Assembly: GCA_028282725.1 (NCBI GenBank) | Contig: JANQHF010000054.1 | Span: 62,001 to 126,000, forward strand | Length of the DNA: 64,000 nucleotides | Direction: 5' to 3' | Source of the DNA: Saprospiraceae bacterium | GTDB taxonomy: Bacteria; Bacteroidota; Bacteroidia; Chitinophagales; Saprospiraceae | Part shown: one piece after another, positions 1 through 64,000 of the stretch | Numbering within the stretch: the first letter of the stretch is position 1 | Layout of the letters: each line of letters begins with the position of its first letter | The notes under the pieces: model-generated | Databases searched by the model: none | What the model saw: only the letters and a program-made list of their open reading frames with translations | What the model was told of the DNA's origin: nothing | Program-made: the position numbers and the translations under genes

Positions 1-26
1 TGACAATTTCGATAACTATCTTGTCA
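1..26. other. Inverted repeat at the window edge
   Basis: Six-base arms TGACAA (1-6) and TTGTCA (21-26) flank a 14-base centre, and a run of A follows just before the first start codon. It could be an operator of the following gene or part of an upstream terminator. The window begins here, so its context cannot be seen. Confidence 0.25.
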
Positions 27-36
27 AAAAAAACCT

Positions 37-1263
37 ATGTCTGAACAGAGGAAATTTGACGTGATACTATGGGGTGCCACGGGATTCACCGGCAAACTTG
101 TCGCCGAATACCTATTGTCAAGATATGGAGTCGGAGATCAGCTCAAATGGGCATTGGCGGGTCGGAATTCCAAAAAACTGCATGTCGTCAGGGAAGATCT
201 GAATAATCCTGATATACCGATTTTGACCGCAGATATCGATGATAAACAATCTCTTGCCAATATGGTCCAATCCACTAAAGTCATCTGCACGACTGTAGGT
301 CCATATGCCAAATACGGGACACAACTCGTCAAATCTTGTGTACAACACAATACGGACTACTGCGACCTGACCGGAGAGGTTCAATGGATGCGAAGAACGA
401 TAGATACTTTTCATGAAGAAGCACAAAAAGGAGGAACGAAAATCGTACACACCTGTGGGTTCGATTCCGTACCATCAGATATGGGTGTATATTTCATCCA
501 GGAGCAAATGAAAAAACGCCAGGGGGAGTATTCCGGTGCAATAAAGTTCAGGGTAAAGGCGGCAAAAGGAGGTATGAGTGGCGGTACATTGGCAAGTCTT
601 GATAATGTACTGTTAGAGGCTGAAAAGGATCCCTCAATCTTTAAAATATTGAATGATCCTTACGCATTGAATCCCGAGAGGGGCCGAAAAGGACCGGATC
701 GGGCTGACCTCTTGACTGTAGCCTATGACAAAGAAATTCGTACATGGCAGGCTCCATTCATTATGGCATCTATCAATACAAAAGTAGTCCGCAGGAGCAA
801 TGCTCTGTTGAACTTTCCTTATGGCGAAGACTTTCGGTACGATGAATCAATCATGACCGGAGATGGATTGTCCGGGAGGATGAAGGCTTTTGCAATTGCT
901 GTTGGTCTCGGATTATTGATGGGCGGTAAACGTGGATCTCTGCGAAAGCGAATCGTCAATCGATTTTTACCCAACCCGGGAGAAGGACCATCTAAGAGAC
1001 AGAGAGAGAATGGATTTTTCAACATTTCCATCTATGCCCTGGGAAAGGATGGAAAATGGATAAGAGGGAAAATTACGGGAGATATGGATCCGGGTTATGG
1101 ATCCACTTCAAAAATGCTCGCGGAAGCAGCGGTATGTCTTGCTGTGGATTCGGATCAAAGTCCTTCCGTTTCTGGTATCCTGACACCATCGGTAGCACTC
1201 GGGACACCCTATCTCTACAGACTTACAAAATATGCGGGATTAACTTTTGAAATGATCGACTAA
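37..1263 (+). CDS. Saccharopine dehydrogenase-like NAD(P)-binding protein (possible trans-acting enoyl reductase)
   Basis: A 408-residue protein opening with a Rossmann nucleotide-binding motif, ILWGATGFTGKLVAEYL (about residues 10-26). This is typical of the saccharopine dehydrogenase NADP-binding family that includes the mycobacterial trans-acting enoyl reductase. A second conserved stretch, TVGPYAKYGTQLV (about 86-98), and HTCGFDSVPSDMG (about 138-150) fit the same family. There is no signal peptide, so it is cytoplasmic. The ATG at 37 follows an A-rich tract, and length and start match the family. It stands alone: the next gene starts 72 bases downstream and encodes an exported protein. 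The substrate is unknown. Family members reduce varied substrates, and true saccharopine dehydrogenase activity is unlikely from this architecture. Confidence 0.85.
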   Translation: MSEQRKFDVILWGATGFTGKLVAEYLLSRYGVGDQLKWALAGRNSKKLHVVREDLNNPDIPILTADIDDKQSLANMVQSTKVICTTVGPYAKYGTQLVKSCVQHNTDYCDLTGEVQWMRRTIDTFHEEAQKGGTKIVHTCGFDSVPSDMGVYFIQEQMKKRQGEYSGAIKFRVKAAKGGMSGGTLASLDNVLLEAEKDPSIFKILNDPYALNPERGRKGPDRADLLTVAYDKEIRTWQAPFIMASINTKVVRRSNALLNFPYGEDFRYDESIMTGDGLSGRMKAFAIAVGLGLLMGGKRGSLRKRIVNRFLPNPGEGPSKRQRENGFFNISIYALGKDGKWIRGKITGDMDPGYGSTSKMLAEAAVCLAVDSDQSPSVSGILTPSVALGTPYLYRLTKYAGLTFEMID

Positions 1264-1335
1264 AAAAACAGATCTTAGTTGAAAGCCGGTTCACGAAAAA
1301 ATGCACAATTCTACCCAAGATTCTAACTTCGTACT

Positions 1336-2454
1336 ATGATGCGATATAATATTCTTCTTTTAGTCATAAATCTTCTCTTAGTGGTCTGCAACTTGTTTGG
1401 TCAGAGAAGATCTCCATTAGACATATCCATTGATTTCGAGGCATATGATCCTCCGTCTACACTAGTAGTCCCTGAAAATCCGGTCGAACGGGCAAAATTT
1501 CCATTTGTAGACGTTCATAGTCATCATTGGGGACTGGCTGAAAAAAATCTCGATGAACTGATAGCAGAGATGGATGCACTCAATATGAAGGTCGTTGTCA
1601 ATTTGAGCGGGAGGGGTGGAGAACGCTTGAAGAATATGATTGACAATATCAAGAAGTACGGATACGAGGACAGGATAGTGAATTTCACAAATATTGAACT
1701 AAGAAGCATTGACGAACCTGATTGGGCAGAAAATACGCTCAAACAATTGGAATATGATGTTTCCATCGGTGCCCGGGGACTGAAGATCTATAAGAGTCAG
1801 GGAATGACCCATAGAGATAATGCAGGTAATCGGATTCGGATCAATGATGACAGACTGGATCCGGTTTGGGCCAAATGCGGAGAACTGGGCATCCCTGTAC
1901 TGATCCACAGTGCGGATCCCAAATCATTCTGGGCACCCCATGATAGCCTTAATGAGCGGTGGCTGGAACTCAAATTGCGCCCAGGGAGAAAACGGAATGC
2001 CAATAATCCCGCATCGTGGGAAGCCATCATCGGGGAGCAACATGACATGTTTCGCAAACATCCGAATACCACCTTCATCAATGCCCACATGGGCTGGTTT
2101 CCCAATGACCTTGGTCAGTTGGCCAAGCTATTGGATGAAATACCCAATATGTACGTAGAAATTGGAGCCGTCATTGCGGAATTGGGCCGGCAGCCCCGCA
2201 TGGCGAATTGGTTTTTTGAGCAATACCAGGATCGCGTACTCTTTGGAAAGGACAGCTACAGACCCGAGGAATATCCAACGTACTTCAGAGTTTTGGAATC
2301 TGCCGATGAGTACTTTCCCTACTATAAGAGATATCATGCCTTTTGGAGGATGTACGGTCTTGATTTACCCGACGAGATCCTGGAGAAACTGTATTATAAG
2401 AATGCGCTGAAAATCATTCCCCGACTCAAGGAAAAAATGTGGACGAGTGATTAG
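1336..2454 (+). CDS. Exported amidohydrolase family protein (Amidohydro_2-like TIM barrel)
   Basis: A 372-residue protein with a hydrophobic signal sequence (about residues 4-22), so it probably acts in the periplasm. The rest is a metal-dependent hydrolase barrel. It shows DVHSHHWG (about 58-65) as the first metal-binding strand, GARGLKIYKS (about 147-156) with a lysine where carboxylation can occur, LIHSADP (about 190-196), NAHMGW (about 249-254) and FGKDSY (about 303-308) with the late aspartate. This pattern matches amidohydrolase family 2 proteins, often lactonases or decarboxylases. The start is the first of two adjacent ATGs. Its 3' end overlaps the convergent LacI-type gene by four bases. 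The substrate is not predictable from sequence. Confidence 0.85.
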   Translation: MMRYNILLLVINLLLVVCNLFGQRRSPLDISIDFEAYDPPSTLVVPENPVERAKFPFVDVHSHHWGLAEKNLDELIAEMDALNMKVVVNLSGRGGERLKNMIDNIKKYGYEDRIVNFTNIELRSIDEPDWAENTLKQLEYDVSIGARGLKIYKSQGMTHRDNAGNRIRINDDRLDPVWAKCGELGIPVLIHSADPKSFWAPHDSLNERWLELKLRPGRKRNANNPASWEAIIGEQHDMFRKHPNTTFINAHMGWFPNDLGQLAKLLDEIPNMYVEIGAVIAELGRQPRMANWFFEQYQDRVLFGKDSYRPEEYPTYFRVLESADEYFPYYKRYHAFWRMYGLDLPDEILEKLYYKNALKIIPRLKEKMWTSD

Positions 2455-3452
2455 CTCGATCCCCTGATAATCAATTCTGCCGGAAAAACTTTCTGATGAA
2501 AAGTCTCATTGTGATGAATCATTTCGATAAGGTACTCTTTGGCCAAACGGCCCATTTCGAATCCATCCTGTGACACAGTAGTGAGTTTAGGAGTGACATT
2601 CTGGGCGATTTCAGAGTTGCTGTATCCCACTACGGATAGTTCCTCCGGTACACCAAGACCCGACTCTTTGGCACATTCCAATACACCAGCTGCCAGCTGA
2701 TCCGTAATGCAGAAAATCCCATCGGGCACAGGATTTAGCTGGAACAGATCTTTGGCAGCATCGTAGCCTTCCCGTTTAGATGCATCCGTGCATTCAATGA
2801 CCATTTCAGGATCGAACGAGATCTCATGATCCTCGAGCGCCTTGATGAATCCTTTCATTCGGGCATTGGAAACGGAGCAATCCTGCTCACCCCTTAGCAG
2901 GGCAATTTTGGACCTGCCCTTATCGATCAGGTGTGTTGTGGCATGATAAGCTCCCTGAAAATCGTTGTGTTGAATATAGCTTCCCGTGTAATCATCGAAT
3001 GTTCGGTCAATGAGTACAAATGGAGTACTTCTCTTCTGAAGCAACTTGACATTCATTTTGGATCCTGTATAGCGCGAAGGAATAAAAATGATCCCGGCTA
3101 CATAATGATCATTAAAGCGGTTGAGAATTTCTTTCTCACGCTCTACACTGTGATTGGATTCACCGATCATTACCATGTAATCCTCTCCCTGACCCGAAGT
3201 TGTGATTCCATGAAGTATCGTAGAAAAAAAATAGTGATCAACGACCGGAAGGATGACACCGATTAAATTGCTCATTGTTTTTTTCCGGAGCGAAATGGCG
3301 ACAGAGTTGGGTTTGTAGTCCAGCATCTTAGCCACCCTTAGTACCTTCTGACGCGTTTCCGGGCTGATATCATCCTTGTCATTCAGTGCCCTTGAAACGG
3401 TCGTTGTAGACACATTAAGATATTCTGCGATATGTTTTAGAGTCGTGCGCAA
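2451..3452 (-). CDS. LacI family transcriptional regulator
   Basis: A 333-residue repressor-type protein. The N-terminal LacI helix-turn-helix is clear: LKHIAEYLNVSTTTVSRALN (residues 5-24), followed by the hinge region. A periplasmic-binding-protein-like sugar sensor domain fills about 60-333, with motifs such as FVLIDRTF and PDGIFCITDQLAAG. It probably senses a sugar or related ligand taken up by the adjacent SusC/SusD system. The reading frame has a stop just upstream and no ATG before the helix-turn-helix, so the start must be the TTG at 3452. It is divergent from susC, with 186 bases between them holding a palindromic operator candidate at 3494-3507. Autoregulation and control of the forward cluster are inferred from this layout. 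Confidence 0.92.
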   Translation of the reverse strand: MRTTLKHIAEYLNVSTTTVSRALNDKDDISPETRQKVLRVAKMLDYKPNSVAISLRKKTMSNLIGVILPVVDHYFFSTILHGITTSGQGEDYMVMIGESNHSVEREKEILNRFNDHYVAGIIFIPSRYTGSKMNVKLLQKRSTPFVLIDRTFDDYTGSYIQHNDFQGAYHATTHLIDKGRSKIALLRGEQDCSVSNARMKGFIKALEDHEISFDPEMVIECTDASKREGYDAAKDLFQLNPVPDGIFCITDQLAAGVLECAKESGLGVPEELSVVGYSNSEIAQNVTPKLTTVSQDGFEMGRLAKEYLIEMIHHNETFHQKVFPAELIIRGSS

Positions 3453-3493
3453 GTCGATAGATTATTGCTCTAAGTTATTCACATAATCGTTAC

Positions 3494-3507
3494 CGTAAAC
3501 GTTTAAG
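3494..3507. promoter_or_regulatory. Candidate LacI-type operator
   Basis: A perfect ten-base palindrome, TAAACGTTTA, spans 3496-3505, with an additional C/G pair at 3494/3507. Its central CG dyad is the classic shape of LacI-family operators. It sits 42 bases upstream of the LacI-type start codon and about 60 bases upstream of a promoter-like element for susC. Confidence 0.6.
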
Positions 3508-3565
3508 TACTAATTTTTACTGATATTATGTCATTGAGTTTTCCTTCGAGTTTGATCATTTTCCA

Positions 3566-3573
3566 TATGTTTG
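3566..3573 (+). promoter_or_regulatory. Candidate -7 element for susC
   Basis: TATGTTTG matches the Bacteroidota -7 consensus TAnnTTTG. It lies 65 bases before the chosen susC start. I found no good TTG -33 element at the usual 19-21 base spacing, so this would be a weak or activator-dependent promoter. Confidence 0.4.
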
Positions 3574-3638
3574 TCTGGATTAGCCTGCAGAGGCTATGCC
3601 GTGAGAATTTTATATCAACAAATAATTTAAAAAGTCGT

Positions 3639-6596
3639 ATGAAAAAACTGTTAACTCTAGCCAGTCTGGCTTGTGCTTTAGTTTTATTGACGTCGGCACA
3701 AATCAATGCACAAAGGACAGTTTCTGGAGTCGTATCTGATTCTAATGGTGAAGCTCTGATTGGAGCAAACATTCTTGAGAAGGGTACTTCTAATGGAACG
3801 ATAACCGATCTCGACGGTTCCTATTCATTGACCGTTGCAGATGGAGCAACTCTTGTATTTTCATATACGGGATTTACAGACACGGAAGTGGAAGTTGGAA
3901 ATCAATCCACGATCGATGTCTCATTACAGGAAGGAGAACTACTCGATGAAGTAGTTGTGACAGGATATGGTACTCAAAAATCCCGTGAGGTGACGAGTTC
4001 CATTGTTTCGGTCAAAGCAGAAGATTTTAACAAGGGTAATGTCAATGATGTTTCCCAATTATTACAAGGAAAGGTGGGTGGTCTTGTGATCTCAAGACCT
4101 GGCTCGAACCCAAACGGAGGATTCAATATCCGTCTTCGTGGTTTGTCAACGGTTGGTGCCAGTACGGAACCGCTCGTCGTAATCGATGGTGTATTGGGTG
4201 GTGACCTGAACAGTATCGAACCACAGGATATTGCTTCGATTGAGGTGCTGAAAGATGGTTCTGCAGCAGCGATTTATGGTACGCGAGGAGCTTCCGGTGT
4301 AATCCTGGTTACCACCAAACGAGGAGAAGCAGGTGTTTCAAAAGTAGAATATACCGGTCAGGTTACCTTTGAAACCAGTGATCAAAGACCTGATGTATTG
4401 ACTTCGGATGAGTACCGAAATTTTCCTGCTCAGGGACAAGATCTCGGTGGAAATATCAACTGGTTCGATGAGTTAACGGAGACAGGCATATCCCACATTC
4501 ATAACTTGTCTCTAAGTGGAGGCTCTGGAAGTTCAAGCTACAGGCTTTCTGCCAACTTCAGGGACGTGAAAGGAATTGCAAAGACAACCGGTTTTGATCG
4601 TCTCAATTTGAGGGGTAATTTCTCCACCACTGCTTTAGACGACAAATTGAAGATCACAGCGAATATTGCTTCCAGTACGGAAGATGCAAATCTGGGATTC
4701 AATGAAGCATTTAGATATGCGACGATCTACAATCCGACAACAACTTTCATCCGGGATGAGGGCAATCCTGATTTCGCGGAATGGGACGGATATTTCCAGC
4801 AACGACTTTTTGACTACTATAACCCGGTTGCTTTAATTGAGCAAAACAGACGGGAAAATGAGATCAAGACACTCACAATGAATATCAGGGGAGATTACTC
4901 TCTAACTGATGATTTAAATGTAGCATTATTTTATTCTCAACAAAGATCCAATACCATTCTTGGTGAGTATTTTGATAAAAACAGTTTTTGGCAGGGACAA
5001 AACCGAAACGGTTTAGCTCGAAGAAGAGATGATGAAGCTTCTGATCAATTGTTCAGGATTGAAGCCAATTATGCAACTGAACTGGATGGCAATGTGGAAT
5101 TGAAATTTCTGGCAGGATACGAATATCAGGATTTCACATTCCAGGGATTTGGAGCTCAGGGAGGAGATTTCTTAACGGATGCCTTTACATTTAATAACCT
5201 GGGTGCAGCAAGCGATTTCCCAAATGGTCTGGGTAGTGTGTTTTCATACAAAAATACCAACAGGCTGATTTCATTCTTCGGACGTGTAAATGCGAATATT
5301 GATGATCGATTCTTCGTGACGGCCAGTTTGAGAAGGGACGGATCTTCGCGATTTGGTGCCGAAGAAAAGTGGGGACTTTTCCCTGCCATCAGTGCAGGAG
5401 CTGATCTGGCGAAGATTGGTGATCTTTCCGGATTTGATCAGTTGAAATTGAGAGTGGGATATGGGGTAACCGGAAACAACGTAGGTGAAAGCTTACTTTC
5501 TTTACAAAGATTTGGTGCTACTGGAAACTTCTTCTTCGATGGAGAGTTTGTATCCAGTTTTGGTCCTGTGTCCAACCCGAATCCAGGTTTGAAGTGGGAG
5601 ACTAAGAATGACTTGAATATTGGTGTTGACTTTGCAGTTGGAGACTATAAGTTGACAGGTTCTGTTGAATATTATAACTCTACAACCAATGACGGTATCT
5701 TCTCCTTTACGGTACCGGTACCTCCAAACTTATTCGGTTCCACCTTCTTTAATGTTGGTGAGATCAACAATGATGGTATCGAATTGACTCTTGGATATTT
5801 GATTGATCTTGGCGGAGACAAGACATGGAAAATTGACTTTTCTGCAAGTAGATGGTTTACTCCAACATTGGTGTCACTTACGGATGAAAATAGAGGTGTA
5901 TCATTGGGTGGATTCATCGATGGAGCAAACCTTGGTTCTCCAGGGCAAAATGGTACGCCACTGGTACGATTGGAAGAAGGAGCTCCTATCGGTCAATTAT
6001 TGGGTCTGGTCATTGATCCGGATGATCCGATTGACGATGCAGGATTCTGGAATTTTGTAGACGTGGATGGTGACGGCACTCAAGATGATATCCTGGACAG
6101 AACGATCATAGGAAATGGATTTCCGGATTACAACTTTGGAATCAATAATACCTTCAACTTTGGCAACCTGGACTTGAACGTATTCTTCCGTGGTGTTTTG
6201 GGTCATGACCTGATCAACACCTTCAGAGCATTCTATGAAGCTCCCGGACAGATTTCAGCATATAACGTATTGGCTTCTTCTGCAGATATTGCAGAACTGA
6301 AGGATCAGCCTCAGTTTTCAAGCAGACACGTGGAAAAAGGAGATTTTCTTAAACTAGATAACCTGACCATTGGTTATACCTTGGATTCCGGAAGCCTGCC
6401 AGCAGGTTTTAGTAAAATCCGATTTTTCTTGACAGGACAGAATTTATTTACGATAACTGGATATTCAGGTGTTTCTCCTGAACCAAGACTTTCCGATAGT
6501 GGTAGTGACTTTGGTTCCTTGGCACCGGGTATCGACAGACGAAACGAATACTTTACTGCTAGAGGTTTCACATTCGGATTGAACCTCGGGTTTTAA
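3639..6596 (+). CDS. SusC/RagA family TonB-linked outer membrane protein
   Basis: A 985-residue TonB-dependent transporter. The start at 3639 gives a clean signal peptide, MKKLLTLASLACALVLLTSA. A carboxypeptidase-regulatory-like domain follows (about 25-110, with SGVVSDSNGEALIGAN). Next are the TonB-box region DEVVVTGYGTQK, the plug domain with the SusC signature LRGLSTVGASTEPLVVIDG (about 165-185), and the 22-strand barrel ending in an aromatic residue (LNLGF). Length is normal for SusC. It imports a ligand, usually an oligosaccharide, together with the SusD lipoprotein encoded 10 bases downstream. No glycoside hydrolase accompanies the pair, so the substrate is open. An upstream ATG at 3528 would disrupt the signal peptide and was rejected. 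Confidence 0.95.
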   Translation: MKKLLTLASLACALVLLTSAQINAQRTVSGVVSDSNGEALIGANILEKGTSNGTITDLDGSYSLTVADGATLVFSYTGFTDTEVEVGNQSTIDVSLQEGELLDEVVVTGYGTQKSREVTSSIVSVKAEDFNKGNVNDVSQLLQGKVGGLVISRPGSNPNGGFNIRLRGLSTVGASTEPLVVIDGVLGGDLNSIEPQDIASIEVLKDGSAAAIYGTRGASGVILVTTKRGEAGVSKVEYTGQVTFETSDQRPDVLTSDEYRNFPAQGQDLGGNINWFDELTETGISHIHNLSLSGGSGSSSYRLSANFRDVKGIAKTTGFDRLNLRGNFSTTALDDKLKITANIASSTEDANLGFNEAFRYATIYNPTTTFIRDEGNPDFAEWDGYFQQRLFDYYNPVALIEQNRRENEIKTLTMNIRGDYSLTDDLNVALFYSQQRSNTILGEYFDKNSFWQGQNRNGLARRRDDEASDQLFRIEANYATELDGNVELKFLAGYEYQDFTFQGFGAQGGDFLTDAFTFNNLGAASDFPNGLGSVFSYKNTNRLISFFGRVNANIDDRFFVTASLRRDGSSRFGAEEKWGLFPAISAGADLAKIGDLSGFDQLKLRVGYGVTGNNVGESLLSLQRFGATGNFFFDGEFVSSFGPVSNPNPGLKWETKNDLNIGVDFAVGDYKLTGSVEYYNSTTNDGIFSFTVPVPPNLFGSTFFNVGEINNDGIELTLGYLIDLGGDKTWKIDFSASRWFTPTLVSLTDENRGVSLGGFIDGANLGSPGQNGTPLVRLEEGAPIGQLLGLVIDPDDPIDDAGFWNFVDVDGDGTQDDILDRTIIGNGFPDYNFGINNTFNFGNLDLNVFFRGVLGHDLINTFRAFYEAPGQISAYNVLASSADIAELKDQPQFSSRHVEKGDFLKLDNLTIGYTLDSGSLPAGFSKIRFFLTGQNLFTITGYSGVSPEPRLSDSGSDFGSLAPGIDRRNEYFTARGFTFGLNLGF

Positions 6597-6606
6597 TAAA
6601 ATTTAA

Positions 6607-8187
6607 ATGTTATTACAAATGACAAGTATTAATAAATACATCAAAATTTTAATTGCGGCCTTATTTGTTGTCGCATTGATGCCGGCATGTACAGATCTCG
6701 AGGAGGAAGTATTCAGTGAGGTGACAGCCGACAACTTCTTCCAGACGGAAGATGAATTCATTTCTGCCCTCGGGGCGGCCTACACATCTCTTTATGGATA
6801 TATGGGTACTGTTTCTGTCTGGGCAGCACAAGAAGTGTCCACCGACGAAATGGTGGTTCCTACAAGAGGCCCTGACTGGGGAGATGGCGGACACTGGGTG
6901 CGACTACATCAGCAACTTTGGACTCCTGAAGATCCTACCGTGAATACCACCTGGAACTTCTTGTTTGGAGGAGTAAGTGCATGTAACCGTTTGATTTTTC
7001 AATTTGAGGAATTGCAGAATCCTTTGACAGATCCATTCATTGGTGAATTACAAGCATTGAGAGCAATTTATTATCTATGGTTATTAGACATGTATGGTAA
7101 TGTGCCGATTGTAACTTCATTTGCGGATGCAGATCCTACTCCTCCGACGAATTCAAGAACTGAAGTGTACAACTTTGTTGAGTCTGAGCTATTAGCCGCT
7201 CTTCCAAAGGTGACATCAGATGTCAGTGGTGCAACCTACGGACGTGTCAATCAAATGGTGGTCCAGACGGCTCTTGCGCGATTGTACCTGAATGCGGCAG
7301 TATACAAAGGCAGTGCTGAGTGGGCCAAAGCAGCTTCTGCAACAAATGCAGTAATTAGCTCAGGGAACTATTCAATAGAACCCAATTACTTTGCAAACTT
7401 CAATGTTGACAATTCCGGTTCTTCCGAATTCATCTGGGCAATCCCTTATGATGCAGTATTTGCAGGAGGTCTGAATATTGTTATGCAGACCTTGAGTTAC
7501 CTGAACCAGGAAACGTATTCTTTAGCTGCGCAGCCATGGAATGGATGGTGTACCCTTGAAGAGTTTTTCAATTCTTATGAAGATCACGATTTGAGAAAAG
7601 GACAACCCAATACGGAAGACGGTCCTTCTACTGTAAGAGGCAACTTCTTGTGGGGACCGCAATGGGACGTGACAGGAAAGAAGAGATTGGTCGATGCCGG
7701 TACATTGGCAAGTGGAGTTGATCCCGATGGCGAACCTTTCACCATCAGACCTGAGATTAACGAATTATTCCCTGAGGCCTGGAGAGAAGCAGGTGCAAGA
7801 AACACAAAATTCGAATTTGAAATTGGAGGTCAGCCAAATATGAACAATGACTATCCTTTAATGAGATATTCCGATGTTCTCCTGATGAGAGCAGAGGCTC
7901 TTTGGAGACAAAATCCAGGTGATGCAGAGGCACTTGCTTTGGTCAATCAGATCAGGGAAAGAGCCGGTGTTGAACCATTCACTGAATTAACAGCAGATAA
8001 TCTGCTCGCAGAAAGAGGACGTGAAATGTTTGCCGAAACAGTGAGAAGAACTGACTTGATCCGATTCGGTAAGTTCTTAGATCCCTGGTTTGGTAAAGAT
8101 GCTATGGATGAGTGTAAAGAAATCTTCCCGATTCCTAAAGCTCAAACAGATGCGAATCCTAACCTAGTACAAAATCCATGTTATTAA
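6607..8187 (+). CDS. SusD/RagB family nutrient-binding outer membrane lipoprotein
   Basis: A 526-residue lipoprotein partner of the preceding SusC. The N-terminus has a hydrophobic stretch ending in the lipobox MPAC, so the cysteine at about residue 28 is lipidated. The mature protein carries SusD signatures: FFQTEDEFISALGAAY near the N-terminus, the helical LQALRAIYYLWLLDMYGNVP segment (about 156-175), and the C-terminal MRYSDVLLMRAEALWR and IRERAGVEPF segments. It binds substrate at the cell surface and caps the SusC barrel. The ATG at 6607 is used; the ATG at 6619 is equally good and gives a shorter signal peptide. A strong hairpin terminator follows, so some transcripts probably stop before the next gene. 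Confidence 0.95.
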   Translation: MLLQMTSINKYIKILIAALFVVALMPACTDLEEEVFSEVTADNFFQTEDEFISALGAAYTSLYGYMGTVSVWAAQEVSTDEMVVPTRGPDWGDGGHWVRLHQQLWTPEDPTVNTTWNFLFGGVSACNRLIFQFEELQNPLTDPFIGELQALRAIYYLWLLDMYGNVPIVTSFADADPTPPTNSRTEVYNFVESELLAALPKVTSDVSGATYGRVNQMVVQTALARLYLNAAVYKGSAEWAKAASATNAVISSGNYSIEPNYFANFNVDNSGSSEFIWAIPYDAVFAGGLNIVMQTLSYLNQETYSLAAQPWNGWCTLEEFFNSYEDHDLRKGQPNTEDGPSTVRGNFLWGPQWDVTGKKRLVDAGTLASGVDPDGEPFTIRPEINELFPEAWREAGARNTKFEFEIGGQPNMNNDYPLMRYSDVLLMRAEALWRQNPGDAEALALVNQIRERAGVEPFTELTADNLLAERGREMFAETVRRTDLIRFGKFLDPWFGKDAMDECKEIFPIPKAQTDANPNLVQNPCY

Positions 8188-8212
8188 TAGATAGCTTTTT
8201 TAAATAACATTT

Positions 8213-8243
8213 ACCCGCATCGTTTTACGGTGCGGGTTTTTTT
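8213..8243 (+). terminator. Rho-independent terminator after susD
   Basis: A ten-pair stem (ACCCGCATCG with CGGTGCGGGT, one G-T wobble) around a TTTTA loop is followed by seven T residues. It separates susCD from the FG-GAP lipoprotein genes. A GTG codon at 8230 lies inside this stem and is not a credible start for the next gene. Confidence 0.9.
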
Positions 8244-8247
8244 ATCG

Positions 8248-11200
8248 ATGTCCGTCAGAAAACTACTTTTTATAGGAATTGTGATCATCTATTTTGGATG
8301 CACGTCAAAGATCCCATCTGATGATTTTTTGTTCTCACTTATCGATGTTGAACAAGCAGGTATAGATTTTCAAAACGATCTGTCATATACCAACGAAATC
8401 AATGTCTATACTTTTCGGAATTTCTACAATGGGGCAGGTGTAGGAATCGGCGACTTTAACAATGACGGCCTGAACGATCTTTTCTTTTGCGGGAATCAGG
8501 TGGACAATAAGCTCTATCTGAATAAAGGAGATTTCGAATTTCTTGATGTAACAGACCGTTCGGGTACAGCTTCAAGAGGCGTTTGGACAACTGGAGTGAG
8601 CATTGTTGATATCAATGGAGATGGATGGCTCGATTATTATGTCTGTAAAAGTGGGGATGTCAATACCTCTAGACGGCACAATGAACTATTTATCAATCAG
8701 GGTATCGTAGACAGTCTGGATGGCATCGCTATCATTGCATTCGAGGAGCGATCCAAAGAATACGGACTGGATGACCTGGGATTATCAACACACGCTGCAT
8801 TTTTTGACTACGATCTGGATGGTGACCTGGATTGTTATCTGCTCAATAATTCCATGAGAAGCGTGGGTAATTATGACCTCATACCCGGGCAAAGGAAGAT
8901 AAGAGATACCCTGGGAGGCAACAAATTACTCAAGAACTTGTCAATAGAAAGCGACAAACCCAATCCCGTTTTTACCGATGTGAGCGAGGAAGCGGGGATT
9001 TACGGGAGTGCCATTGGTTTCGGACTGGGCGTGACCATTGGAGATGTCAACAATGACGGATACCCGGACATCTTTGTCAGCAATGATTTTTTTGAAAAAG
9101 ACTACCTGTATATCAATCAAAGGGATGGCAGCTTCGAAGAGCGTATAGATGAAAATATAGCTGAATTGAGCATGGGTTCAATGGGCGCAGATATGGCGGA
9201 CATCAACAATGATGGCGCTCCGGAGATCTTTGTGACCGAAATGTTGCCGGATGATGAAAAGAGATTGAAGACTAAGGCGCTTTTTGAAAACTGGAACAAG
9301 CACGAGGCAAACTTCAAAAAGGGTTATCATAGACAATTTGCAAGAAATGCGCTACACTATAATTTGGGGGATGGCAATTTTTCCGAGGTTGCCCGATATT
9401 CCGGAGTCGAAGCTACCGATTGGAGTTGGGGAGCATTGATTTTTGACATGGACAATGACGGCTACAAAGACATTTTTGTTGCAAATGGCATATACAAGGA
9501 TTTGCTGGACCAGGATTATATAAATTTCTATTCCAATCCGGCGGAAGTAAGAAAGATCCTGTTTGACGATGAAGGAGGACTTGATCGGCTGGTAGACATG
9601 ATCCCATCAGAACCTCTTTCAAATTTCGCCTTTAAAAATGGCGGCGATTTGACATTCGAGAATGTCTCAGATGATTGGGGATTTTCTGCAAAAACATTCA
9701 GTAATGGTTCCGCCTATGGAGACCTGGATAATGATGGAGATCTGGACATCGTGGTCAATAATGTAAATATGCCTCCCGGCATTTACCGCAATAACCAGGA
9801 AGAAAATCGCTTTGTTCAATTTGCTTTGACCGATTTGACCACATTGAATCGCAACGCGATAGGAGCCAAGATCTATGGGTATATAGACAAAGAAATAATC
9901 TATAGTGAAGTCAATCCTGCACGGGGATTTATGTCGTCTGTCCCAAATACCCTTCATTTGGGAGTCGGATCTCATCGCTCTTTGGACTCGGTTATGATCA
10001 TGTGGCCGAATGGTGAAACCACAATGCGATATGATCTGGAAACAAATCAATTCTATCGGATTTCTTATAATGAGGAAGCCGTTATCGCCGGTTCGAAGGA
10101 TGTAGCACTCAATACGATTCTGTCCAGAGTGCCGACGTTCAGGACGGCACCCCCTCATGAAGAAAATGACTATTCCGATTTTGACCGTGAACCGTTGTTA
10201 TTTGAAATGCACAGCAATCTTGGCCCTGCATGTTGTAAGGGAGATATCAATAATGATGGTTTAGATGACTTCTATCTTGGCGGAGCCAATGGTCAGGCAG
10301 GATCTCTTATGGTGCAAAACCCGGACGGCTCCTTTAGAAAAGTGAGTGAGGCAATCTTTGAATCAGACAAAAATTCAGAGGATGTGGAATGCATATTTTT
10401 TGATGCAAATAATGATGATCAACCGGACTTATACGTAGCAAGTGGAAGTTCTGAATACGGTCCGAACAATTTCAATCTCGCTGATCGCATCTATCTGAAT
10501 GATGGTAATTTCGAATTCTCTAAAAGTCAGCAGGTCTTGCCGACCTTCCAGTTTGAAAATACTTCAGATGTCGTAAATACAGACTATGATCAGGATGGGG
10601 ACGAAGATCTCATCGTCTCGATCTTTATTCAACCATTTGCCTATGGGATCAAGAGCAATACATATGTATTGCAAAACGACGGGTCCGGTAATTTCACAAA
10701 TGCGACAACAGAAAGAGCACCGGACTTTACAGCTTTAGGTATGGTGTCGGCAATGAATACGATTGATATTGACCAGGATGGTGATGAAGATTTGATTTTA
10801 GTCGGAGAATGGATGGGCATACAATTGATGATCAATGAGGAAGGTTCATTTGTACGCCATTCATCAGAAGTGTTAAACGATCTGAAAGGCCTTTGGAAGA
10901 CCATTCACGTTGTAGATGTCAATAACGATGACAGGCAAGATATGATCATTGGCAATCATGGATTGAATTCCAGGTTACGTGCCAGTGATGAATTTCCAAT
11001 GCGGATGTATATAAATGATTTTGATAAGAATGGTAGAATTGACCAGATCTTTACTTATCAATCCGAAGAAGGTGAATTTCCTTTGGCACAACGGAGTGAC
11101 TTGTTGAATCAATTGCCATATCTGCACAAGAATTTTCCGGATTTCAAGAGCTATGGTTTAAAGAGTATCCAGGAGATTTTTTCAGAAGAACTTCTGGCAA

Positions 11201-11586
11201 AGTCAGTTGTTTATACGATCAATGAAATGTCTTCAGTACTCATTTTGAATCTGGGAGGGTTAAATTTTGAATTGATGAGGCTGAATAAAGAAGCACAATT
11301 GTCTACTGTGTTTACCATAGAATCCGGAGATTACAATAATGACACTTACCTCGATTTATTGATCGGAGGCAATCAATTCAGAATGAAACCTGAAATAGGA
11401 AGTAATGGGGCAAGCCTCGGTCTTCTCCTCCATGGAAATGGTCAGGGAAGCTTTACACCCATCGCTCCCGTTCATTCCGGAATTTCCGAATCAGGTGAAA
11501 TCAGAAAGATCATAAATTTGAAAAATGATAAAATCTTAATTGCAAAGAACAATGACGTTCCCGTATTATATGAAATCAATCAGTAA
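8248..11586 (+). CDS. FG-GAP/VCBS repeat lipoprotein with ASPIC/UnbV domain (paralogue 1)
   Basis: A 1,112-residue surface lipoprotein. The ATG at 8248 gives the signal peptide MSVRKLLFIGIVIIYFGC with the cysteine as lipidation site. Repeats with calcium-binding loops such as GDFNNDGLNDLFF, DINGDGWLDYYV, DLDGDLDCY and DNDGDLDIVVNN form two FG-GAP/VCBS beta-propeller blocks (about 40-520 and 640-1000). Between them, about 535-600, lies an ASPIC/UnbV domain with NARGFMSS-like and WPNGETT motifs (seen as PARGFMSS and MWPNGE). It belongs to a large Bacteroidota family often encoded beside SusC/SusD. Its function is undefined; binding of carbohydrate or protein ligands at the surface is plausible. 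Two close paralogues lie downstream. Confidence 0.92.
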   Translation: MSVRKLLFIGIVIIYFGCTSKIPSDDFLFSLIDVEQAGIDFQNDLSYTNEINVYTFRNFYNGAGVGIGDFNNDGLNDLFFCGNQVDNKLYLNKGDFEFLDVTDRSGTASRGVWTTGVSIVDINGDGWLDYYVCKSGDVNTSRRHNELFINQGIVDSLDGIAIIAFEERSKEYGLDDLGLSTHAAFFDYDLDGDLDCYLLNNSMRSVGNYDLIPGQRKIRDTLGGNKLLKNLSIESDKPNPVFTDVSEEAGIYGSAIGFGLGVTIGDVNNDGYPDIFVSNDFFEKDYLYINQRDGSFEERIDENIAELSMGSMGADMADINNDGAPEIFVTEMLPDDEKRLKTKALFENWNKHEANFKKGYHRQFARNALHYNLGDGNFSEVARYSGVEATDWSWGALIFDMDNDGYKDIFVANGIYKDLLDQDYINFYSNPAEVRKILFDDEGGLDRLVDMIPSEPLSNFAFKNGGDLTFENVSDDWGFSAKTFSNGSAYGDLDNDGDLDIVVNNVNMPPGIYRNNQEENRFVQFALTDLTTLNRNAIGAKIYGYIDKEIIYSEVNPARGFMSSVPNTLHLGVGSHRSLDSVMIMWPNGETTMRYDLETNQFYRISYNEEAVIAGSKDVALNTILSRVPTFRTAPPHEENDYSDFDREPLLFEMHSNLGPACCKGDINNDGLDDFYLGGANGQAGSLMVQNPDGSFRKVSEAIFESDKNSEDVECIFFDANNDDQPDLYVASGSSEYGPNNFNLADRIYLNDGNFEFSKSQQVLPTFQFENTSDVVNTDYDQDGDEDLIVSIFIQPFAYGIKSNTYVLQNDGSGNFTNATTERAPDFTALGMVSAMNTIDIDQDGDEDLILVGEWMGIQLMINEEGSFVRHSSEVLNDLKGLWKTIHVVDVNNDDRQDMIIGNHGLNSRLRASDEFPMRMYINDFDKNGRIDQIFTYQSEEGEFPLAQRSDLLNQLPYLHKNFPDFKSYGLKSIQEIFSEELLAKSVVYTINEMSSVLILNLGGLNFELMRLNKEAQLSTVFTIESGDYNNDTYLDLLIGGNQFRMKPEIGSNGASLGLLLHGNGQGSFTPIAPVHSGISESGEIRKIINLKNDKILIAKNNDVPVLYEINQ

Positions 11587-12151
11587 ATCAAACCTCGTCA
11601 TCATTTTAGCGGCTGTTGCACTGTTACAATGTACTCCCAAATCAGAGTATAAGAAATTAGTAGAAAGAGAGTTGTCTTCGCAAGTAAAAAATGACAGCCT
11701 TTTTCTAGGCACCTACTTCGGAATGTCCTCCAAGGATTTTTACGATCACTGCTGGAAGTTGAACAAGCAGGGACTGATCAGAGAAGGTTCCAATAATACT
11801 ACAGTTTACTATGAAACCGGCGAATTGCCCTATAAGGCAGCCATTGAATTTTATCCCAGGTTTCAGGATGGTAAAATTCAATCGATGACCGGTCATATCC
11901 ACTATAAGGCTTGGGCTCCCTGGAACAGACATTTATGGGCGGAGGCGCTGATTGAAGACGCCAAGAGACTCTTTGAAACGTGGTATGGAGGAAAGTTCAT
12001 TCCCGTCAAATCTCCGGGGTATGGAAAGGCATATGCCAAGGTTGACGGGAATCGGAGAATTTTGCTTTTTTATACAAAGGAAACGAGAATGGAATTCTTA
12101 ATGACCGATTTGACGAACGATGATGAAATTTTTGCAAATCATGTTTTCTGA
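11570..12151 (+). CDS. Small lipoprotein of unknown function
   Basis: A 193-residue predicted lipoprotein. The ATG at 11570 overlaps the end of the preceding FG-GAP gene by 17 bases and gives a signal peptide ending in the lipobox LLQC. The mature part is rich in aromatic residues and has no domain I recognise. Features include LFLGTYFGMSSKDFYDHCW near the N-terminus and a C-terminal half with several basic and aromatic residues. Its stop codon overlaps the start of the next FG-GAP gene (TGATG), so the three genes are translationally coupled. A role as accessory subunit of the giant lipoproteins is inferred from position only. Confidence 0.75.
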   Translation: MKSISKSNLVIILAAVALLQCTPKSEYKKLVERELSSQVKNDSLFLGTYFGMSSKDFYDHCWKLNKQGLIREGSNNTTVYYETGELPYKAAIEFYPRFQDGKIQSMTGHIHYKAWAPWNRHLWAEALIEDAKRLFETWYGGKFIPVKSPGYGKAYAKVDGNRRILLFYTKETRMEFLMTDLTNDDEIFANHVF

Positions 12152-15100
12152 TGAAGTATAGTCGCTCTCTTCAATATTGCTTGCTTTTTTTCCTGATCAT
12201 GTTTGTGCTCTCATGCTCAAAGAATTCAATAACAGAACAAAAGCAGTTTACTGTCCTGGATTCTGATCAGTCCGGAATTGCATTTGAAAATACGCTGAGA
12301 TTCATTGAGGATTTCAACATATACACCTATCGAAATTTTTATAATGGTGGTGGCGTAGGTATCGGTGATATCAATAACGATGGGTTTATGGACATCTATT
12401 TTACTGCCAACCTCCTCCCTAACAAATTATATCTCAACAATGGCGATCTTACATTCACTGACATCACGGAAAAAGCAGGTGTAGGTGGAAGCAAAGCATG
12501 GTCCACCGGAGTCAGTATGGCAGATGTTAATGGCGATGGTTGGATAGACATCTATGTGTGTAATTCAGGTGATGTAGAGGGAGATAATAAGCAGAACGAA
12601 CTGTTCATTAACCAGGGGGATGGAACGTTCATCGAAGAAGCAGAAAAGTACGGATTAGCCGACCAGGGGTATTCGACGCATGCAGCTTTCTTTGACTACG
12701 ATAAAGATGGTGATCTCGATGCCTATCTTTTGAACAACTCATTCCAGGCAATCGGGAGTTTCAATTTGAGAAAGAATGAAAGACCTGTCAGAAACCAGGA
12801 AGGTGGGGACAAATTATTCAGAAATGACGATGGACGTTTTGCAGATGTGAGTGAACAAGCAGGTATTTACGGAAGTGTAATAGGTTTTGGTCTGGGGGTC
12901 ACCGTTGGAGATATTGACCAGGACGGTTGGCAGGACATGTACATTTCCAATGATTTTTTTGAGCGAGACTACATCTACATGAATAATGGTGATGGTACAT
13001 TCACGGAGGACCTTGTCAATCAAATGAAATCCATCAGTGGTGCATCCATGGGTGCAGATATGGCGGATATTAATAATGACGGCTACCCGGATATTTTTGT
13101 CACCGAGATGCTACCCGAACCACATGACAGGTTAAAAACGAAGACGACATTTGAGAACTGGGACAAGTACCAATACAATCTGGAAAATGGATACTATCAT
13201 CAGTTTACCAGGAATATGCTTCAATTGAATAATGGCAACAATACCTTCAGTGAGATCGGAAGACTCTCGGGGGTAGAAGCAACAGATTGGAGTTGGGGTG
13301 CTTTGATCTGTGATTTTGATAATGACGGGTACAGGGATTTGTTTGTTGCCAATGGGATCTACAAGGATTTAACTGATCAGGATTACATCAATTATATCTC
13401 AACGGAAGAAATGGCCAAGTCCGTAATCACCGCGGAAGGTGTGGATTTTCAAACCCTGACTGATGTTATTCCCTCCAACAAGATCCCGAACTATATTTTC
13501 AAAAACACCGGTGATCTCAACTTTGAGAATATGACGGAGCAGTGGGGTCTTGAAAGGCTATCACATTCCAATGGATCCGCCTATGTTGATTTGGATAATG
13601 ACGGAGATATGGACCTCGTGATTAATAACGTCAATGAGGTAGCCACGGTCTACCTCAACAATAGTGAGGTGGTCAACGAGAATCACAACTATTTAAAGAT
13701 CGAATTGAAGGGCTTAGAGAATAACACTCAAGCAATCGGATCCAAGGTGAGTGTATATTCAAAAGATGAAAAATGGGTTGCAGAACAAATGCCGGTGCGT
13801 GGATTTGAATCTTCCGTGGACCCTCGACTCAATTTTGGTGTATCGGACCATTCAGTAATTGACAGTGTCACTGTAACCTGGCCCAATGGCCTAACTTCTG
13901 TCCTGACTGATGTGGCGGTCAACCAGACCATTACAATGGAAATGGAGGTAGGCGAAAATATTCCGTCGTCCGAAATAACTGACAATCAGAAGAGACTATT
14001 CTCTGATATCACTGATCAATCAGGTTTGAATTTCGTACACAAGGAGAATGACTTTGTGGACTTTGACCGGGATCGGCTATTGTACCATATGTTATCGGCC
14101 GAAGGTCCGGCAATGTGCAGTGGAGATTTGAATGGTGATGGGTATACCGACATTTATGTTGGCGGGGCGAGCGAACAACAAGGAGCTATTTTTTGGGGTA
14201 ATCCAAAGGGAGTATTTGAAAAGGCCAGAATGAACGTGTTTGCTAATGAAGCGTTGTCCGAAGATGTGGATTGTACATGTTTTGATGCTGATGGAGATGG
14301 AGATTTAGATCTTTATGTGGCAAGTGGAGGAAATGAATTTCCCAATAGTTCATCTGCTCTGATTGACCGTCTTTATATCAATAATGGTTCCGGGAGTTTT
14401 ACAAAATCCAATCAGATACTGCCCTCGTTTCAATTCACCAATTCGTCTGTTGTGAGTCCAAACGATGTAGATAATGACGGAGATGTGGATCTTTTTATCG
14501 GCGTAAGGGCTCAACCATTCTTAGTAGGAGTTCCGGCGGATAGTTATCTGTTACTGAATGACGGAAGTGGTGTATATACCGATGCCAAAAGTTCTAATGC
14601 CCCGGGTCTGGAAAAAATAGGTATGGTGACAGATGCTACATGGTCCGATATAGATGGTGATGATGACCAGGACCTGATCGTAATAGGAGAGTGGATGGAT
14701 ATCAAGGTTTTTCAAAATACAGATGGTAATTTGAAAGAAATTGGAAGTCAATTGGGTTTGGATAGTACCAGTGGTTGGTGGAATTCCATTGAGGTAGCCG
14801 ATATCGATCAGGATGGGGACGAGGATTTCATTCTTGGCAATCATGGGTTGAATTCAAGATTCAAGGCTTCTAAAAAGGCTCCCGTCACGATGTATGTAAA
14901 CGACTTCGATCAAAATGGATCTGCCGAAGCAATCATTTGCAGACATTTTGGTGAAGTATCTTATCCGTTATGTCTGAAACATGATTTGATAGCTCAAATA
15001 CCACAACTCAAGAAAAAGTATGTTCAGTACGAAGCATTCAAGGATGAAACGATTAATGACATCTTTGATCAGGAACAAATTGCCTCATCCGTCATTTCCA

Positions 15101-15474
15101 GGGTGTACAATCTTGAGTCTTCCATCTTATTGAACGAAGGGGAGAAAGGGCTGCATTTGATTCCTTTGCCCGAAGAAGCTCAGCTCTCACCGGTGTTTGC
15201 ATCCGTCACTGAGGATTTTGATAATGACGGAATCGTAGATCTGCTGCTGGGAGGAAATTTTTACTATACCAAACCTGAAGTGGGTAGATATGATGCCAGT
15301 TATGGGGTATATTTAAAAGGAAAAGGGAATGGCGAATTTGAATTTGTTCCCAATAAAGAGACTGGTCTGACCATTGAGGACCAGGTCAGGGAAATGCTCT
15401 TGTCGACTATTGATAATAAGAAATTATTAGTCGTCGCAAGAAATGACAGTTCGATGAAGGTATTCCAGCTGTAA
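12151..15474 (+). CDS. FG-GAP/VCBS repeat lipoprotein with ASPIC/UnbV domain (paralogue 2)
   Basis: A 1,107-residue lipoprotein with the same layout as the gene at 8248: a signal peptide ending FVLSC, an N-terminal FG-GAP/VCBS propeller, an ASPIC/UnbV domain at about 526-590 (PVRGFESS and TWPNGLTS), and a second propeller block. Calcium-loop motifs recur, for example DINNDGFMDIYF, DVNGDGWIDIYV, DKDGDLDAYL, DNDGDMDLVI and DADGDGDLDLYV. Many stretches are nearly identical in order to paralogue 1, for example EATDWSWGAL and NGIYKDL, which shows tandem duplication within this locus. The start codon overlaps the preceding stop by one base. Surface location is inferred from the lipobox. The biochemical role is unknown. 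Confidence 0.92.
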   Translation: MKYSRSLQYCLLFFLIMFVLSCSKNSITEQKQFTVLDSDQSGIAFENTLRFIEDFNIYTYRNFYNGGGVGIGDINNDGFMDIYFTANLLPNKLYLNNGDLTFTDITEKAGVGGSKAWSTGVSMADVNGDGWIDIYVCNSGDVEGDNKQNELFINQGDGTFIEEAEKYGLADQGYSTHAAFFDYDKDGDLDAYLLNNSFQAIGSFNLRKNERPVRNQEGGDKLFRNDDGRFADVSEQAGIYGSVIGFGLGVTVGDIDQDGWQDMYISNDFFERDYIYMNNGDGTFTEDLVNQMKSISGASMGADMADINNDGYPDIFVTEMLPEPHDRLKTKTTFENWDKYQYNLENGYYHQFTRNMLQLNNGNNTFSEIGRLSGVEATDWSWGALICDFDNDGYRDLFVANGIYKDLTDQDYINYISTEEMAKSVITAEGVDFQTLTDVIPSNKIPNYIFKNTGDLNFENMTEQWGLERLSHSNGSAYVDLDNDGDMDLVINNVNEVATVYLNNSEVVNENHNYLKIELKGLENNTQAIGSKVSVYSKDEKWVAEQMPVRGFESSVDPRLNFGVSDHSVIDSVTVTWPNGLTSVLTDVAVNQTITMEMEVGENIPSSEITDNQKRLFSDITDQSGLNFVHKENDFVDFDRDRLLYHMLSAEGPAMCSGDLNGDGYTDIYVGGASEQQGAIFWGNPKGVFEKARMNVFANEALSEDVDCTCFDADGDGDLDLYVASGGNEFPNSSSALIDRLYINNGSGSFTKSNQILPSFQFTNSSVVSPNDVDNDGDVDLFIGVRAQPFLVGVPADSYLLLNDGSGVYTDAKSSNAPGLEKIGMVTDATWSDIDGDDDQDLIVIGEWMDIKVFQNTDGNLKEIGSQLGLDSTSGWWNSIEVADIDQDGDEDFILGNHGLNSRFKASKKAPVTMYVNDFDQNGSAEAIICRHFGEVSYPLCLKHDLIAQIPQLKKKYVQYEAFKDETINDIFDQEQIASSVISRVYNLESSILLNEGEKGLHLIPLPEEAQLSPVFASVTEDFDNDGIVDLLLGGNFYYTKPEVGRYDASYGVYLKGKGNGEFEFVPNKETGLTIEDQVREMLLSTIDNKKLLVVARNDSSMKVFQL

Positions 15475-15493
15475 ACTAACATATGGGCCAACC

Positions 15494-17419
15494 ATGAAAT
15501 CCTGGATTTGCATAGCTCTCATGCTCGGTGGCATTGCTATCAATGCCCAGGATTTTGAATGTGACGGTGCTGCTTATATAGTTGTTTACGGCCAATCGCT
15601 CGGAAGATCCGTTTTGTATAAGGTAATCCAGCAATCCGATACCAAGTTTGTGTACGAAGCAACCGAATTGTCAGAGACAAGAAGACTGACAGGACTGGCA
15701 TACAATGTACTGGACAAACACCTCTATGCGCTCGATGCCGATACCTACGAATTGATCAGGATTTATAGTGATGGTACATTGGAAGCACTTCGGGTGCCGG
15801 AAAATATAGATTCAACATTGTTATTTAATGCGGGAACCATTTCACCAGACGGTGCGGGTATTTTTTTCTTCGCATATGATCAGGAAAGGGAAGAGGATAT
15901 CAGGTTTTACACCTTGAACCTAAGCAGGGAGAATTTCTACATTGGCTATTTAGGGGTGACCGGTGAAAACCCCGTGAGTATTCATGATTTTGCGACAGAT
16001 CCTACTACAGGACTCATGTATGGATATGACAATAAACAGAACACCCTTGTGCAAATTGGTATAGGAGGGGAGGTAGCTTCATTGAGTTATCCAAATACAG
16101 GAGTTAGCAATATTTCAGGTGTTTTTTTCAACCGGAAAGGAGACTTTTTTGCTTATTCCGCACAACGGGGCATGTATGCACTCAATAAACAAAATGGAGA
16201 AATGCAATTCTTGGGGAAAGGTCCTGAAGGTACTCATGGGGATGCCTGTTCCTGCCCTTATTCTTATCAGTTTGAAAAAGATATCTCACCCCGGAATATA
16301 TTGCCGTGTGAGGAATTTGAAGTGACCTATACCTATATCAATCATTTGGGCATCGGTCAGACCTGGTTAACTTTAAGAGACACATTTCCGGAAGGATTTG
16401 AAATCGTCTCTATCGACAGCGATATATTGTCGAGTATCAATATTGTGGATACATCACCGAATATTCTCGCCCTTGAAAATATCATTTATCTGATGGATAA
16501 AAATGAAATCAAGGTGACCGTCAGGGCTTCAGATGATTTCCAGGAGGATTTTGAAAGTCGTGCAGTTCAATGGGACTTTCCAATTGCCTTTGATGAAGTC
16601 CAGTATTCTGATGATCCTGCCACGATGCTATCGCCGGATCCTACAGCTGCCAGGATCATCCAACAAGACGAGGTGGGTTTTGATAACATGTTATCGGCCA
16701 ATTGTACAGGTGATGCCATTACCATTTCAGCTCCCATTCGAGATGGGAGCTATTCGTGGAGTACCGGGGATACCACTCAGTCTATAGCGGTCAGTGAGCC
16801 GGGCTGGTATTCCCTGAGAGCGGTGAGTGAGTGTGTCATATATTCAGACTCTGTTTTCATCGATGAATTTCCAGGACAGAAAATCGTTTCCATCAGTGGA
16901 TTATCTCAAATTACATTAGGACAGACGATAGAACTAAAGGCCAGTTTAGATCGAGGGAATCCCAGCCATTACCTTTGGTATATTGGCGATGAAGTAATCG
17001 AGTGTGTGGATTGCTCCAGTATAGAAATTTCACCTGCTTCCGACATTACCATTGAACTGGAAGTGGAAGATGATGAAGGTTGTTTGACACTTGCGAGTCA
17101 TGATATCTTCGTTGAAGAAGTAAGATATTTTACCACTCCGAATGCTTTTTCTCCCAACGGAGACGGAATCAATGACCGGTTTTATCTGTCGAGTTCTCTG
17201 AATGGTAAGGCATCTTTACATATATACAATCGTTGGGGAGCCGCGGTATATGAAAATCCAAACTTTCTTTTAAATGATGAAAACAATGGATGGGATGGCA
17301 AATTCAGGGATGAATACTTATCCTCAGGTGTATATATTTGGCTGGCTGAAATAGAATATTTTGATGGTTTTACGGAAAAAAAATCCGGTACAATTACAAT
17401 CTTCTCCAATCGATTGTGA
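15494..17419 (+). CDS. T9SS-secreted protein with gliding-motility-associated C-terminal domain
   Basis: A 641-residue exported protein with signal peptide MKSWICIALMLGGIAINAQ. Residues about 25-260 form a repeat-rich beta domain resembling DUF6923-type propellers (GLAYNVLDKHLYALD, GLMYGYDNKQNTLVQIG). Middle beta-sandwich segments with immunoglobulin or PKD character follow (about 270-540). The C-terminus, about 545-641, is a typical CHU_C/gliding-motility-associated domain: TPNAFSPNGDGINDRF, HIYNRWGAAVYE, NGWDGK and SGVYIWLAEI. This domain directs export by the type IX secretion system and surface attachment. It lies 19 bases after paralogue 2 and 38 bases before paralogue 3, so it probably belongs to the same transcript. 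Its ligand is unknown. Confidence 0.88.
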   Translation: MKSWICIALMLGGIAINAQDFECDGAAYIVVYGQSLGRSVLYKVIQQSDTKFVYEATELSETRRLTGLAYNVLDKHLYALDADTYELIRIYSDGTLEALRVPENIDSTLLFNAGTISPDGAGIFFFAYDQEREEDIRFYTLNLSRENFYIGYLGVTGENPVSIHDFATDPTTGLMYGYDNKQNTLVQIGIGGEVASLSYPNTGVSNISGVFFNRKGDFFAYSAQRGMYALNKQNGEMQFLGKGPEGTHGDACSCPYSYQFEKDISPRNILPCEEFEVTYTYINHLGIGQTWLTLRDTFPEGFEIVSIDSDILSSINIVDTSPNILALENIIYLMDKNEIKVTVRASDDFQEDFESRAVQWDFPIAFDEVQYSDDPATMLSPDPTAARIIQQDEVGFDNMLSANCTGDAITISAPIRDGSYSWSTGDTTQSIAVSEPGWYSLRAVSECVIYSDSVFIDEFPGQKIVSISGLSQITLGQTIELKASLDRGNPSHYLWYIGDEVIECVDCSSIEISPASDITIELEVEDDEGCLTLASHDIFVEEVRYFTTPNAFSPNGDGINDRFYLSSSLNGKASLHIYNRWGAAVYENPNFLLNDENNGWDGKFRDEYLSSGVYIWLAEIEYFDGFTEKKSGTITIFSNRL

Positions 17420-17457
17420 TGGCCGGTCCGTGCAAAGATTATTGAAGAGGTGAACGT

Positions 17458-20400
17458 ATGATGAAAATGCTTTTAATCAGGTTTATTGGAGGATTTGTAA
17501 TCCTTTGTTTGCTATTTGCTTGTGCCACCGGACCCTCAGAGCGTCAGCAAAAAATACAATTTACAGATCTGCCTGCAGAAGAGACGGGAATCACATTTTC
17601 AAATCAGCTGATCGAATCCGATTCTATTAATATCATCAAATACCTGTACTTCTATAACGGTGCAGGAATTGGTGCCGCTGATTTTAATAACGATGGGAAG
17701 ACTGATCTCTTTTTTGCGTCCAACCAGGGAACCTGCAGATTATACCAGAACGATTCAAAGGATGGAACCATGGCGTTCAGTGATATTTCCGAGCAAGCCG
17801 GGATCGCAAATATTTCCGGCTGGAATACTGGGGTGAGTGTCGCAGATGTAAATGGAGACGGCCTGGTCGATATTTATTTGTGCCAGGTGAACTACAATGC
17901 CATTCGCGGGCAAAACAGACTGTTGATCAATAAGGGGAATCAGGGAGGGATACCCGTATTTGCCGATGAAGCACAATTAGTAGGGCTGGACTTCCAGGGA
18001 CTCTCCACCCAAAGTGCTTTTCTGGACTACGATTTGGATGGAGATCTTGATATGTATTTGATGAATCATTCCGTTCACTCTCCGGAAAATTATGCCTATG
18101 CCGAGGTGCGCGAAGAGAGAGTTAATGACGGTGACAGGTTTTACAAAAATGAAAAAGGAACTTTTGTAGACATTACCGATGAAGCCGGAATTTATAGCAG
18201 TCAGATTGGCTATGGTCTTGGTTTAGGTATTCAGGATTTCAACAATGATCAATATCCTGATATCTACGTCGGGAATGACTTTCATGAAAATGACTATTTA
18301 TACCTGAATAACGGGAATGGGACATTTTCAGAAGACCTGGTCAGATTTTTCGGTCATACGTCCCAATTCACAATGGGGATGGACATTGCAGATATCAATA
18401 ACGATGGACACAGCGACATTTTCACCCTTGATATGATGCCTGAGAATGAGGTGGTGAAAAAAAGCTCTGTTCCGAGTGACAACTATGATATCTATCAATT
18501 CAAACACGATTATGGCTATCACTATCAATTGGCCAGAAACAATTTTCAATTAAGTAGAGGACTCGATGCAGATGGCAACCCCCTGTTTTCAGAAGTTGCC
18601 CAACTCCTCGGGGTAGAAGATACGGACTGGAGCTGGTCGGTATTAATGGAGGACTTTGATCAGGATGGGCTGAAAGACATCTTCATAACGAATGGCATCG
18701 TCAGAAGACCTAATGATCTGGATTATCTCAATTACATTTCGGATCCACTTGTACAACGCAATGCACCGGATGCCGAGCTTATTGCACAAATGCCAGAAGG
18801 AGCAGTTCCCAATTATTTTTTCAAAAATCTCGGAAGCCTGCAATTTATAGATCGGTCTTCAACGATTGGAAATAATCTGCCCGGTGTATCAACGGGAGCC
18901 GTTGCCGTAGATCTGGATAATGATGGAGACCTGGATATAGTGACAAACAATATCAATGATAAAGCCACGATTTTGAGAAATCAATCCAATCCCGATCGTC
19001 ATATCTCAATAGAATTAGTTAACGAAGGGCCCAATACACAGTCTCTGGGAGCAGAACTTCAATTCCACATGGGAGGTGAATTGATCACGAGGTCAATTCA
19101 ACCGGTACGTGGATTCATGTCCTCCGCTCTTCAGGATATCAAGGTTGGATTCAATGATGATACGAGGTGTGACAGCATCATTGTCAAATGGCCAGATGGG
19201 ACGAGGCAAGTCGTCAGGGAAATGGAATATAACACGACAATGGAAGTTGTTAAGCGCAGTGCAAACATTAACCGCAATTCAGTGGGGGATGTAGTTTCAG
19301 CCCTTTTCCGGAAAAGAGAAGGACTGGCGAATTTCACCCACGTTGAAAATGAGTACAATGACATGCGGTTTGAAAAAATGATGCCCTGGCTGCTTTCCAC
19401 TCAAGGCCCGGCTCTTGCGGTTGGGGACGTGAATAATGATGGCCTGGAAGACTTTTATATCGGAGGAGCCAGGGGGCAGGCAGGCGCAATGTTTATTCAA
19501 ACAGACGATTCCCGCTTTGTAAAAAGTGATGAAGCTTTCTGGAGCGAGGAAGGTAAGTACGAAGATGTCGATGCCCTGTTCTTTGATGCCGACGGAGATC
19601 AAGATCTGGATCTCCTTGTGGTCAGTGGTGGGAACGACCTGGTTAAGGACTCTCCCTTTTATTTGGACAGGTTATACTTAAATGATGGATTCGGTCAATT
19701 TGAAAAGAACATCAGAAGTCTACCACTTATTACTGAAATCGGATCTTCGGCGAGTGCCTATGATTATGACAAAGATGGAGATCCCGATCTTGCCTTAGGC
19801 ACCCTGGTTGAGGCACGGAGATATGGTTTTTCGCGTGGTGGATTGATTCTTGGAAACGATGGAAACGGAAAGTTTCAGGACGTGACGCGATTTATTGCTC
19901 CTGAACTGATCAATATTGGAATGGTCACGGATATCGAGTGGGCAGATATTGATAGTGACAGCGATTATGACCTTATCGTTGTTGGAGAGTGGATGCCGGT
20001 CACCCTGTTTATTAATAATAAGGGGTTGTTCACCAAACAGGAATTGCCCAATTCCACCGGACTTTGGAGAACGATTGAAATAGTGGATTATAACAATGAT
20101 GGATTGAATGATATCATAGCCGGAAATTTTGGAACGAATACGTTCCTGGCACAAGGAGAGCTCGGTCTGTTGATTTCAGACCACGATGTAAACTCAATCT
20201 TCGAACCGTTGATCTTTTATGGTGATGGAGAGCAGAACTTTCCATTGGCATCACGTGACTTAATCATTAGTCAAATGAATACTTTTCGAAATGTCCATGA
20301 GGATTACAAATCCTTTGCTTCATCAGATTTCGACTCTATGTTTGACCCGGCATCTCCACGTGTGGCCAAACGAATAAAAATCAAAGAGTTGGAATCCTGT

Positions 20401-20751
20401 ATATTTCAAAATAAGGGTAAACTGAAATTTGAAAAGGTATCCCTGCCAAGGGAAGCACAACTCTCTCCTGTTTTCGATGTTGAAATGTTGCATTCGGGTA
20501 CTGAACTGGTCATGGGAGGCAACTTCCATGAAATTGCACCCAACATAGGCAGAAGTGATGCGAGTTATGGTACGGTCTTGCACATCACACCGGATTACGA
20601 ACTTCGGGATGTTCCGATTTCCGAATCAGGCCTGGCCATCAATGGACAAGTCAGGAGCATTAAAAAAATCAACATAGGTTCTGACCAATACTTGATTGTA
20701 GCACGAAACAACCTGGAAATTCAGTTCTGGCAAATCAAGGAATTCCGATAA
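17458..20751 (+). CDS. FG-GAP/VCBS repeat lipoprotein with ASPIC/UnbV domain (paralogue 3)
   Basis: A 1,097-residue lipoprotein and the most divergent of the three paralogues. The signal peptide ends in the lipobox LFAC. FG-GAP/VCBS loops include DFNNDGKTDLFF, DVNGDGLVDIYL, DLDGDLDMYL, DNDGDLDIVTNN and DKDGDPDLALG. An ASPIC/UnbV domain lies at about 524-585 with PVRGFMSS and KWPDGTRQ. The shared framework DTDWSWSVL and the late PREAQLSPVF segment match the other two copies. Two adjacent ATGs (17458, 17461) can serve as start. It ends 24 bases before the convergent DUF3179 gene. It presumably acts with the other surface lipoproteins. Function unknown. Confidence 0.92.
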   Translation: MMKMLLIRFIGGFVILCLLFACATGPSERQQKIQFTDLPAEETGITFSNQLIESDSINIIKYLYFYNGAGIGAADFNNDGKTDLFFASNQGTCRLYQNDSKDGTMAFSDISEQAGIANISGWNTGVSVADVNGDGLVDIYLCQVNYNAIRGQNRLLINKGNQGGIPVFADEAQLVGLDFQGLSTQSAFLDYDLDGDLDMYLMNHSVHSPENYAYAEVREERVNDGDRFYKNEKGTFVDITDEAGIYSSQIGYGLGLGIQDFNNDQYPDIYVGNDFHENDYLYLNNGNGTFSEDLVRFFGHTSQFTMGMDIADINNDGHSDIFTLDMMPENEVVKKSSVPSDNYDIYQFKHDYGYHYQLARNNFQLSRGLDADGNPLFSEVAQLLGVEDTDWSWSVLMEDFDQDGLKDIFITNGIVRRPNDLDYLNYISDPLVQRNAPDAELIAQMPEGAVPNYFFKNLGSLQFIDRSSTIGNNLPGVSTGAVAVDLDNDGDLDIVTNNINDKATILRNQSNPDRHISIELVNEGPNTQSLGAELQFHMGGELITRSIQPVRGFMSSALQDIKVGFNDDTRCDSIIVKWPDGTRQVVREMEYNTTMEVVKRSANINRNSVGDVVSALFRKREGLANFTHVENEYNDMRFEKMMPWLLSTQGPALAVGDVNNDGLEDFYIGGARGQAGAMFIQTDDSRFVKSDEAFWSEEGKYEDVDALFFDADGDQDLDLLVVSGGNDLVKDSPFYLDRLYLNDGFGQFEKNIRSLPLITEIGSSASAYDYDKDGDPDLALGTLVEARRYGFSRGGLILGNDGNGKFQDVTRFIAPELINIGMVTDIEWADIDSDSDYDLIVVGEWMPVTLFINNKGLFTKQELPNSTGLWRTIEIVDYNNDGLNDIIAGNFGTNTFLAQGELGLLISDHDVNSIFEPLIFYGDGEQNFPLASRDLIISQMNTFRNVHEDYKSFASSDFDSMFDPASPRVAKRIKIKELESCIFQNKGKLKFEKVSLPREAQLSPVFDVEMLHSGTELVMGGNFHEIAPNIGRSDASYGTVLHITPDYELRDVPISESGLAINGQVRSIKKINIGSDQYLIVARNNLEIQFWQIKEFR

Positions 20752-20775
20752 AATATAAATGAAGATGGCGACAGT

Positions 20776-21825
20776 TCAGCCGTCGTAAATTTCAATACCC
20801 GGATAAAAAGATGGCCACGAAAACCAAAATCCGATCATAGAGACCGGTTTTGATAGACTCGCCCCTTTATCCGGACCTTCTATGATCTTACCGGTCAGGT
20901 CATACAAGTTTTTCTTCGAATCGATCATGATTGCGGGAAGCTTGTCTGAAAGACCCTGGAAATTCAAACGGTCCGGATTCAAAAATGCAGTATTATAATT
21001 ATCATCTGCAGATCGCACGACGACAATGTCAATATCTTCAATAACATCATGAATTACTTCTGTTCCTGAACCTTGCTCATTAAATCGATAAGCCCTCGCT
21101 GATTGATTGATCAGGACGCTTAGTACCCTTTCCTTCGGATGTAGTCTGGCATCCGTTATAGCCACAGGAAAAAGTAGTTGATCATTGGTTCGGTAAGACC
21201 CATATGGATATATCGAATAGCGTCGGTCAAACCCGGTATTTCCATTCATGATCTTGGAATCAGGGAATGACTTTTTCCAGGTGGCAAGCGTGGTTTCTAT
21301 AAGAATGAAGGTCTTTGGTACGTCCCCGATTCGCGACCCGTTGACGCACTCCATTCTTTGTTGAGACCAGGTACTGTTCGTTCGACGATCATATGGCATC
21401 AGATTGGAATTGTACAAGAGCCCGGACACTCCAAAAGTGAATACCCTGCTTCCGATTTGACGCTCCCATCCAATGGCTGTCCCTGTAAGTGGGCAATACA
21501 TTATGGCGATTGCAAGATCATCAATTTTATCATTTACGATTTCGTGCCAATCGAGAATGGGGATGGGGTAACCGTGCAACTCCCCATTGTATTCAATTCC
21601 GACGACTAATTCATCATCAAAGAAAGAACTCACATCTTTTGCCTGATCAAATTGTGGATTGTCAATTGAAGGGATTCCATCCTTTCCGGGCCCTCCATTC
21701 AACACCTCGTCCTTCGGAACCAGCCAGTCCTTTATTTCCGGTGGATTGACCAATGCCCCATCTGTTTCTGTGTCATTGCTACAACCGATCAAAAAGAATG
21801 CAAGTAAAATGAACAGGATCTTCAC
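20776..21825 (-). CDS. DUF3179 domain lipoprotein
   Basis: A 349-residue lipoprotein of the DUF3179 family. Recognisable stretches are VGIEYNGELHGYPIPILDWH (about 74-93) and the family-defining IMYCPLTGTAIGW (about 107-119). Both available starts are GTG. The GTG at 21825 gives a compact signal peptide, KILFILLAFFLIGC after the initiator; the GTG at 21891 would add 22 polar residues in front and is less likely. DUF3179 has no established activity. Its cysteine in the conserved CPLTG motif has suggested redox or ligand roles, but that is unproven. It is convergent with the FG-GAP cluster and divergent from the DUF1080 operon. Confidence 0.85.
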   Translation of the reverse strand: MKILFILLAFFLIGCSNDTETDGALVNPPEIKDWLVPKDEVLNGGPGKDGIPSIDNPQFDQAKDVSSFFDDELVVGIEYNGELHGYPIPILDWHEIVNDKIDDLAIAIMYCPLTGTAIGWERQIGSRVFTFGVSGLLYNSNLMPYDRRTNSTWSQQRMECVNGSRIGDVPKTFILIETTLATWKKSFPDSKIMNGNTGFDRRYSIYPYGSYRTNDQLLFPVAITDARLHPKERVLSVLINQSARAYRFNEQGSGTEVIHDVIEDIDIVVVRSADDNYNTAFLNPDRLNFQGLSDKLPAIMIDSKKNLYDLTGKIIEGPDKGASLSKPVSMIGFWFSWPSFYPGIEIYDG

Positions 21826-22028
21826 GGTGTAAATCTTTACCTGTTTCAAGAATAGTCCATTTTTAAAACTATCATACGAATTATCTGGCACATAAATATA
21901 AACTGTCTAAATCATGACAGCACCAAACATTACCTGGGGCATTCTGCTCCATCGAGATTTAGGAGAGAGCTATCAAATACCATATCTTGCAAATCACTTA
22001 TTGACCATCCATTTTCAAGTTGACCATA

Positions 22029-23873
22029 ATGATTTTAGTCCGGACCTTCCTAGTATTGTTTTCCCTTTCGATCATAGCTACTTCCTGCCAGGTGGATCGA
22101 CCTTCCGGGGAGGAGATAGATGATGAGGTTATTTCGGAGTTTCTTCCCTTACATGAAGTTTCTTTCTCGGATCTTTCTTCATTTACGTCCGCTGGTGAGA
22201 ATTGGAAGGTGGTCAGTAAGGTCGTTTCAGATTTTCATAAAGACTGGCATTTTGAATCGGAAGAGGGTGCTGGCATCTTGTTGAACAATGTCTCCGATGA
22301 AGGACGACGAGATGAAATGAACGCTGCACAGGGTGAACATTTATTTACCAATTTCGAACATGGTGATATCCAATTGGAAGTGGAAGTCATGGTTCCCAAA
22401 GAATCCAATTCAGGAATATACTTTCAAAGCAGATACGAATTACAGATCAGGGAGACTTCCGGGGATGCCGATGTCACATCAGATGACATGGGTGGAATAT
22501 ATGCAAGATGGGAAGATCCGGACATTCGTGAGAAGGCCATTGGCGGAAGTGCACCTGCAATCAATGCTGCCCGTGCTCCCGGCCTCTGGCAACAATATCA
22601 GGTACTGTTCAGGGCGCCGGGATTTGATGAACAGGGGAATAAAATAGAAAATGCAAGATTTGAATATGTTTACCTGAACGGTTATAAGGTACAAGATAAT
22701 GTTGAAGTCGCTGGTCCTACCATTGAATCACCACACAGTGATGAGGTAGCTATGGCACCAATAATGATACAAGGAGATCACGGACCCGTGGCATTTAGAA
22801 ATTTGAAAGTTAAAATATTTGAAAGTGAACAACCTTCACTGGAAAACATATCTTATAAGTTATACAAAGGGCAATTTGATTTTATTCCTGATTTTTCAAC
22901 ATTGGAAGTCGCCGAAGAGGGAAACATTGAAAACTTTGATGACCTGACCAAGCTTGCCGGACAGAATGATGGATTTTGTATTGTATTTGAAGGAGACCTT
23001 ACTGTTCCCAAGGATGGGGAGTATTTGTTTGAAACCAATATCGATGACGGCGGAGATCTCTTTATAAATGATGAACTCGTCATTCATAACCAGGGAGAGC
23101 CGGGAGGAGGAGTTGAAAGAGGATTGACCAATTTAATGCAGGGCCTACACAAGATTCGGCTGACCTATTACCAGGAAGTCTGGGCAGCATATGTAATATT
23201 AAAAATTGAAGGACCCGGCATTGAGAAAATGGAATTGCCTGTATTGAAAGAACCAAAACCTGTACCGGCATGGGCGAGACCCAGACATTTAGAAATTGAA
23301 GTAGGGGCAGAGCCTGAATTAATCCGTGGGTTCGTGGATCATTTCGATACGAAGAAGACGCATATTCTTTCGGTAGGAACACCCCAGGGTGTGCATTATA
23401 GCTACGACACCAGAAATAATGAATTGATCAATTTATGGAAGGGAAAGTTTGCTGATGTAGGCGAAATGTGGATCAACCGGGGACAATCGCAGAGATTGGA
23501 TCCATTAGGTGCTGAACTTGGATTGGAAGAAAATAACCAAAACAAAAATTGTCTTGCAAAAGGATATCGCCTGGATGGAGATGGCATTCCTGTTTTTAAC
23601 TATGAATGTAACGGGATTTCAATTTCGGATAAGACTAGCCCTTCACAAAAGGAAGGTATAGTCGAAAGGTCCATTTCTGTAGACGACGGTAAGTTTAAAT
23701 ATACAATCGCCTCCGATAATCAAATTGATGAAATGTCTGAAGGATGGTATTCAATTGGAGGTCGTTATTATTTAAGACCATTGAACCAGGGTGCAGACTG
23801 GAATGTCTCCAATGGTCAGATCAGTGTCGATATCACAAAATCCTCAATGTTGGCTTATGAAATCTATTGGTAG
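22029..23873 (+). CDS. DUF1080 (3-keto-disaccharide hydrolase-like) and PA14 domain lipoprotein
   Basis: A 614-residue lipoprotein with signal peptide ending IIATSC. Residues about 30-265 form a DUF1080 concanavalin-like domain, with SNSGIYFQSRYELQI and the late FRNLKVKIFE strand. Proteins of this family include 3-keto-glycoside hydrolases. Residues about 272-400 are a PA14 carbohydrate-binding domain (DGEYLFETNIDDGGDLFIND). The last 200 residues hold a domain also seen in large multidomain redox proteins, with RGFVDHFDTKKTHILSVGTP and a WINRG motif. The ATG at 22029 is preferred to a TTG nine bases upstream. It ends 10 bases before the cupredoxin-dehydrogenase gene, so the two form an operon. 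Confidence 0.85.
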   Translation: MILVRTFLVLFSLSIIATSCQVDRPSGEEIDDEVISEFLPLHEVSFSDLSSFTSAGENWKVVSKVVSDFHKDWHFESEEGAGILLNNVSDEGRRDEMNAAQGEHLFTNFEHGDIQLEVEVMVPKESNSGIYFQSRYELQIRETSGDADVTSDDMGGIYARWEDPDIREKAIGGSAPAINAARAPGLWQQYQVLFRAPGFDEQGNKIENARFEYVYLNGYKVQDNVEVAGPTIESPHSDEVAMAPIMIQGDHGPVAFRNLKVKIFESEQPSLENISYKLYKGQFDFIPDFSTLEVAEEGNIENFDDLTKLAGQNDGFCIVFEGDLTVPKDGEYLFETNIDDGGDLFINDELVIHNQGEPGGGVERGLTNLMQGLHKIRLTYYQEVWAAYVILKIEGPGIEKMELPVLKEPKPVPAWARPRHLEIEVGAEPELIRGFVDHFDTKKTHILSVGTPQGVHYSYDTRNNELINLWKGKFADVGEMWINRGQSQRLDPLGAELGLEENNQNKNCLAKGYRLDGDGIPVFNYECNGISISDKTSPSQKEGIVERSISVDDGKFKYTIASDNQIDEMSEGWYSIGGRYYLRPLNQGADWNVSNGQISVDITKSSMLAYEIYW

Positions 23874-23883
23874 AGAGTTTGAT

Positions 23884-25866
23884 ATGATTGGACAAATGAA
23901 TCATCTGTATCAATGCTCCATCCTTGGGTTATTCGTATTTCTCAATATTGTCTCCTACGCGCAGACGGATATAGATAAAAAAGAATCCGAATTCTATCAA
24001 ATTTCTACCTTGCCCATTCCTGAGGGAATCGTATTAGAAGTTGGTGGATTGGCATTTGATAATTCTGGCAAGCTTGGTGTTACTTCGAGGCGGGGTGAAC
24101 TCTGGGTAATTTCTGATCCGTCAAGTACAAGTCCAAAATTTGAAAGATTCGCTCAGGGATTACACGAACCGCTTGGCCTGGCATTCAGAAATGGGTCATA
24201 CTACCTGGCACAACGTGGAGAATTGACCAAAATTACTGATACGGACAACGATGGCAGGGGAGATCGATTTGATAATATTTACACCTGGGATCTTGCGGGT
24301 AATTACCACGAATACGCTTACGGGCCTAAATTTCTGCCCAATGGAAATATGTTGATTAATCTCAATCTAGGTTGGGTAGGTCGTGGTGCAAGTCTCTCTA
24401 AGTGGAGTGGCTGGATGCTTGAAATTTCAGAGAGCGGAGAAATGACGCCTGTTGCAACTGGCATGCGCTCACCTGCGGGGCTTGGTTTCAATGCAAACGG
24501 GGACATTTTTTATACGGAAAACCAGGGAGACTGGGTTGGCTCGGGGAGAATGACACATATAGAAAGAGGGGACTTTGTAGGCCATCCTGAAGGACTCAAA
24601 TGGTCCGGAGAGCCAGGCTCACCATTGTCATTGGGTATGGAAGATGTAGTCATCGAGGAAGAAACTACCCTGTATGATTACGCACAATCCACTACGGAAT
24701 TAAAATCCCCGTCGATATGGTTTCCACACACGCTTATGGGAATATCAACTTCAGATATTGCAGTGATACCGGGCAATTGGGGTCCTTTTACGGGTCAATT
24801 ACTTGTCGGTGACCAGGGGCACAGCAAGATCATGCGTGTAGTCCAGGAAAAGGTCAACGGAGTGTATCAGGGCATTTGTATTCCATTCAAGGAGGGGTTT
24901 TCTTCAGGGTTGCTCAGAATGGAGTGGGGCGATAACGAAACGCTCTACGTTGGAATGACCAACCGGGGTTGGGCCTCCACGGGCAAAGAACCTTTTGGCA
25001 TTCAAAGATTGAACTGGACTGGATCTACTCCATTTGAAATGCAGGATGTCAGGATACAACCGAATGGATTCACAATCACATTTACCAGGGAAGTTGACCG
25101 GCGCACAGCTGCCGACCCGGATTCCTACGCCATTACCGATTTCAATTATAAGTACCATCATTTATATGGGAGTCCACCGATCAATCAACAGGAACGAACG
25201 GTCTATAAAGTGGAAGTGGCACGGAATAACAAAAGTGTACGTCTCTATGTAGAAGGGCTTCGGTTAGGATACGTCAATGAAATCAAACTTACCGGGGTAC
25301 GATCAGCCGATGATCAGGAATTACTTCATAATACCGGCTATTATACGATCAATCAAATTCCGGAGGGAGCACAGACAGAGGCACCGCCGACAGCAGTCTC
25401 AAATGCAGACCATGCACAGCACACGATATCCGATGACTATGCAGAACGACCATCGGCCAAACGAATAACTGAAATGCCGTCATCCTGGATCAATGGGCCT
25501 GATGTTACCCTCGAAATCAAGGCAGTCGCAGGTATGCTATACGACAAACGCGTTCTGAAGGCAAAACCCGCAAGCAAGATCAAGCTCGTCTTTGATAACC
25601 CGGATGATATGGTTCACAACTTTCTTCTGGTCAATCCCGGAACAGCAGATGAAGTCGCCCAACAAGCTATGGAACTAGGATTGAGAGGGGAAGAAATGGG
25701 ATTCATCCCTCCATCCGACGATGTGTTATATCACAGTGCTTTGTTAAGACCCAATATGAGTGATATTATCTATTTTGAAGCTCCTGCCACACCGGGACGA
25801 TATCAATATGTTTGCACTTTTCCGGCCCACGCTGCCACAATGAGAGGGATTTTGATCGTGAAGTGA
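23884..25866 (+). CDS. Exported beta-propeller dehydrogenase fused to a C-terminal cupredoxin domain
   Basis: A 660-residue secreted protein. The ATG at 23884 (or 23896) gives a signal peptide ending VSYAQ. Residues about 35-410 resemble the glucose/sorbosone dehydrogenase-type propeller found in multidomain proteins of Bacteroidota and Planctomycetota (GLAFDNSGKLGVTSRRGELW, TDNDGRGDRFD, GMRSPAGLGFNANGDIFYTE). The last ~125 residues are an azurin/auracyanin-like cupredoxin. The histidine of MVHNF and the C-x4-H-x4-M cluster in VCTFPAHAATM are the four type-1 copper ligands. The fusion suggests sugar or alcohol oxidation with electrons passed to copper in the periplasm. Upstream in-frame ATGs inside the preceding gene would not give a signal peptide. 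Confidence 0.85.
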   Translation: MIGQMNHLYQCSILGLFVFLNIVSYAQTDIDKKESEFYQISTLPIPEGIVLEVGGLAFDNSGKLGVTSRRGELWVISDPSSTSPKFERFAQGLHEPLGLAFRNGSYYLAQRGELTKITDTDNDGRGDRFDNIYTWDLAGNYHEYAYGPKFLPNGNMLINLNLGWVGRGASLSKWSGWMLEISESGEMTPVATGMRSPAGLGFNANGDIFYTENQGDWVGSGRMTHIERGDFVGHPEGLKWSGEPGSPLSLGMEDVVIEEETTLYDYAQSTTELKSPSIWFPHTLMGISTSDIAVIPGNWGPFTGQLLVGDQGHSKIMRVVQEKVNGVYQGICIPFKEGFSSGLLRMEWGDNETLYVGMTNRGWASTGKEPFGIQRLNWTGSTPFEMQDVRIQPNGFTITFTREVDRRTAADPDSYAITDFNYKYHHLYGSPPINQQERTVYKVEVARNNKSVRLYVEGLRLGYVNEIKLTGVRSADDQELLHNTGYYTINQIPEGAQTEAPPTAVSNADHAQHTISDDYAERPSAKRITEMPSSWINGPDVTLEIKAVAGMLYDKRVLKAKPASKIKLVFDNPDDMVHNFLLVNPGTADEVAQQAMELGLRGEEMGFIPPSDDVLYHSALLRPNMSDIIYFEAPATPGRYQYVCTFPAHAATMRGILIVK

Positions 25867-26277
25867 AACTACACAGCAACATTACAAGAGTCTGTTTACT
25901 CATTGTTTAATTATAAAATCGATGTCATGTTACTTTCATTTATCAGTGGACCTGACCCGGAAGGTATAACTCCGGTGTACTATCTGGGAAGAGATGGCCA
26001 ATTACATCATGTCCAATCACCAGCAGTAGCAATAAAATGGTTCGGCCAAAATTGGATCAGTCAAATCACCTGGTGTGGTGATGCTCAAAGGAGGATCTTG
26101 CCTCAATACAAGAATGACTTTAGCAAGTTAAGAGGTTGTCCTATAACTGCGGCTACACCTGTGCTTCCATAGAATCGAAATGGACGATTCTGATAGATTA
26201 TTCACCATTTAAAAGGCATTGTCTGAATGAGATCATTATGACCTGTTTAAGTAAATCGGATAATTCTATATACCGGA
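25867..26277. other. Intergenic stretch between convergent genes
   Basis: About 410 bases separate the cupredoxin fusion from the convergent Gfo/Idh/MocA gene. I see no tRNA, terminator hairpin with a T run, or repeat. The only content is a doubtful forward reading frame at 25927-26172. Confidence 0.5.
25927..26172 (+). CDS. Doubtful short open reading frame
   Basis: An 81-residue frame starting at the ATG at 25927. It has no signal peptide and no domain I recognise. Composition is protein-like (GPDPEGITPVYYLGRDGQL near the start), but nothing else supports it. It could be a small hypothetical protein, a decayed gene end, or chance. Confidence 0.2.
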   Translation: MLLSFISGPDPEGITPVYYLGRDGQLHHVQSPAVAIKWFGQNWISQITWCGDAQRRILPQYKNDFSKLRGCPITAATPVLP

Positions 26278-27408
26278 TTATAACCCCATATTGCCCAAGT
26301 CTAAAGGAATTTTCTTACCTCCTTCTTTGATCGACTGATAAATCGCTTCGACAATAATCATATCACGTTTGCCCATTTCACCAGGGATAAGATTTGGCGC
26401 ATCATGAAGTATGTGTTTGGCAAAGTCGTCCATTTGAAGTTTCTGCTGTCTTTCATGCGGGAAGTCCCAGTTTCTATTGTCTGAAGAACCGCCAGCCAGA
26501 GGACCGTAGTGATTGGCGGGATTGAGTTCTACCCAACCGTTTTCAAAATTAGAATAGTGCCGGTTAATATTCACATTGTGTGAAGTCATGATATTTCCAG
26601 TAGCACCATTTGGAAATTCAAATTGTGCCGTGATCGTCTCATCCGTGTCTTTGAAATACTCAGGACGAGTACTGAATTCCTGGGCACTTACTGAAACTGG
26701 ATTCATTCCGGATCCGTATATAGCACTTTGAATTGAGTAAACACCCATGTTCATCAAAGCTCCGCCTCCGGCCAGTGCTTTGTTCAATCTCCATTGACCA
26801 GGATTACTCCCGGAATAATATCCGGCATCTGCTGTCACGTATCGCACTTCACCAAAGTCTTTTTTGTGAACAATGCTCTTTAATTCCCGGGTGTAGGGTT
26901 CAGAATGCAAACGATATCCTACTCCTAACTTCACCTTTGCCTTTTTACACGCATCAATAATGGCGTTGCATTCGGAGACATTCATTGCCATGGGTTTTTC
27001 ACAGATAACGTGTTTGCCTGCATTGGCTGCACGGATTGAGAATTCTGCATGCATTGAGTTAGGTAAAACGACATAAACAATGTGGATGTCAGGATTCTCT
27101 GAGATTTTGTCAAAATTCTCATAATTGTATATGTTCTCCTTTGGAATATCATACTTGTCTGACCAGGTTTTTTCTTTTTCCGGAGTTCCGGTAACGATTC
27201 CGGCTAGATAGCAATACTGAGTTTGTTGTAATGCAGGAGCGAGCTGATAAGTGCTGTAACTGCCCAGGCCGACAAGAACAATTCCCAACTTTTGATTGGG
27301 GGTGATAGGTCCAAGGGTAGCACGTGCAGCATTGAATGGTCCCGCAAGGACAAAACTTCCTGCTCCTCTAATCAGCAGATTGTTAAAATCTCTTCTTGAC
27401 TTCTTCAT
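26278..27408 (-). CDS. Gfo/Idh/MocA family oxidoreductase, Tat-exported
   Basis: A 376-residue NAD(P)-dependent sugar oxidoreductase. The N-terminus KKSRRDFNNLLIRGAGSF carries a twin-arginine motif (SRRDF), so the folded cofactor-bound enzyme is probably exported to the periplasm like glucose-fructose oxidoreductase. The Rossmann motif is IVLVGLGSYSTYQLAPAL (about 44-61). The family motif HVICEKPMAMNVSECN (about 132-147) contains the EKP lysine-proline. It is the last gene of a four-gene reverse operon (amidohydrolase, DUF1080, barrel, oxidoreductase), starting 29 bases after the barrel gene. Enzymes of this family make or reduce 3-keto sugars, which fits the DUF1080 protein in the operon. 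Confidence 0.9.
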   Translation of the reverse strand: MKKSRRDFNNLLIRGAGSFVLAGPFNAARATLGPITPNQKLGIVLVGLGSYSTYQLAPALQQTQYCYLAGIVTGTPEKEKTWSDKYDIPKENIYNYENFDKISENPDIHIVYVVLPNSMHAEFSIRAANAGKHVICEKPMAMNVSECNAIIDACKKAKVKLGVGYRLHSEPYTRELKSIVHKKDFGEVRYVTADAGYYSGSNPGQWRLNKALAGGGALMNMGVYSIQSAIYGSGMNPVSVSAQEFSTRPEYFKDTDETITAQFEFPNGATGNIMTSHNVNINRHYSNFENGWVELNPANHYGPLAGGSSDNRNWDFPHERQQKLQMDDFAKHILHDAPNLIPGEMGKRDMIIVEAIYQSIKEGGKKIPLDLGNMGL

Positions 27409-27437
27409 ATAAAAAACTTCAATCCTTTAGGAGTCGA

Positions 27438-28139
27438 TCACAGAATCCTGTACGATCCGTGAATTGACATAAAATAATTTCGCAAAAACCTGCTTTCCCG
27501 TTCGGCTGTGGAAAGAGGGCCTGGAGGGATATATCCCTCATTTTGATAAAACCGCGTCAGTCCAAAATTGTATCTCCATATGATTGCTATCCGTTTTCCA
27601 ACTGTGAATCCGAGACCTCCGATCAGACCGAATTCATTCTTATTAAATTCTGTGACAATTTTCTGATACACAGTTCCTTCAAATTGTGAAGGAAGACGTT
27701 CGGTAATATCAGTTGATGCCAACCTTCCATATGAACCTCCAACTTCGAGAAAGGATCCTCTTTCCGGATGATTCAACATTACCTTTAGCAAGATTGGTAC
27801 ATCAATGTAATTGAGACGTATATTCCGGTCATTGGTGGTCTGTGCAGTCACTCTTGTACCGTGGGGGATCTTTGATCCTTTCTGGTTATAGAGCATCCCA
27901 ACTGAAAGTCTCAAATGAGAAGTCATCAACGCGTTTACCTGCAATCCTGCTGAATATCCACTTTGATCCCATCCTGTAAAGTAGTCTCCGTCGATTTGGG
28001 AAATATTGAAACCTGTCATCAGTTCAAGCTCAAATCTGTGATCCGGACGTTGAGATTTCCTGCTTCTTTGAGCCGCGATGTCAGATGCAGAGCAAAGAAC
28101 AGTTATAATCAGTACATAATATTTGATGCAGTGGTTCAC
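27438..28139 (-). CDS. Outer membrane beta-barrel protein (PorT-like)
   Basis: A 233-residue exported protein. The GTG at 28139 lies two bases after the DUF1080 stop and gives the signal peptide NHCIKYYVLIITVLCSASDI ending in a cleavage site at AAQ. A TTG at 28160 is a longer alternative. The mature part alternates polar and hydrophobic residues and has typical barrel-domain stretches: FELELMTGFNISQIDG near the start, GYSAGLQVNALM, YIDVPILLKVML and FLEVGGSYGRLAS. This matches the outer membrane protein beta-barrel domain family (PorT/OmpW-like, 8-10 strands). Its role in the operon is unknown; a pore or envelope component for the sugar pathway is inference. Confidence 0.8.
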   Translation of the reverse strand: MNHCIKYYVLIITVLCSASDIAAQRSRKSQRPDHRFELELMTGFNISQIDGDYFTGWDQSGYSAGLQVNALMTSHLRLSVGMLYNQKGSKIPHGTRVTAQTTNDRNIRLNYIDVPILLKVMLNHPERGSFLEVGGSYGRLASTDITERLPSQFEGTVYQKIVTEFNKNEFGLIGGLGFTVGKRIAIIWRYNFGLTRFYQNEGYIPPGPLSTAERESRFLRNYFMSIHGSYRIL

Positions 28140-28141
28140 AT

Positions 28142-28981
28142 TTATAATTCTCTGATCCAAATATTCCTAAACCGGACTTTGTCACCGTGATCCTGTAAAA
28201 GTAATGGCATTTTTTCCGGATGTTCAACATAGTATGGCTTTCCGATAAATATACATGGACCTTCAAGCAAAACATTGTTTTGAATCAATACGCCATTGTG
28301 TAATACAGTGGCGGATGCCGGTCGCACTACCTCTCCATTTTCAAATTTCGGGGCATTGAAGATGATATCATAAGACTGCCATTCACCCGGCGGCCTTGAA
28401 GCGTTCACCAATGGAATATGTTGTTTGTAGAAGGCACCTGCCTGGCCATTCGGATAAGTTTGATTTTCATAAGAATTTAAAACCTGGATTTCATACAGCC
28501 CCATCAGAAATACCCCACTGTTGCTGTATGCCTGGTCTTCTTTACCTGGATCGACAGGGCATAAAAATTCAATGTGGAGTTGGATACTTCCAAAGGCTTT
28601 GGCTGTTTCTATGGCTCCTCCACCCGGGGTCACGATCATTGTTCCATCCTTGACCTCCCATTTGGGGTCAGTTCGTTGGTCATTATCTAAATCTTGTGAT
28701 TTCAGTTTGATTATTGCCTCTACCTGGTCCATCCGGGCACCGTAATCATATCGTGGTTTGCGCCATTCCGACAGGTCCGATCCATCAAACAGAATAATGG
28801 CATCAGAAGGTGCCGACGAATAAATACCCGGGACCACCTTCCCCGGGATGGGTCTCCACTTCTCGGTGGCAGACCACGGTTTTGTTTTTTGCAGTCCTAC
28901 CCAGTCAATCTGTGGCACTTCTTGTGCGCCGACGTATTCGATAAAAAACATCGCAGTTATACAAATGAATATTTCTTTCAT
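28142..28981 (-). CDS. DUF1080 domain protein (3-keto-disaccharide hydrolase-like)
   Basis: A 279-residue exported protein consisting mainly of a DUF1080 domain. The start at 28981 gives the signal peptide MKEIFICITAMFFIEYVGAQ. An upstream ATG at 29023 overlaps the stop of the amidohydrolase gene as ATGA and may support translational coupling. Family motifs include IILFDGSDLSEWRKP (about 60-74), IQLHIEFLCP, SNSGVFLMGLYEIQVLNSYE and the closing DHGDKVRFRNIWIREL. Characterised relatives hydrolyse 3-keto glycosides or their eliminated products. The mature enzyme would act in the periplasm beside the Tat-exported Gfo/Idh/MocA oxidoreductase of the same operon. Confidence 0.9.
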   Translation of the reverse strand: MKEIFICITAMFFIEYVGAQEVPQIDWVGLQKTKPWSATEKWRPIPGKVVPGIYSSAPSDAIILFDGSDLSEWRKPRYDYGARMDQVEAIIKLKSQDLDNDQRTDPKWEVKDGTMIVTPGGGAIETAKAFGSIQLHIEFLCPVDPGKEDQAYSNSGVFLMGLYEIQVLNSYENQTYPNGQAGAFYKQHIPLVNASRPPGEWQSYDIIFNAPKFENGEVVRPASATVLHNGVLIQNNVLLEGPCIFIGKPYYVEHPEKMPLLLQDHGDKVRFRNIWIREL

Positions 28982-29019
28982 AATACTTGTATTTTTGGTT
29001 CTTTTTGATAGCAAATTTG

Positions 29020-30354
29020 TCATTTAATTCTTTTGCCGTGCTTGATGACCATGTCAACATCCTGTAGCAGTGAAATCCATCTCAACACATCACCTTTCAC
29101 GGCAATGATGTCGGCATATTTTCCTTCACTTATCGTCCCGTAGTCAGCATCGACACCCATGGCCTTAGATGGCCAGTATGTGGCCGCTTTAATGGCATAC
29201 ATGGGATCTATTCCAAATTCGTTTACCCATACATCCAACTCATTCCAGGTGGACTGGCAGTGAAATTTCATGGGGATTCCACTATCTGTCCCAATCAAAA
29301 GAACGACTCCTGCCTCAATAAGCTGCTTTACTTTTCTTTCGAGGGTCGGTCTGCGACTCGGTGTGAGTTGAAAATAAGGGAGTCTGCCCGGGTATTGAAT
29401 GGATGCTTCGATATCATTTATGATCTTCTGTGGAAGTCCATCGTGCCAGCAGTCATTGTCCAGTTTCTCAGGATTGTCTCGTACATATTCGTAATTGTAC
29501 AAACCTTCAACGGTCGGCGTCCAATACAGAGGGCCGATATTCATTTGGGCGGTTCGCTCTTTGATCATCTCCATAACGTCCGCAGGATATTCCGGAGCAG
29601 AAGAAAGACCGGTATGTTCGAAACAATCCACACCTGCAAGAAGCCCCCGTCGGATTTCCTCAGGTCTGTGACTATGAGCCACTACGGTCAAATTGTGTTG
29701 GTGCGCCTCGTCAACAACTGCCTTTACCTCTGCCATAGTCATTTGATCCTGGTCGATCAACTTGATACAATCTACACCTGCTTCGGCCAGACTCTTGACT
29801 TTTCGCCTGGCATCTTCTTTTCCGGTTACACCCCATCTGAATGCTTCAGTGCCAGGATAAGGAGCATGTTGAATAAAAGGTCCTGACATGTACATGGTGG
29901 GGCCGGGGATCTCTCCATTATTGATCCGATCCCTGATTTCAATACTTGCATCCAGGGGAGCACCCAGGTCACGGGCGCTTGTAATCCCCGCTTTTAAAAG
30001 TTGTAATGCGCTCGCCGGCATAATGATATCGGCAAATTGATCAATATATGCAGTATCCCAGTGCGCATAGTCACTATGACCCGTGATCATCAGGTGTACA
30101 TGCATATCCCAGAGCCCGGGTAGGACGGACATGCCATCTGTGGATATAACCTCTGCTTCCCCGGGTATCGCGGTGTTGCCTTGATGACCAACTTTGACAA
30201 TTCGGTCCCCTTCGATGATAATGACACTATTGTGGATGGGTTTGCCTCCAAACCCGTCTATAAGAGTGCCACCTACCAATGCTTTTGTTTGGCTGTATGC
30301 CAAAAAGTAATGACAAATAAGTAGGAAGGTGAAAGTTGCTTTGATTTTCCTCAT
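29020..30354 (-). CDS. Exported amidohydrolase (imidazolonepropionase-like)
   Basis: A 444-residue metal-dependent hydrolase. The start at 30354 gives a signal peptide (RKIKATFTFLLICHYFLAYS). Conserved amidohydrolase features are LPGLWDMHVHLMITGH (about 75-90, HxH metal ligands), CIKLIDQD (about 195-202), VVAHSHRPEEIRRGL (about 225-239), CFEHTGL and the late LIGTDSGIP (about 355-363). Related enzymes are secreted prolidases, dipeptidases or lactonase-like hydrolases; the substrate cannot be read from sequence. It is the first gene of a four-gene reverse operon, and its TGA overlaps an ATG upstream of the DUF1080 gene. Just upstream begins the tandem repeat array. Confidence 0.9.
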   Translation of the reverse strand: MRKIKATFTFLLICHYFLAYSQTKALVGGTLIDGFGGKPIHNSVIIIEGDRIVKVGHQGNTAIPGEAEVISTDGMSVLPGLWDMHVHLMITGHSDYAHWDTAYIDQFADIIMPASALQLLKAGITSARDLGAPLDASIEIRDRINNGEIPGPTMYMSGPFIQHAPYPGTEAFRWGVTGKEDARRKVKSLAEAGVDCIKLIDQDQMTMAEVKAVVDEAHQHNLTVVAHSHRPEEIRRGLLAGVDCFEHTGLSSAPEYPADVMEMIKERTAQMNIGPLYWTPTVEGLYNYEYVRDNPEKLDNDCWHDGLPQKIINDIEASIQYPGRLPYFQLTPSRRPTLERKVKQLIEAGVVLLIGTDSGIPMKFHCQSTWNELDVWVNEFGIDPMYAIKAATYWPSKAMGVDADYGTISEGKYADIIAVKGDVLRWISLLQDVDMVIKHGKRIK

Positions 30355-30399
30355 TTGATCAGATATTAGTCTGTGACCTGGTATAAATCTACAGATAAA

Positions 30400-30979
30400 T
30401 TCACCAGGGATCATACAGACGACTACAGAAACAAGTCATGTGAGCGATGCTCTGTGCAAATCCGTGTTCATCTGTGGTGCAAAAGATAGTGCAGTATTCA
30501 CCAGGGATTACACAGATGGCCACCGAATCAGTCATGTGAGGGATTAATCTGTGCAAATCCGTGTTCATCTGTGGTGCGAAATAACTGGATAGTCCACCAG
30601 GGATTACACAGATGGCCACCGAAACAGGCATGTGAGGGATTAATCTGAGTAAATCCGTGTTCATCTGTGGTGCAAAAGGTAGTGCAGTATTTACCAGGGA
30701 TTACACAGATGGCCACCGAAACAAGTCATGTAAGCGATGCTCTGAGTAAACCTGTGTTCATCTGTGGTGAAAAAGGTAGTGCAGTATTTACCGGGGATCA
30801 TACAGACGACTACAGAAACAAGTCAGGTGAGGCATGATCTGTGCAAATCTGTGTTCATCTGTGGTGCAAAAGATAGTCTAGAATCCGTCACGGATTACAC
30901 AGATGGCCACAGAATCAGTCATGTGAGCGATGCTCTGAGTAAACCTGTGTTCATCTGTGGTGCAAAGGGTAGTGCAGTA
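30400..30979. repeat. Tandem array of six ~97-bp repeat units
   Basis: Six contiguous units begin at 30400, 30497, 30593, 30690, 30787 and 30884, each 96-97 bases, with no spacer between them. Two subtypes occur. Units 2, 3, 4 and 6 contain GATTACACAGATGGCCAC. Units 1 and 5 contain GATCATACAGACGACTAC instead. Most units can fold, because CACAGATG near the start pairs with CATCTGTG near the end. The array breaks off at 30980 with a six-base stub (TTCACC) and resumes at 31551. Related CACAGAT/ATCTGTG repeats occur, from memory, between genes in many Bacteroidota genomes. Short reading frames within the units are by-products of the repetition. Confidence 0.93.
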
Positions 30980-30985
30980 TTCACC

Positions 30986-31527
30986 ACTGAATAACCTTCA
31001 ATCGGGATCGTCCTTGAGAACATTCCTACATAACTCTTCTGATAATGCCATTTTTTAAATCGAGTTCATTGAAATTGATTAATAGACCTAATCTTACTTC
31101 TGATAATTTGAGATATGTTAATAGTTGTGCCTCATGAATTGGACAAATGGATTCTACTGATTTTACCTCAACAATCACTTGATTTTCAACGATCAAATCA
31201 ATTCTATACCCAGCATTTAATTTGATTTGATCGTATTTGACAGGGAGTGCTTGTTGTCTTTTGACGTTCAGCCCTTTGTTCAATATTTCATATTCCAGGC
31301 AAACTTCATATGTTGATTCCAGTAGACCTGGTCCTAATTCAGAGTGAACTTTGAATGCAGCACCAATTATCTCATAACTGATCTTGTTAAGAACTGACAT
31401 CAGCTTAGCATTTAAATATGAGCTACACAAAACTGACTAAATCCAAGATGAATTTCTTACTCATTATAGACCTAAGTGATACATTATCTTCCATATTTTA
31501 TTCATAATGCCAACTCTGCGCAAAACA
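30986..31527. mobile_element. Candidate inserted cassette carrying the GxxExxY gene
   Basis: About 540 bases of non-repeat DNA interrupt the tandem array. On the left is the beginning of a unit (TTCACC, 30980-30985); on the right is the end of a unit (from about 31528, GCAAAAGGTAGTGC). No terminal inverted repeats, target duplication or transposase gene were found, so mobility is inference only. Confidence 0.3.
31026..31400 (-). CDS. GxxExxY family protein (PD-(D/E)XK nuclease-like)
   Basis: A 124-residue soluble protein of the GxxExxY family. The name-giving motif GLLESTY follows GAAFKVHSELGPG (about residues 13-25). A PD-(D/E)XK-like core is visible: YRIDLIVENQVIVEVKSVE (about 65-83), with aspartate and the E-x-K pair, then AQLLTYLKL. 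The start at 31400 is preferred to a start ten codons upstream because family members begin just before the Ile-Gly-Ala-Ala segment. No function is established for the family. It lies alone within an interrupted array of ~97-bp repeats, on the strand opposite to the flanking intergenic frames. A structured-DNA or RNA nuclease tied to the repeats is a speculation worth testing. Confidence 0.9.
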   Translation of the reverse strand: MSVLNKISYEIIGAAFKVHSELGPGLLESTYEVCLEYEILNKGLNVKRQQALPVKYDQIKLNAGYRIDLIVENQVIVEVKSVESICPIHEAQLLTYLKLSEVRLGLLINFNELDLKNGIIRRVM

Positions 31528-31550
31528 GTGACGCAAAAGGTAGTGCAATA

Positions 31551-31743
31551 TTTACCAGGGATTACACAGATGGCCACCGAAACAGGCATGTGAGCGATGC
31601 TCTGAGTAAATCTGTGTTCATCTGTGACACAAAAGGTAGTGCAGTATTTGCCAGGGATTACACAGATGGCCACCGAAACAAGTCATGTAAGCGATGCTCT
31701 GAGTAAACCTGTGTTCATCTGTGGTGCAAAAGGTAGTGCAGTA
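31551..31743. repeat. Tandem array continued: two further ~97-bp units
   Basis: Two units at 31551-31646 and 31647-31743, both of the GATTACACAGATGGCCAC subtype, are preceded by the last ~23 bases of another unit (about 31528-31550). They are nearly identical to units 3 and 4 of the left array. The array ends with a five-base stub, TTCAC, 31 bases before the quinone oxidoreductase stop codon. Confidence 0.93.
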
Positions 31744-31773
31744 TTCACTGATCATCTCTCAACTTATCAGAGA

Positions 31774-32745
31774 TCATGGCACAACCACGATCTTACCCCT
31801 GACCTTGCGATCCATCATATCCTGTAAAGCTTGTGGGACTTCACGCAGGGAATACTTCTTGCTCACATGGGGATGCAATTTGCCGGATTGGTAAAGTCCA
31901 AGTAATTCCAACATATTTTGCTGGTGAATTTTTGGTTCTCTTGCCACATGACTACCCCAAAAGACACCTACGATCTCACAGCCTTTCAGAAGAGGTAAGT
32001 TCAACGGAATTTTGGGAATGCCCGCGACAAATCCAACTACGAGGAATCTTCCTTTCCATCCCAGGGCGCGCAGCGCTTTTTCCGCATTATCGCCACCAAC
32101 GGCATCATAGACGACATCAGCACCATTACCACCTGTCAATTCCTTAATCCTGTTTTTCAAATCTTCCACGCTGTAATTGATGATCTCATCGGCTCCGTAC
32201 TCCTTACATAAGGCAAGCTTATCATCTGAAGATGCACAGGCAATAACCCTGGCACCCATAATTTTTCCAAGCTCGACCGCTGCCAGTCCTACACCTCCCG
32301 AGGCTCCAAGGACCACCAATGATTCACCCTCGCGAATTTTAGCTCTTTGTTTCAGGGCATGATAGGATGTTCCATATGCCATCATGAATGAAGAACCGGT
32401 TATGTAATCCATTCCAGGAGGAATAGGAAACACCTGCTTTGCGTCTACCACCGCTTCTTCTGCAAAGCCTCCTGTGAGAATAGCCCCAAATACCCGATCC
32501 CCCACATTGTTGTTGTTTACACCCTGACCAATTTCAATAATTTCGCCGGCAATATCTGTACCAGGGATGAAAGGTAATTCGGGTTTAAACTGGTACAAAC
32601 CCCGGATGATCAGTGTGTCGGGAAAATTCACACTACAGGCATGAATTTTAATGCGCACTTTACCATCTTTAAGTGGTAACTGTCCAGTGTCTTCCAGGAC
32701 CAATTTCTCCGGGCCTCCTAACTCTTTGCAAACTATGGCTTTCAT
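31774..32745 (-). CDS. NADPH:quinone oxidoreductase family, medium-chain dehydrogenase
   Basis: A 323-residue cytoplasmic medium-chain dehydrogenase/reductase of the quinone oxidoreductase type. The N-terminal GroES-like half has VNFPDTLIIRGLYQ and FIPGTDIAGEI (about 39-70). The NADPH-binding half has VLGASGGVGLAAVELGK (about 145-161), the AxxGxxG-type dinucleotide fold. Zinc ligands are absent, as usual for this subfamily. The closing segment GKIVVVP is typical. It starts 21 bases after the preceding Gfo/Idh/MocA gene on the same strand, so the two may be cotranscribed. It probably reduces quinones or enoyl substrates. Confidence 0.9.
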   Translation of the reverse strand: MKAIVCKELGGPEKLVLEDTGQLPLKDGKVRIKIHACSVNFPDTLIIRGLYQFKPELPFIPGTDIAGEIIEIGQGVNNNNVGDRVFGAILTGGFAEEAVVDAKQVFPIPPGMDYITGSSFMMAYGTSYHALKQRAKIREGESLVVLGASGGVGLAAVELGKIMGARVIACASSDDKLALCKEYGADEIINYSVEDLKNRIKELTGGNGADVVYDAVGGDNAEKALRALGWKGRFLVVGFVAGIPKIPLNLPLLKGCEIVGVFWGSHVAREPKIHQQNMLELLGLYQSGKLHPHVSKKYSLREVPQALQDMMDRKVRGKIVVVP

Positions 32746-32766
32746 GTACTCAATTTATTTCTGATT

Positions 32767-34104
32767 TCAGACCTTTGGCAATTTCCATCCGTTGTGATAT
32801 CTGGCCTCGATCAATTTATTTGCTTTCTTATTTTTTTTGAAATTCTGCTTGTTGGCGTCCCAATAGATTTTCTCGCCTGTCTTGAACGCGATATTTCCCA
32901 TTTGGGCATTGATGGCTGCTACACTCCCTGATTCAATTGGCGTATTTAAAAGTGAATGATCGTTTGCCCTGATGGCATCAAGGAAGTTGCGACAATGAGC
33001 GTCCAGGATATTTTCTTCACGAGGTTTGGCAACAAAAGGAACTTCTTTCATCTTTTTCTTTCCTTCCTGTCCCCATCCCTCAAAGGTTTTCTCCGATATG
33101 ACCTCATGGCCGCCCCGGTTGACGATCAGAGTTCCATTATTCCCGATAAATGCTATGCCTTCGGTTCGATCATATGGTCCGAGATCAATTCCTGTTGCAT
33201 GCTCCCAAAGCATACTGAAATCTCCATAATCAAAGACCGCCTGGAGCGTGTCAGGCGTTTCAGCAGGATCATCGGGGTATGCCAACTTTCCACCCGAAGC
33301 CATGACGGATTTTGGTGCAATTGCATTCATTGCATATAATGCTATATCAATTTCATGCACGCCCCAATCTGTCATGAGCCCCCCGGCATAATCCCAAAAC
33401 CATCGAAAATTGAAGTGAAATCGATTCGGATTGAACGGCCTCATTGGGGCGGGGCCTAACCATCTTGCATAGTCCACGCCTTGCGGCGCAGGACCATCAG
33501 GTTTTTTAACCATTGGCTTCATCCATCCCTGGTATGCCCATACCTTAACCAATCTGATATTACCCAAATCTCCGGATCTTACAATGTCGATAGCAGCCCG
33601 ATACTGAGAACCGCTTCTTTGCCATTGACCGACCTGGACTACCTTTCCCGTCTTCTTTTGTGCGTCCACCATCAATTGGGCTTCTTCGATCGTATTGGCC
33701 ACCGGTTTTTCGACATAAACATGTTTTCCTGCCTGTACGGCATCGATCATATTTTTGCAATGCCAATGATCAGGTGTGCCGATGACGACTGCATCGATGG
33801 ATTCATCCTGTAACAGATCTTCGTGGTTGTTGTACGTCTTTGGTATATTGGATCGTAGTTTTCCGTAATTCTCCAATCTTCGATTGATCACATTTTGATC
33901 GACATCACAGATACCGACGAGGTCCACTTCTTTATTTTTTAGCAGGGAATTGACATTGGACCAACCCATGCCATTGCAGCCAATGACGCCAATCTGAATT
34001 TTATCAATGGGACTGATACGTTTTTTCCATGTGGATACTCCGGGAAATATGAGCAATCCTGAAGATGCAATAAAAGAGTTATGCACGAATTTTCTTCTTT
34101 TCAT
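32767..34104 (-). CDS. Gfo/Idh/MocA family oxidoreductase with exported N-terminus
   Basis: A 445-residue sugar oxidoreductase-like protein. The ATG at 34104 yields KRRKFVHNSFIASSGLLIF, a Tat-like signal with paired arginines. An upstream alternative at 34152 would bury this signal. The Rossmann motif IGVIGCNGMGWSNVNSLL (about 38-55) and the family motif HVYVEKPVANTIEEAQ (about 127-142) are clear. WGVHEIDIALYAM (about 247-259) carries the conserved histidine. The longer C-terminal domain suits the secreted NAD-containing subgroup common in Bacteroidota and Planctomycetota. It is divergent from another Gfo/Idh/MocA gene, with 92 bases between. It probably acts on a glycoside or its keto form in the periplasm. 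Confidence 0.9.
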   Translation of the reverse strand: MKRRKFVHNSFIASSGLLIFPGVSTWKKRISPIDKIQIGVIGCNGMGWSNVNSLLKNKEVDLVGICDVDQNVINRRLENYGKLRSNIPKTYNNHEDLLQDESIDAVVIGTPDHWHCKNMIDAVQAGKHVYVEKPVANTIEEAQLMVDAQKKTGKVVQVGQWQRSGSQYRAAIDIVRSGDLGNIRLVKVWAYQGWMKPMVKKPDGPAPQGVDYARWLGPAPMRPFNPNRFHFNFRWFWDYAGGLMTDWGVHEIDIALYAMNAIAPKSVMASGGKLAYPDDPAETPDTLQAVFDYGDFSMLWEHATGIDLGPYDRTEGIAFIGNNGTLIVNRGGHEVISEKTFEGWGQEGKKKMKEVPFVAKPREENILDAHCRNFLDAIRANDHSLLNTPIESGSVAAINAQMGNIAFKTGEKIYWDANKQNFKKNKKANKLIEARYHNGWKLPKV

Positions 34105-34196
34105 TTGATTGTGAATTTTGGTTGGGGATGTCTGAAATTCATATTCGGACAATCACTATAAATGTCTATTTTGGAGGTTCGACAAAATATAAAAAG

Positions 34197-35348
34197 ATGC
34201 CGAGAAAAATAAGAATGGGAATGGTTGGAGGTGGACGCGGGGCCTTTATCGGAGGTGTCCATCGTATGGCAGCTGCCCTTGATCAGGAAATTGAATTGGT
34301 CTGTGGTGCCTTTAGTAGCGACCCCGAACGTTCGAGGTTGTCCGGGGAAGATCTCTACCTGGATCCCTCAAGAGTATATGATTCTTACCAGGAAATGATC
34401 GAAAAGGAAGCTCAGCTACCAGAAGATGTAAGGATGGACTTCATATCGATAGTCACCCCTAATCACGTGCACTATGGTCCTGCCAAGATGGCTCTGGAGC
34501 ATGGATTTCATGTGGTCTGTGACAAGCCGTTAAGCTATGATCTTGAAGAATCAAAAGACCTTGTGAATACCGTCAACCAGACAGGGAACCTATTTGCCCT
34601 GACACATAATTACACGGGCTACCCGATGGTGAAACAAGCCCGACACATGATCCGGAACGGTGAGCTTGGAGCGATCAGGAAGGTGGTCGTGGAATATCCA
34701 CAAGGTTGGCTGGCTACACTCCTGGAAGCGTCGGATCAAAAACAAGCCGCCTGGCGTACGGACCCAAAGCGCTCCGGGATTGCAGGTGCTATGGGAGACA
34801 TTGGCACGCATGCTGAAAATCTCGCAGAATATATAACCGGGTTGAAAATTGATCAACTGTGTGCAGACATCAGTACGCTGGTGGAAGGCCGGCTCCTCGA
34901 TGATGACGGTAATGTATTATTGAGATTTGACAACGGGGCCCGGGGAATTCTGTTTGCCAGTCAAATATCAGTCGGCGAGGAGAATAGCCTGGCCATTCGC
35001 ATCTATGGAGAAAAAGCAGGTCTGGAATGGCACCAGATGGAACCGAACACATTGATCGTGAAACACCAGGATAAACCCAATGAAATTTATCGCACCGGAG
35101 TGGGTGATCTTTGTCCTGAAGCGCAGGCTCATACCCGGATCCCTGCCGGTCACCCGGAAGGATACCTCGAGGCATTTGCCAACATTTACCGAAATTTTGC
35201 TAAATGTGTCCAGGCCAGAATAGATGGTGTGGACGTAGACCCGGTCTTTGAGGATTTTCCCAGCGTAGAGGATGGGCTGAGGGGAATGCAATTCATTTAT
35301 AAGGTAATCGAATCAGGTAAAAGTGATCGGAAGTGGATTAAATTTTAA
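34197..35348 (+). CDS. Gfo/Idh/MocA family oxidoreductase, cytoplasmic
   Basis: A 383-residue oxidoreductase without a signal peptide. The ATG at 34197 starts directly before the nucleotide-binding fold, [18 protein letters not shown] (about 8-25). The upstream ATG at 34122 would add 25 residues unlike the family. The catalytic-region motif is [18 protein letters not shown], with DKP in place of the common [20 protein letters not shown] holds the conserved histidine. It begins a forward operon with a NIPSNAP protein 16 bases downstream and an SMP-30 protein after that. A role as cytoplasmic sugar or inositol-type dehydrogenase following uptake is inferred from family and context. Confidence 0.9.
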
Positions 35349-35364
35349 TCAATAATCACCTGCA

Positions 35365-36120
35365 ATGAAGAGAAGAAAATTCGTAAGCGCCTCTGCCATG
35401 GCTACAACCTTGACGATTCCGAATCTGGGTTTTGTCCAAAGCAAGAACGCGGAAGCAAATGGCAACGAATATTATGAAATGCGCTCCTATGAATTGGCCT
35501 TCGGTGGAAATCGCAGGAGCCTGATGAATTATTTAAAAGAGATACTTCTACCTGCTCTTCGGGATGCAGGTGGTGGTAATGCTACCACTTTCAAAGAGCT
35601 GGGAGATGCCGAGCCTACAAAGATATGGGCTATGATCTCTTATCCCGATTTATCTGCCTATGAACAAGGACTGATAGCTACGACTTCTGACACATTTTTG
35701 GAGCAGGCTAAAGAACATGCTGGAGCCGGAAAGACCTATAACAGGTATACCAGCTTCCTGCTCAGGGCATTCAATGGGATGCCCCAAATGATTATGCCAG
35801 GACCCGATCAACAGCTTTTTGAATTAAGAATATATGAAGGAGAAAATGACGACGCGGTGAGGAGAAAGATCAGCATGTTTGACAGGGAAGAGATCACCTT
35901 GTTTAATAAGGTCGGGCTGGATCCGGTACTCTTCGGGAATATGATCATCGGACCATATATGCCAAGCCTGGTGTATATGCTGGCTTTTGAAAACATAGAG
36001 GCAAGATCCAAAGCATGGGGTAAGTTTATAGCACATCCCGAATGGGATGCCATGAGGGTCAGACCGGAATATGCCAATAGTGTATCCAATATCAGAAAGA
36101 TTTTTCTTCAATACATCTGA
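35365..36120 (+). CDS. NIPSNAP family protein with exported N-terminus
   Basis: A 251-residue protein with a Tat-like leader (KRRKFVSASAMATTLTIP), so it is probably periplasmic. The mature region has two copies of the NIPSNAP ferredoxin-like fold: YYEMRSYELAFGGNRRSLMN (about 32-51) and LFELRIYEGENDDAVRRKI (about 152-170). The second ends in a typical WDAMRVRPEYANS segment. Bacteroidota often encode such double NIPSNAP proteins near Gfo/Idh/MocA and sugar-degradation genes. Their function is not established. It is tightly spaced (4 bases) before the SMP-30 gene and belongs to the same operon. Confidence 0.88.
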   Translation: MKRRKFVSASAMATTLTIPNLGFVQSKNAEANGNEYYEMRSYELAFGGNRRSLMNYLKEILLPALRDAGGGNATTFKELGDAEPTKIWAMISYPDLSAYEQGLIATTSDTFLEQAKEHAGAGKTYNRYTSFLLRAFNGMPQMIMPGPDQQLFELRIYEGENDDAVRRKISMFDREEITLFNKVGLDPVLFGNMIIGPYMPSLVYMLAFENIEARSKAWGKFIAHPEWDAMRVRPEYANSVSNIRKIFLQYI

Positions 36121-36123
36121 TCT

Positions 36124-37149
36124 ATGAAATCAACAATGGTCATCGTAATTCTTCTGTTTGTGCTCGTATTTGCGTGTGGTATAAAAAAAGAGAAGAACAA
36201 GGGTATGTCAATTGATGTGCAGACTTATGCAACCGTTGGCAGTGTAGAAAGAATAGACCCATCTATTGATGAGCTGATACCGAAAAATGCTGTAATCGAA
36301 GTATTGGACAGCGGTCATGTATGGACAGAGGGTCCGGTATGGATTGATGAGGGCAATTATCTGTTGTTTAGTGATATACCTCCCAATAGTATTTTCAAAT
36401 GGTCGGAAGAAGATGGAGCCAGTCTGTATTTGAAACCTTCAGGATATACAGGAACTAAGAAACGTGGCGGAGAACCGGGCTCTAATGGTCTGTTAAGGGA
36501 TCGTCAGGGGAATCTCATACTTTGTCAGCACGGAGATCGCAAAATTGCCAGGATGTCGGCACCCATTGATGATCCAAAGCCAGAATTTGAAACGATCGTC
36601 GACAACTACCAAGGAAGTCGATTCAACAGCCCCAATGATGCCGTATTTGATCGTCAGGGGAATCTCTATTTTACCGATCCTCCATATGGTTTGGAACAGC
36701 GTATGGATGATCCCTTGAAAGAACTGGATTTTCAGGGAGTCTATCGATATTCTAAAGAGGGTACCTTGAGTTTGCTGACGGACAAGATGACCCGTCCCAA
36801 TGGCATTGGATTGTCTCCGGACGAAAGTACGCTGTACGTAGCTAATTCTGATCCCGATATGCCGATCTGGAATGCCTACACTCTCAATGATGAAGGCGAA
36901 GTCACCGGAGAAAGACTGTTTCACGATGCCACGGGATATACCGGAAAAGGACTACCCGATGGATTAAAGGTGGACGAGAAGGGAAATGTCTGGGCCACCG
37001 GTCCGGGAGGTGTATTGGTGATCAGTGCGGACGGTCAACTACTTGGAAGAATTTTGACTGGTCAGGCAACGTCAAATTGCGGTTTTGACACCGATCAAAA
37101 TACATTGTATATGACTTGTGACGACTACCTGGCCAGGATAAAACTGTAA
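36124..37149 (+). CDS. SMP-30/gluconolactonase family lipoprotein
   Basis: A 341-residue lipoprotein with signal peptide ending LVFAC. The mature part is a six-bladed SMP-30 propeller. WTEGPVWIDEGNYLLFSDIP (about 62-81) contains the metal-binding glutamate, and NSPNDAVFDRQGNLYFTDPP (about 169-188), RPNGIGLSPDESTLYVANSD and LPDGLKVDEKGNVWATGPGG supply the conserved asparagine and aspartate. This set matches calcium- or zinc-dependent lactonases. It ends three bases before the convergent DinB gene. As a lactonase it could hydrolyse the lactone produced when a Gfo/Idh/MocA enzyme or the propeller dehydrogenase oxidises a sugar at C1. That pathway link is inference. Confidence 0.9.
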   Translation: MKSTMVIVILLFVLVFACGIKKEKNKGMSIDVQTYATVGSVERIDPSIDELIPKNAVIEVLDSGHVWTEGPVWIDEGNYLLFSDIPPNSIFKWSEEDGASLYLKPSGYTGTKKRGGEPGSNGLLRDRQGNLILCQHGDRKIARMSAPIDDPKPEFETIVDNYQGSRFNSPNDAVFDRQGNLYFTDPPYGLEQRMDDPLKELDFQGVYRYSKEGTLSLLTDKMTRPNGIGLSPDESTLYVANSDPDMPIWNAYTLNDEGEVTGERLFHDATGYTGKGLPDGLKVDEKGNVWATGPGGVLVISADGQLLGRILTGQATSNCGFDTDQNTLYMTCDDYLARIKL

Positions 37150-37152
37150 ATT

Positions 37153-37689
37153 TTACCAACCTTCTCTTTCGATCAATGCAGTGATGTGTCTGAGGTGATG
37201 ATCGCAATGCCAATTGTATAACTGAACCATCGTATTCAGAGACAGGTCATTTTTCCATTCCGGGTGTCCCAATTCTCTATCAAAATCAGCATCACTCATT
37301 CTGTCCATCAATAAAACCCACCGGGCATGAACAGCTTTCAGGATGTTTAGGGAGAATTTGACAGGAGCCGATTTGGCATCCGGCAATTCCGCCCATTTTT
37401 CCTGGTCGTATGTTTTAATTGTCGGATGATCTTCTGTCAATGTCCATCTAAAACGTACATAACTATTCAGATGACTGTCTGCCAAATGATGGACCAACTG
37501 TCTTACGGTCCAGCCTCCGGGACGATAAGGTGTATCCAGTTGTTCCTCATTTAACTCTGTTACTACTCCGGTCAATCGTTGAGGAAATGATTTTATATTA
37601 GCGATCATCTCGTTTCGGAGGATGACATCCAGGTCCTGTTTGGGATGAAATTTGCCAATGGGGTATTTCAATTTTTCAATATCCATCAT
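37153..37689 (-). CDS. DinB-like putative metal-dependent hydrolase (YfiT/bacillithiol transferase family)
   Basis: A 178-residue cytoplasmic four-helix protein of the DinB superfamily, YfiT branch. Metal-binding histidines are visible in GGWTVRQLVHHLADSHLNSY (about 58-77) and in the late NWHCDHHLRHI (about 158-168). The N-terminal LKYPIGKF segment is typical. Members include the bacillithiol S-transferase BstA and enzymes annotated as metal-dependent hydrolases. Two adjacent ATGs serve as start. The gene is divergent from the SGNH hydrolase with 58 bases between and is not part of the sugar operons. Confidence 0.88.
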   Translation of the reverse strand: MMDIEKLKYPIGKFHPKQDLDVILRNEMIANIKSFPQRLTGVVTELNEEQLDTPYRPGGWTVRQLVHHLADSHLNSYVRFRWTLTEDHPTIKTYDQEKWAELPDAKSAPVKFSLNILKAVHARWVLLMDRMSDADFDRELGHPEWKNDLSLNTMVQLYNWHCDHHLRHITALIEREGW

Positions 37690-37747
37690 TCTTCTTCTTT
37701 AGTTAGTGTGACAAATCTTAATTTGATTTCTGGTTAAAATTTACGTT

Positions 37748-38491
37748 ATGATTTTTTCGCGACGAAAAGCTCTGGGAGGCCTGTTGGTCCTGCCCATGTT
37801 GTCATCATTAAAGGCTCAATATAATGAAAGTGATATGTTGATTCCCGAGGGCCTGACTATTTTATTTCAGGGAGACTCCATAACCGACGGAGGAAGAAAT
37901 CGGGGAGCGTACTATCCGAATCACGGGCAGGGAATGGGACAAGGCTATGTTCGTCATGTGGTAACGACCCTTTTAGGCAGATACCCTCGCGAACAAATGA
38001 AATTTTATAACCGGGGTATTTCCGGGCACAAAGTGTATCAACTTCGAGATCGATGGATGGATGATTGCATTCAGCTAAAACCTGATGTAATAAGCATTCT
38101 GATCGGGGTCAATGATTTTTGGCATACGCTAACAAACAACTATTCCGGGACTGTATCTACTTATCGAGATGACTTCAGGGCACTACTGGACCAAACCGTC
38201 AATGCTCTTCCCTATGCACGTTTGATCATTGGTGAACCATTTGTTCTGCATGAAGGGACATCCATCGATTCCAACCGCTGGAAGGGAAATTTTGAACCAT
38301 ATCAATTGGCTGCTCGTGAGATCAGCCAGGAATTCAACGCAAGCTTTATACCATATCAGGCATTGTTTGATGCTGCCCTTAGAGAGGAGCCAGCATCATA
38401 TTGGTGCCCTGATGGAGTACATCCTTCGATGGCAGGAAATTATATCATGGCGGGGGCCTGGATACAGGCCTTTGAGGAATTGTATCAATGA
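37748..38491 (+). CDS. SGNH/GDSL hydrolase, Tat-exported
   Basis: A 247-residue esterase-like enzyme. The leader IFSRRKALGGLLVLPMLSSL contains SRRKAL, a twin-arginine motif, so periplasmic export is likely. Block I is FQGDSITDGGRNRG (about 40-53) with the nucleophilic serine, block III is IGVNDFW (about 118-124), and block V is DGVHPSMAGN (about 222-231) with the Asp-x-x-His pair. Such enzymes remove acetyl or other ester groups from carbohydrates. The last ~24 codons have a decayed copy at 40374-40445, beyond the following kinase gene. It could serve the neighbouring sugar-processing proteins. Confidence 0.9.
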   Translation: MIFSRRKALGGLLVLPMLSSLKAQYNESDMLIPEGLTILFQGDSITDGGRNRGAYYPNHGQGMGQGYVRHVVTTLLGRYPREQMKFYNRGISGHKVYQLRDRWMDDCIQLKPDVISILIGVNDFWHTLTNNYSGTVSTYRDDFRALLDQTVNALPYARLIIGEPFVLHEGTSIDSNRWKGNFEPYQLAAREISQEFNASFIPYQALFDAALREEPASYWCPDGVHPSMAGNYIMAGAWIQAFEELYQ

Positions 38492-38598
38492 GTCCGAAAG
38501 TTTATAATCCGTTTTAAGATTTACAGCGATGATTTGCTTAAAAATCAATATTTCAAGTATTAGTGGTTTTTAAATCAGGGGCGTTCTGCGTAATAATT

Positions 38599-40290
38599 AT
38601 GGAAACTACAAACACTATGTTGACGCGCACATTCCGCAATATATTTCTGACAGGAGTTCTGTTTCTTCTCTTTCCGGAATTAATCACATCACAAATTCAA
38701 CCACTCTCAAGGAACGACAAGGCTCAAGTTGCAGCAAGCCTGAAAGAATACGAACGAAATTTGGAAAACCAGGTAATTCATGAAGCAGCCCGTCATCTCA
38801 ATGACATTGCCTATCTGTATTGGGAACACAATGATTATATCAATGCTATCAAGTATTATGAGCAATCACTTTTATTAAATAAGGAGCTGAACAACGAAAA
38901 TGGAATGGCCATGATTAATAATAATCTGGGTATGCTTTATTCAGATATTGAAGAGTTTGATAAAGCCCTGGATTATTTTGAACAGACCCTGGCTGCGAGA
39001 AGAGCATTTAAAAACAAGGAGGGAATTGTAGCAGCACTTAAAAATATGTCGGTTGCAACAAATAATCTTGCCAGATACGATGAGTCGATTGAATTGTTAA
39101 ATGAAGCGTTGGCTATCGAAAGAGAGTCAATGGACATTAACAGGATAGCGAGTTGCTATTTGATGCTTTCCGAATCCTATGAAAAGGCCGGGGACATTGC
39201 CAATACAAAATATTACTATGATTTGTATAAAACCCTTTTTCTCAAACAACATGACCTGGAACTAAGCGACAAACAACAATTGGTAAATGACTACATTGAA
39301 AAATCAGAAAATCAGGAATTACAATTACAACAGCTTAATGAACAACTGAATTCGGCACAAAAAGCTTTGAACGAATTTGATGCCCAGCAGGTTCTATTGT
39401 CGGATTCACTTTCCAAAAAAGAAATGCAAGTGCGATTATTAGAAGCTGTAAGGGAAGTGGAACTTTTAAAAAACGAGTATGACTTAAGTAAAGCAACGTC
39501 CTTCCGCAATATGATCCTACTGGTTTCTGCCTCTATACTTCTGATTTTATTTCTGCTGCTCATTTACTTCTACTTTCAATTATTGGCGAACAGAAATGAA
39601 TTGAAAAAATCTAACAATGAATTATCATTGATAAATTCAATACTCAAAAAATACGTTTATTCAGCCTCGCACGATCTCAAGCAGCCAATTATAAACATAA
39701 AAAGTTTCCAATCTCTATTTCAAAATAAATACAATCATCTTATTGACAATCGTGGCAAGAAATATCTTGGAATCATTGAGAATAATATAAAATTCATGGA
39801 AAGAATGCTTGATGATTTTTTGGCATATGCAAACATTATAAAGAAAGATAATGATAAGACAACTATTGACTTGAATAAAGTAATTGATGATATTAAAAAG
39901 TTACACTCTTTTGATCAGGCGAATATAAGGGTGTCCGATTTACCTCAAATTTACGGGAATGAATCTCAGATATCTCGTCTCTTTCAAAATCTCTTCTCAA
40001 ACGCAGTAAAATTTAACGATAACAAAGTTCCATCTATTACCATTGCTCATAATATTAAAAATGGCATAGTTGAAATAAGGGTAAGTGATAATGGTATCGG
40101 AATTAAAGAAGAACACTTGACTATTGTTTTCGAAGAGTTTCAAAGAACAACGACTGAGCAATATGAAGGTACGGGTCTAGGCCTGGCAATGTGTAAAGAA
40201 ATTGTGGCTAATCACGGGGGACAGATACGTGCAGAGAATAATGATGTGGGAGGGACAGATATAGTTTTTCAACTTCAAACCGGTGAATAA
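38599..40290 (+). CDS. Tetratricopeptide-repeat sensor histidine kinase
   Basis: A 563-residue membrane sensor kinase. A signal sequence (LTRTFRNIFLTGVLFLLFP) is followed by periplasmic TPR repeats (about 60-210, for example YWEHNDYINAIKYYEQSLLL and EEFDKALDYFEQTL). A coiled coil (about 235-300) and one transmembrane helix (about 305-328) come next. The HisKA H-box is YSASHDLKQPI, with the phosphorylated histidine near 357. HATPase_c boxes follow: NLFSNAVKF, VSDNGIGI and GTGLGLAMCKE. No response regulator lies nearby, so it is an orphan. The start at 38599 is chosen over 38563 because it directly precedes the signal sequence. Base composition is more AT-rich than in the neighbours (codons such as AAA, AAT and ATA dominate), which may indicate acquisition. 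Confidence 0.92.
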   Translation: METTNTMLTRTFRNIFLTGVLFLLFPELITSQIQPLSRNDKAQVAASLKEYERNLENQVIHEAARHLNDIAYLYWEHNDYINAIKYYEQSLLLNKELNNENGMAMINNNLGMLYSDIEEFDKALDYFEQTLAARRAFKNKEGIVAALKNMSVATNNLARYDESIELLNEALAIERESMDINRIASCYLMLSESYEKAGDIANTKYYYDLYKTLFLKQHDLELSDKQQLVNDYIEKSENQELQLQQLNEQLNSAQKALNEFDAQQVLLSDSLSKKEMQVRLLEAVREVELLKNEYDLSKATSFRNMILLVSASILLILFLLLIYFYFQLLANRNELKKSNNELSLINSILKKYVYSASHDLKQPIINIKSFQSLFQNKYNHLIDNRGKKYLGIIENNIKFMERMLDDFLAYANIIKKDNDKTTIDLNKVIDDIKKLHSFDQANIRVSDLPQIYGNESQISRLFQNLFSNAVKFNDNKVPSITIAHNIKNGIVEIRVSDNGIGIKEEHLTIVFEEFQRTTTEQYEGTGLGLAMCKEIVANHGGQIRAENNDVGGTDIVFQLQTGE

Positions 40291-40373
40291 AAAAACATTG
40301 TGCATGGGTATGGTTTTATGTGATCCGCAATTTGACTCAAGCATAGGGACGTGCCGCCTGTCACGCAGGTTTA

Positions 40374-40505
40374 CCTGATATAGATAGTCCTTTTGTGGCT
40401 GGAAGTTACAACATGGCGGGGACCTGGATACAGGCTTTCGAAGGATATCCCGGTCCTTCAGTGGGAAATGGTTCATCATTAAATGAACAAAAAACCAACA
40501 AATAA
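40374..40505 (+). pseudogene. Remnant of an SGNH hydrolase 3' end
   Basis: Translated in frame, 40374-40445 reads PDIDSPFVAGSYNMAGTWIQ and then AFEG. It aligns without gaps to the C-terminus of the SGNH hydrolase at 37748 (PDGVHPSMAGNYIMAGAWIQ, then AFEE). DNA identity is high, notably ACATGGCGGGGACCTGGATA against the corresponding ATCATGGCGGGGGCCTGGATA part. The frame stays open to a stop at 40503-40505 but has no start, no catalytic blocks and a stop just upstream at 40344. The rest of the 312-base stretch between kinase and marR holds nothing else but the candidate operator. Confidence 0.7.
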
Positions 40506-40540
40506 TTAATCTGGTTCGCGTACTAGAATTAACTGTGAGC

Positions 40541-40560
40541 TTGCTACCTTGAGCGAGCAA
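40541..40560. promoter_or_regulatory. Candidate MarR operator
   Basis: A 20-base imperfect palindrome with five-base outer arms TTGCT and AGCAA; 14 of 20 positions match its own reverse complement. It ends 42 bases before the marR start codon. MarR proteins typically bind palindromes of this size in their own promoter region, so it is a plausible autoregulatory site. Confidence 0.4.
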
Positions 40561-40602
40561 ATTATTTCCCCGTTTAGTTAAAATTTTTATAGGTACAGGC
40601 GA

Positions 40603-41052
40603 ATGAGTTTTTTACTCAGAAATGCGCCACAAGTATTATTGTCGGCGGAAGAAATAATTAAGAGGTTTCGGGATCTCGTGAATCGCGCATTCCATAAAAA
40701 TGATCTCGATATAAGTTACGACCAGTGGATGGTCATCAATACCATTTCAAAAAAGCAAGGAGTTACCCAGACCCATGTAGCGGAACAAACACGCAAGGAG
40801 CCGGCATCGGTGTCCCGCATTCTCAACTTGCTGGAAAAAAAGGAACTGATCGAAAGAATGCCTGACCGTGCAAATAAGCGTGCAAAAAGGCTGTACCTGA
40901 CGCCTAAAGGAGATGATATTCAACAAAAAGCGACAAGATTATTCAACCTGATCGCAAAAGATGGATTCACCGGAGTGTATGAACAGGAGACCAATTTGTT
41001 TGTCAGGATCCTTGACAAGATCCAAAGCAATTTTGCTGAAAACAAAGAGTAG
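40603..41052 (+). CDS. MarR family transcriptional regulator
   Basis: A 149-residue winged-helix regulator. The DNA-binding region spans about 45-110: QWMVINTISKKQGVTQTHVA, the recognition helix around EPASVSRILNLLEKKELIER, and the wing MPDRANKRAKRLYLTPKGDD. N- and C-terminal helices form the dimer interface. No exporter or enzyme gene is adjacent in the same direction; it converges on uvrC, whose stop codon is directly adjacent (41053). It may control distant genes and itself through the palindrome at 40541. Confidence 0.9.
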   Translation: MSFLLRNAPQVLLSAEEIIKRFRDLVNRAFHKNDLDISYDQWMVINTISKKQGVTQTHVAEQTRKEPASVSRILNLLEKKELIERMPDRANKRAKRLYLTPKGDDIQQKATRLFNLIAKDGFTGVYEQETNLFVRILDKIQSNFAENKE

Positions 41053-42864
41053 TTACCGACTCATCATATTTGCTAATCCTTCCTTTATCAACTTGGCTTT
41101 TTGGTTTCCGACAAGTGCAGCTATATCTTCCAGCTTGGCTTCATCGATCCTCTTGACAGATCCGAATTCCGATAGCAGTAATCTCGTTGTTTTGGGACCA
41201 ATGCCCTCAATGCTTTCCAGGAGGGAAGTGGTGAAATCCTGTGAGCGTTTATCCCGGTGGAATCCTATGGCAAAGCGATGTGCTTCATTCCTCGCTTGTT
41301 GGATCAGTTTCAGACTTTCCGATTTTTTGTTGATATACAAAGGAATCGGATCGCCGGGAAAAAAGATTTCTTCCAGTCTTTTGGCAATACCGATCATGGT
41401 GATTTTCTTTTCCAGACCGAGCTTCTCGAGACTGGCTTTCGCTGCATTCAATTGCCCTTTGCCTCCGTCGATGATCACCAACTGGGGTAAACCCTTTTCT
41501 TCGTCGAGGAGCCTTTTGTATCTACGGTAAACAACCTCTTCCATTGAGGCAAAATCATTAGGACCCTCAACAGTCTTAATATTGAATTTTCTATAATCTT
41601 TCTTTGATGGACGTGCATTTTTAAACACCACGCATGAAGCCACGGGATAACTCCCCTGAATATTGGAATTATCAAAGCATTCTATGTGCATCGGCAAGAC
41701 GTCCATGCTCAAATCGGACTTCAGGGTATTCAGAATTCGTTGAGCGGGTGTCTGCTTTTTCATCTGGGAAGCTTCCAATTTCTTTTTCTGTAGAATGAAA
41801 TATCTGATGTTCTTCTCCGAGAGATCCAGCAATTTTCTTTTATCTCCCCTTTGAGGAATGGTGATATGGATGTCCTGATCTGGAAGGAAGAGGTCAAAAG
41901 GTACCACTACCTCCGGTGCGATGCTATTATACTTATTCCTAATCTCCGGAATGGCATATTCAAGAATGTCCGCCAGTTCAGAATCGAGGTTCATCTTCAA
42001 CTCCAAAGTGTCTGTATTGATCAATGCACCATTGACCACCTTCATGTAATTTACATAAGCCCAATCTTCGTCCACCTCGATGGAAAAAACATCCACGTCT
42101 TTTACAGTATGGCTGACAACGGTCGACCTAGCCTGGTACTCCTCAAAGAAGCTAAGCCTTTCCTTCATGTTTTCGGCTTCCTCAAACTTCAATTCTGAAG
42201 CAAGATGGCTCATTTCGGCCTTGATGAATTCCTTGACTTGTTTAAAGTTCCCGTTCAAAATGTTTTTTACCTGATCTATTCTCTTGTTGTATTCTTCTTC
42301 TGATTCCAGTCCTTCACAAGGCCCCAGACAATTTTTCAAATGATATTCGAGACATACTTTGAATTTTCCGGCATTGATATTTTCTTCCGAAAGATTGTAC
42401 TTACATGTCCGCAAAGGAAAAAGCCGCTTTATAATTTCAAAGATCTGATTGGTCTTCCATTTGGAGGTATAGGGTCCAAAATATTTGGAACCATCCCTGG
42501 TCACCTTCCTGGTAAAAAAGACTCTTGGGAATCGTTCATTTTTGATGCACAAGTAGGTATAGGACTTGGCATCCTTGAGCATTACATTGTACCGTGGTTG
42601 AAATTTTTTAATAAATGTATTTTCGAGAAGTAAAGCATCTGCTTCGGTATCAACTACGGTATATTCAAGATGCTTTGCATTTTTGACCATCGTACGTGTT
42701 TTATAGGCCTGATGCTTTTTTTCTCCAAAATAGGAAGCGATCCTTTTTTTTAAATGCTTGGCTTTACCGACGTAGATAATGGTATCAGAGCCATCCAGGA
42801 ACCGGTATACTCCCGGACGATGCGGAATGCTCTGGGCCATAGACTTATAATCTTCAGTGGTCAC
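41053..42864 (-). CDS. uvrC: Excinuclease ABC subunit C
   Basis: A 603-residue nucleotide excision repair endonuclease, normal length for UvrC. The N-terminal GIY-YIG domain shows PHRPGVYRFLDGSDTIIYVG (about 14-33) and KAKHLKKRIASYF. The UVR interaction segment, rich in Glu and Lys, follows near 205-240. The RNase H-like second nuclease domain shows ECFDNSNIQGSYPVAS (about 384-399) and IDGGKGQLNAA (about 468-478). Tandem HhH motifs close the protein (IEGIGPKTTRLLLSEFGSVK). It makes the dual incisions with UvrB. The GTG start overlaps the mgsA stop (GTGA); an ATG at 42840 is an alternative. Confidence 0.96.
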   Translation of the reverse strand: MTTEDYKSMAQSIPHRPGVYRFLDGSDTIIYVGKAKHLKKRIASYFGEKKHQAYKTRTMVKNAKHLEYTVVDTEADALLLENTFIKKFQPRYNVMLKDAKSYTYLCIKNERFPRVFFTRKVTRDGSKYFGPYTSKWKTNQIFEIIKRLFPLRTCKYNLSEENINAGKFKVCLEYHLKNCLGPCEGLESEEEYNKRIDQVKNILNGNFKQVKEFIKAEMSHLASELKFEEAENMKERLSFFEEYQARSTVVSHTVKDVDVFSIEVDEDWAYVNYMKVVNGALINTDTLELKMNLDSELADILEYAIPEIRNKYNSIAPEVVVPFDLFLPDQDIHITIPQRGDKRKLLDLSEKNIRYFILQKKKLEASQMKKQTPAQRILNTLKSDLSMDVLPMHIECFDNSNIQGSYPVASCVVFKNARPSKKDYRKFNIKTVEGPNDFASMEEVVYRRYKRLLDEEKGLPQLVIIDGGKGQLNAAKASLEKLGLEKKITMIGIAKRLEEIFFPGDPIPLYINKKSESLKLIQQARNEAHRFAIGFHRDKRSQDFTTSLLESIEGIGPKTTRLLLSEFGSVKRIDEAKLEDIAALVGNQKAKLIKEGLANMMSR

Positions 42865-43235
42865 GCTCCCAATTGGTTTAGTGCTTCAATAATCAGTTCT
42901 GCTCCTGCCGGATTGGTGACCAGGGGAATGTTGTGAACATCACATAATCGCATCAACATTTGAACGTCCGGTTCGTGAGGATGTTTGTCCAGGGGATTCC
43001 TGAAAAAGAAAACGCCATCTAATTCTTTGTTGGCGACCATGGTGGCAATCTGAGCGTCCCCTCCCATGGGCCCGGAAAGAAGCCTGGTCACATCGAGGCC
43101 AGTGTCTTCAATATGTTTGCCGGTCGTTCCCGTTGCAACAATATGAAAAAAACGCAGGATCTGTTGGTGTCTGAGTACAAACGACACCATTTCCGCCTTT
43201 TTACCGTCATGGGCGATCAGGGCAATCCTCTTCAT
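42861..43235 (-). CDS. mgsA: Methylglyoxal synthase
   Basis: A 124-residue enzyme that converts dihydroxyacetone phosphate to methylglyoxal, a glycolysis bypass. Substrate-binding motifs are clear: IALIAHDGKKAEMV (about 3-16), ATGTTGKHIEDTG (about 33-45), SGPMGGDAQI (about 54-63, with the catalytic aspartate) and FFRNPLDKHPHEPDVQ (about 77-92) with the conserved histidine. The ATG at 43235 matches the family start; an upstream start nine codons earlier is less likely. The stop overlaps the uvrC start by four bases, so the two are translationally coupled. Confidence 0.95.
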   Translation of the reverse strand: MKRIALIAHDGKKAEMVSFVLRHQQILRFFHIVATGTTGKHIEDTGLDVTRLLSGPMGGDAQIATMVANKELDGVFFFRNPLDKHPHEPDVQMLMRLCDVHNIPLVTNPAGAELIIEALNQLGA

Positions 43236-43269
43236 CAATTCAATCGAATTATTTATTAACAAGAGTCAT

Positions 43270-43277
43270 CAAAGATA
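43270..43277 (-). promoter_or_regulatory. Candidate -7 element for mgsA-uvrC
   Basis: The reverse strand reads TATCTTTG, a match to the Bacteroidota TAnnTTTG element, about 35 bases upstream of the mgsA start. I saw no TTG at the expected -33 distance. Confidence 0.35.
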
Positions 43278-43315
43278 GAGTTCTTGCAATTTCTAGGTGA
43301 CAGAGACAGGGCTGA

Positions 43316-43339
43316 ATACCTGCTACCAAAATTAGGTAT
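43316..43339. other. Inverted repeat upstream of feoA
   Basis: Arms ATACCT (43316-43321) and AGGTAT (43334-43339) flank a 12-base centre, between the divergent mgsA and feoA genes. It may be a regulator site or chance. It does not resemble a Fur box. Confidence 0.25.
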
Positions 43340-43411
43340 CTGGCTACTGATAATTTTAGCTTAGTATTTTATTTGTAAATATGATATTGCAGGTTCTTTA
43401 GCAGAGGATTT

Positions 43412-43642
43412 ATGGAAAGAACGGTATTGGATTTGTCTTTAGGCGAGGAAGCGACGATACGAAAGTTTAAAGATGCCAGTGTAGCGTGTAAACTGCTGAC
43501 TGTAGGCATTGTTCCCGATGCCAGAATTACGCTGATGAGAAAAGCACCATTTGGAGGTGCAGTATGTCTGAAACTGGGACAAACCTTTATAGCTGTCAGA
43601 AATACCGAGGCTAAAACCATTATTTTGGAAGAGATTGAATGA
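43412..43642 (+). CDS. feoA: Ferrous iron transport protein A
   Basis: A 76-residue SH3-like FeoA protein. LSLGEEATIRKF near the start and KLGQTFIAVRNTEAKTIILE at the end match the family, and the length is typical. FeoA is a small cytoplasmic factor required for full activity of the iron transporter FeoB. Its stop overlaps the feoB start (ATGATG), so the two are translationally coupled. Confidence 0.92.
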   Translation: MERTVLDLSLGEEATIRKFKDASVACKLLTVGIVPDARITLMRKAPFGGAVCLKLGQTFIAVRNTEAKTIILEEIE

Positions 43643-45762
43643 TGGATCACTCATCCTTTAAGATTGCGTTAATTGGCAATCCAAATAGTGGAAAGTCAAG
43701 TTTGTTCAATGCCCTGACCGGATTGAATCAGAAGATATCCAACTATCCTGGTGTAACAGTTGACAAAAAGGTCGGCAACCTGAAACTTTCTTCCGGTGAG
43801 CGTCTGACCCTCATCGACTTTCCCGGCATTTACTCCTTGTACCCCAATTCAAGCGATGAGCGTATTGTAGTCAATGTCCTGACCAATCCTTCAGATCCGG
43901 ATTACCCGGATGCAATACTTTATGTGGCAACCAGCCAGGAATTGGAAAAACACTTCCTGTTGGCCGGCCAGATCCGTGAATTGAACATACCCGTCCTTTT
44001 TTGCCTGACCATGACGGACTTAAATGAACGAGAAGGTATTAGCTATGACTTGTCTGTTTTAGAGAAATACCTGGATGTCCCTGTCATAGAAGTGTCCAGT
44101 TTGAAAGGGATCAACATTGACGGTCTTAAATACAAGATGATAGAACTCATTCAGGACTCAGAATTGAAGTCATTTGACAGACATTATGAGATGAGCGGGA
44201 CTGAGAAAGAAGTTGCTGGTCATATTCAAGGTTTATCAAAAAGCAACAATAACTATCAGAACCTGCTCATAGCACATCACTATCAATGGCTCTCTCATTT
44301 GTCCGAAGCTGAGCGTGCAAAAATCCATGAACAATTGGATGGCCATTCTTTTAATAGCATGAGATCTCAGATTGATGAGACGCTTAGACGATATAACCAA
44401 TTCACCCCGGTTATTGAAAAGGCTGTTATCAGAAGCAAGAAGGATCGCAAGTCATTGACGCAACGGATAGATAATATCATTGTCCACAGGATTTTTGGTC
44501 CGATCATATTTTTCGCAATTATGTTTTTAGTCTTCCAGGCCATTTATGCATGGGCTGAAGCACCGATGACCTGGATAGAAGAAACCTTTGCTCTTTTGGG
44601 TTCCTGGGTACAAACCTCTTTTCCATCGGGATGGCTCACAGATCTTTTATCAGACGGAATTATAGCGGGATTAGGCGGAATCATGGTTTTTGTCCCGCAA
44701 ATTGCCATTCTCTTTCTCCTGATCTCTGCATTGGAAGAAATGGGTTATATGTCACGGGCTGTATTTATGTTCGACTCCATCATGCAGCGATTCGGATTAA
44801 ATGGCCGGAGTATTGTGGCCTTGATATCAAGCGGTGCATGTGCTATCCCTGCGATCATGTCAACAAGGACGATTGCCAACTGGAAAGAAAGATTGATTAC
44901 AATCCTGGTTACACCACTGATTAGTTGTTCGGCGCGAATTCCCGTCTATACGGTCCTGATTGGATTTGTAGTCCCTTCTCAAATGGTCTGGGGATTTTTG
45001 AATCTCCAGGGCCTGGCATTTATGGGTCTTTACGTCATAAGCATTATTGCAGCCCTGGTGTCGGCATGGGTTTTTAAGATCATCCTCAAATCTGAAGAAC
45101 GATCGTTCCTGATGATTGAGCTTCCCCATTACAAGCAGCCCAAACTCAGAAATGTATTATTGGACGTAAAGGAAAAGGTCGGCACCTTCATCATCGAAGC
45201 CGGCCGTGTCATTTTGGTTATTTCCATCATATTATGGTTTCTTGCGGCCTACGGCCCTGTGAATGAAATGAAACAGGCAGAAGAGCTGGCGCGGGTAGAA
45301 GCCCGGGATCAATCGTTATCACCTGCGGAAACGGATGACTTGATCGCTTCGGCCAAGCTCGAGTCTTCATACGCCGGGCATCTCGGTAAATTTATTGAAC
45401 CGGTTATTCGCCCACTTGGATTTGATTGGAAAATAGGGATCGCCTTGATTACTTCCTTTGCCGCCAGGGAGGTATTTGTGGGGACAATGGCAACGATTTA
45501 CAGTGTCGGCAGCAGCGATGATGAAATGACGATTCGTGAAAAGATGGCCTTGCAGAAAAATCCGTTTACCGGAGGACCGAGGTACGACGTACCTACTGCA
45601 CTAAGTCTTCTGCTCTTCTACGTTTTTGCCATGCAATGTATGAGTACACTGGCAGTGACGAGACGTGAGACAAAATCATGGAAGTGGCCAATGATCCAAC
45701 TGGGCTTCATGAGCGTATTGGCCTATGTATGCAGCCTGATCGCTTATCAATGGTTGGTGTGA
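43639..45762 (+). CDS. feoB: Ferrous iron transport protein B
   Basis: A 707-residue inner-membrane Fe(II) transporter with an N-terminal GTPase domain. G1 is GNPNSGKSSLFNALTG (about 13-28), G2 is GVTVDKK, G3 is DFPGIYSL and G4 appears as TMTDLNE, with threonine-aspartate rather than the usual NMMD. Gate motifs follow in the membrane domain: LISSGACAIPAIMSTRTI (about 395-412) and LITSFAAREVFVGTMATIYS (about 604-623). Around ten transmembrane helices are visible. Length and order match FeoB of Bacteroidota. It brings in ferrous iron under low-oxygen or reducing conditions. Confidence 0.96.
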   Translation: MMDHSSFKIALIGNPNSGKSSLFNALTGLNQKISNYPGVTVDKKVGNLKLSSGERLTLIDFPGIYSLYPNSSDERIVVNVLTNPSDPDYPDAILYVATSQELEKHFLLAGQIRELNIPVLFCLTMTDLNEREGISYDLSVLEKYLDVPVIEVSSLKGINIDGLKYKMIELIQDSELKSFDRHYEMSGTEKEVAGHIQGLSKSNNNYQNLLIAHHYQWLSHLSEAERAKIHEQLDGHSFNSMRSQIDETLRRYNQFTPVIEKAVIRSKKDRKSLTQRIDNIIVHRIFGPIIFFAIMFLVFQAIYAWAEAPMTWIEETFALLGSWVQTSFPSGWLTDLLSDGIIAGLGGIMVFVPQIAILFLLISALEEMGYMSRAVFMFDSIMQRFGLNGRSIVALISSGACAIPAIMSTRTIANWKERLITILVTPLISCSARIPVYTVLIGFVVPSQMVWGFLNLQGLAFMGLYVISIIAALVSAWVFKIILKSEERSFLMIELPHYKQPKLRNVLLDVKEKVGTFIIEAGRVILVISIILWFLAAYGPVNEMKQAEELARVEARDQSLSPAETDDLIASAKLESSYAGHLGKFIEPVIRPLGFDWKIGIALITSFAAREVFVGTMATIYSVGSSDDEMTIREKMALQKNPFTGGPRYDVPTALSLLLFYVFAMQCMSTLAVTRRETKSWKWPMIQLGFMSVLAYVCSLIAYQWLV

Positions 45763-45771
45763 ATTTCCTTT

Positions 45772-45804
45772 ATGTTTACTAAACTTTCAAAGTTTGGTAA
45801 ACAT
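45772..45804. other. Long palindrome downstream of feoB
   Basis: Two 16-base arms, ATGTTTACTAAACTTT and AAAGTTTGGTAAACAT, pair completely with one G-T wobble around a single central C. The motif TCAAAGTTT recurs at 45811-45819. No T run follows directly. It lies between the convergent feoB and anti-sigma genes and may be a bidirectional transcription stop or a protein-binding site. Confidence 0.6.
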
Positions 45805-45849
45805 TGAAACTCAAAGTTTAACCATGGAAAGCCGACTGAGACAGCACAT

Positions 45850-45896
45850 TCACCTGTAATAGCCACTATTTGATCTGACAGTCGAGGTGATTTTTT
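45850..45896 (+). terminator. Possible terminator after feoB
   Basis: TCACCT (45850-45855) pairs with AGGTGA (45885-45890), and six T residues follow. The 29-base loop is long and the stem short, so this is a weak candidate. Confidence 0.35.
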
Positions 45897-45908
45897 AATC
45901 GTCAGATT

Positions 45909-47099
45909 TCAGTCTTTACCTGGCTTTTTCAAAGGAACATTGAAATCATAGCGCACTCCTCTTTGATTGGGAGTCCACTTTCCTCCCTTATTGAATAAAT
46001 CCACAATTCGATCAGCCATATCACCGATCAGATTGATCAAATGAACCCCTATTGGATTCCCTTCTTCATCGGTATCAAACATCATTTTTGCCAAATAAGG
46101 AGAGTGCCAACCAATCATAAAGAAATCTTCACGGCCAAAATCCGAATGATCCCTCATGACTTCGTTGAATGCATCAAATCCAATCAGTGGTTGAGCATCC
46201 GATTGTATGATAGAACCGGAAAGATCTACCATTTGGATATCGATTATAGTTCCGGAACTATCCCGGTAAAACATTTTTAATACATCTTCTTGACTGGATT
46301 GTTCCGATTCCAAGTAGTCGAACCTTTTATTTGTGTTTGTTTCGGGAACAAGTGCTCTTTTCAAGCGAGATCTTGTAGCAGCTTCATCCGGTACTTTCAA
46401 CATTTGAAGTTGGGTCGGAGCAGTGTCGGAAACCATCTTGCTCTTGCGGCCAACTACAAGATTTTGCCCGGAGATGATATCTTTTGTACCGGGAATCGAC
46501 ATTGGCTTTTCATCAGCTTTCATATTGTAGAGATCTTCCTGGGTAAGTTCATTAGGCATATCATCGGTAGATGCATCAGTGGAAGAGGAGATGGGTATGG
46601 GTTCTGAAGGAGTGATTTCAGAAGCAACCGGACGCTGTTGCACACCTGGAGTTTGCTCCTTGTCTGACGGTATGGAATTGTCACCAAATGTCTCAACCGG
46701 TTCAGAGACCTCCGGTGCTTCTCCTTCAAGGATCACCGCCACTTCTTCTTCCCTATTATTTTCTTCGTCATTTTGGACCAGGATCGTAGCATCTTCATCA
46801 AAAACATCCTGGCTCGATCTTAATAAAATTGACAATGCAAATACCAGTAATAGTGAAGCCGCTACTGCGTAGGGCCAAATTCTTCTGTGCAATGGAACCA
46901 CCCTTGCTGTTTGATCCCCGGAAAGACGTGAGATGATTTGATTAAGAGAAGATTGGACTTTTTCTTTATCACTGGCGAGCACACCCTTCCATGCTTCAAA
47001 AAGAAAGTCATCTTCCAAAGCCAGTTTTTCCAGTTCGAATCGCTCTTCCGAACTGAGCCCTTTTTTGATGAATTTCAGCAATAATTCTTCACCTCTCAT
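45909..47099 (-). CDS. Probable membrane anti-sigma factor with large periplasmic domain
   Basis: A 396-residue single-pass membrane protein directly downstream of an ECF sigma factor gene (one base gap). Residues 1-70 form a short cytoplasmic helical region of the anti-sigma type (EELLLKFIKKGLSSEERFEL). A transmembrane helix follows at about 76-93 (AVAASLLLVFALSILL). The rest lies in the periplasm: a long acidic and proline-rich linker (about 100-220) and a folded C-terminal region with FMIGWHSPYLAKMMFD and a closing WTPNQRGVRYDFNVPLKKPG. It lacks a zinc-binding HxxxCxxC motif and is not FecR-like. Inhibition of the neighbouring sigma factor is inferred from position and topology. The ATG at 47099 is used rather than an upstream TTG. 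Confidence 0.7.
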   Translation of the reverse strand: MRGEELLLKFIKKGLSSEERFELEKLALEDDFLFEAWKGVLASDKEKVQSSLNQIISRLSGDQTARVVPLHRRIWPYAVAASLLLVFALSILLRSSQDVFDEDATILVQNDEENNREEEVAVILEGEAPEVSEPVETFGDNSIPSDKEQTPGVQQRPVASEITPSEPIPISSSTDASTDDMPNELTQEDLYNMKADEKPMSIPGTKDIISGQNLVVGRKSKMVSDTAPTQLQMLKVPDEAATRSRLKRALVPETNTNKRFDYLESEQSSQEDVLKMFYRDSSGTIIDIQMVDLSGSIIQSDAQPLIGFDAFNEVMRDHSDFGREDFFMIGWHSPYLAKMMFDTDEEGNPIGVHLINLIGDMADRIVDLFNKGGKWTPNQRGVRYDFNVPLKKPGKD

Positions 47100-47100
47100 T

Positions 47101-47649
47101 TCAACCAATTGGTGTTCTTCCTTTTTTTTCCATACATAGTCTCAGATTTCTTCGCCCGTTCTGCAAACGTGATCGCACCTTATTGAAATTCAAGTTGAGC
47201 ATCTCGGCAATTTCAGTGTAGCTATGCTTTTTAAAGTAAAATAGCTCGATACACCGTCGTTGAATATCATCCAATTCTGCAATGCACGAGTGCAGCACCT
47301 CAACTTCATGATCCTTGTCTATGGTATCGGGATGAAAAACTTCTTCCGTATACATAAGTTGTGCCGTGTTTTCTTTCTCTTGATGGGTACTTTTTTTTCT
47401 CAGCTTCTCCAGACAATGATTACGAGTGACGGTATACAACCATGATTTGAAGTATGTGACTTCTGATTTGAGGGTCTTTTGCACGATTTTTTCATAGATG
47501 TCCATAACGGCATCTTCCGCTTCTGCCTCGTTTTTGAAGTATCGGAGACAACTACCCAACACAAGGTGCATGTACCGTTTATACAAACTGGAAATGTAGA
47601 TCAGATCCCGGGTGGCCCGATATTGTTCTAAAAGCTCCTTGTCTTCCAC
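47101..47649 (-). CDS. ECF RNA polymerase sigma factor
   Basis: A 182-residue sigma-70 family factor of the extracytoplasmic function group. Region 2 is seen in LVLGSCLRYFKNEAEAEDAV (about 30-49) and YFKSWLYTVTRNHCLEKLRK (about 81-100). Region 4 appears near the C-terminus as ELDDIQRRCIELFYFKKHSY followed by the helix-turn-helix TEIAEMLNLNFNKVRSRLQN. The only usable start is a GTG at 47649, because a stop lies two codons upstream. It pairs with the probable anti-sigma gene downstream and is divergent from the von Willebrand A lipoprotein, a likely target. Confidence 0.93.
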   Translation of the reverse strand: MEDKELLEQYRATRDLIYISSLYKRYMHLVLGSCLRYFKNEAEAEDAVMDIYEKIVQKTLKSEVTYFKSWLYTVTRNHCLEKLRKKSTHQEKENTAQLMYTEEVFHPDTIDKDHEVEVLHSCIAELDDIQRRCIELFYFKKHSYTEIAEMLNLNFNKVRSRLQNGRRNLRLCMEKKGRTPIG

Positions 47650-47773
47650 GAATTATTAAAGAGGCTTATGCATTTATCAATTTATTCCGTCTAATATATC
47701 AGAACATACAGAAGTATGACACGAAGGAAAGCATTTATTATTTCATTTCTGCACGGCTTTTAATTCACTTACT

Positions 47774-49429
47774 ATGAGCAATAAATCGCAAAGTTATCCA
47801 GGTGTCCTGATCATCTTCATTGTCTTGCTTTTCTCTTGCAAAACACAAGAGAACGTAGCTTCAGATAATGATGGACCAATACCTGAAATTGTGGAACCCA
47901 AAGAATCTGTAGATCACGAGAAAGAAGAAAAGTCGATAGACAGCACGACTACGGAAGAAGAATATTCCTATGACGATGTTTCCGCGGCGGATGGTCATGA
48001 AAGGTATAGCAAAGCCGCTTTGAAGGGTGCTCCTGCTGAAGTGGCCGGAGATGTCATGGCAAGACCGGTGAGAACAGATAAATCTGCTGTAACAAAAGGA
48101 GAACCCGTTAAGATTGATCCGGAGACACTGATAGTACCACGGGCCGGATTGCTTACTGCAGCGGAGTGGAACGATTTGTCCAATTGGGATGACTGGAAAG
48201 AACTGATGAACAACCAGGACTTTAATGAAATGCAGTCTTATTGGAATCTGTATCCACGTTCGAGATATTCCATATTTGTCAAGAATCAATATGAATTGCC
48301 GCTCCAGGATATTCCGGTATATCTCCAGGACCAGTCGGGCAGGGTCATTTGGTCAGCCCGAACGGACAATTCTGGCAGGGCCGAACTCTGGGCGGACATG
48401 ACTGAGTCAGAAAGATCTTTTGAAAAACCAGATGTCAAGGCTGTTGTAGATGGCAAGCCACATCTTCTGTCCGATGTACAATCCATCGATAAAGGGGTCA
48501 ACCTTTTGTCCATTGATTCAGAATGTGTCACTTCTCCTTCTGTTGATATACTTTTTGCTGTAGATGCTACCGGTAGTATGGGTGATGAAATCCAGTTTCT
48601 TCAAAAAGAATTGAGTGATGTGATCATGAGAAGTCAGGCTAGCAATACAAAATTGAGTCTTCGGATGGGTGCGGTATTTTACAGGGATTCGTCTGATTCT
48701 TACCTCACACGGGTTAGTCCTTTGTCTGATGACCTGGACATGACGCTGGGATTCATTGGTGAGCAAACAGCGGAAGGCGGTGGTGATTATCCTGAAGCAG
48801 TTGATGCAGCTCTTGATGAGGTACTCGCCCAGGATTGGAGCGAACATGCCATAGCCCGCATTGTATTCCTGCTGCTCGATGCTCCACCACACAAGAAATC
48901 TTCAGTCCTGTCAAAGGTTCAGCAACAAGTGATAGATGCGGCCAGGGAGGGAATCAAGATCATCCCGATCACTGCCAGTGGTATCAACAGGCAAACGGAG
49001 TTCTTAATGAAGTTTATGGCCATCGCCACTAACGGAACCTATGTCTTTATCACGGATCACAGTGGAATAGGGAATCCTCATCTCGACCCCGTTGTAAAGG
49101 ATTACGAGGTAGAAAAACTAAATGATCTGCTCGTAAGGCTGATCTATAATTACACCAAATCAAATGGTTGTAATGCAAACAACTCAAATGCTTCAGGGAT
49201 TCGCTTCTTTCCGAATCCAGCCAGACAATACGTGAATGTGAATACGGATCAACCCATCCGTGTCTTGAAAGTCCTGAGTAATAGTGGAAAGGTCATGCAC
49301 AAACGATCCAATCTGGATAGAGGCGAAACCAAGATCGAAATTGCCGGTCTTGTGGATGGAATCTATACAATCCATTGCCAGGGAGATAACCTGGATGTCT
49401 CCCAGCCCCTTGTCGTGATCAACCGGTAA
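47774..49429 (+). CDS. Von Willebrand A domain lipoprotein with T9SS C-terminal sorting domain
   Basis: A 551-residue protein. The signal peptide ends in the lipobox LFSC (lipidated Cys22). An acidic linker and a beta-domain around 160-240 follow. The VWA domain (about 255-430) has an intact MIDAS start, LFAVDATGSMGDE, and further metal-site residues (ISTEGGGDYPEA-like, seen here as TAEGGGDYPEA). The last ~75 residues look like a type A T9SS sorting domain: FFPNPARQYVNV, GKVMHKRSNLDRG and LVDGIYTIHCQG. Lipidation and a T9SS tail in one protein are an unusual pair. It is divergent from the ECF sigma factor. Confidence 0.85.
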   Translation: MSNKSQSYPGVLIIFIVLLFSCKTQENVASDNDGPIPEIVEPKESVDHEKEEKSIDSTTTEEEYSYDDVSAADGHERYSKAALKGAPAEVAGDVMARPVRTDKSAVTKGEPVKIDPETLIVPRAGLLTAAEWNDLSNWDDWKELMNNQDFNEMQSYWNLYPRSRYSIFVKNQYELPLQDIPVYLQDQSGRVIWSARTDNSGRAELWADMTESERSFEKPDVKAVVDGKPHLLSDVQSIDKGVNLLSIDSECVTSPSVDILFAVDATGSMGDEIQFLQKELSDVIMRSQASNTKLSLRMGAVFYRDSSDSYLTRVSPLSDDLDMTLGFIGEQTAEGGGDYPEAVDAALDEVLAQDWSEHAIARIVFLLLDAPPHKKSSVLSKVQQQVIDAAREGIKIIPITASGINRQTEFLMKFMAIATNGTYVFITDHSGIGNPHLDPVVKDYEVEKLNDLLVRLIYNYTKSNGCNANNSNASGIRFFPNPARQYVNVNTDQPIRVLKVLSNSGKVMHKRSNLDRGETKIEIAGLVDGIYTIHCQGDNLDVSQPLVVINR

Positions 49430-50701
49430 CTATTCCAGCCTTATAATCGTACCAGGTGGAACGGGTTGGGAAGGGTCAATCTGATTCATGGAGATCAACC
49501 TGGACAATTTGATATTGTGACTTCTTGCTACATCCAGTAATGACTCCTGTGGTTTGATCTGATAAGTCTTGAATTTTGAATTCTCAATAGGAGCAACCGG
49601 GGTGATTACCATTCCGATCCTTATCGGGATCTTCCTGGAATCCTTGTCTTCCAGTTGCACTCTGTGGAGATTATTCAGGCTTGGCAACTTACTCGTGCTA
49701 ATTGCCTTTTTCTTAATTGCTCCCCATAAAAAATAGGTATCCCTGATTTCGGAATTGTGGTTTCCAACTTCCAGAAGATTTTCAAACCCACCTTTTTGGG
49801 CCAGGTATTGAAATAAATCTTCCTGAGGCAATGTCAGATAATAACCATTGCTGGATTTTGGAATAAACCATTTCTTATAAGAAGGATTATATTCCGCAAT
49901 TTTCGACATTGAAAGCCCTGTAAAATGACTAATGTCCTTAAATGAAGTGTAGTCATAAATCACCACTGTGGCAAGAGCATTCTGCTCGTTCTCATAGATC
50001 GGATATAATTCATGGACATCAGAGTAATTCATCACATAACTCACTGCCACATATTTTGGAATATACCTGCGCGTTTCACGTGGCAGGTATCCTTTCATAT
50101 CCCAATATTCGTTGGCCTGGCTTCTTCTTATTGCTTTTCTCACATTTCCGGGACCACAATTGTAGGCAGCCAATGCAAGAGTCCAATCCCCAAACTGATC
50201 GTGCAAATCCTTCAGGTATTGAGATGCCGCTTGTGTTGACTTTATCGGATCCTTTCTTTCATCCACAGAAGAATTGATACGCAGTCCATATAATTGACCT
50301 GTACCTTTCATAAACTGCCAAAGACCAACGGCTCCGGATGATGAAATGGCTGTAGGTTTTAATCCTGATTCTACGATGGACAAGTACTTGAGCTCATCCG
50401 GGATTCCCTGCTTCGAAAATTCAGCCTCGTATAATGGAAAGAATTGTTCACTGAGTCCAAGTAATCGCTCCGAACCTTTACGGTATCTTTTGATATAGGT
50501 ATCGATGATGGCATGGACCTCATCCGTGTATCTGAGATCCACTTCAGATGCAAGATTTTCTATTCTTGCTTTCAAATCGTGCTCATTCACCTCGTTGTAT
50601 GCGCTCTCATTATTTGCCGTCCCAATAAGTGGGATCAAAAAGAAAGCGATAGAAATCCCGGTGAACATCACTTTTTTGGTGATGAACTTAATTTTGTTCA
50701 T
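49430..50701 (-). CDS. Lytic transglycosylase with LysM domain (MltD-like)
   Basis: A 423-residue exported cell-wall enzyme. The start at 50701 is followed by a signal peptide (FTGISIAFFLIPLIGTANN). The SLT-type transglycosylase domain (about 90-220) has the catalytic glutamate in YLSIVESGLKP (E near 111), SSGAVGLWQFMKGTG and ALAAYNCGPGNVRKAI. A central domain of about 100 residues follows. A single LysM repeat closes the protein: YQIKPQESLLDVARSHNIKL and RLISMNQIDPSQPVPPGTII. It cleaves peptidoglycan glycan strands. The stop lies directly against the end of the VWA gene on the other strand. Confidence 0.93.
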   Translation of the reverse strand: MNKIKFITKKVMFTGISIAFFLIPLIGTANNESAYNEVNEHDLKARIENLASEVDLRYTDEVHAIIDTYIKRYRKGSERLLGLSEQFFPLYEAEFSKQGIPDELKYLSIVESGLKPTAISSSGAVGLWQFMKGTGQLYGLRINSSVDERKDPIKSTQAASQYLKDLHDQFGDWTLALAAYNCGPGNVRKAIRRSQANEYWDMKGYLPRETRRYIPKYVAVSYVMNYSDVHELYPIYENEQNALATVVIYDYTSFKDISHFTGLSMSKIAEYNPSYKKWFIPKSSNGYYLTLPQEDLFQYLAQKGGFENLLEVGNHNSEIRDTYFLWGAIKKKAISTSKLPSLNNLHRVQLEDKDSRKIPIRIGMVITPVAPIENSKFKTYQIKPQESLLDVARSHNIKLSRLISMNQIDPSQPVPPGTIIRLE

Positions 50702-50799
50702 GGGTTCATGTTTAAACAATCAGTTTTTCGTACTGGGTACGGGAAGAAGAATATTCGGTAAAGTGGGTTAATCCTTACTTTATATTCTAATTCATATTA

Positions 50800-50827
50800 A
50801 ATTTAGTCAGCATATGTTAACTAAATT
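50800..50827. other. AT-rich inverted repeat upstream of the transglycosylase gene
   Basis: Arms AATTTAGT (50800-50807) and ACTAAATT (50820-50827) flank a 12-base centre. It sits about 100 bases upstream of the transglycosylase start in a 273-base AT-rich gap before gatA that otherwise shows no gene. An operator or promoter role is possible. Confidence 0.3.
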
Positions 50828-50974
50828 GGGTGCAAATATAGTCCAACTTGCATTGTGTGCCAATAATTAACATATATCTCAAAAAATATATGTGTTCCCT
50901 ACCCCTAATTAGTTGCAAACACCGCTCCAAGATGTCTGTTTCCTGCCTAAAGACAGTAAATCAGGGGTTAGTCC

Positions 50975-52408
50975 CTAAGTAATAGTAAGTGATAACGCTA
51001 GTAAACGGTCCTCTTGGTATTTGTCACCCATTAATTGTATACCAAATGGCATATTGAGTTCATCGGACCGGACAGGGATTGAAATAGCCGGGTATCCCCC
51101 GAGATTTGCCAGAACAGTATAGATATCAGATAGGTACATTTTGACGGGATCATCGATGATTTGCCCTTTTTCCCATGCGATATCGGTTGTGGTCGGAAGC
51201 AGGATATAATCGAAGGATTTATAGATTTCCTCTAGTTTATTATTAATCAATCTACGCACTTTTTGCGCTTTTGTAAAGTAGGCGTCAAAATAGCCGACAC
51301 TCAATACGAATGTGCCCATCATGATTCTGCGCTTTACCTCTTTACCGAAGCCATCCGAACGTGTCTTTTCATATATTTCTTCGATATCAGAGCTATCGGT
51401 TGTACTATGACCGTATCGAATGCCGTCGTATCTGCTAAGATTGGATGATGCTTCCGCAGTAGTCAGGACATAGTAGGCAGGTACGAGATAGGGTAAAAGG
51501 TCAAAATGTATGGGCGTGCATTGATGCCCGTTTTGGCTCAATTCTTCAATCTTGCCAATGATGGAAGATCGAATAACCGGATTGAGCCCTTCGTGTTCGA
51601 GTACTTCCGGAATATAGGCAATCTTGTATCGCTTATCCTCCGCCCGATCCACGATGCTGCACGGTGGAAGATCAAGAGATGTCGCATCCATTTCGTCTCT
51701 TCCCGAAATGACGTGTAGTACTTTAGAAATATCAGCGATATTTTTAGATATGATCCCAATTTGGTCAAACGATGAACCGTAGGCGATCAGTCCATAACGA
51801 CTGATCCTGCCATAGGTGGGCTTCATTCCATAAACACCACAGAACGAAGCCGGCTGTCTGACACTCCCACCCGTATCACTGCCGATACTTACCAGACATG
51901 TATCGCGTTCTACCGCCACTGCTGCTCCTCCGCTGGACCCTCCTGGCACCCTGGTTGGATCCAGCCCATTCAGGGTGGGACCATAGCAACTGTTTTCGTT
52001 AGTGCTCCCCATTGCGAATTCGTCACAGTTGGTCCTGCCAATGATGACAGCATCCTCATCGATCAATCGCTGTACAGCGGTTCCGGTAAATTGAGATTCG
52101 AATCCGTCCAGGATTTTTGACCCAGCCGTGACCACATGGGATTGATAGCAAAGGACATCCTTGATGCTGATGACGGCACCGTGGAGTAAACCCAAAGGAA
52201 GGCCACTCCTTCGTTTCTCATCAAGTTGGCGTGCTTTTGACAATGCTTCCTGCTCGAATACTTCTACATAAATATTCAATGATTTGGTTTCCTCGATTTG
52301 AGTCAGGTAGGACCGGACCAATTCTTCAAGGGAAATCCTGCCCTGTTGCAAAGCTTCTTGAATATCATTGAGCGCACCATCCTTTATCATAGTCACGAGC
52401 TCTTCCAT
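50975..52408 (-). CDS. gatA: Glutamyl-tRNA(Gln)/aspartyl-tRNA(Asn) amidotransferase subunit A
   Basis: A 477-residue amidase of the transamidosome. The Ser-cisSer-Lys catalytic set is present: ISIKDVLCYQ (Lys near 77), PGGSSGGAAVAV and VSIGSDTGGSVRQPASFCGV (about 152-180). The N-terminal helix ISLEELVRSYLTQIEE and the C-terminal GYPAISIPV segment are typical. It supplies ammonia from glutamine for Glu-tRNA(Gln) and Asp-tRNA(Asn) correction. gatB and gatC are not in this window. The ATG at 52408 overlaps the hisS stop by 16 bases; the ATG at 52390 avoids overlap and is an alternative. Confidence 0.96.
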   Translation of the reverse strand: MEELVTMIKDGALNDIQEALQQGRISLEELVRSYLTQIEETKSLNIYVEVFEQEALSKARQLDEKRRSGLPLGLLHGAVISIKDVLCYQSHVVTAGSKILDGFESQFTGTAVQRLIDEDAVIIGRTNCDEFAMGSTNENSCYGPTLNGLDPTRVPGGSSGGAAVAVERDTCLVSIGSDTGGSVRQPASFCGVYGMKPTYGRISRYGLIAYGSSFDQIGIISKNIADISKVLHVISGRDEMDATSLDLPPCSIVDRAEDKRYKIAYIPEVLEHEGLNPVIRSSIIGKIEELSQNGHQCTPIHFDLLPYLVPAYYVLTTAEASSNLSRYDGIRYGHSTTDSSDIEEIYEKTRSDGFGKEVKRRIMMGTFVLSVGYFDAYFTKAQKVRRLINNKLEEIYKSFDYILLPTTTDIAWEKGQIIDDPVKMYLSDIYTVLANLGGYPAISIPVRSDELNMPFGIQLMGDKYQEDRLLALSLTIT

Positions 52409-53742
52409 AGCTTTATCAGTTCATCACAGGTCACTCGTGACTGTTCTCCGTTTTCCATATTCCTTACGGTAAGACAATTGTTGACCCGCTCTTCTTCTCC
52501 AATGATGATTGCAAATGGATAGTTGCCCTGGTGCGCATATTTCATTTGCTTTTTAAACTTGGCAGGTTCGGGATACTGATCAATGGAAAAACCGGACTTT
52601 CTCAGTTTGGCCGCCTGGACAAAACCGTACTTATGAGATTCATTATCCATTGCCAGGACAATAGCCCTGCTTTGCATCAATTTGCTTTTAGGAAATAGAT
52701 CCTGCGCACTCATGATATCATAAATACGTTCGGCCCCGAATGAAATGCCAACCCCTGAAACTCCTTTTAGTCCAAATACCCCGGTCAGGTCATCATACCT
52801 GCCTCCTCCAGCAATACTTCCCATCTCGAAGTCCTTTGCCTTCACTTCAAAAATGCAACCTGTATAATAACTAAGTCCGCGTGCCAGGCTTCCATCGAAA
52901 ACCACATCGTTCGAATGGCCTATCAGGTCAAGATAGTTGTGAAATTCCTGTAATTCTGCCACACCTTGCTGACCGACTTCACTGTTTTTTAATGCTTGAT
53001 TTAACTTTGATAAAGACTCAGTTGAAAGTAGCTCAATTGCATTCCGGACGGTGCTTTCCGCAACTCCTATTGCTTTCAATTCTTCTATGACTTTCTCTTC
53101 GCCAATTTTGTCCAGCTTATCAATCGCTACTGTGAATTCAGTGAATTGTTCATTAAGTCCACAGACTTCAGCAATACCCATGAGCACCTTTCGGTTGTTG
53201 ACTTTTATAATAACCGGGATATTCAAAGCTTTGAAGACCTCGTCGGTCAGTCCTACGAGTTCGGCTTCACACATAAGGCCGGGCGTCCCCACGATATCTG
53301 CGTCACACTGTATGAATTCCTGGTACCTGCCTTTTTGGGGCCGATCTGCTCTCCATACGGGTTCGATGGCATAGCGCCTGAACGGCAGTTGGAGTTCATT
53401 GCGGTGCATGACCACATATCTTGCAAATGGAACTGTCAGGTCATAGCGCAATCCTCTTTTTGAGATGCTGGAAGTCAGCCTTGCAGAATCCCTTTCTTCG
53501 ATAGCCTCCTGATCCGCCTTGGCCAGGTAGTCTCCATTATTCAAAATTTTGAATAACAATTGGTCGCCTTCATCACCATATTTACCGGTAAGGGTAGACA
53601 GGTTCTCCATCACAGGAGTAGAAATGCCTTTGTATCCATATTTGATGAAGATGGATCTGATGGTATTAAAAATGTAATCTCTCTGGGCCACCTGGAGGGG
53701 AAGAAAATCCCTGGTGCCCTTGGGAATTCCGGGTTTGCTCAT
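52393..53742 (-). CDS. hisS: Histidyl-tRNA synthetase
   Basis: A 449-residue class II synthetase. The N-terminal KGTRDFLPLQ (about 8-17) and motif 2 region around RRYAIEPVWRADRPQKGRY (about 121-139) are diagnostic. The histidine-specific sequences are RGLSYYTGCIFEV (about 284-296) and GVGISFGAERIY (about 330-341), with the class II core between them. The C-terminal anticodon-binding domain spans about 355-449. It charges tRNA(His). It lies between pheS (10 bases upstream) and gatA in a reverse-strand translation operon. Confidence 0.97.
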   Translation of the reverse strand: MSKPGIPKGTRDFLPLQVAQRDYIFNTIRSIFIKYGYKGISTPVMENLSTLTGKYGDEGDQLLFKILNNGDYLAKADQEAIEERDSARLTSSISKRGLRYDLTVPFARYVVMHRNELQLPFRRYAIEPVWRADRPQKGRYQEFIQCDADIVGTPGLMCEAELVGLTDEVFKALNIPVIIKVNNRKVLMGIAEVCGLNEQFTEFTVAIDKLDKIGEEKVIEELKAIGVAESTVRNAIELLSTESLSKLNQALKNSEVGQQGVAELQEFHNYLDLIGHSNDVVFDGSLARGLSYYTGCIFEVKAKDFEMGSIAGGGRYDDLTGVFGLKGVSGVGISFGAERIYDIMSAQDLFPKSKLMQSRAIVLAMDNESHKYGFVQAAKLRKSGFSIDQYPEPAKFKKQMKYAHQGNYPFAIIIGEEERVNNCLTVRNMENGEQSRVTCDELIKLWKSS

Positions 53743-53752
53743 TCAATCAAGT

Positions 53753-54790
53753 TCACAGTACTGACCTAAATTGACTCAGGAAGCGATTGTCATTTTCAAA
53801 GAATAATCGGATATCACTGATATTGTATTTCTGCATGGCCGAACGCTCTATGCCGATACCGAATGCATACCCCGTATAGATTTCAGAATCGATTCCACAA
53901 TTCTCAAGAACATTGGGATCAACCATGCCACATCCCAATACTTCGAGCCAGCCCGTGCCCTTGGTCAACCGCCTGGTGACTTCTGTGTCCGTACCTAACC
54001 ATGCATCCATCTCAGCGCTGGGTTCTGTAAAAGGGAAGAAACTCGGACGTAGTCGAATCTTGGTTTCAGGACCATACATTTCCCGTGCGAAGTACAGCAG
54101 TGTCTGTTTCATATCTGCAAAGGACACACCTTTATCCACGTACAATCCTTCTACCTGGTGAAATTGACAATGAGATCGGGCGGATACGGTTTCATTCCGA
54201 AAGACTCTTCCGGGTGCAATGATTCTAATCGGGGGCTTTTGAGATGTCATTACACGTGCCTGTACAGAACTGGTATGGGTACGAAGCAACATTTTATCGG
54301 AGCCCTGCAAATAAAATGTATCCTGCATGTCCCTTGCCGGATGGTGTTCCGGAGTATTCATGGCTGTAAAATTGTGCCAATCATCTTCTATCTCCCTGTC
54401 CTCGGCTACGGTGAATCCTATTCTTTGAAAGATCTCGATCATTTCATTCATAACGATTGAGACCGGATGCCGGGCACCTATTTCGTAAGGACCGGCAGGA
54501 AGGGTCAGATCGATACCTGAAGACTCTACTTCATGACCATTACTGCTGAGACTTTCCAGACAAACGTTGTACTTGTTCCTGGCGGCTTGCTTTAATTCAT
54601 TCAATTTTTGGCCAAAGGCCTTCTTTTCACTATCGGGCACTTGCCTGATTTCGGCAAAAAGTGGCTTGATAATGTTTTTTGTGCCCAGAAACCTGATCCT
54701 GAAAGTTTCTAATTCCTCATTCGTTGCAGGTTGTGCACTTTCTATCTCGTTTAAGAGATCGCTTACTTTCCCAAATACTTGGTCTGACAT
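53753..54790 (-). CDS. pheS: Phenylalanyl-tRNA synthetase alpha subunit
   Basis: A 345-residue class II synthetase subunit. The ATG at 54790 starts the N-terminal coiled coil (SDQVFGKVSDLLNEIESAQP); upstream codons are not conserved. The catalytic domain has HNFTAMNTPEHHPARDMQDT (about 157-176), LLRTHTSSVQARVM, FPFTEPSAEMDAW and the closing YAFGIGIERSAMQKY. It forms an alpha2-beta2 enzyme with PheT, which is not encoded here. Its length suits the family. It is the first gene of the pheS-hisS-gatA run. Confidence 0.97.
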   Translation of the reverse strand: MSDQVFGKVSDLLNEIESAQPATNEELETFRIRFLGTKNIIKPLFAEIRQVPDSEKKAFGQKLNELKQAARNKYNVCLESLSSNGHEVESSGIDLTLPAGPYEIGARHPVSIVMNEMIEIFQRIGFTVAEDREIEDDWHNFTAMNTPEHHPARDMQDTFYLQGSDKMLLRTHTSSVQARVMTSQKPPIRIIAPGRVFRNETVSARSHCQFHQVEGLYVDKGVSFADMKQTLLYFAREMYGPETKIRLRPSFFPFTEPSAEMDAWLGTDTEVTRRLTKGTGWLEVLGCGMVDPNVLENCGIDSEIYTGYAFGIGIERSAMQKYNISDIRLFFENDNRFLSQFRSVL

Positions 54791-54887
54791 TTTACCATTG
54801 TTCTTGTGCAAAGGTAATCCTTGTCTGTCAATCAATCATAATTCACATTCGAAGCAAAGCATTGCTACATTTGAAGTTGTGAAAGCA

Positions 54888-56105
54888 ATGATGATTCGAC
54901 ATGAGGAAGGGATTGTAACATTTCTGACCGGATTGGCTCTGGTCGGAATCTTCTTCTCAACCTTCATCACCACCCTGTGTCTTTTGAGCCTGACAGTTAT
55001 GGGGTTTTGCCATTTCAGTCTGGAGAAATTGAGAAGAATCCATTTTGATGGGAAGACTATTCCGTTCCTCCTCATTTTTATCGGCGTCCTCATAGGCTAC
55101 TTTTATTCAAGCAATGAGGAAGCGGGCCTGACGGCAGTACGGGTGAAACTTCCCTTTTTGTTCTTACCGTTGAGCTTTTATTTCCTTCCTTCTTTTCGAA
55201 CCAGGACAGTTGTTTCGATACATATCTGGCTGGTTGCTGCTACCGCAATTGTGGCCATTCCAGTAGGCATCAATGCTTTGTTACACTACGACCAGATGTT
55301 GGACCTGATCAGCAAAGGCCAACCGATTCCCACACCGATCGAACATGTCAAGTACAGCATGTTCAATGCATACGCGGCAATTTCGGGAATTACCATTCTG
55401 ATATTTGAAAAAAGGAAGTGGGTCAGCCTGGAATATGTCCTGATGGGTTTTGCTATTGCGGTGATCGTCATATTGATGCACATTTTGACTGTCCGAACGG
55501 GCTTGGTTATATTCTATATTTCCCTAGTCTCAATCGTTCTTTTCTCCGCCTGGAAACAACGTTCCGTGAAGATTCTTTTGAAATGGGGAAGTGTCTTACT
55601 TGTACTGGCTCTTATGATGTATTTGTTTGTTCCGAGTATTCGGCAAAAGATCGGCTATATGCTCTATGACTGGCAACGGAATGAGTTGCAGTACTCAGAC
55701 AGCCAGCGCATGGCAACAGCCCGGGCTGCAGTCGACATCTGGAAGCAGTCCAATCCATTCATCGGAATAGGATACGGAGATGTAAAAGACGAAATCAATA
55801 CCTATTTCAAAGACAATTATGACCGGGAAATGCTTCTGTTACCGCACAACCAGTTTCTGCTTGTATTGACGGGAACCGGTATACTTGGCCTCATCCTGTT
55901 TGTCATTGGATTTTATTGGCCTCTTTGGGCATCAAAATCATCAGATTTAAATGGACTTTTGCTCTTTCTTTTATACGAGAATTACTCCCTGTCCTTCCTG
56001 GTAGAGAATAGTCTGGAAAGATCGATTAGTGTAGCCTTCTTTTTGTTATTTACCCTGGTACTCGTGAAGGCAAAGAAGAGTGATAACAGTCGGGTCAAAC
56101 TATAA
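54888..56105 (+). CDS. O-antigen ligase family membrane protein
   Basis: A 405-residue polytopic inner membrane protein with about ten hydrophobic helices. The start is one of two adjacent ATGs at 54888; longer frames upstream run antisense through pheS and are not coding. The large loop before the last helices carries QYSDSQRMATARAAVDIWKQ and the conserved FIGIGYGDVKDE, followed by LLPHNQFLLVLTGTGILGLI (about 318-337). That PHN motif is typical of the Wzy_C/WaaL superfamily, which ligates or polymerises surface glycans on undecaprenyl lipid carriers. No other glycan genes are adjacent. The 3' end overlaps rpoN by six bases. Confidence 0.82.
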   Translation: MMIRHEEGIVTFLTGLALVGIFFSTFITTLCLLSLTVMGFCHFSLEKLRRIHFDGKTIPFLLIFIGVLIGYFYSSNEEAGLTAVRVKLPFLFLPLSFYFLPSFRTRTVVSIHIWLVAATAIVAIPVGINALLHYDQMLDLISKGQPIPTPIEHVKYSMFNAYAAISGITILIFEKRKWVSLEYVLMGFAIAVIVILMHILTVRTGLVIFYISLVSIVLFSAWKQRSVKILLKWGSVLLVLALMMYLFVPSIRQKIGYMLYDWQRNELQYSDSQRMATARAAVDIWKQSNPFIGIGYGDVKDEINTYFKDNYDREMLLLPHNQFLLVLTGTGILGLILFVIGFYWPLWASKSSDLNGLLLFLLYENYSLSFLVENSLERSISVAFFLLFTLVLVKAKKSDNSRVKL

Positions 56106-57599
56106 TTCCTTTCGCAGTCGGGCAACGGGAATATTCAGTTGTTCCCGGTATTTTGCGACTGTCCTTCGTGCAATATTGTAGCCCTTCTTCTGAAGCATGT
56201 CCTTCAATCTCTCATCCGAAAGAGGTTTTCTCTTGTCCTCCGCTTTGATGATATCATTGAGGATGTTCTTTACTTCCAGGGTGGATACTTCATCACCATC
56301 GGCAGTTTGTATGGATTCGGAGAAAAAGTTTTTCAATCGTTTGGTGCCAAATTCAGTCTGAACAAATTTGCTGTTGGCGACCCTTGAGACTGTAGATATG
56401 TCCAGGCCGGTGACTTCTGCAATGTCCTTCAGGATCATGGGTCGGATACGACGTTCATCTCCGGTGAGAAAGTAATCCTTCTGATATTGCATGATGGTGT
56501 ACATCGTATTGTACAATGTATCCTGTCGTTGCTTGATCGCATCGATAAACCACTTGGCGCTATCAATTTTCTGTTTGATGAACATGACGGCCTCTTTTTC
56601 CTGTTTAGTCGTTTTCCTTCCCTGTGTAGACTCATTAAATCCTTTGAGCACGTCGACGTAGTGGTCGCTTATTCTTAGATCGGGGGCGTTTTTGTTATTC
56701 AGGCTGAGTTCAAGATCTCCGTCTTTATTGGTAATGATGAAGTCGGGCACAATGTATTGGTTGACTTCACCTCTTCCATTGTTTTCGTTTCCGGCAAAAG
56801 CACTGGCCGGCTTTGGGTTGAGTTTGAGAATTTCATCTATTGCTTCCTTCAACTCACTGTCAGAAAGAGAAAGTGAGCGCTTCATTCTTTCGTAATGCTT
56901 CTTGGAAAACTCCTGGAAATATTTATTCAGAATTTTCAATCCTAATTCCTTGGCGCGTGTCCTCCGGGGATCATCTTCCTTGTTGATTCGATCTGTCAAC
57001 TGGATGACGAGCGATTCCTGCAGATCCCTGGCCCCGATTCCAACTGGCTCCATTTTTTGCACTCTTTCAAGGATGCGTTCAACATCGTACAAGGTAGTGT
57101 CCACATTCCGGGTAAAAGATAAATCATCGACCATCGCCTCCAGGTCACGACGCAGGTATCCGTCCTCATCGATGCTACCCACGATCTGTTCTGCAATGAT
57201 ACGATCCAACGGGCCGGAAAATTCCATCATACCCAACTGGCGAACGAGGTGTTCGTGAAAACTATTGGCCACACTAATGGGCGCATTTTTGACGTCCTCT
57301 GTGCTATAAATATCTCCCTTTAGCTTGTAGGAGATCGGATCGTCTTCGATATATTCTTTTAAATAGTCATCCAGTTCAAAAGCATCATCCTCTGCCGGGT
57401 CCTTATCGTTAATCTGTTCATCCTGCATGTCAAAGACCTCATTGTAATCTTCATTTTCCTCAAGAGCGGGATTGGATTCCAATTCCTCTTTGATTCGCTG
57501 GTCAAGAGTTGCGGTTGGAATCTGCAATAACTTCATCAGCTGTATCTGCTGGGGAGACAGCTTTTGAACCATTTTCTGAGATAAGGTCTGCTTGAGCAT
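56100..57599 (-). CDS. rpoN: RNA polymerase sigma-54 factor
   Basis: A 499-residue sigma-54. The glutamine- and leucine-rich activator-interacting region opens the protein (LSQKMVQKLSPQQIQLMKLL). An acidic segment (about 45-90) follows. The core-binding domain includes EPVGIGARDLQESLVIQLTD (about 194-213) and MRPMILKD-like stretches (seen as RIRPMILKDIAEVTGLDIST). The RpoN box at the C-terminus is ARRTVAKYRE (about 477-486), which recognises the -24 element. It directs genes that need an enhancer-binding ATPase; none is encoded nearby. Confidence 0.97.
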   Translation of the reverse strand: MLKQTLSQKMVQKLSPQQIQLMKLLQIPTATLDQRIKEELESNPALEENEDYNEVFDMQDEQINDKDPAEDDAFELDDYLKEYIEDDPISYKLKGDIYSTEDVKNAPISVANSFHEHLVRQLGMMEFSGPLDRIIAEQIVGSIDEDGYLRRDLEAMVDDLSFTRNVDTTLYDVERILERVQKMEPVGIGARDLQESLVIQLTDRINKEDDPRRTRAKELGLKILNKYFQEFSKKHYERMKRSLSLSDSELKEAIDEILKLNPKPASAFAGNENNGRGEVNQYIVPDFIITNKDGDLELSLNNKNAPDLRISDHYVDVLKGFNESTQGRKTTKQEKEAVMFIKQKIDSAKWFIDAIKQRQDTLYNTMYTIMQYQKDYFLTGDERRIRPMILKDIAEVTGLDISTVSRVANSKFVQTEFGTKRLKNFFSESIQTADGDEVSTLEVKNILNDIIKAEDKRKPLSDERLKDMLQKKGYNIARRTVAKYREQLNIPVARLRKEL

Positions 57600-57727
57600 G
57601 TAATTTACACGTTGTCATACATCTCGTACAATGTATGGATTATAGAAAACATTTTTGTCTTACATTCAGTTCGAAGTCGGACGTGTTTCTCAGGTGGGAT
57701 TTTTGATCAAAATAAACATATTATTCA

Positions 57728-57761
57728 CAAATGTAATATATTATAAATTGACTATAAACAA
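57728..57761 (-). promoter_or_regulatory. Candidate promoter for rpoN
   Basis: On the reverse strand TACATTTG (57728-57735) matches TAnnTTTG, with TTG (57759-57761) 23 bases farther upstream. This is at the upper limit of Bacteroidota spacing. Transcription would start about 125 bases before rpoN. Confidence 0.4.
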
Positions 57762-57764
57762 ATT

Positions 57765-59546
57765 ATGTGCCAAAATATCAATTCCAGGGTAAATGCCATC
57801 CAGGAAGCCTTAACAAAACATTCATATCAGGCCATCGTCATACCCAGCTCTGACCCCCACCAAAGCGAGTATTTACCAGATCATTGGAAGATCCGTGAAT
57901 GGATATGCGGATTTACAGGTTCGGCCGGTACTGTGGTCATTACGACTGATGAAGCAGGATTGTGGACAGATTCGAGATACTATTTGCAGGCGGAAGAGCA
58001 ATTAAGTGGTACCGGTATAACACTCTTCAGGGCAGGGGAGAAGGATGTGCCCTCAACAGACAAGTATTTACAACAAATGCTACCAGAAGGATCTACAGTT
58101 GTGATGAATTCGTGGCAGTGGAGTCAACAGGCGAAGATCAGGTATCAGGAGGCTTTTTCTGAAAAAAATATTGCAATCAATGATCAATTACGGATAGCAG
58201 AGGAAATTTGGGATCAGGACGGACGTCCGGAACTGCCCGCACAGGCCGTTTTCATTCATCCGGAAGAATATGCTGTCCGCAATGTGGATGAAAAACTTGT
58301 CTCGATTCGGAGTGAAATCAAGAAACTTGGGGCGACGGCTCACCTGATCACCACCTTGGATGATATTGCATGGACGCTCAATTTGCGTGGTTATGATGTA
58401 GAGTTCAACCCCGTTTTTCTAAGCTATCTCATCATACGGGAGAAGGAGGCCATCCTGTTTATTGATGATCGTAAAGTCACTCCTGAAGTACGCCAACATT
58501 TGGATCGCTTTGATATACGAACCGATCATTATGAAGCCACAGGAAGTTATCTTTCATCATGTACGGAGAAAATCCTTGTGAATGATGAGGATTGCAACGC
58601 ACAGATATTTGGAATCATTCCCGAAGAATCTGTGATCACAGGTCCAACGCCGTCACGATTGCTCAAAGCATGTAAGACCGGTCATGAGATCCGGCATATT
58701 GAAAACGCAATGATAAAGGACGGAATCGCTTTGGCCAAGGCATTTTATTCATTGTTTCAACGCTTGCATTCCGACCCTTTGTCAGAAGCAGAATTTGCAG
58801 CATTGATTGCCGAGAAAAGAAGTGAGCAGGAGGGCTATTATGGCGAAAGTTTTCCGGCTATAGTGGGCTACCAGGCCAATGGGGCGATTGTACATTATCG
58901 ACCGGAAGAAGGTTCGTCAAAGAAGATCCTTCCCGAGGGATTGTTGCTTTGTGACAGCGGTGGTCAATACATGGACGGGACTACGGATATTACCCGGACT
59001 ATGGCTGTCGGTCCGGTCTCACAAGAGCAGCGTGAATCCTATACCCGCGTATTAAAAGGACATATTGCCATCGACCAGGCTATATTCCCGGAAGGTACTA
59101 CCGGGGGAATGCTGGACATCCTGGCAAGACAATTCCTGTGGAAGTCAGGTCAGAATTTTGGGCATGGAACAGGCCATGGAGTGGGTTATTTTTTAAATGT
59201 CCATGAACCACCACAGGGCATCAGTCCCGGGCCTGGAAATCGTGCCACAACCGCCTTTCAACCGGGAATGCTAACCTCCAACGAACCGGGTTATTACGAA
59301 GACGGATCCTATGGCATCCGGATCGAAAACCTGATCGTGACTGAAAAAAGCAAACATGAGGGCTATCTGAAACATCGACACTTGACCTTGTTCCCGATTG
59401 ACACATCCCTGATTGTCGATCATATGATGACGCGAGGAGAAGTCAAATGGATCAATAATTACCATGAGTTGGTCGCGTCCAAAATAGTTCCACACCTGGA
59501 GGGACATGTAAAAAAATGGATGGAACAACATTGCCGCCCAATTTAG
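57765..59546 (+). CDS. Aminopeptidase P family protein (Xaa-Pro aminopeptidase)
   Basis: A 593-residue M24-family metallopeptidase of the long XPNPEP1-like type. Two creatinase N-terminal domains come first (about 1-300; IVIPSSDPHQSEYLPDHWKI and WICGFTGSAGTVVI). The pita-bread catalytic domain follows. Its metal ligands are seen in CDSGGQYMDGTTDITRTM (two aspartates, about 397 and 408), GHGTGHGVGYFLNVHE (histidine, about 467), SNEPGYYEDGSYGIRIENL (glutamates, about 506 and 519). It removes N-terminal residues before proline, in the cytoplasm since no signal is present. The long form with a short C-terminal extension is normal for Bacteroidota. Confidence 0.95.
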   Translation: MCQNINSRVNAIQEALTKHSYQAIVIPSSDPHQSEYLPDHWKIREWICGFTGSAGTVVITTDEAGLWTDSRYYLQAEEQLSGTGITLFRAGEKDVPSTDKYLQQMLPEGSTVVMNSWQWSQQAKIRYQEAFSEKNIAINDQLRIAEEIWDQDGRPELPAQAVFIHPEEYAVRNVDEKLVSIRSEIKKLGATAHLITTLDDIAWTLNLRGYDVEFNPVFLSYLIIREKEAILFIDDRKVTPEVRQHLDRFDIRTDHYEATGSYLSSCTEKILVNDEDCNAQIFGIIPEESVITGPTPSRLLKACKTGHEIRHIENAMIKDGIALAKAFYSLFQRLHSDPLSEAEFAALIAEKRSEQEGYYGESFPAIVGYQANGAIVHYRPEEGSSKKILPEGLLLCDSGGQYMDGTTDITRTMAVGPVSQEQRESYTRVLKGHIAIDQAIFPEGTTGGMLDILARQFLWKSGQNFGHGTGHGVGYFLNVHEPPQGISPGPGNRATTAFQPGMLTSNEPGYYEDGSYGIRIENLIVTEKSKHEGYLKHRHLTLFPIDTSLIVDHMMTRGEVKWINNYHELVASKIVPHLEGHVKKWMEQHCRPI

Positions 59547-59635
59547 ATTGAGTTTATCTTCAGAAAACCATATTCCGGCATTCGGTGTTCAGGAAGAAAA
59601 CCGTTTCTTTGCAGCGAATTTAAAGCAGACCGTTC

Positions 59636-59770
59636 ATGTCACACGGACCAGAAGAAATAAACTACGATAAGAAAGGAGGTTGTATGGCTTGGGGCTTTGT
59701 TTACCTTGCCTTATTTATCATACTGTTGATCTGGATTTACAACCTCAATTTCCAGGGCATTCCGTCATAG
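59636..59770 (+). CDS. Small single-pass membrane protein, 44 residues
   Basis: A short frame encodes a polar N-terminus (SHGPEEINYDKKGGC) and one hydrophobic helix, AWGFVYLALFIILLIWIY, then LNFQGIPS. A second ATG at 59684 lies just after AAAGGAGG, an unusually good Shine-Dalgarno sequence for this lineage, so a 28-residue form is possible. No homologue comes to mind. The surrounding 323-base gap between the aminopeptidase P gene and pth holds no other gene. Confidence 0.5.
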   Translation: MSHGPEEINYDKKGGCMAWGFVYLALFIILLIWIYNLNFQGIPS

Positions 59771-59869
59771 CAAATATTTGTGACCTCTCTTCCGGGTCAT
59801 AGCAAATAGTATCTGTAGCATTAGAGTCTTTATATTAACCGATCGAATCCGGAACAAAAATGCCGTAGA

Positions 59870-60475
59870 ATGTGGTTGTTTAATCTGTTCAGAAAAAAAG
59901 AAAAAGTAGATCCTGAAATGAAATTTTTAATTACTGGTCTCGGTAACATCGGATCTGAGTATGAAAATACCCGGCACAATATCGGCTTTGATATCGTGAA
60001 TCACCTGGCTTCTATGAAGGATGCTACTTTTAAAGCCGGGACCCAGGGTTCCATTGCCAAAATCAAACATAAGGGTCGGACATTGGTATTGTTGAAACCC
60101 AGTACCTATATGAATCGAAGTGGCAAGGCCATCCGGTACTGGCTGCAAAAAGAAAAGATTAAAAGTGAAAATCTCCTTGTCATTGTAGATGATCTGAATA
60201 TCGAATTCGGAAGGACAAGATTGAGAGGGAAAGGCAGTGATGGGGGACACAATGGCCTCAAGGACATCATCCAGATGATCGGATCAAATTTCGCCCGATT
60301 GCGCATGGGTATAGGAGATGATTTCAGGAAAGGGCAACAGGTGGATTATGTTTTGGGAAAATGGAGTGCCGAACAAAAAGAACTTCTTCCCGGTTTGATA
60401 AAGAGGGGTGGAAATATTGCCCTGAGCTTTGTCTCCATTGGTCTGGGACATACGATGACGAAGTATAATAATTAA
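59870..60475 (+). CDS. pth: Peptidyl-tRNA hydrolase
   Basis: A 201-residue enzyme that releases peptides from stalled peptidyl-tRNA. Family motifs are FLITGLGNIGSEYENTRHNI (about 19-38, catalytic histidine in TRHNIGF), LLKPSTYMNRSG (about 73-84), VIVDDLNIEFG with the catalytic aspartate, and GSDGGHNGLKDII. The N-terminal 16 residues (WLFNLFRKKEKVDPE) precede the usual Pth start at 59918; Bacteroidota Pth proteins often carry a similar extension, so the longer start is kept. A strong hairpin immediately follows the gene. Confidence 0.95.
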   Translation: MWLFNLFRKKEKVDPEMKFLITGLGNIGSEYENTRHNIGFDIVNHLASMKDATFKAGTQGSIAKIKHKGRTLVLLKPSTYMNRSGKAIRYWLQKEKIKSENLLVIVDDLNIEFGRTRLRGKGSDGGHNGLKDIIQMIGSNFARLRMGIGDDFRKGQQVDYVLGKWSAEQKELLPGLIKRGGNIALSFVSIGLGHTMTKYNN

Positions 60476-60499
60476 AATGATCCGCCAGGATCATTTTAA
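60472..60499 (+). terminator. Terminator after pth
   Basis: Twelve-base arms, TTAAAATGATCC and GGATCATTTTAA, form a perfect stem around GCCA. The stem starts within the pth stop codon region. The 3' arm ends in TTTT and works as the U tract, so it may act in both directions. Confidence 0.7.
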
Positions 60500-60638
60500 G
60501 TCTTTGGTTATGGGTCTTTGGTTTGGACCAAATTAGAAAATTGGGTGAACGTATCACTTGTCTTTAAGTCAGGTGATGGCTTGAGCATGGGTAGTTGATC
60601 ATCAATGATATCCCGTTCAGGATTGCATGCTTCGCATT

Positions 60639-60830
60639 TACCCCGGCTACTGATATTTCGCCCCTACAGGGCTTTTGATAATAAGTTCAAGAGTTTGAAT
60701 CAACCCCCTGAATTCCCCATTCGGCAAGCTCATGACAACGCCTCCTAAGGGGGATATTGTCTAATTGTCTTGCTCAATATTATTTACGAGAAATTTTCCA
60801 ATGTACCCCTTGAGGGGGTTGGGGGTGGAA
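60639..60830. repeat. Degenerate REP-like intergenic repeat elements
   Basis: Within a 439-base gap are several short hairpin-type motifs: CCCCGGCTACTGATATTTCG followed by the stem GCCC-CTACA-GGGC (60660-60672), a decayed CCTAAGGGGG segment near 60744, and the stem CCCCTTGAGGGG (60806-60817) followed by TTGGGGGTGG. From memory, motifs of these two kinds are scattered between genes in many Bacteroidota. No gene was found in the gap, and two clear terminators bound it. Confidence 0.45.
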
Positions 60831-60858
60831 AATAGGGTAGTCAATAAAGAGCATTAAA

Positions 60859-60893
60859 AAAGGTCATTTGGGAATAAAATCCAAATGACCTTT
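60859..60893 (-). terminator. Terminator after the PDZ gene
   Basis: Thirteen-base arms AAAGGTCATTTGG (60859-60871) and CCAAATGACCTTT (60881-60893) form a perfect stem with a nine-base loop. The reverse strand continues into a T run (60855-60861 reads TAAAAAA on the forward strand). It terminates the reverse-strand PDZ gene that stops at 60915, and also blocks read-through from the left. Confidence 0.85.
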
Positions 60894-60914
60894 CTATCAT
60901 CAATAAAGATTGTT

Positions 60915-61931
60915 CTATTTATAGGCGTCAGGTCGTTTTCCTAAAGTGAGATTGATGCTCTTATCGCTTCCATCCCGATCAATGGTCAATTCGACTTTGT
61001 CATCAGGTTCGTAATAGCGCAGAATACCTAAAAGGTCATCCATCGTCTTAACCCTGGCCCCGTTTACTTTCTTCACGACATCTCCTCTTTGAAGACCAGC
61101 TTTATCGGCCGGACTGTCTTTCATAACATCCAGGATAGCAGCACCTCCTTCTTCCGAAGAGGCAATTTGCGCCCCCATGTAGGCATTCGACAGCGGTTGA
61201 TCATCGCCACTAAAAAAGAATGAATTTCCCCGACTCATCGATCGAACTCCCCTTGGACTACCCAGTACAATTACTTCATCGTCATCGCCATCTCCTTTTT
61301 CAATCCAAATATTGGAAGAGCCTTCATCGTCATCACCCGCTGTGGCAATCTTGTATTTTTTAATTTCTTTTTTTCGTACATCACGTCCGTCCTTCATGGC
61401 TTTGTGGCGGCGCTTCTTTATCTTGTCCTTATGCTTGCGCATTTTCATCTTATGCTTCTTGCCATGACCTTCATGAATTCCATGGATTTCGATATCGTGC
61501 TCTTTCATTAACTCCTTCATTTCTTCAGGCATTTCACCTTCTCCGTCCCATTCGAATTCAACGACCTCACCATCATCGTCACTTTTTATGACGATCACTT
61601 CTCTGTGCACCTCTCTTTCATCATCATCCACATCTACGGAAATCACCATTTCCCCATCATCCGGATCAAGAATGGCTATATCTATACCGGCATCTTCCAA
61701 CTTCTTTTTTACATCTTCAGGAATCTCTCCATCATCTGTCCATTCAATCACTTCTTCATCTCCGTTGTCATCAGTAATAATTTTCACCGTTCGTCCATCC
61801 TCTCCTGATTTCAACACCTCAACGGAAACAATTTTGTCATTTGATGAAGTGCTTTTGACAATCACTTCTTTTTGAGCAAACAGACAGGAAGCCAGGATCA
61901 CCCAAAAAATTACAAGACTTAGACTCTTCAT
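60915..61931 (-). CDS. Exported PDZ-domain protein with acidic and basic segments
   Basis: A 338-residue secreted protein with signal peptide MKSLSLVIFWVILASCLFAQ. Residues about 40-150 hold two related acidic units, each ending in a W-x-x-x-G-E-(I/M)-P-E segment (WTDDGEIPEDVKKKLEDAGI at 64-83 and WDGEGEMPEEMKELMKEHDI at 128-147). A strongly basic stretch (about 157-193, KHKMKMRKHKDKIKKRRHK) and a second acidic one (about 199-220) follow. The C-terminus (about 250-338) is a PDZ domain: AYMGAQIA, KDSPADKAGLQRGDVVKKVN and GKRPDAY. No protease domain is present. The domain resembles PDZ domains of DegP-like and S41 proteins, but here it is alone. Function unknown; a periplasmic binding or assembly role is plausible. 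Confidence 0.8.
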   Translation of the reverse strand: MKSLSLVIFWVILASCLFAQKEVIVKSTSSNDKIVSVEVLKSGEDGRTVKIITDDNGDEEVIEWTDDGEIPEDVKKKLEDAGIDIAILDPDDGEMVISVDVDDDEREVHREVIVIKSDDDGEVVEFEWDGEGEMPEEMKELMKEHDIEIHGIHEGHGKKHKMKMRKHKDKIKKRRHKAMKDGRDVRKKEIKKYKIATAGDDDEGSSNIWIEKGDGDDDEVIVLGSPRGVRSMSRGNSFFFSGDDQPLSNAYMGAQIASSEEGGAAILDVMKDSPADKAGLQRGDVVKKVNGARVKTMDDLLGILRYYEPDDKVELTIDRDGSDKSINLTLGKRPDAYK

Positions 61932-62055
61932 AGTTATTTATTTATTAAGGTTATTATTTATTACGAAACTCTTCGTGCAAAAGTAACTGGCACAGCCAAG
62001 GTCTAGTCTTAAGGAAGATTTAAAATTTCTGTCTTCCCGGATGGAATCCCCGGTT

Positions 62056-62087
62056 TTGGCTGTTAAAATTTTTCAAGGTTACCTTTG
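62056..62087 (+). promoter_or_regulatory. Candidate promoter of the TonB-C protein
   Basis: TACCTTTG (62080-62087) matches TAnnTTTG and a TTG (62056-62058) lies 21 bases upstream, which is the Bacteroidota consensus spacing. Transcription would begin almost at the ATG at 62092, so the message may be leaderless. Confidence 0.5.
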
Positions 62088-62091
62088 TGGA

Positions 62092-62520
62092 ATGCAAAAA
62101 GAGCGCAAAGCCAAAAACTTTTTACCAAAAGCGAGTTATCCAGGAGGTCCTTCCGCTTTGAAGCAATTTATTGCCTCCCATTTGAAATATCCCGAGGAAG
62201 CCAAAAAACACAATATCGAAGGCACCGTAGTCCTGCGTGTAGATATAGATTACAAGGGGAAGGTCATCGCCTCACGGGTCAAGAGTAGTTTGGGATATGG
62301 ATGCGATGAAGAGGCACAACGCGTTGTGGGACTTTTGCAATTTGAAGTGAATAGCAAGGTTCGCAAAGGCAAGATCCTCTTCCATAAGAATATGAACATT
62401 CATTTTAAGATGTCTAAAAAGCCTAGAGTGCAAACCCAACTGGCCTACAGGATCACGAAAAAACAAGAAACCGAAAACCCGAGTGCCTCCGGGTCCTATC
62501 ATTATACGATTACTATTTAA
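62092..62520 (+). CDS. TonB C-terminal domain protein, apparently soluble
   Basis: A 142-residue protein mostly made of a TonB_C-like domain. ASYPGGPSALKQFIASHLKY (about 14-33) and EGTVVLRVDIDYKGKVIAS (about 43-61) match the energy transducer TonB family, where this domain contacts outer membrane receptors. Yet no transmembrane helix or signal peptide is visible from the ATG at 62092. The longer start at 62041 also lacks a convincing signal. Such free TonB_C domains are common in Bacteroidota, with unknown function. Its 3' end overlaps the convergent FKBP gene by eight bases. Confidence 0.75.
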   Translation: MQKERKAKNFLPKASYPGGPSALKQFIASHLKYPEEAKKHNIEGTVVLRVDIDYKGKVIASRVKSSLGYGCDEEAQRVVGLLQFEVNSKVRKGKILFHKNMNIHFKMSKKPRVQTQLAYRITKKQETENPSASGSYHYTITI

Positions 62521-63157
62521 AGCTCAGCAGTTCTACGTCGAAAATCAGGGTCGAATAGGGTGGGATCATGTTTCCGGCACCACGACTTCCATATCCCAAT
62601 TCCTGGGGGATAAAAAACCGGTACTTTGCTCCTGTGCTCATCAACTGCAATCCTTCAGTCCATCCCGGAATCACACGATTGAGTCCAAAACTGATAGGCT
62701 CATTGCGCAAGATGCTGCTATCGAATATCTCACCGGAAATTAATTTGCCCTCATAATGAACAGTCACTGTACTTGTCGCTAAAGGTTTGGGCCCTTCGGC
62801 AACACGAATCACTTCGTATTGTAGCCCACTTTCAGTGGTTGTGACTTCTGGTCTTTTGCGGTTTTCGGAAAGGAAGGCCAATCCTTCTTCTTTTACTTTG
62901 GTAAACATTTGATCTCGTTGTGATTGAAAATAGGCGTAGTTCAGACTGTCACTAAAATTCCGGTCGAGCAGGATTTCATTGTTCTCCAAAACGTCCCGGA
63001 TCGCTTTGGCCAAACTTTGATAGTCGAGCCTATCAGCACCTTGCTTCTGAAGCCTGTATCCCAGGCTCATTCCGATGCTGTAACTGATGGTATCCACTTG
63101 TGCAGATACAGTAGGAATGATGATCAAAGAACAAATGATGAATAATAAATTTTTCAT
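62513..63157 (-). CDS. FKBP-type peptidyl-prolyl cis-trans isomerase, exported
   Basis: A 214-residue secreted isomerase. Signal peptide KNLLFIICSLIIIPTVSAQ starts at 63157. An FkpA/Mip-type N-terminal helical region (about 25-100; SYSIGMSLGYRLQKQG) follows, then the FKBP domain (about 110-214): VTVHYEGKLISGEIFDSSIL, ISFGLNRVIPGWTEGLQLM and YGSRGAGNMIPPYSTLIFDV. The aromatic and acidic residues of the active site are present. It assists folding of envelope proteins in the periplasm. A hairpin lies between it and the S9 peptidase gene on the same strand. Confidence 0.95.
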   Translation of the reverse strand: MKNLLFIICSLIIIPTVSAQVDTISYSIGMSLGYRLQKQGADRLDYQSLAKAIRDVLENNEILLDRNFSDSLNYAYFQSQRDQMFTKVKEEGLAFLSENRKRPEVTTTESGLQYEVIRVAEGPKPLATSTVTVHYEGKLISGEIFDSSILRNEPISFGLNRVIPGWTEGLQLMSTGAKYRFFIPQELGYGSRGAGNMIPPYSTLIFDVELLSFK

Positions 63158-63176
63158 GACAATCCAATCGAATTTA

Positions 63177-63232
63177 TGCCGGCAAGCAAGCTGTGCTTAA
63201 AACGAAGTTTTCATCGGTAAGCTTCGTCGGCA
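63177..63232. other. Nested hairpin between the S9 peptidase and FKBP genes
   Basis: Outer arms TGCCG (63177-63181) and CGGCA (63228-63232) enclose inner arms ACGAAG (63202-63207) and CTTCGT (63222-63227). No T run follows on either strand, so this is a structured intergenic element rather than a clear terminator. Confidence 0.3.
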
Positions 63233-63265
63233 GGCGCGAAAATATACCATTCTGACCAATTCTGA

Positions 63266-64000
63266 TCAATAGCCCTTATTGTAGCCTTTTTCAATGGCGG
63301 GAATGCCGTGTTTCATCCATTCCGGCATGGGTTGATCCATTAGATAATGATCAAAGAATTGTTGCATCCGGATGTTGAAATCCACCTTATTCTCCCATTT
63401 CACCGGCCAGTGGGGCTCATTATTATAATTTAACATCCACGCAGGCTTGCCCAAGCGACGAAGCGCTACGAAAAATTCGATCCCCTGGTACCAGGGAACT
63501 GCTCCGTCCTTATCATTATGCATGAGGAGCAATGGGGTATTAATTTTATCAACGAAAAAAATTGGTGAATTTTCGATGTATCGCATGGGATACTCCCAAA
63601 GCGTTCCTCCAATCCTGCTTTGTGTTCGTTCGTACTGAAACATACGGCTCAAACCGGTTCCCCACCTGATACCACCGTATGCGCTGGTCATATTGGACAC
63701 AGGGGCTCCCGATTCTGCACACTTGAAGATGTCTGTCCTTGTGACCAGGTAAGCGGTCTGGTAGCCACCCCAACTATGCCCCTGGGTACCGATCCTTTCG
63801 GTATCAACAAATCCCTGGTCGATCAAATGAGTGATGCCCGGAATTACGGCGTTGTAACAACTGGGTCCGGGATAACCATCCTTATAAACGATATCCGGAA
63901 TAAAGATGAGATACCCACGGCTAGCATAAAAAGTGGGATTGATGATTGACCGATGTGGTACGGCTCCCCAATAAGAGTGAAGATTGTGAGAATTTCTTTC
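63266..64000 (-). CDS. S9 family (prolyl oligopeptidase-like) peptidase, 5' end outside the window
   Basis: The reverse-strand frame is open from the stop at 63266 to the end of the window; 244 codons are visible and the start lies outside. The visible part is the alpha/beta hydrolase domain. The nucleophile elbow GTQGHSWGGYQTAYLVTR holds the catalytic serine (GHSWGG), LLLMHNDKDGAVPWYQGIEF holds the aspartate, and a histidine follows in NNEPHWPVKW. Upstream, PTFYASRGYLIFIPDIVYKD is typical of the fold. Such peptidases, often secreted, cleave after proline or release dipeptides; the missing N-terminal propeller cannot be checked. An apparent start near 63826 is a TTG inside the gene. Confidence 0.9.
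   Translation of the reverse strand, partial: ERNSHNLHSYWGAVPHRSIINPTFYASRGYLIFIPDIVYKDGYPGPSCYNAVIPGITHLIDQGFVDTERIGTQGHSWGGYQTAYLVTRTDIFKCAESGAPVSNMTSAYGGIRWGTGLSRMFQYERTQSRIGGTLWEYPMRYIENSPIFFVDKINTPLLLMHNDKDGAVPWYQGIEFFVALRRLGKPAWMLNYNNEPHWPVKWENKVDFNIRMQQFFDHYLMDQPMPEWMKHGIPAIEKGYNKGY

Follow-up and report, generated by a model that had tools for sequence, protein, structure and literature searches.

What do large FG-GAP/ASPIC lipoproteins do beside a SusC/SusD importer? The question is raised by a locus in the genome of a Saprospiraceae bacterium, which we analysed within a 64,000-nucleotide stretch of DNA (the window), and no explanation of FG-GAP/ASPIC genes beside SusCD was found in a search of open-access papers. 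Open reading frames and domain searches bear out the gene anatomy described in an earlier note: a LacI regulator, SusC and SusD, three FG proteins of about 1,100 residues, a small lipoprotein and a T9SS protein. The LacI-family regulator (2451 to 3452, minus strand; PF00356 and Peripla_BP_3) is divergent from SusC, and all features from SusC to the last FG gene are on the plus strand. SusC, a TonB-linked outer-membrane transporter (TIGR04056, 659 bits), occupies an ORF at 3528-6596; judged from the sequence, its probable start is the ATG at 3639, which opens the signal peptide MKKLLTLASL. The SusD lipoprotein follows (6607 to 8187; PF07980), and its lipid cysteine is followed by an acidic stretch (CTDLEEEV).

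The first FG gene, FG-A (PF13517 and PF07593), has an ORF from a GTG at 8230, which sits within a terminator-like hairpin (8213 to 8237; 11-bp stem and U tail) between SusD and FG-A, so the gene probably starts at ATG 8248 and runs to 11586. The small gene (an ORF of 203 aa; 11570 to 12151 when read from the likely start, ATG 11570) overlaps the FG-A stop by 17 nt, and its own stop shares one base with the start of FG-B (TGATG, 12149-12153), so the overlapping ends reported earlier are real. It has no match in Pfam or NCBIfam, and the family is unnamed in both. FG-B (12151 to 15474) is followed by a CHU_C/T9SS-sorted protein with DUF6923 (15494 to 17419; PF13585 and TIGR04131) and by FG-C (17458 to 20751). 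The three FG proteins have 1118, 1107 and 1097 aa, and in all of them both FG-GAP_3 and UnbV_ASPIC score above the Pfam cut-offs.

Rather than a one-off cluster, the locus represents a gene cassette that recurs across Bacteroidota. Using the small gene as a marker, we identified 79 loci in several classes of Bacteroidota and in a single Rhodothermota MAG. The conserved order is [LacI], SusC, SusD, hairpin, FG-A, small, FG-B, (CHU), FG-C; carriers include Algoriphagus, Maribacter, Winogradskyella and Roseivirga. An FG gene lies directly 5' of the small gene in 72/79 loci and directly 3' in 74/78. The small gene is nearly always encoded between FG-A and FG-B, and the window locus has this arrangement with SusCD upstream and FG-C downstream. 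Of 58 loci that could be assessed, 48 have SusD immediately before FG-A, clearly not the picture of homologous loci in which the two are never adjacent. Within the window genome, which has 11 ASPIC genes and seven SusC loci (one truncated at the edge of its contig), eight of the ASPIC genes fall within five of the SusCD loci, more than expected by chance. Some elements are less constant. LacI keeps its place in L021 and L023, two loci of the same genus, and in roughly ten other cassette loci, and the CHU_C/T9SS protein between FG-B and FG-C occurs in some loci only (also L022, L027, L066, L086 and L127).

The cassette SusCs form one clade with support of 100 (48 rows, 46 of them from cassettes), apart from the other SusCs of the window genome. 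Pairwise distances of SusC, SusD, FG-A, the small protein, FG-B and FG-C rise together (Spearman 0.41-0.75), which partly reflects shared species history. The SusC of the window locus matches RagA, of the RagAB peptide importers, and other solved SusC homologues, and is more similar to the SusC homologue 8aa4 (9.8e-101) than to RagA. No prior description of such a cassette was found in the open-access literature, covering FG-GAP, VCBS or UnbV with SusC/SusD and haloperoxidase or terminator with SusD. The cassette is probably an undescribed multi-part machine for nutrient uptake.

For regulation of the importer, we identified a LacI-type operator candidate, TAAACGTTTA, at 3496 to 3505 in the LacI-SusC gap. 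It occurs once in the 64 kb window, against 0.06 copies expected; its counterpart in the same-genus locus L021 is CGTAAACGATTAAG, and exact AAACGTTT occurs in several other LacI-SusC gaps. The regulator and these AAACGTTT-type palindromes favor import through SusCD under LacI control. A scan with a sigma-70 model, which does not cover Bacteroidota promoters, returned no more sites than in shuffled sequence.

The hairpin between SusD and FG-A has a counterpart in 42/47 loci, compared with 3/141 coding windows and 1/235 shuffles. The gap that contains it has a median of 110 nt and is never 25 nt or shorter, against medians of -4 to 18 nt at the other junctions and of -4 to 0 nt inside the block of FG-A, small, FG-B and FG-C. 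The hairpin makes a single, cotranscribed and evenly expressed SusCD-FG unit doubtful. The proposal that tight coupling indicates a multi-subunit system thus stands in part: adjacency and the orthology of FG-A and FG-C (below) speak for an alliance with SusCD, and the gap and hairpin speak against one tightly coupled unit that includes SusCD. As a feature peculiar to the cassette the hairpin is ruled out, given that it also occurs 3' of other FG-linked SusDs (24/25) and of SusDs that precede other genes (10/20); it is commoner where an FG gene comes next (Fisher p = 1e-4).

The three FG proteins are not recent local tandem duplicates. All 45 position-A proteins fall in one clade and 46 of the 47 position-C proteins in another, making these two positions orthologous across the phylum, and FG-B is closer to FG-B of another genus (66% identity) than to FG-A of its own locus (46%). 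The predicted structure of FG-B (pLDDT 87.6, pTM 0.88) has two β-propellers around the ASPIC domain. The solved structure that it matches best is cartilage acidic protein 1 (CRTAC1, PDB 9etn; profile 2.8e-22; Foldseek 2.8e-26, TM 0.71 on the CRTAC1 chain), which likewise has a beta-propeller with calcium-type motifs followed by an ASPIC/UnbV domain; FG-B differs in its second, C-terminal propeller, its lipoprotein signal and its place in an operon with SusCD. Each FG protein has about 11 DxDxDG-type motifs of the calcium type, and invariant columns are concentrated in propeller 1 (126/478, against 34/497 in propeller 2). The small protein was modeled with a pLDDT of 90.8; Foldseek found nothing among solved structures at E <= 0.001, and in a second structure comparison the best hit (Z 7.5) stood among unrelated rows, with no relative that could be named.

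Where these lipoproteins sit is less clear than the earlier word "surface" implies, which is not supported as stated. At least two acidic residues follow the lipid cysteine in 40/40 SusDs, an export-type tail, compared with 13/50 for FG-A, 12/72 for the small protein, 15/60 for FG-B and 8/40 for FG-C; this signal varies from lineage to lineage. On average the FG and small proteins have about one acidic residue there, often with Lys or Arg. Lacking for the most part the acidic tail of SusD, these proteins may have a periplasmic orientation.

No CAZyme, sulfatase or protease domain was detected with Pfam within 3452-20751. The cassette thus differs from polysaccharide utilization loci (PULs) of the Sus type, with which it shares an adjacent SusC/SusD pair, a dedicated regulator and further lipoproteins behind SusD: it has no glycoside hydrolase, polysaccharide lyase or carbohydrate esterase in the operon and instead carries, in a fixed arrangement, three large FG-GAP/ASPIC lipoproteins and a small family whose fold is unknown. 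The earlier statement that hydrolases are absent holds inside the operon and fails downstream. A 3-keto-disaccharide hydrolase with PA14 (22020 to 23873, plus strand; PF06439 and PF07691), a probable catabolic partner, lies 1.3 kb beyond the operon, past an opposite-strand gene, and is followed by a protein with a C-terminal plastocyanin-like domain (23791 to 25866, plus strand; PF00127); a second PF06439 gene is at 28142. The hydrolase and the plastocyanin-like gene keep their link to FG-C in two relatives, G005 and G024. Such a hydrolase directly follows FG-C in G005 (L149), is also downstream in G024 (L022), and lies within four genes of the cassette in 7/47 assessable loci from several lineages. 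The plastocyanin-like (cupredoxin) gene, where seen, is always paired with it (G002, G004, G005, G011, G019, G023 and G024). Depending on the lineage, cassettes adjoin a haloperoxidase (below), 3-keto hydrolases, glycerol genes or an amidase, and this variety downstream does not point to any one class of substrate.

Could the FG proteins themselves be the missing enzymes? A cryptic active site in the N-terminal propeller, whether of a lyase, a hydrolase or an oxidoreductase, replacing the glycoside hydrolases of a normal PUL, would explain why invariant residues unrelated to calcium gather in propeller 1 (YTYRNFYNGGG, GVEATDWSWGAL and ISNDFFERDYIY) and why many cassettes have no obvious hydrolase adjoining. 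However, by sequence the nearest proteins of solved structure are CRTAC1 and integrin alpha, neither of which is known as an enzyme, and a set of three distinct, conserved orthologues is no less expected of subunits than of catalysts; we regard this explanation as unlikely. The same relatives invite a less probable one, in which the trio is an integrin-like, calcium-dependent adhesin or scaffold anchoring cells on particles or polymers, and SusCD imports the material released. The many calcium-type motifs are consistent with this, as is the likeness in sequence and fold to CRTAC1 and, more faintly, to the headpieces of integrin alpha, but adhesins would have no need of a LacI regulator and a fixed tie to a single SusCD clade, and domain searches found no T9SS tail on the FG proteins.

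Least probable, we think, is a role in halide or redox chemistry, in which the cassette would work with a haloperoxidase that adjoins it in many lineages. This neighbor, of about 447 aa, is no more than two genes away from FG-C in 18 of the 47 loci that could be assessed. It matches the Zobellia vanadium-dependent haloperoxidase 4cit at 3e-142, and the alignment shows conserved KxxxxxxRP and SGHS (TSGHS) active-site motifs. The window genome encodes a 53% homologue, but it is unlinked (C108), and the gene does not adjoin most Saprospiraceae and Bacteroidales cassettes, while other lineages have other enzymes there.

Instead, we favor, at about even confidence, a two-module uptake cassette. The SusC/SusD pair, under LacI control, would import the ligand across the outer membrane. 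The translationally coupled, lipid-anchored FG-A, small, FG-B and FG-C proteins would form a hetero-oligomeric accessory complex, in which double beta-propellers, presumably loaded with calcium and conserved in the N-terminal propeller, could bind and hold substrate for SusCD, the small protein serving as an assembly or adaptor subunit. If the hairpin passes only part of the transcripts, SusCD would outnumber the propeller complex. For the window organism, an oligosaccharide or glycoside is the likeliest ligand, and its breakdown may fall to proteins encoded downstream, namely the 3-keto-disaccharide hydrolase, the cupredoxin protein and GFO/IDH/MocA oxidoreductases. More tentatively, and at somewhat less than even confidence, the cassette may specify an outer-membrane machine shared across Bacteroidota classes, in which three different lipoproteins, each a CRTAC1-like double propeller, would assemble around a small adaptor of new fold into an obligate ring or cap for SusCD, and a conserved terminator after SusD would set the subunit ratio.

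In the levan and dextran utilisomes, a SusCD core and extra lipoproteins are proposed to form one assembly, the partners being glycan-binding proteins and glycoside hydrolases. The cassette has the same core with extra lipoproteins; its putative partners would be CRTAC1-like double propellers. The question of FG-GAP/ASPIC genes beside SusCD is now narrowed to a defined cassette, recognizable by its marker gene, with a propeller subunit at each of three positions and what may be a switch for stoichiometry. Should the complex exist, SusCD-based uptake would extend past systems paired with CAZymes or proteases, and bacterial ASPIC-domain proteins would gain a role.

The locus comprises a LacI gene (2451-3452, minus strand) divergent from SusC (3528-6596, likely start 3639), SusD (6607-8187), and genes for three giant FG-GAP/ASPIC lipoproteins named by position: FG-A (8230-11586, likely start 8248), FG-B (12151-15474), and FG-C (17458-20751). 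All three have FG-GAP_3 repeats and UnbV_ASPIC above Pfam cut-offs. Between FG-A and FG-B is a small lipoprotein gene (11570-12151) with no match in Pfam or NCBIfam searches, and a T9SS CHU_C protein (15494-17419) lies between FG-B and FG-C. The overlap of the small gene with FG-A spans 17 nt and that with FG-B a single base (TGATG); gene-end overlaps are a classic sign of translational coupling. The earlier note described these genes correctly. Its proposal of a multi-subunit system allied to SusCD, here an accessory one, is right in spirit, but the terminator-like hairpin between its modules, a surface exposure that is only putative, and a nearby 3-keto-disaccharide hydrolase require amendments.

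Homologues of the small protein occur in 19 of 60 related genomes and in 9 of 148 from a spread sample of the phylum. A named scan using the FG alignment as query yielded 79 loci, from Saprospiraceae, Cyclobacteriaceae, Flavobacteriaceae, Roseivirga, Marinoscillum, Bacteroidales MAGs, Chryseolinea, and one Rhodothermales MAG. Coincidentally, the small gene is present in 79 of all loci then collected. An FG gene is immediately upstream of it in 72/79 loci and immediately downstream in 74/78, and SusD is upstream of FG-A in 48/58; because the named loci were ranked by FG-B similarity, these counts describe close relatives rather than all FG genes, and some loci are counted twice (e.g., L027/L086 and L028/L101). 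Five loci found independently with the small protein (L135-L139) have the same SusC-SusD-FG-small-FG core. In one variant (L138:10557-13265) a further TonB-receptor-like gene separates FG-A from the small gene; in others (L062, L073, L085, and L099) the small gene comes immediately after SusD, with no FG-A between.

The genome itself encodes 11 ASPIC genes and 7 SusC loci, one of them truncated at a contig end. Five SusCD loci hold eight of the ASPIC genes, namely those of the window (three), C21 (two), C12, C94, and C69, so the association exceeds chance in this genome. The SusCD locus on contig C64 has no FG gene; contig C110 ends at its SusD, so the neighbor beyond is not visible. PF07980 score was used to pick 30 SusD loci in the family; in 14 of these an FG gene comes directly after SusD. 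FG genes are thus common SusD neighbors there, whether or not the small gene is present.

Phylogeny marks FG-A, FG-B, and FG-C as three distinct, fixed subunits. When 149 FG proteins are placed in one tree, those at position A group in a single clade (45/45, 100* support), as do those at position C (46/47), and position B makes up the remainder, bar a few FG proteins from other loci of this genome. The window's FG-B shares 66% identity with FG-B of another genus versus 46% with FG-A of its own locus. Cassette SusCs fill 46 rows in a 100*-supported clade of 48, and the genome's other SusCs lie outside it. Pairwise distances of the six genes increase together across 31 loci (Spearman 0.41 to 0.75), owing in part to shared host history.

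The predicted FG-B structure (mean pLDDT 87.6, pTM 0.88) has one strong solved relative, CRTAC1 (profile E 2.8e-22; Foldseek E 2.8e-26, TM 0.71 on the CRTAC1 chain); integrin alpha is a weak next match. Together, the CRTAC1-sized match and an FG-GAP region at the C terminus suggest a pair of propellers flanking the ASPIC domain. Invariance is concentrated in propeller 1 (126/478 columns, versus 34/497 in propeller 2), and DxDxDG-type motifs number about 11 per FG protein. The small protein is modeled as a mixed alpha/beta domain (pLDDT 90.8) with no solved-structure match at E <= 0.001; its best structural comparison (Z 7.5), among unrelated rows, is within the usual noise.

The tight coupling claimed for the locus holds at the ends of the small gene, but is not supported for SusCD and the FG block as one unit. 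Median gaps are 18 nt for SusC-SusD, -4 nt for A-small, -0.5 nt for small-B, and -0.5 nt for B-C (loci without an insertion), versus 110 nt for SusD-A. No SusD-A gap is <=25 nt, compared with 44/50, 61/72, 69/74, and 42/48 at the other junctions. In 42/47 loci the SusD-A gap contains a GC-rich hairpin followed by a U tail (8213-8237 in the window), typically 20-40 nt past the SusD stop; controls gave 3/141 for equal-length coding windows and 1/235 for shuffles. The gap and hairpin argue that SusCD and the FG block are two modules rather than one. Outside the cassette, the hairpin follows 24/25 FG-linked SusDs versus 10/20 SusDs with other downstream genes. Pooled counts are 66/72 for FG-linked SusDs versus 10/20 (Fisher p = 1e-4, approximate because the pooled set has duplicated loci, L041/L159 and L080 in both sets, and near-identical pairs). 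Such a hairpin is thus frequent at SusD 3' ends and almost invariably present where an FG gene comes next. The natural reading is that putative partial termination would yield SusCD in excess of FG protein. Since terminator-like hairpins also come after roughly half of the SusDs lacking an FG link (e.g., L132, L148, and L177), attenuation downstream of SusD could be a widespread device.

A divergent LacI gene adjoins SusC in the window, and the arrangement recurs in same-genus relatives and some ten other cassettes. The window's LacI-SusC gap contains the palindrome TAAACGTTTA, present once in 64 kb versus 0.06 expected. Comparable CG-centred palindromes occur in many other such gaps, and exact AAACGTTT in 6 of 13 LacI-SusC regions.

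An acidic export tail is known on Bacteroidota surface lipoproteins. At least two acidic residues follow the lipid cysteine of SusD in 40/40 detected cases, whereas the counts are 13/50 for FG-A, 12/72 for the small protein, 15/60 for FG-B, and 8/40 for FG-C. Most FG and small proteins therefore show no evident tail of this kind, and the label of surface lipoprotein is putative for them.

Absence of a glycoside hydrolase, also claimed, needs qualification: past an opposite-strand DUF3179 lipoprotein-like gene (20776-21891) downstream of FG-C are a 3-keto-disaccharide hydrolase with PA14 and a protein whose C-terminal domain is plastocyanin-like. Further downstream are GFO/IDH/MocA oxidoreductases and a second 3-keto hydrolase; a lone PD-(D/E)XK nuclease-superfamily gene (PF13366, 31026-31430) lies amid metabolic genes. 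The hydrolase and cupredoxin genes immediately follow FG-C in a same-genus genome (G005, L149), follow it beyond a receptor pair in G024 (L022), and in G023 (L153) stand behind a SusCD without FG genes. At the DUF3179 position, G005 lacks the gene and G024 has opposite-strand 353-aa and 897-aa genes instead.

Among 47 assessable loci, 3-keto hydrolases are within four genes in 7, and a gene homologous to the vanadium-dependent haloperoxidase of Zobellia (4cit, E 3e-142) is within two genes in 18. This homologue lies behind the cassette in numerous Cyclobacteriaceae and Flavobacteriaceae (L081:16763-18106 and some 29 further loci); the window's genome also carries it, but unlinked to the cassette (C108:12264-13571). 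In L061 (16529-23199) the cassette is followed by a haloperoxidase-like gene, glycerol kinase (GlpK), and glycerol-3-phosphate dehydrogenase, with an aquaglyceroporin-type MIP channel and a glycerophosphodiesterase-like gene; this gene set hints that the lineage's substrate is linked to glycerol. Given these differing enzymes, the cassette core looks generic and the downstream enzymes lineage-specific; our best guess for the substrate in this organism would be a glycoside.

Follow-up and report, generated by a model that had tools for sequence, protein, structure and literature searches.

A putative secreted two-subunit dehydrogenase with a built-in copper domain, encoded by a conserved gene pair in a Saprospiraceae bacterium

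In the PQQ sugar dehydrogenase sGDH, the likely base is His144, assisted by Arg228 (available sections of PMC6881810). The pyranose dehydrogenase CcPDH has its propeller joined to a cytochrome domain, and its host does not make PQQ (available sections of PMC6881810 and PMC4332668). Among DUF1080 proteins, BT2157 hydrolyses 3-ketotrehalose, and another one, near LacABC, was proposed as a 3′-ketolactose hydrolase (PMC9007349, in excerpt). DUF1080 and CBM66 calls overlap (PMC5673643, in excerpt). The only wet-lab result that we found near the propeller family discussed here is that of Lac161_ORF7, a TIGR02604-HEAT-cytochrome protein with which glucose was released from lactose in functional metagenomics (PMC5342196, in excerpt). 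We attach little importance to it, since a GGDEF-domain protein is credited with similar activity in that paper. The literature searched, outside which most subscription journals fall, contained no study of the gene pair described below, of DUF6797 or of DUF7133, and the pair appears not to have been studied before. An alternative pathway for glycan breakdown was reportedly described in a 2024 Nature paper.

The window, i.e., the whole 64,000-nucleotide stretch that was analysed, carries two adjacent genes on the plus strand, both located where a preliminary description had placed them. Gene 1 (22029–23873, 614 aa) encodes a DUF1080 or 3-keto-disaccharide hydrolase-like domain (22245–22814, residues 73–262), a putatively glycan-binding PA14 domain (22857–23210, residues 277–394) and a C-terminal domain that we call WKG (23256–23870, residues ~410–614). 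Its product is a putative lipoprotein or secreted protein, with Cys20 following a hydrophobic N-terminus. Gene 2 (23884–25866) starts at ATG 23884 or ATG 23896; from the latter, from which its residues are numbered here, it encodes 656 aa with a signal peptide. A mechanical ORF call also offers GTG 23791, an unlikely start that overlaps gene 1 by 83 bases. The gene 2 product consists of a six-bladed propeller nearest to PQQ aldose sugar dehydrogenases (23986–25023, residues ~31–376), an Ig-like beta domain (25024–25365, residues ~377–490), which comes after the propeller in nearly all relatives, and an auracyanin-like type-1 copper domain (25495–25863, residues ~534–656). The ten bases between the gene 1 stop codon (23871–23873) and ATG 23884 fit the expectation that the two genes share one transcript, as they probably do. 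Promoter-like matches were at chance level only.

The keto-glycoside-hydrolase-like and PA14 domains had been proposed beforehand, and both are above their profile cut-offs with folds that agree. PF06439 matches residues 73–262 of gene 1 with an E-value of 1.4e-23 (84.3 bits, cut-off 26.8), and PA14 (PF07691) matches residues 277–394 with 1.6e-14 (54.4 bits, cut-off 24). In the fold search, the DUF1080 domain is close to 4qhz (Z 21.2, rmsd 2.8, 184 aligned) and to 3osd, which is BT2157 (Z 17.3, rmsd 2.8, 174 aligned), and the PA14 domain to 6qe7 (Z 15.4, rmsd 2.3, 128 aligned). The residues conserved in stand-alone DUF1080 members are retained (E137, Q139, N217, D250 and H251), and the usual Asp142 of the family is a Glu.

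The propeller is harder to place. DUF7133 (PF23500) scores 19.2 bits on it against a cut-off of 27 and TIGR02604 20.8 against 122.2; GSDH (PF07995) has no match at E≤1 in the gene 2 product, which also contains no CxxCH motif. Relatives come closer: 41 of 43 match DUF7133 at E≤1, with two above the cut-off (L036, 30.2; L034, 27.2), five match GSDH weakly (best 8.3e-5) and two match SGL weakly. A sequence search for solved relatives returned only designed, NHL and other propellers via short blade motifs, so a fold search was needed. The gene 2 structure model (pLDDT 90.9) has its propeller closest to PQQ aldose dehydrogenases (Z 27.7–29.5, rmsd 2.6–3.1, 286–299 aligned). Unrelated propellers score lower (lactonases and DFPase Z ~23, Diels-Alderases 24.6), and neither sGDH itself (Z 23.5) nor AA12 (Z 23.5–25.0) does better than these. 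On the model, the aldose dehydrogenase subgroup alone thus stands out among solved folds, and the dehydrogenase-type propeller proposed earlier, below the sequence cut-offs, is clear by fold.

The copper domain likewise bears out what had been suggested for it, since all four type-1 ligands are present (H574, C640, H645 and M649). Copper-bind (PF00127) scores 26.5 bits against a cut-off of 21.2, the best solved relatives are 6kol, 1ov8 and 2aan (the auracyanin fold), and the azurin equivalog TIGR02695 reaches 28.1 bits against a cut-off of 105.1. The His, Cys, His, Met set is retained in all 37 cupredoxin domains found in relatives.

The preliminary description had made the hypothesis depend on the pair being conserved in other genomes, and it is. 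Of the 50 distinct loci in Bacteroidota that carry a WKG domain, 49 have the propeller gene adjoining on the same strand. A phylum-wide draw, unbiased in that its loci were found by the WKG domain alone and all were fetched, gave 34 loci in 27 of 296 genomes, with the propeller gene adjoining in 33. In the phylum of an Opitutae genome, the propeller gene adjoins in all 12 loci fetched from at least 13 matches that cover the C-terminal domain (G539:C18 was left out). Judged from these genomes the gene pair is widespread. In a single locus, L100, gene 1 is present and the propeller is not. L030, on the same contig as L027, is excluded from the adjacency, carrier and residue counts; the frames of L162 and L163 overlap or are broken, and contig ends cut gene 2 of L153 and gene 1 of L126. 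Fusions also occur. An Opitutae protein holds DUF6797 (8.1e-14), propeller and cupredoxin in a single chain, and 11 Saprospiraceae-group proteins of ~1225 aa fuse a WKG-like N-terminus (profile E 4.6e-8), one CxxCH, PA14, propeller and DUF1080. The trees of gene 1 and gene 2 agree (r 0.82, permutation maximum 0.37), which may reflect shared descent only.

Because the propeller gene adjoins so regularly in both phyla, the WKG domain of gene 1 is, as far as gene order tells, the propeller's real partner. W470 is conserved in 61 of 61 pairs, W481 in 59 and R484 in 57. The domain is, on profile evidence, a distant relative of DUF6797 (PF20601), which matches 14 of 42 gene 1 relatives weakly (best 7.8e-4); in the profile search the window's own gene 1 product had no match. 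A structure comparison of the whole gene 1 chain gave no rows for the WKG domain. Its relatives confirm the earlier suggestion of a domain of redox proteins in the final 200 residues of the gene 1 product. Comparison of these loci shows the WKG domain and the propeller-Ig unit to be the conserved core.

An electron carrier accompanies this core in 59 of 61 pairs; the remaining two pairs are truncated or broken. In Bacteroidota, the end of gene 2 carries a cupredoxin in 32 cases and a cytochrome c in the same place in 15, and in two the cupredoxin is in gene 1. In the second phylum (12 of at least 13 matches), the carrier is in gene 1 and is a cupredoxin in two, a monoheme cytochrome in three, a pentaheme cytochrome in five and unassigned in two. 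A quick tree of the propeller, in which 16 of 58 inner branches are open, implies at least seven carrier changes among five states and at least five between copper and heme. By this comparison the carrier is interchangeable: it is a cupredoxin or a cytochrome c with one or five hemes, it sits in either gene, and copper appears as one of several options.

Two propeller residues, His138 (24307–24309) and Arg191 (24466–24468), are invariant in all 61 pairs. Judged by profile alignment and not by superposed coordinates, they occupy the sGDH catalytic motif positions, matching the GSDH-type His and Arg. The PQQ-holding residues mapped in this way were the His, the Arg and the adjoining Asx position; the Asn/Asp beside the sGDH Arg is a Ser in 61 of 61 propellers. 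No pqqC above the cut-off was found in the 18 pair-bearing genomes or in the 296 Bacteroidota genomes. Sub-cut-off relatives in 23 of the 296 indicate that the search can see relatives, though it had no true positive control. Imported PQQ is compatible with this absence, and the cofactor might be PQQ taken from outside.

We put at roughly 0.6 the probability that the genes encode two subunits of one secreted dehydrogenase, periplasmic or on the cell surface. Most likely, this one secreted enzyme would pass electrons from a sugar-like molecule to its built-in copper domain, or in relatives to a heme domain. The active site would be held in the propeller, where a sugar or glycoside would be oxidised with His138 and Arg191 assisting. 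The WKG domain would cover or shape the active site, or dock the carrier, and single electrons would move to the copper in the C-terminal domain of gene 2 and from there into the respiratory chain. PA14 might hold a glycan, and DUF1080 might cleave the oxidised (3-keto) glycoside. The preliminary description was partly right; its redox module, with a dehydrogenase-type propeller and a copper domain of its own, is supported. Its 'self-contained' sugar oxidation is an inference, because pqqC was not found and 3-keto-sugar pathway genes are near few pairs.

How far DUF1080 belongs to the reaction separates two of the other readings. A redox-linked 3-keto-glycosidase, in which the propeller oxidises the glycoside C3, DUF1080 cleaves the 3-keto-glycoside and the copper takes the electrons, is possible, weakly supported, and in our estimate rather doubtful. 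It would explain a DUF1080 domain that is above its cut-off, retains the family residues and is nearest in fold to 3-keto-glycoside enzymes, and that occurs in most Bacteroidota gene 1 proteins (PF06439 at E≤1 in 41 of 42 aligned members). A convergent module at 26278–29023, which contains a Gfo/Idh oxidoreductase and a further DUF1080, points the same way. The roles given to BT2157 and to the LacABC-adjoining DUF1080 (PMC9007349, in excerpt) also favour the 3-keto-glycosidase. However, DUF1080 is missing from gene 1 of L043 and L125 and was not found in eight of the 12 second-phylum gene 1 proteins (of at least 13 matches), and is therefore not part of the core; the view of DUF1080 as the defining partner is not supported, as several pairs lack DUF1080 and PA14 yet keep WKG, propeller and carrier. 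Further, sGDH-type enzymes oxidise C1, and Gfo/Idh genes are near only three of 61 pairs and stand-alone DUF1080 genes near five (a small set of seeds, with flanks that differ in length), a weak clue to the pathway. That DUF1080 and PA14 are only glycan-binding modules, by which a C1 aldose dehydrogenase is held on its polysaccharide, we think unlikely. CBM66 structures do match the DUF1080 domain (4azz, Z 12.7, rmsd 3.5, 152 aligned), the two calls overlap elsewhere (PMC5673643, in excerpt), and PA14 is lost in five loci (L109, L112, L119, L122 and L124); yet 3-keto enzymes and other DUF1080 structures outscore CBM66 (Z 17–21), and the residues conserved across stand-alone proteins are retained.

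The remaining readings concern the propeller and its carrier. Six-bladed SMP30/DFPase/lactonase propellers match too (Z ~23), and with the weak SGL matches in two of 43 relatives they would suit a lactonase or other hydrolase whose carrier serves something else. We regard this as improbable given that PQQ aldose dehydrogenases are ~5 Z higher and that a carrier constant in presence and variable in kind fits a redox step. There is a similarly small chance that the carrier feeds the propeller for a reduction, or that the copper domain stores or senses copper: sequence gives no direction of electron flow, and copper binding by cupredoxins can serve other purposes, but c-type hemes at the same place argue against a copper-specific role in the family.

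Going beyond the secreted dehydrogenase itself, we tentatively suggest that WKG/DUF6797-type and propeller subunits might make up a widespread and so far undescribed family of two-subunit secreted oxidoreductases, with this pair as its copper branch. The cofactor site formed by the two subunits might not hold PQQ, or not only PQQ, and the family's carrier, whether blue copper or one or five hemes, might follow the host respiratory chain; with DUF1080 attached, such an enzyme might perform oxidative, redox-linked glycoside cleavage outside the cytoplasm. If the proposed dehydrogenase is right, the unnamed C-terminal WKG domain and many propeller proteins of the DUF7133/DUF6797 type in environmental bacteria would gain a function class, and extracytoplasmic sugar oxidation would be linked directly to respiration in organisms seemingly unable to make PQQ. 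There would also be naturally occurring versions of one enzyme coupled to copper, to one heme or to five, in which carrier choice and direct electron transfer become testable, with sugar electrodes as a possible use.

Compared with known systems, gene 2 shares the six-bladed propeller and, by profile alignment, the His and Arg motif positions with the PQQ sugar dehydrogenases (2ism, 3a9g, 2g8s, 3das; Acinetobacter sGDH), from which the pair differs in having two subunits, a fused carrier, a Ser after the Arg, no usable GSDH match and a PQQ that is putative. The fungal AA12 pyranose dehydrogenases (CcPDH, TrAA12) resemble gene 2 in their PQQ-type propeller, whereas their carrier is a heme b cytochrome, unlike the window's copper domain. 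We know of no AA12 enzyme with WKG, DUF1080 or PA14. The PVC-type heme-binding/DUF7133 proteins (TIGR02604, PF23500) have a related propeller, and some carry a cupredoxin (same genome, L046, L047), but their architecture, with ThuA and HEAT, is different. Auracyanin and azurin have the same four-ligand copper domain as gene 2, but are mobile proteins, whereas that of gene 2 is fused to an enzyme. Finally, BT2157-type DUF1080 enzymes share fold and conserved residues with the gene 1 domain; they stand alone, the Caulobacter one near the LacABC dehydrogenase (PMC9007349, in excerpt), whereas that of gene 1 is tied to a propeller-carrier partner.

Both open reading frames of the gene pair were confirmed at the positions assigned to them in the preliminary description. 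Gene 1 (22029-23873, forward strand) encodes 614 aa and matches two Pfam profiles, DUF1080 (PF06439; 84.3 bits, cut-off 26.8) and PA14 (54.4 bits, cut-off 24). The remaining ~200 residues have no Pfam name, and we call them the WKG domain after their W-K/R-G-x-F motif. Gene 2 begins ten bases or slightly more past the gene 1 stop, with a likely start at ATG 23884 or 23896 (residues are counted from the latter), and ends at 25866. It encodes a propeller, an Ig-like tail, and a copper-binding domain that scores above the Pfam cut-off and holds all four type-1 ligands previously claimed for it (H574, C640, H645, and M649). The genome is 5.06 Mb in 139 contigs, and a Saprospiraceae MAG carries a gene 2 copy that is 73% identical. 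No study of the pair turned up in searches of an open-access paper collection.

Conservation argues for a real and ancient pairing. When the final 211 gene 1 residues were searched against 60 genomes (its own and relatives up to order), they were found at 15 places in 12 genomes, and a propeller gene adjoins all 15. The WKG domain occurs in 27 of 296 evenly drawn Bacteroidota genomes. This draw added 34 loci to the places already known, all retrieved, and the propeller gene lies directly downstream on the same strand in 33. At the sole exception, L100, the gene 1 homolog (5441-7707, reverse strand) matches DUF1080 less well and is followed by a thioredoxin-like ORF. In a second phylum, that of an Opitutae genome, 123/194 genomes match the gene 1 profile somehow, mostly by DUF1080 or PA14 alone; at least 13 of the matches listed cover the C-terminal domain, and the 12 retrieved all have an adjacent propeller gene. 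Conservation elsewhere, which the preliminary description left to be checked, holds in that phylum and at 49/50 Bacteroidota loci (counting L043, found via its propeller).

The WKG domain (W470 in 61/61), the propeller, and its Ig-like tail are constant across pairs. PA14 is absent at five loci (L109, L112, L119, L122, and L124), DUF1080 was undetected in L036 and in 8/12 second-phylum gene 1 proteins, and L043 and L125 are without both. The module first described, a DUF1080-PA14 protein plus propeller, stands as a pairing, but not with DUF1080 and PA14 as fixed parts.

The electron carrier is replaceable. In Bacteroidota pairs gene 2 ends in a cupredoxin 32 times and in a CxxCH-bearing cytochrome c 15 times, and in two pairs the cupredoxin sits in gene 1. 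The carriers assigned in the second phylum lie in gene 1: two loci have a cupredoxin there, three a single heme site, and five a set of five heme sites, while two of the 12 loci are unassigned. The gene 1 proteins with five CxxCH motifs and a WKG domain (L156-L159, L164) are apparently the same enzyme core wired to a pentaheme cytochrome. A quick tree of the 61 propellers, with some weak branches, requires at least seven changes among five carrier states and at least five between copper and heme. The His-Cys-His-Met ligands are kept in 37/37 cupredoxin domains. That copper and heme replace each other at a single place is the strongest indication that this domain carries electrons.

The same parts also occur fused. 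An Opitutae protein (L028) joins DUF6797 (8.1e-14), propeller, and cupredoxin in a single 860-aa chain, and 11 proteins of ~1225 aa from relatives (L048-L058) contain an N-terminal domain, one CxxCH, PA14, propeller, and DUF1080. Because these parts are found both fused and separate, the two gene products may form one complex. By profile comparison the N-terminal domain of L048-L058 is related to WKG (probability 95%, E 4.6e-8). The WKG domain is itself a distant relative of DUF6797: 14/42 WKG members match DUF6797 weakly (best 7.8e-4), the window member has no match to its Pfam profile, and direct comparison of the WKG profile with four DUF6797 proteins was weak (probability 57%). The window genome also encodes a one-chain paralog of the pair, a 900-aa cytochrome c-DUF6797-propeller protein (L045:8448-11150, reverse strand). 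A second copper-fused propeller family is found there on contig C1 (L046:5545-8880 and L047:6284-9772), with two 1100-1160-aa proteins containing ThuA, DUF7133, and cupredoxin in differing orders.

Alignment-based structure prediction gave confident models of both products (pLDDT 89.3 for gene 1, 90.9 for gene 2). Gene 1 residues 35-265 match the DUF1080 structures 4qhz (Z 21.2), 9fbe, a 3-keto-glycoside eliminase/hydratase (Z 19.0), and BT2157 (3osd, Z 17.3), and the next stretch, 272-406, resembles PA14 domains (Z 15.4). The gene 2 copper domain has an auracyanin-like fold. The closest folds to the modeled propeller (residues 33-375) are PQQ-dependent aldose sugar dehydrogenases (2ism, 3a9g, 7cgz, 2g8s, 3das; Z 27.7-29.5, rmsd 2.6-3.1 over 286-299 residues). 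Diels-Alderases gave Z 24.6, lactonases, SMP30, and DFPase Z near 23, and the PQQ enzymes sGDH and AA12 just 23.5 and 23.5-25.0.

H138 and R191 are invariant in 61/61 propellers, as are E109, D115, S192, R314, and Q325. In a global profile alignment to 16 GSDH-type proteins from the same genome group (probability 99.1, E 6.7e-18; second half poor), R191 lines up with their Arg, the NQGDW loop with NGRDW, and the stretch around H138 with their HHGWKYIAFGPD motif. PMC6881810 gives His144 of sGDH as the likely base, assisted by Arg228. PQQ is a possible cofactor, since imported PQQ serves other organisms; the paper cited above notes that fungi and E. coli have PQQ enzymes although they do not make PQQ. 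Three findings speak against an ordinary PQQ enzyme: the Ser after the Arg, where sGDH has Asn/Asp, the poor GSDH match (none for the window protein, weak in 5/43 relatives), and pqqC, which reached cut-off in 0/18 pair-bearing and 0/296 Bacteroidota genomes. PqqC relatives, mostly full-length, score below cut-off (47-77 bits vs. 240) in 23 Bacteroidota genomes, e.g., L151, and are presumably another branch of the PqqC superfamily.

A LacI gene (2451), SusC (3528), and SusD (6607) precede three large FG-GAP/ASPIC-UnbV proteins and a CHU_C protein (8230-20751, forward strand), a PUL-like setting. A DUF3179 gene (20776-21891, reverse strand; E 5.2e-79) is divergent from the pair. PA14, DUF1080, and the PUL-like setting point to glycans. 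The gene 1 DUF1080 retains the residues conserved in stand-alone DUF1080 proteins, and it could therefore cleave a 3-keto-glycoside. A convergent module (26278-30414, reverse strand) encodes a Gfo/Idh/MocA oxidoreductase whose N-terminus is twin-arginine-like, an outer-membrane-type protein of 240 aa, a stand-alone DUF1080, and an amidohydrolase; the last three also adjoin the pair in L027/L030, which share a contig. However, such pathway genes lie near few pairs (Gfo/Idh 3/61, stand-alone DUF1080 5/61, from few seeds and flanks of unequal length), and we therefore treat 3-keto-glycoside cleavage as a rather doubtful rival, not as the main claim.

The best reading, to which we give a probability of about 0.6, is that the pair forms a secreted dehydrogenase of two subunits whose electron carrier is modular. 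In its proposed working it would resemble a PQQ sugar dehydrogenase fused to its carrier, with membership in the PQQ family putative.
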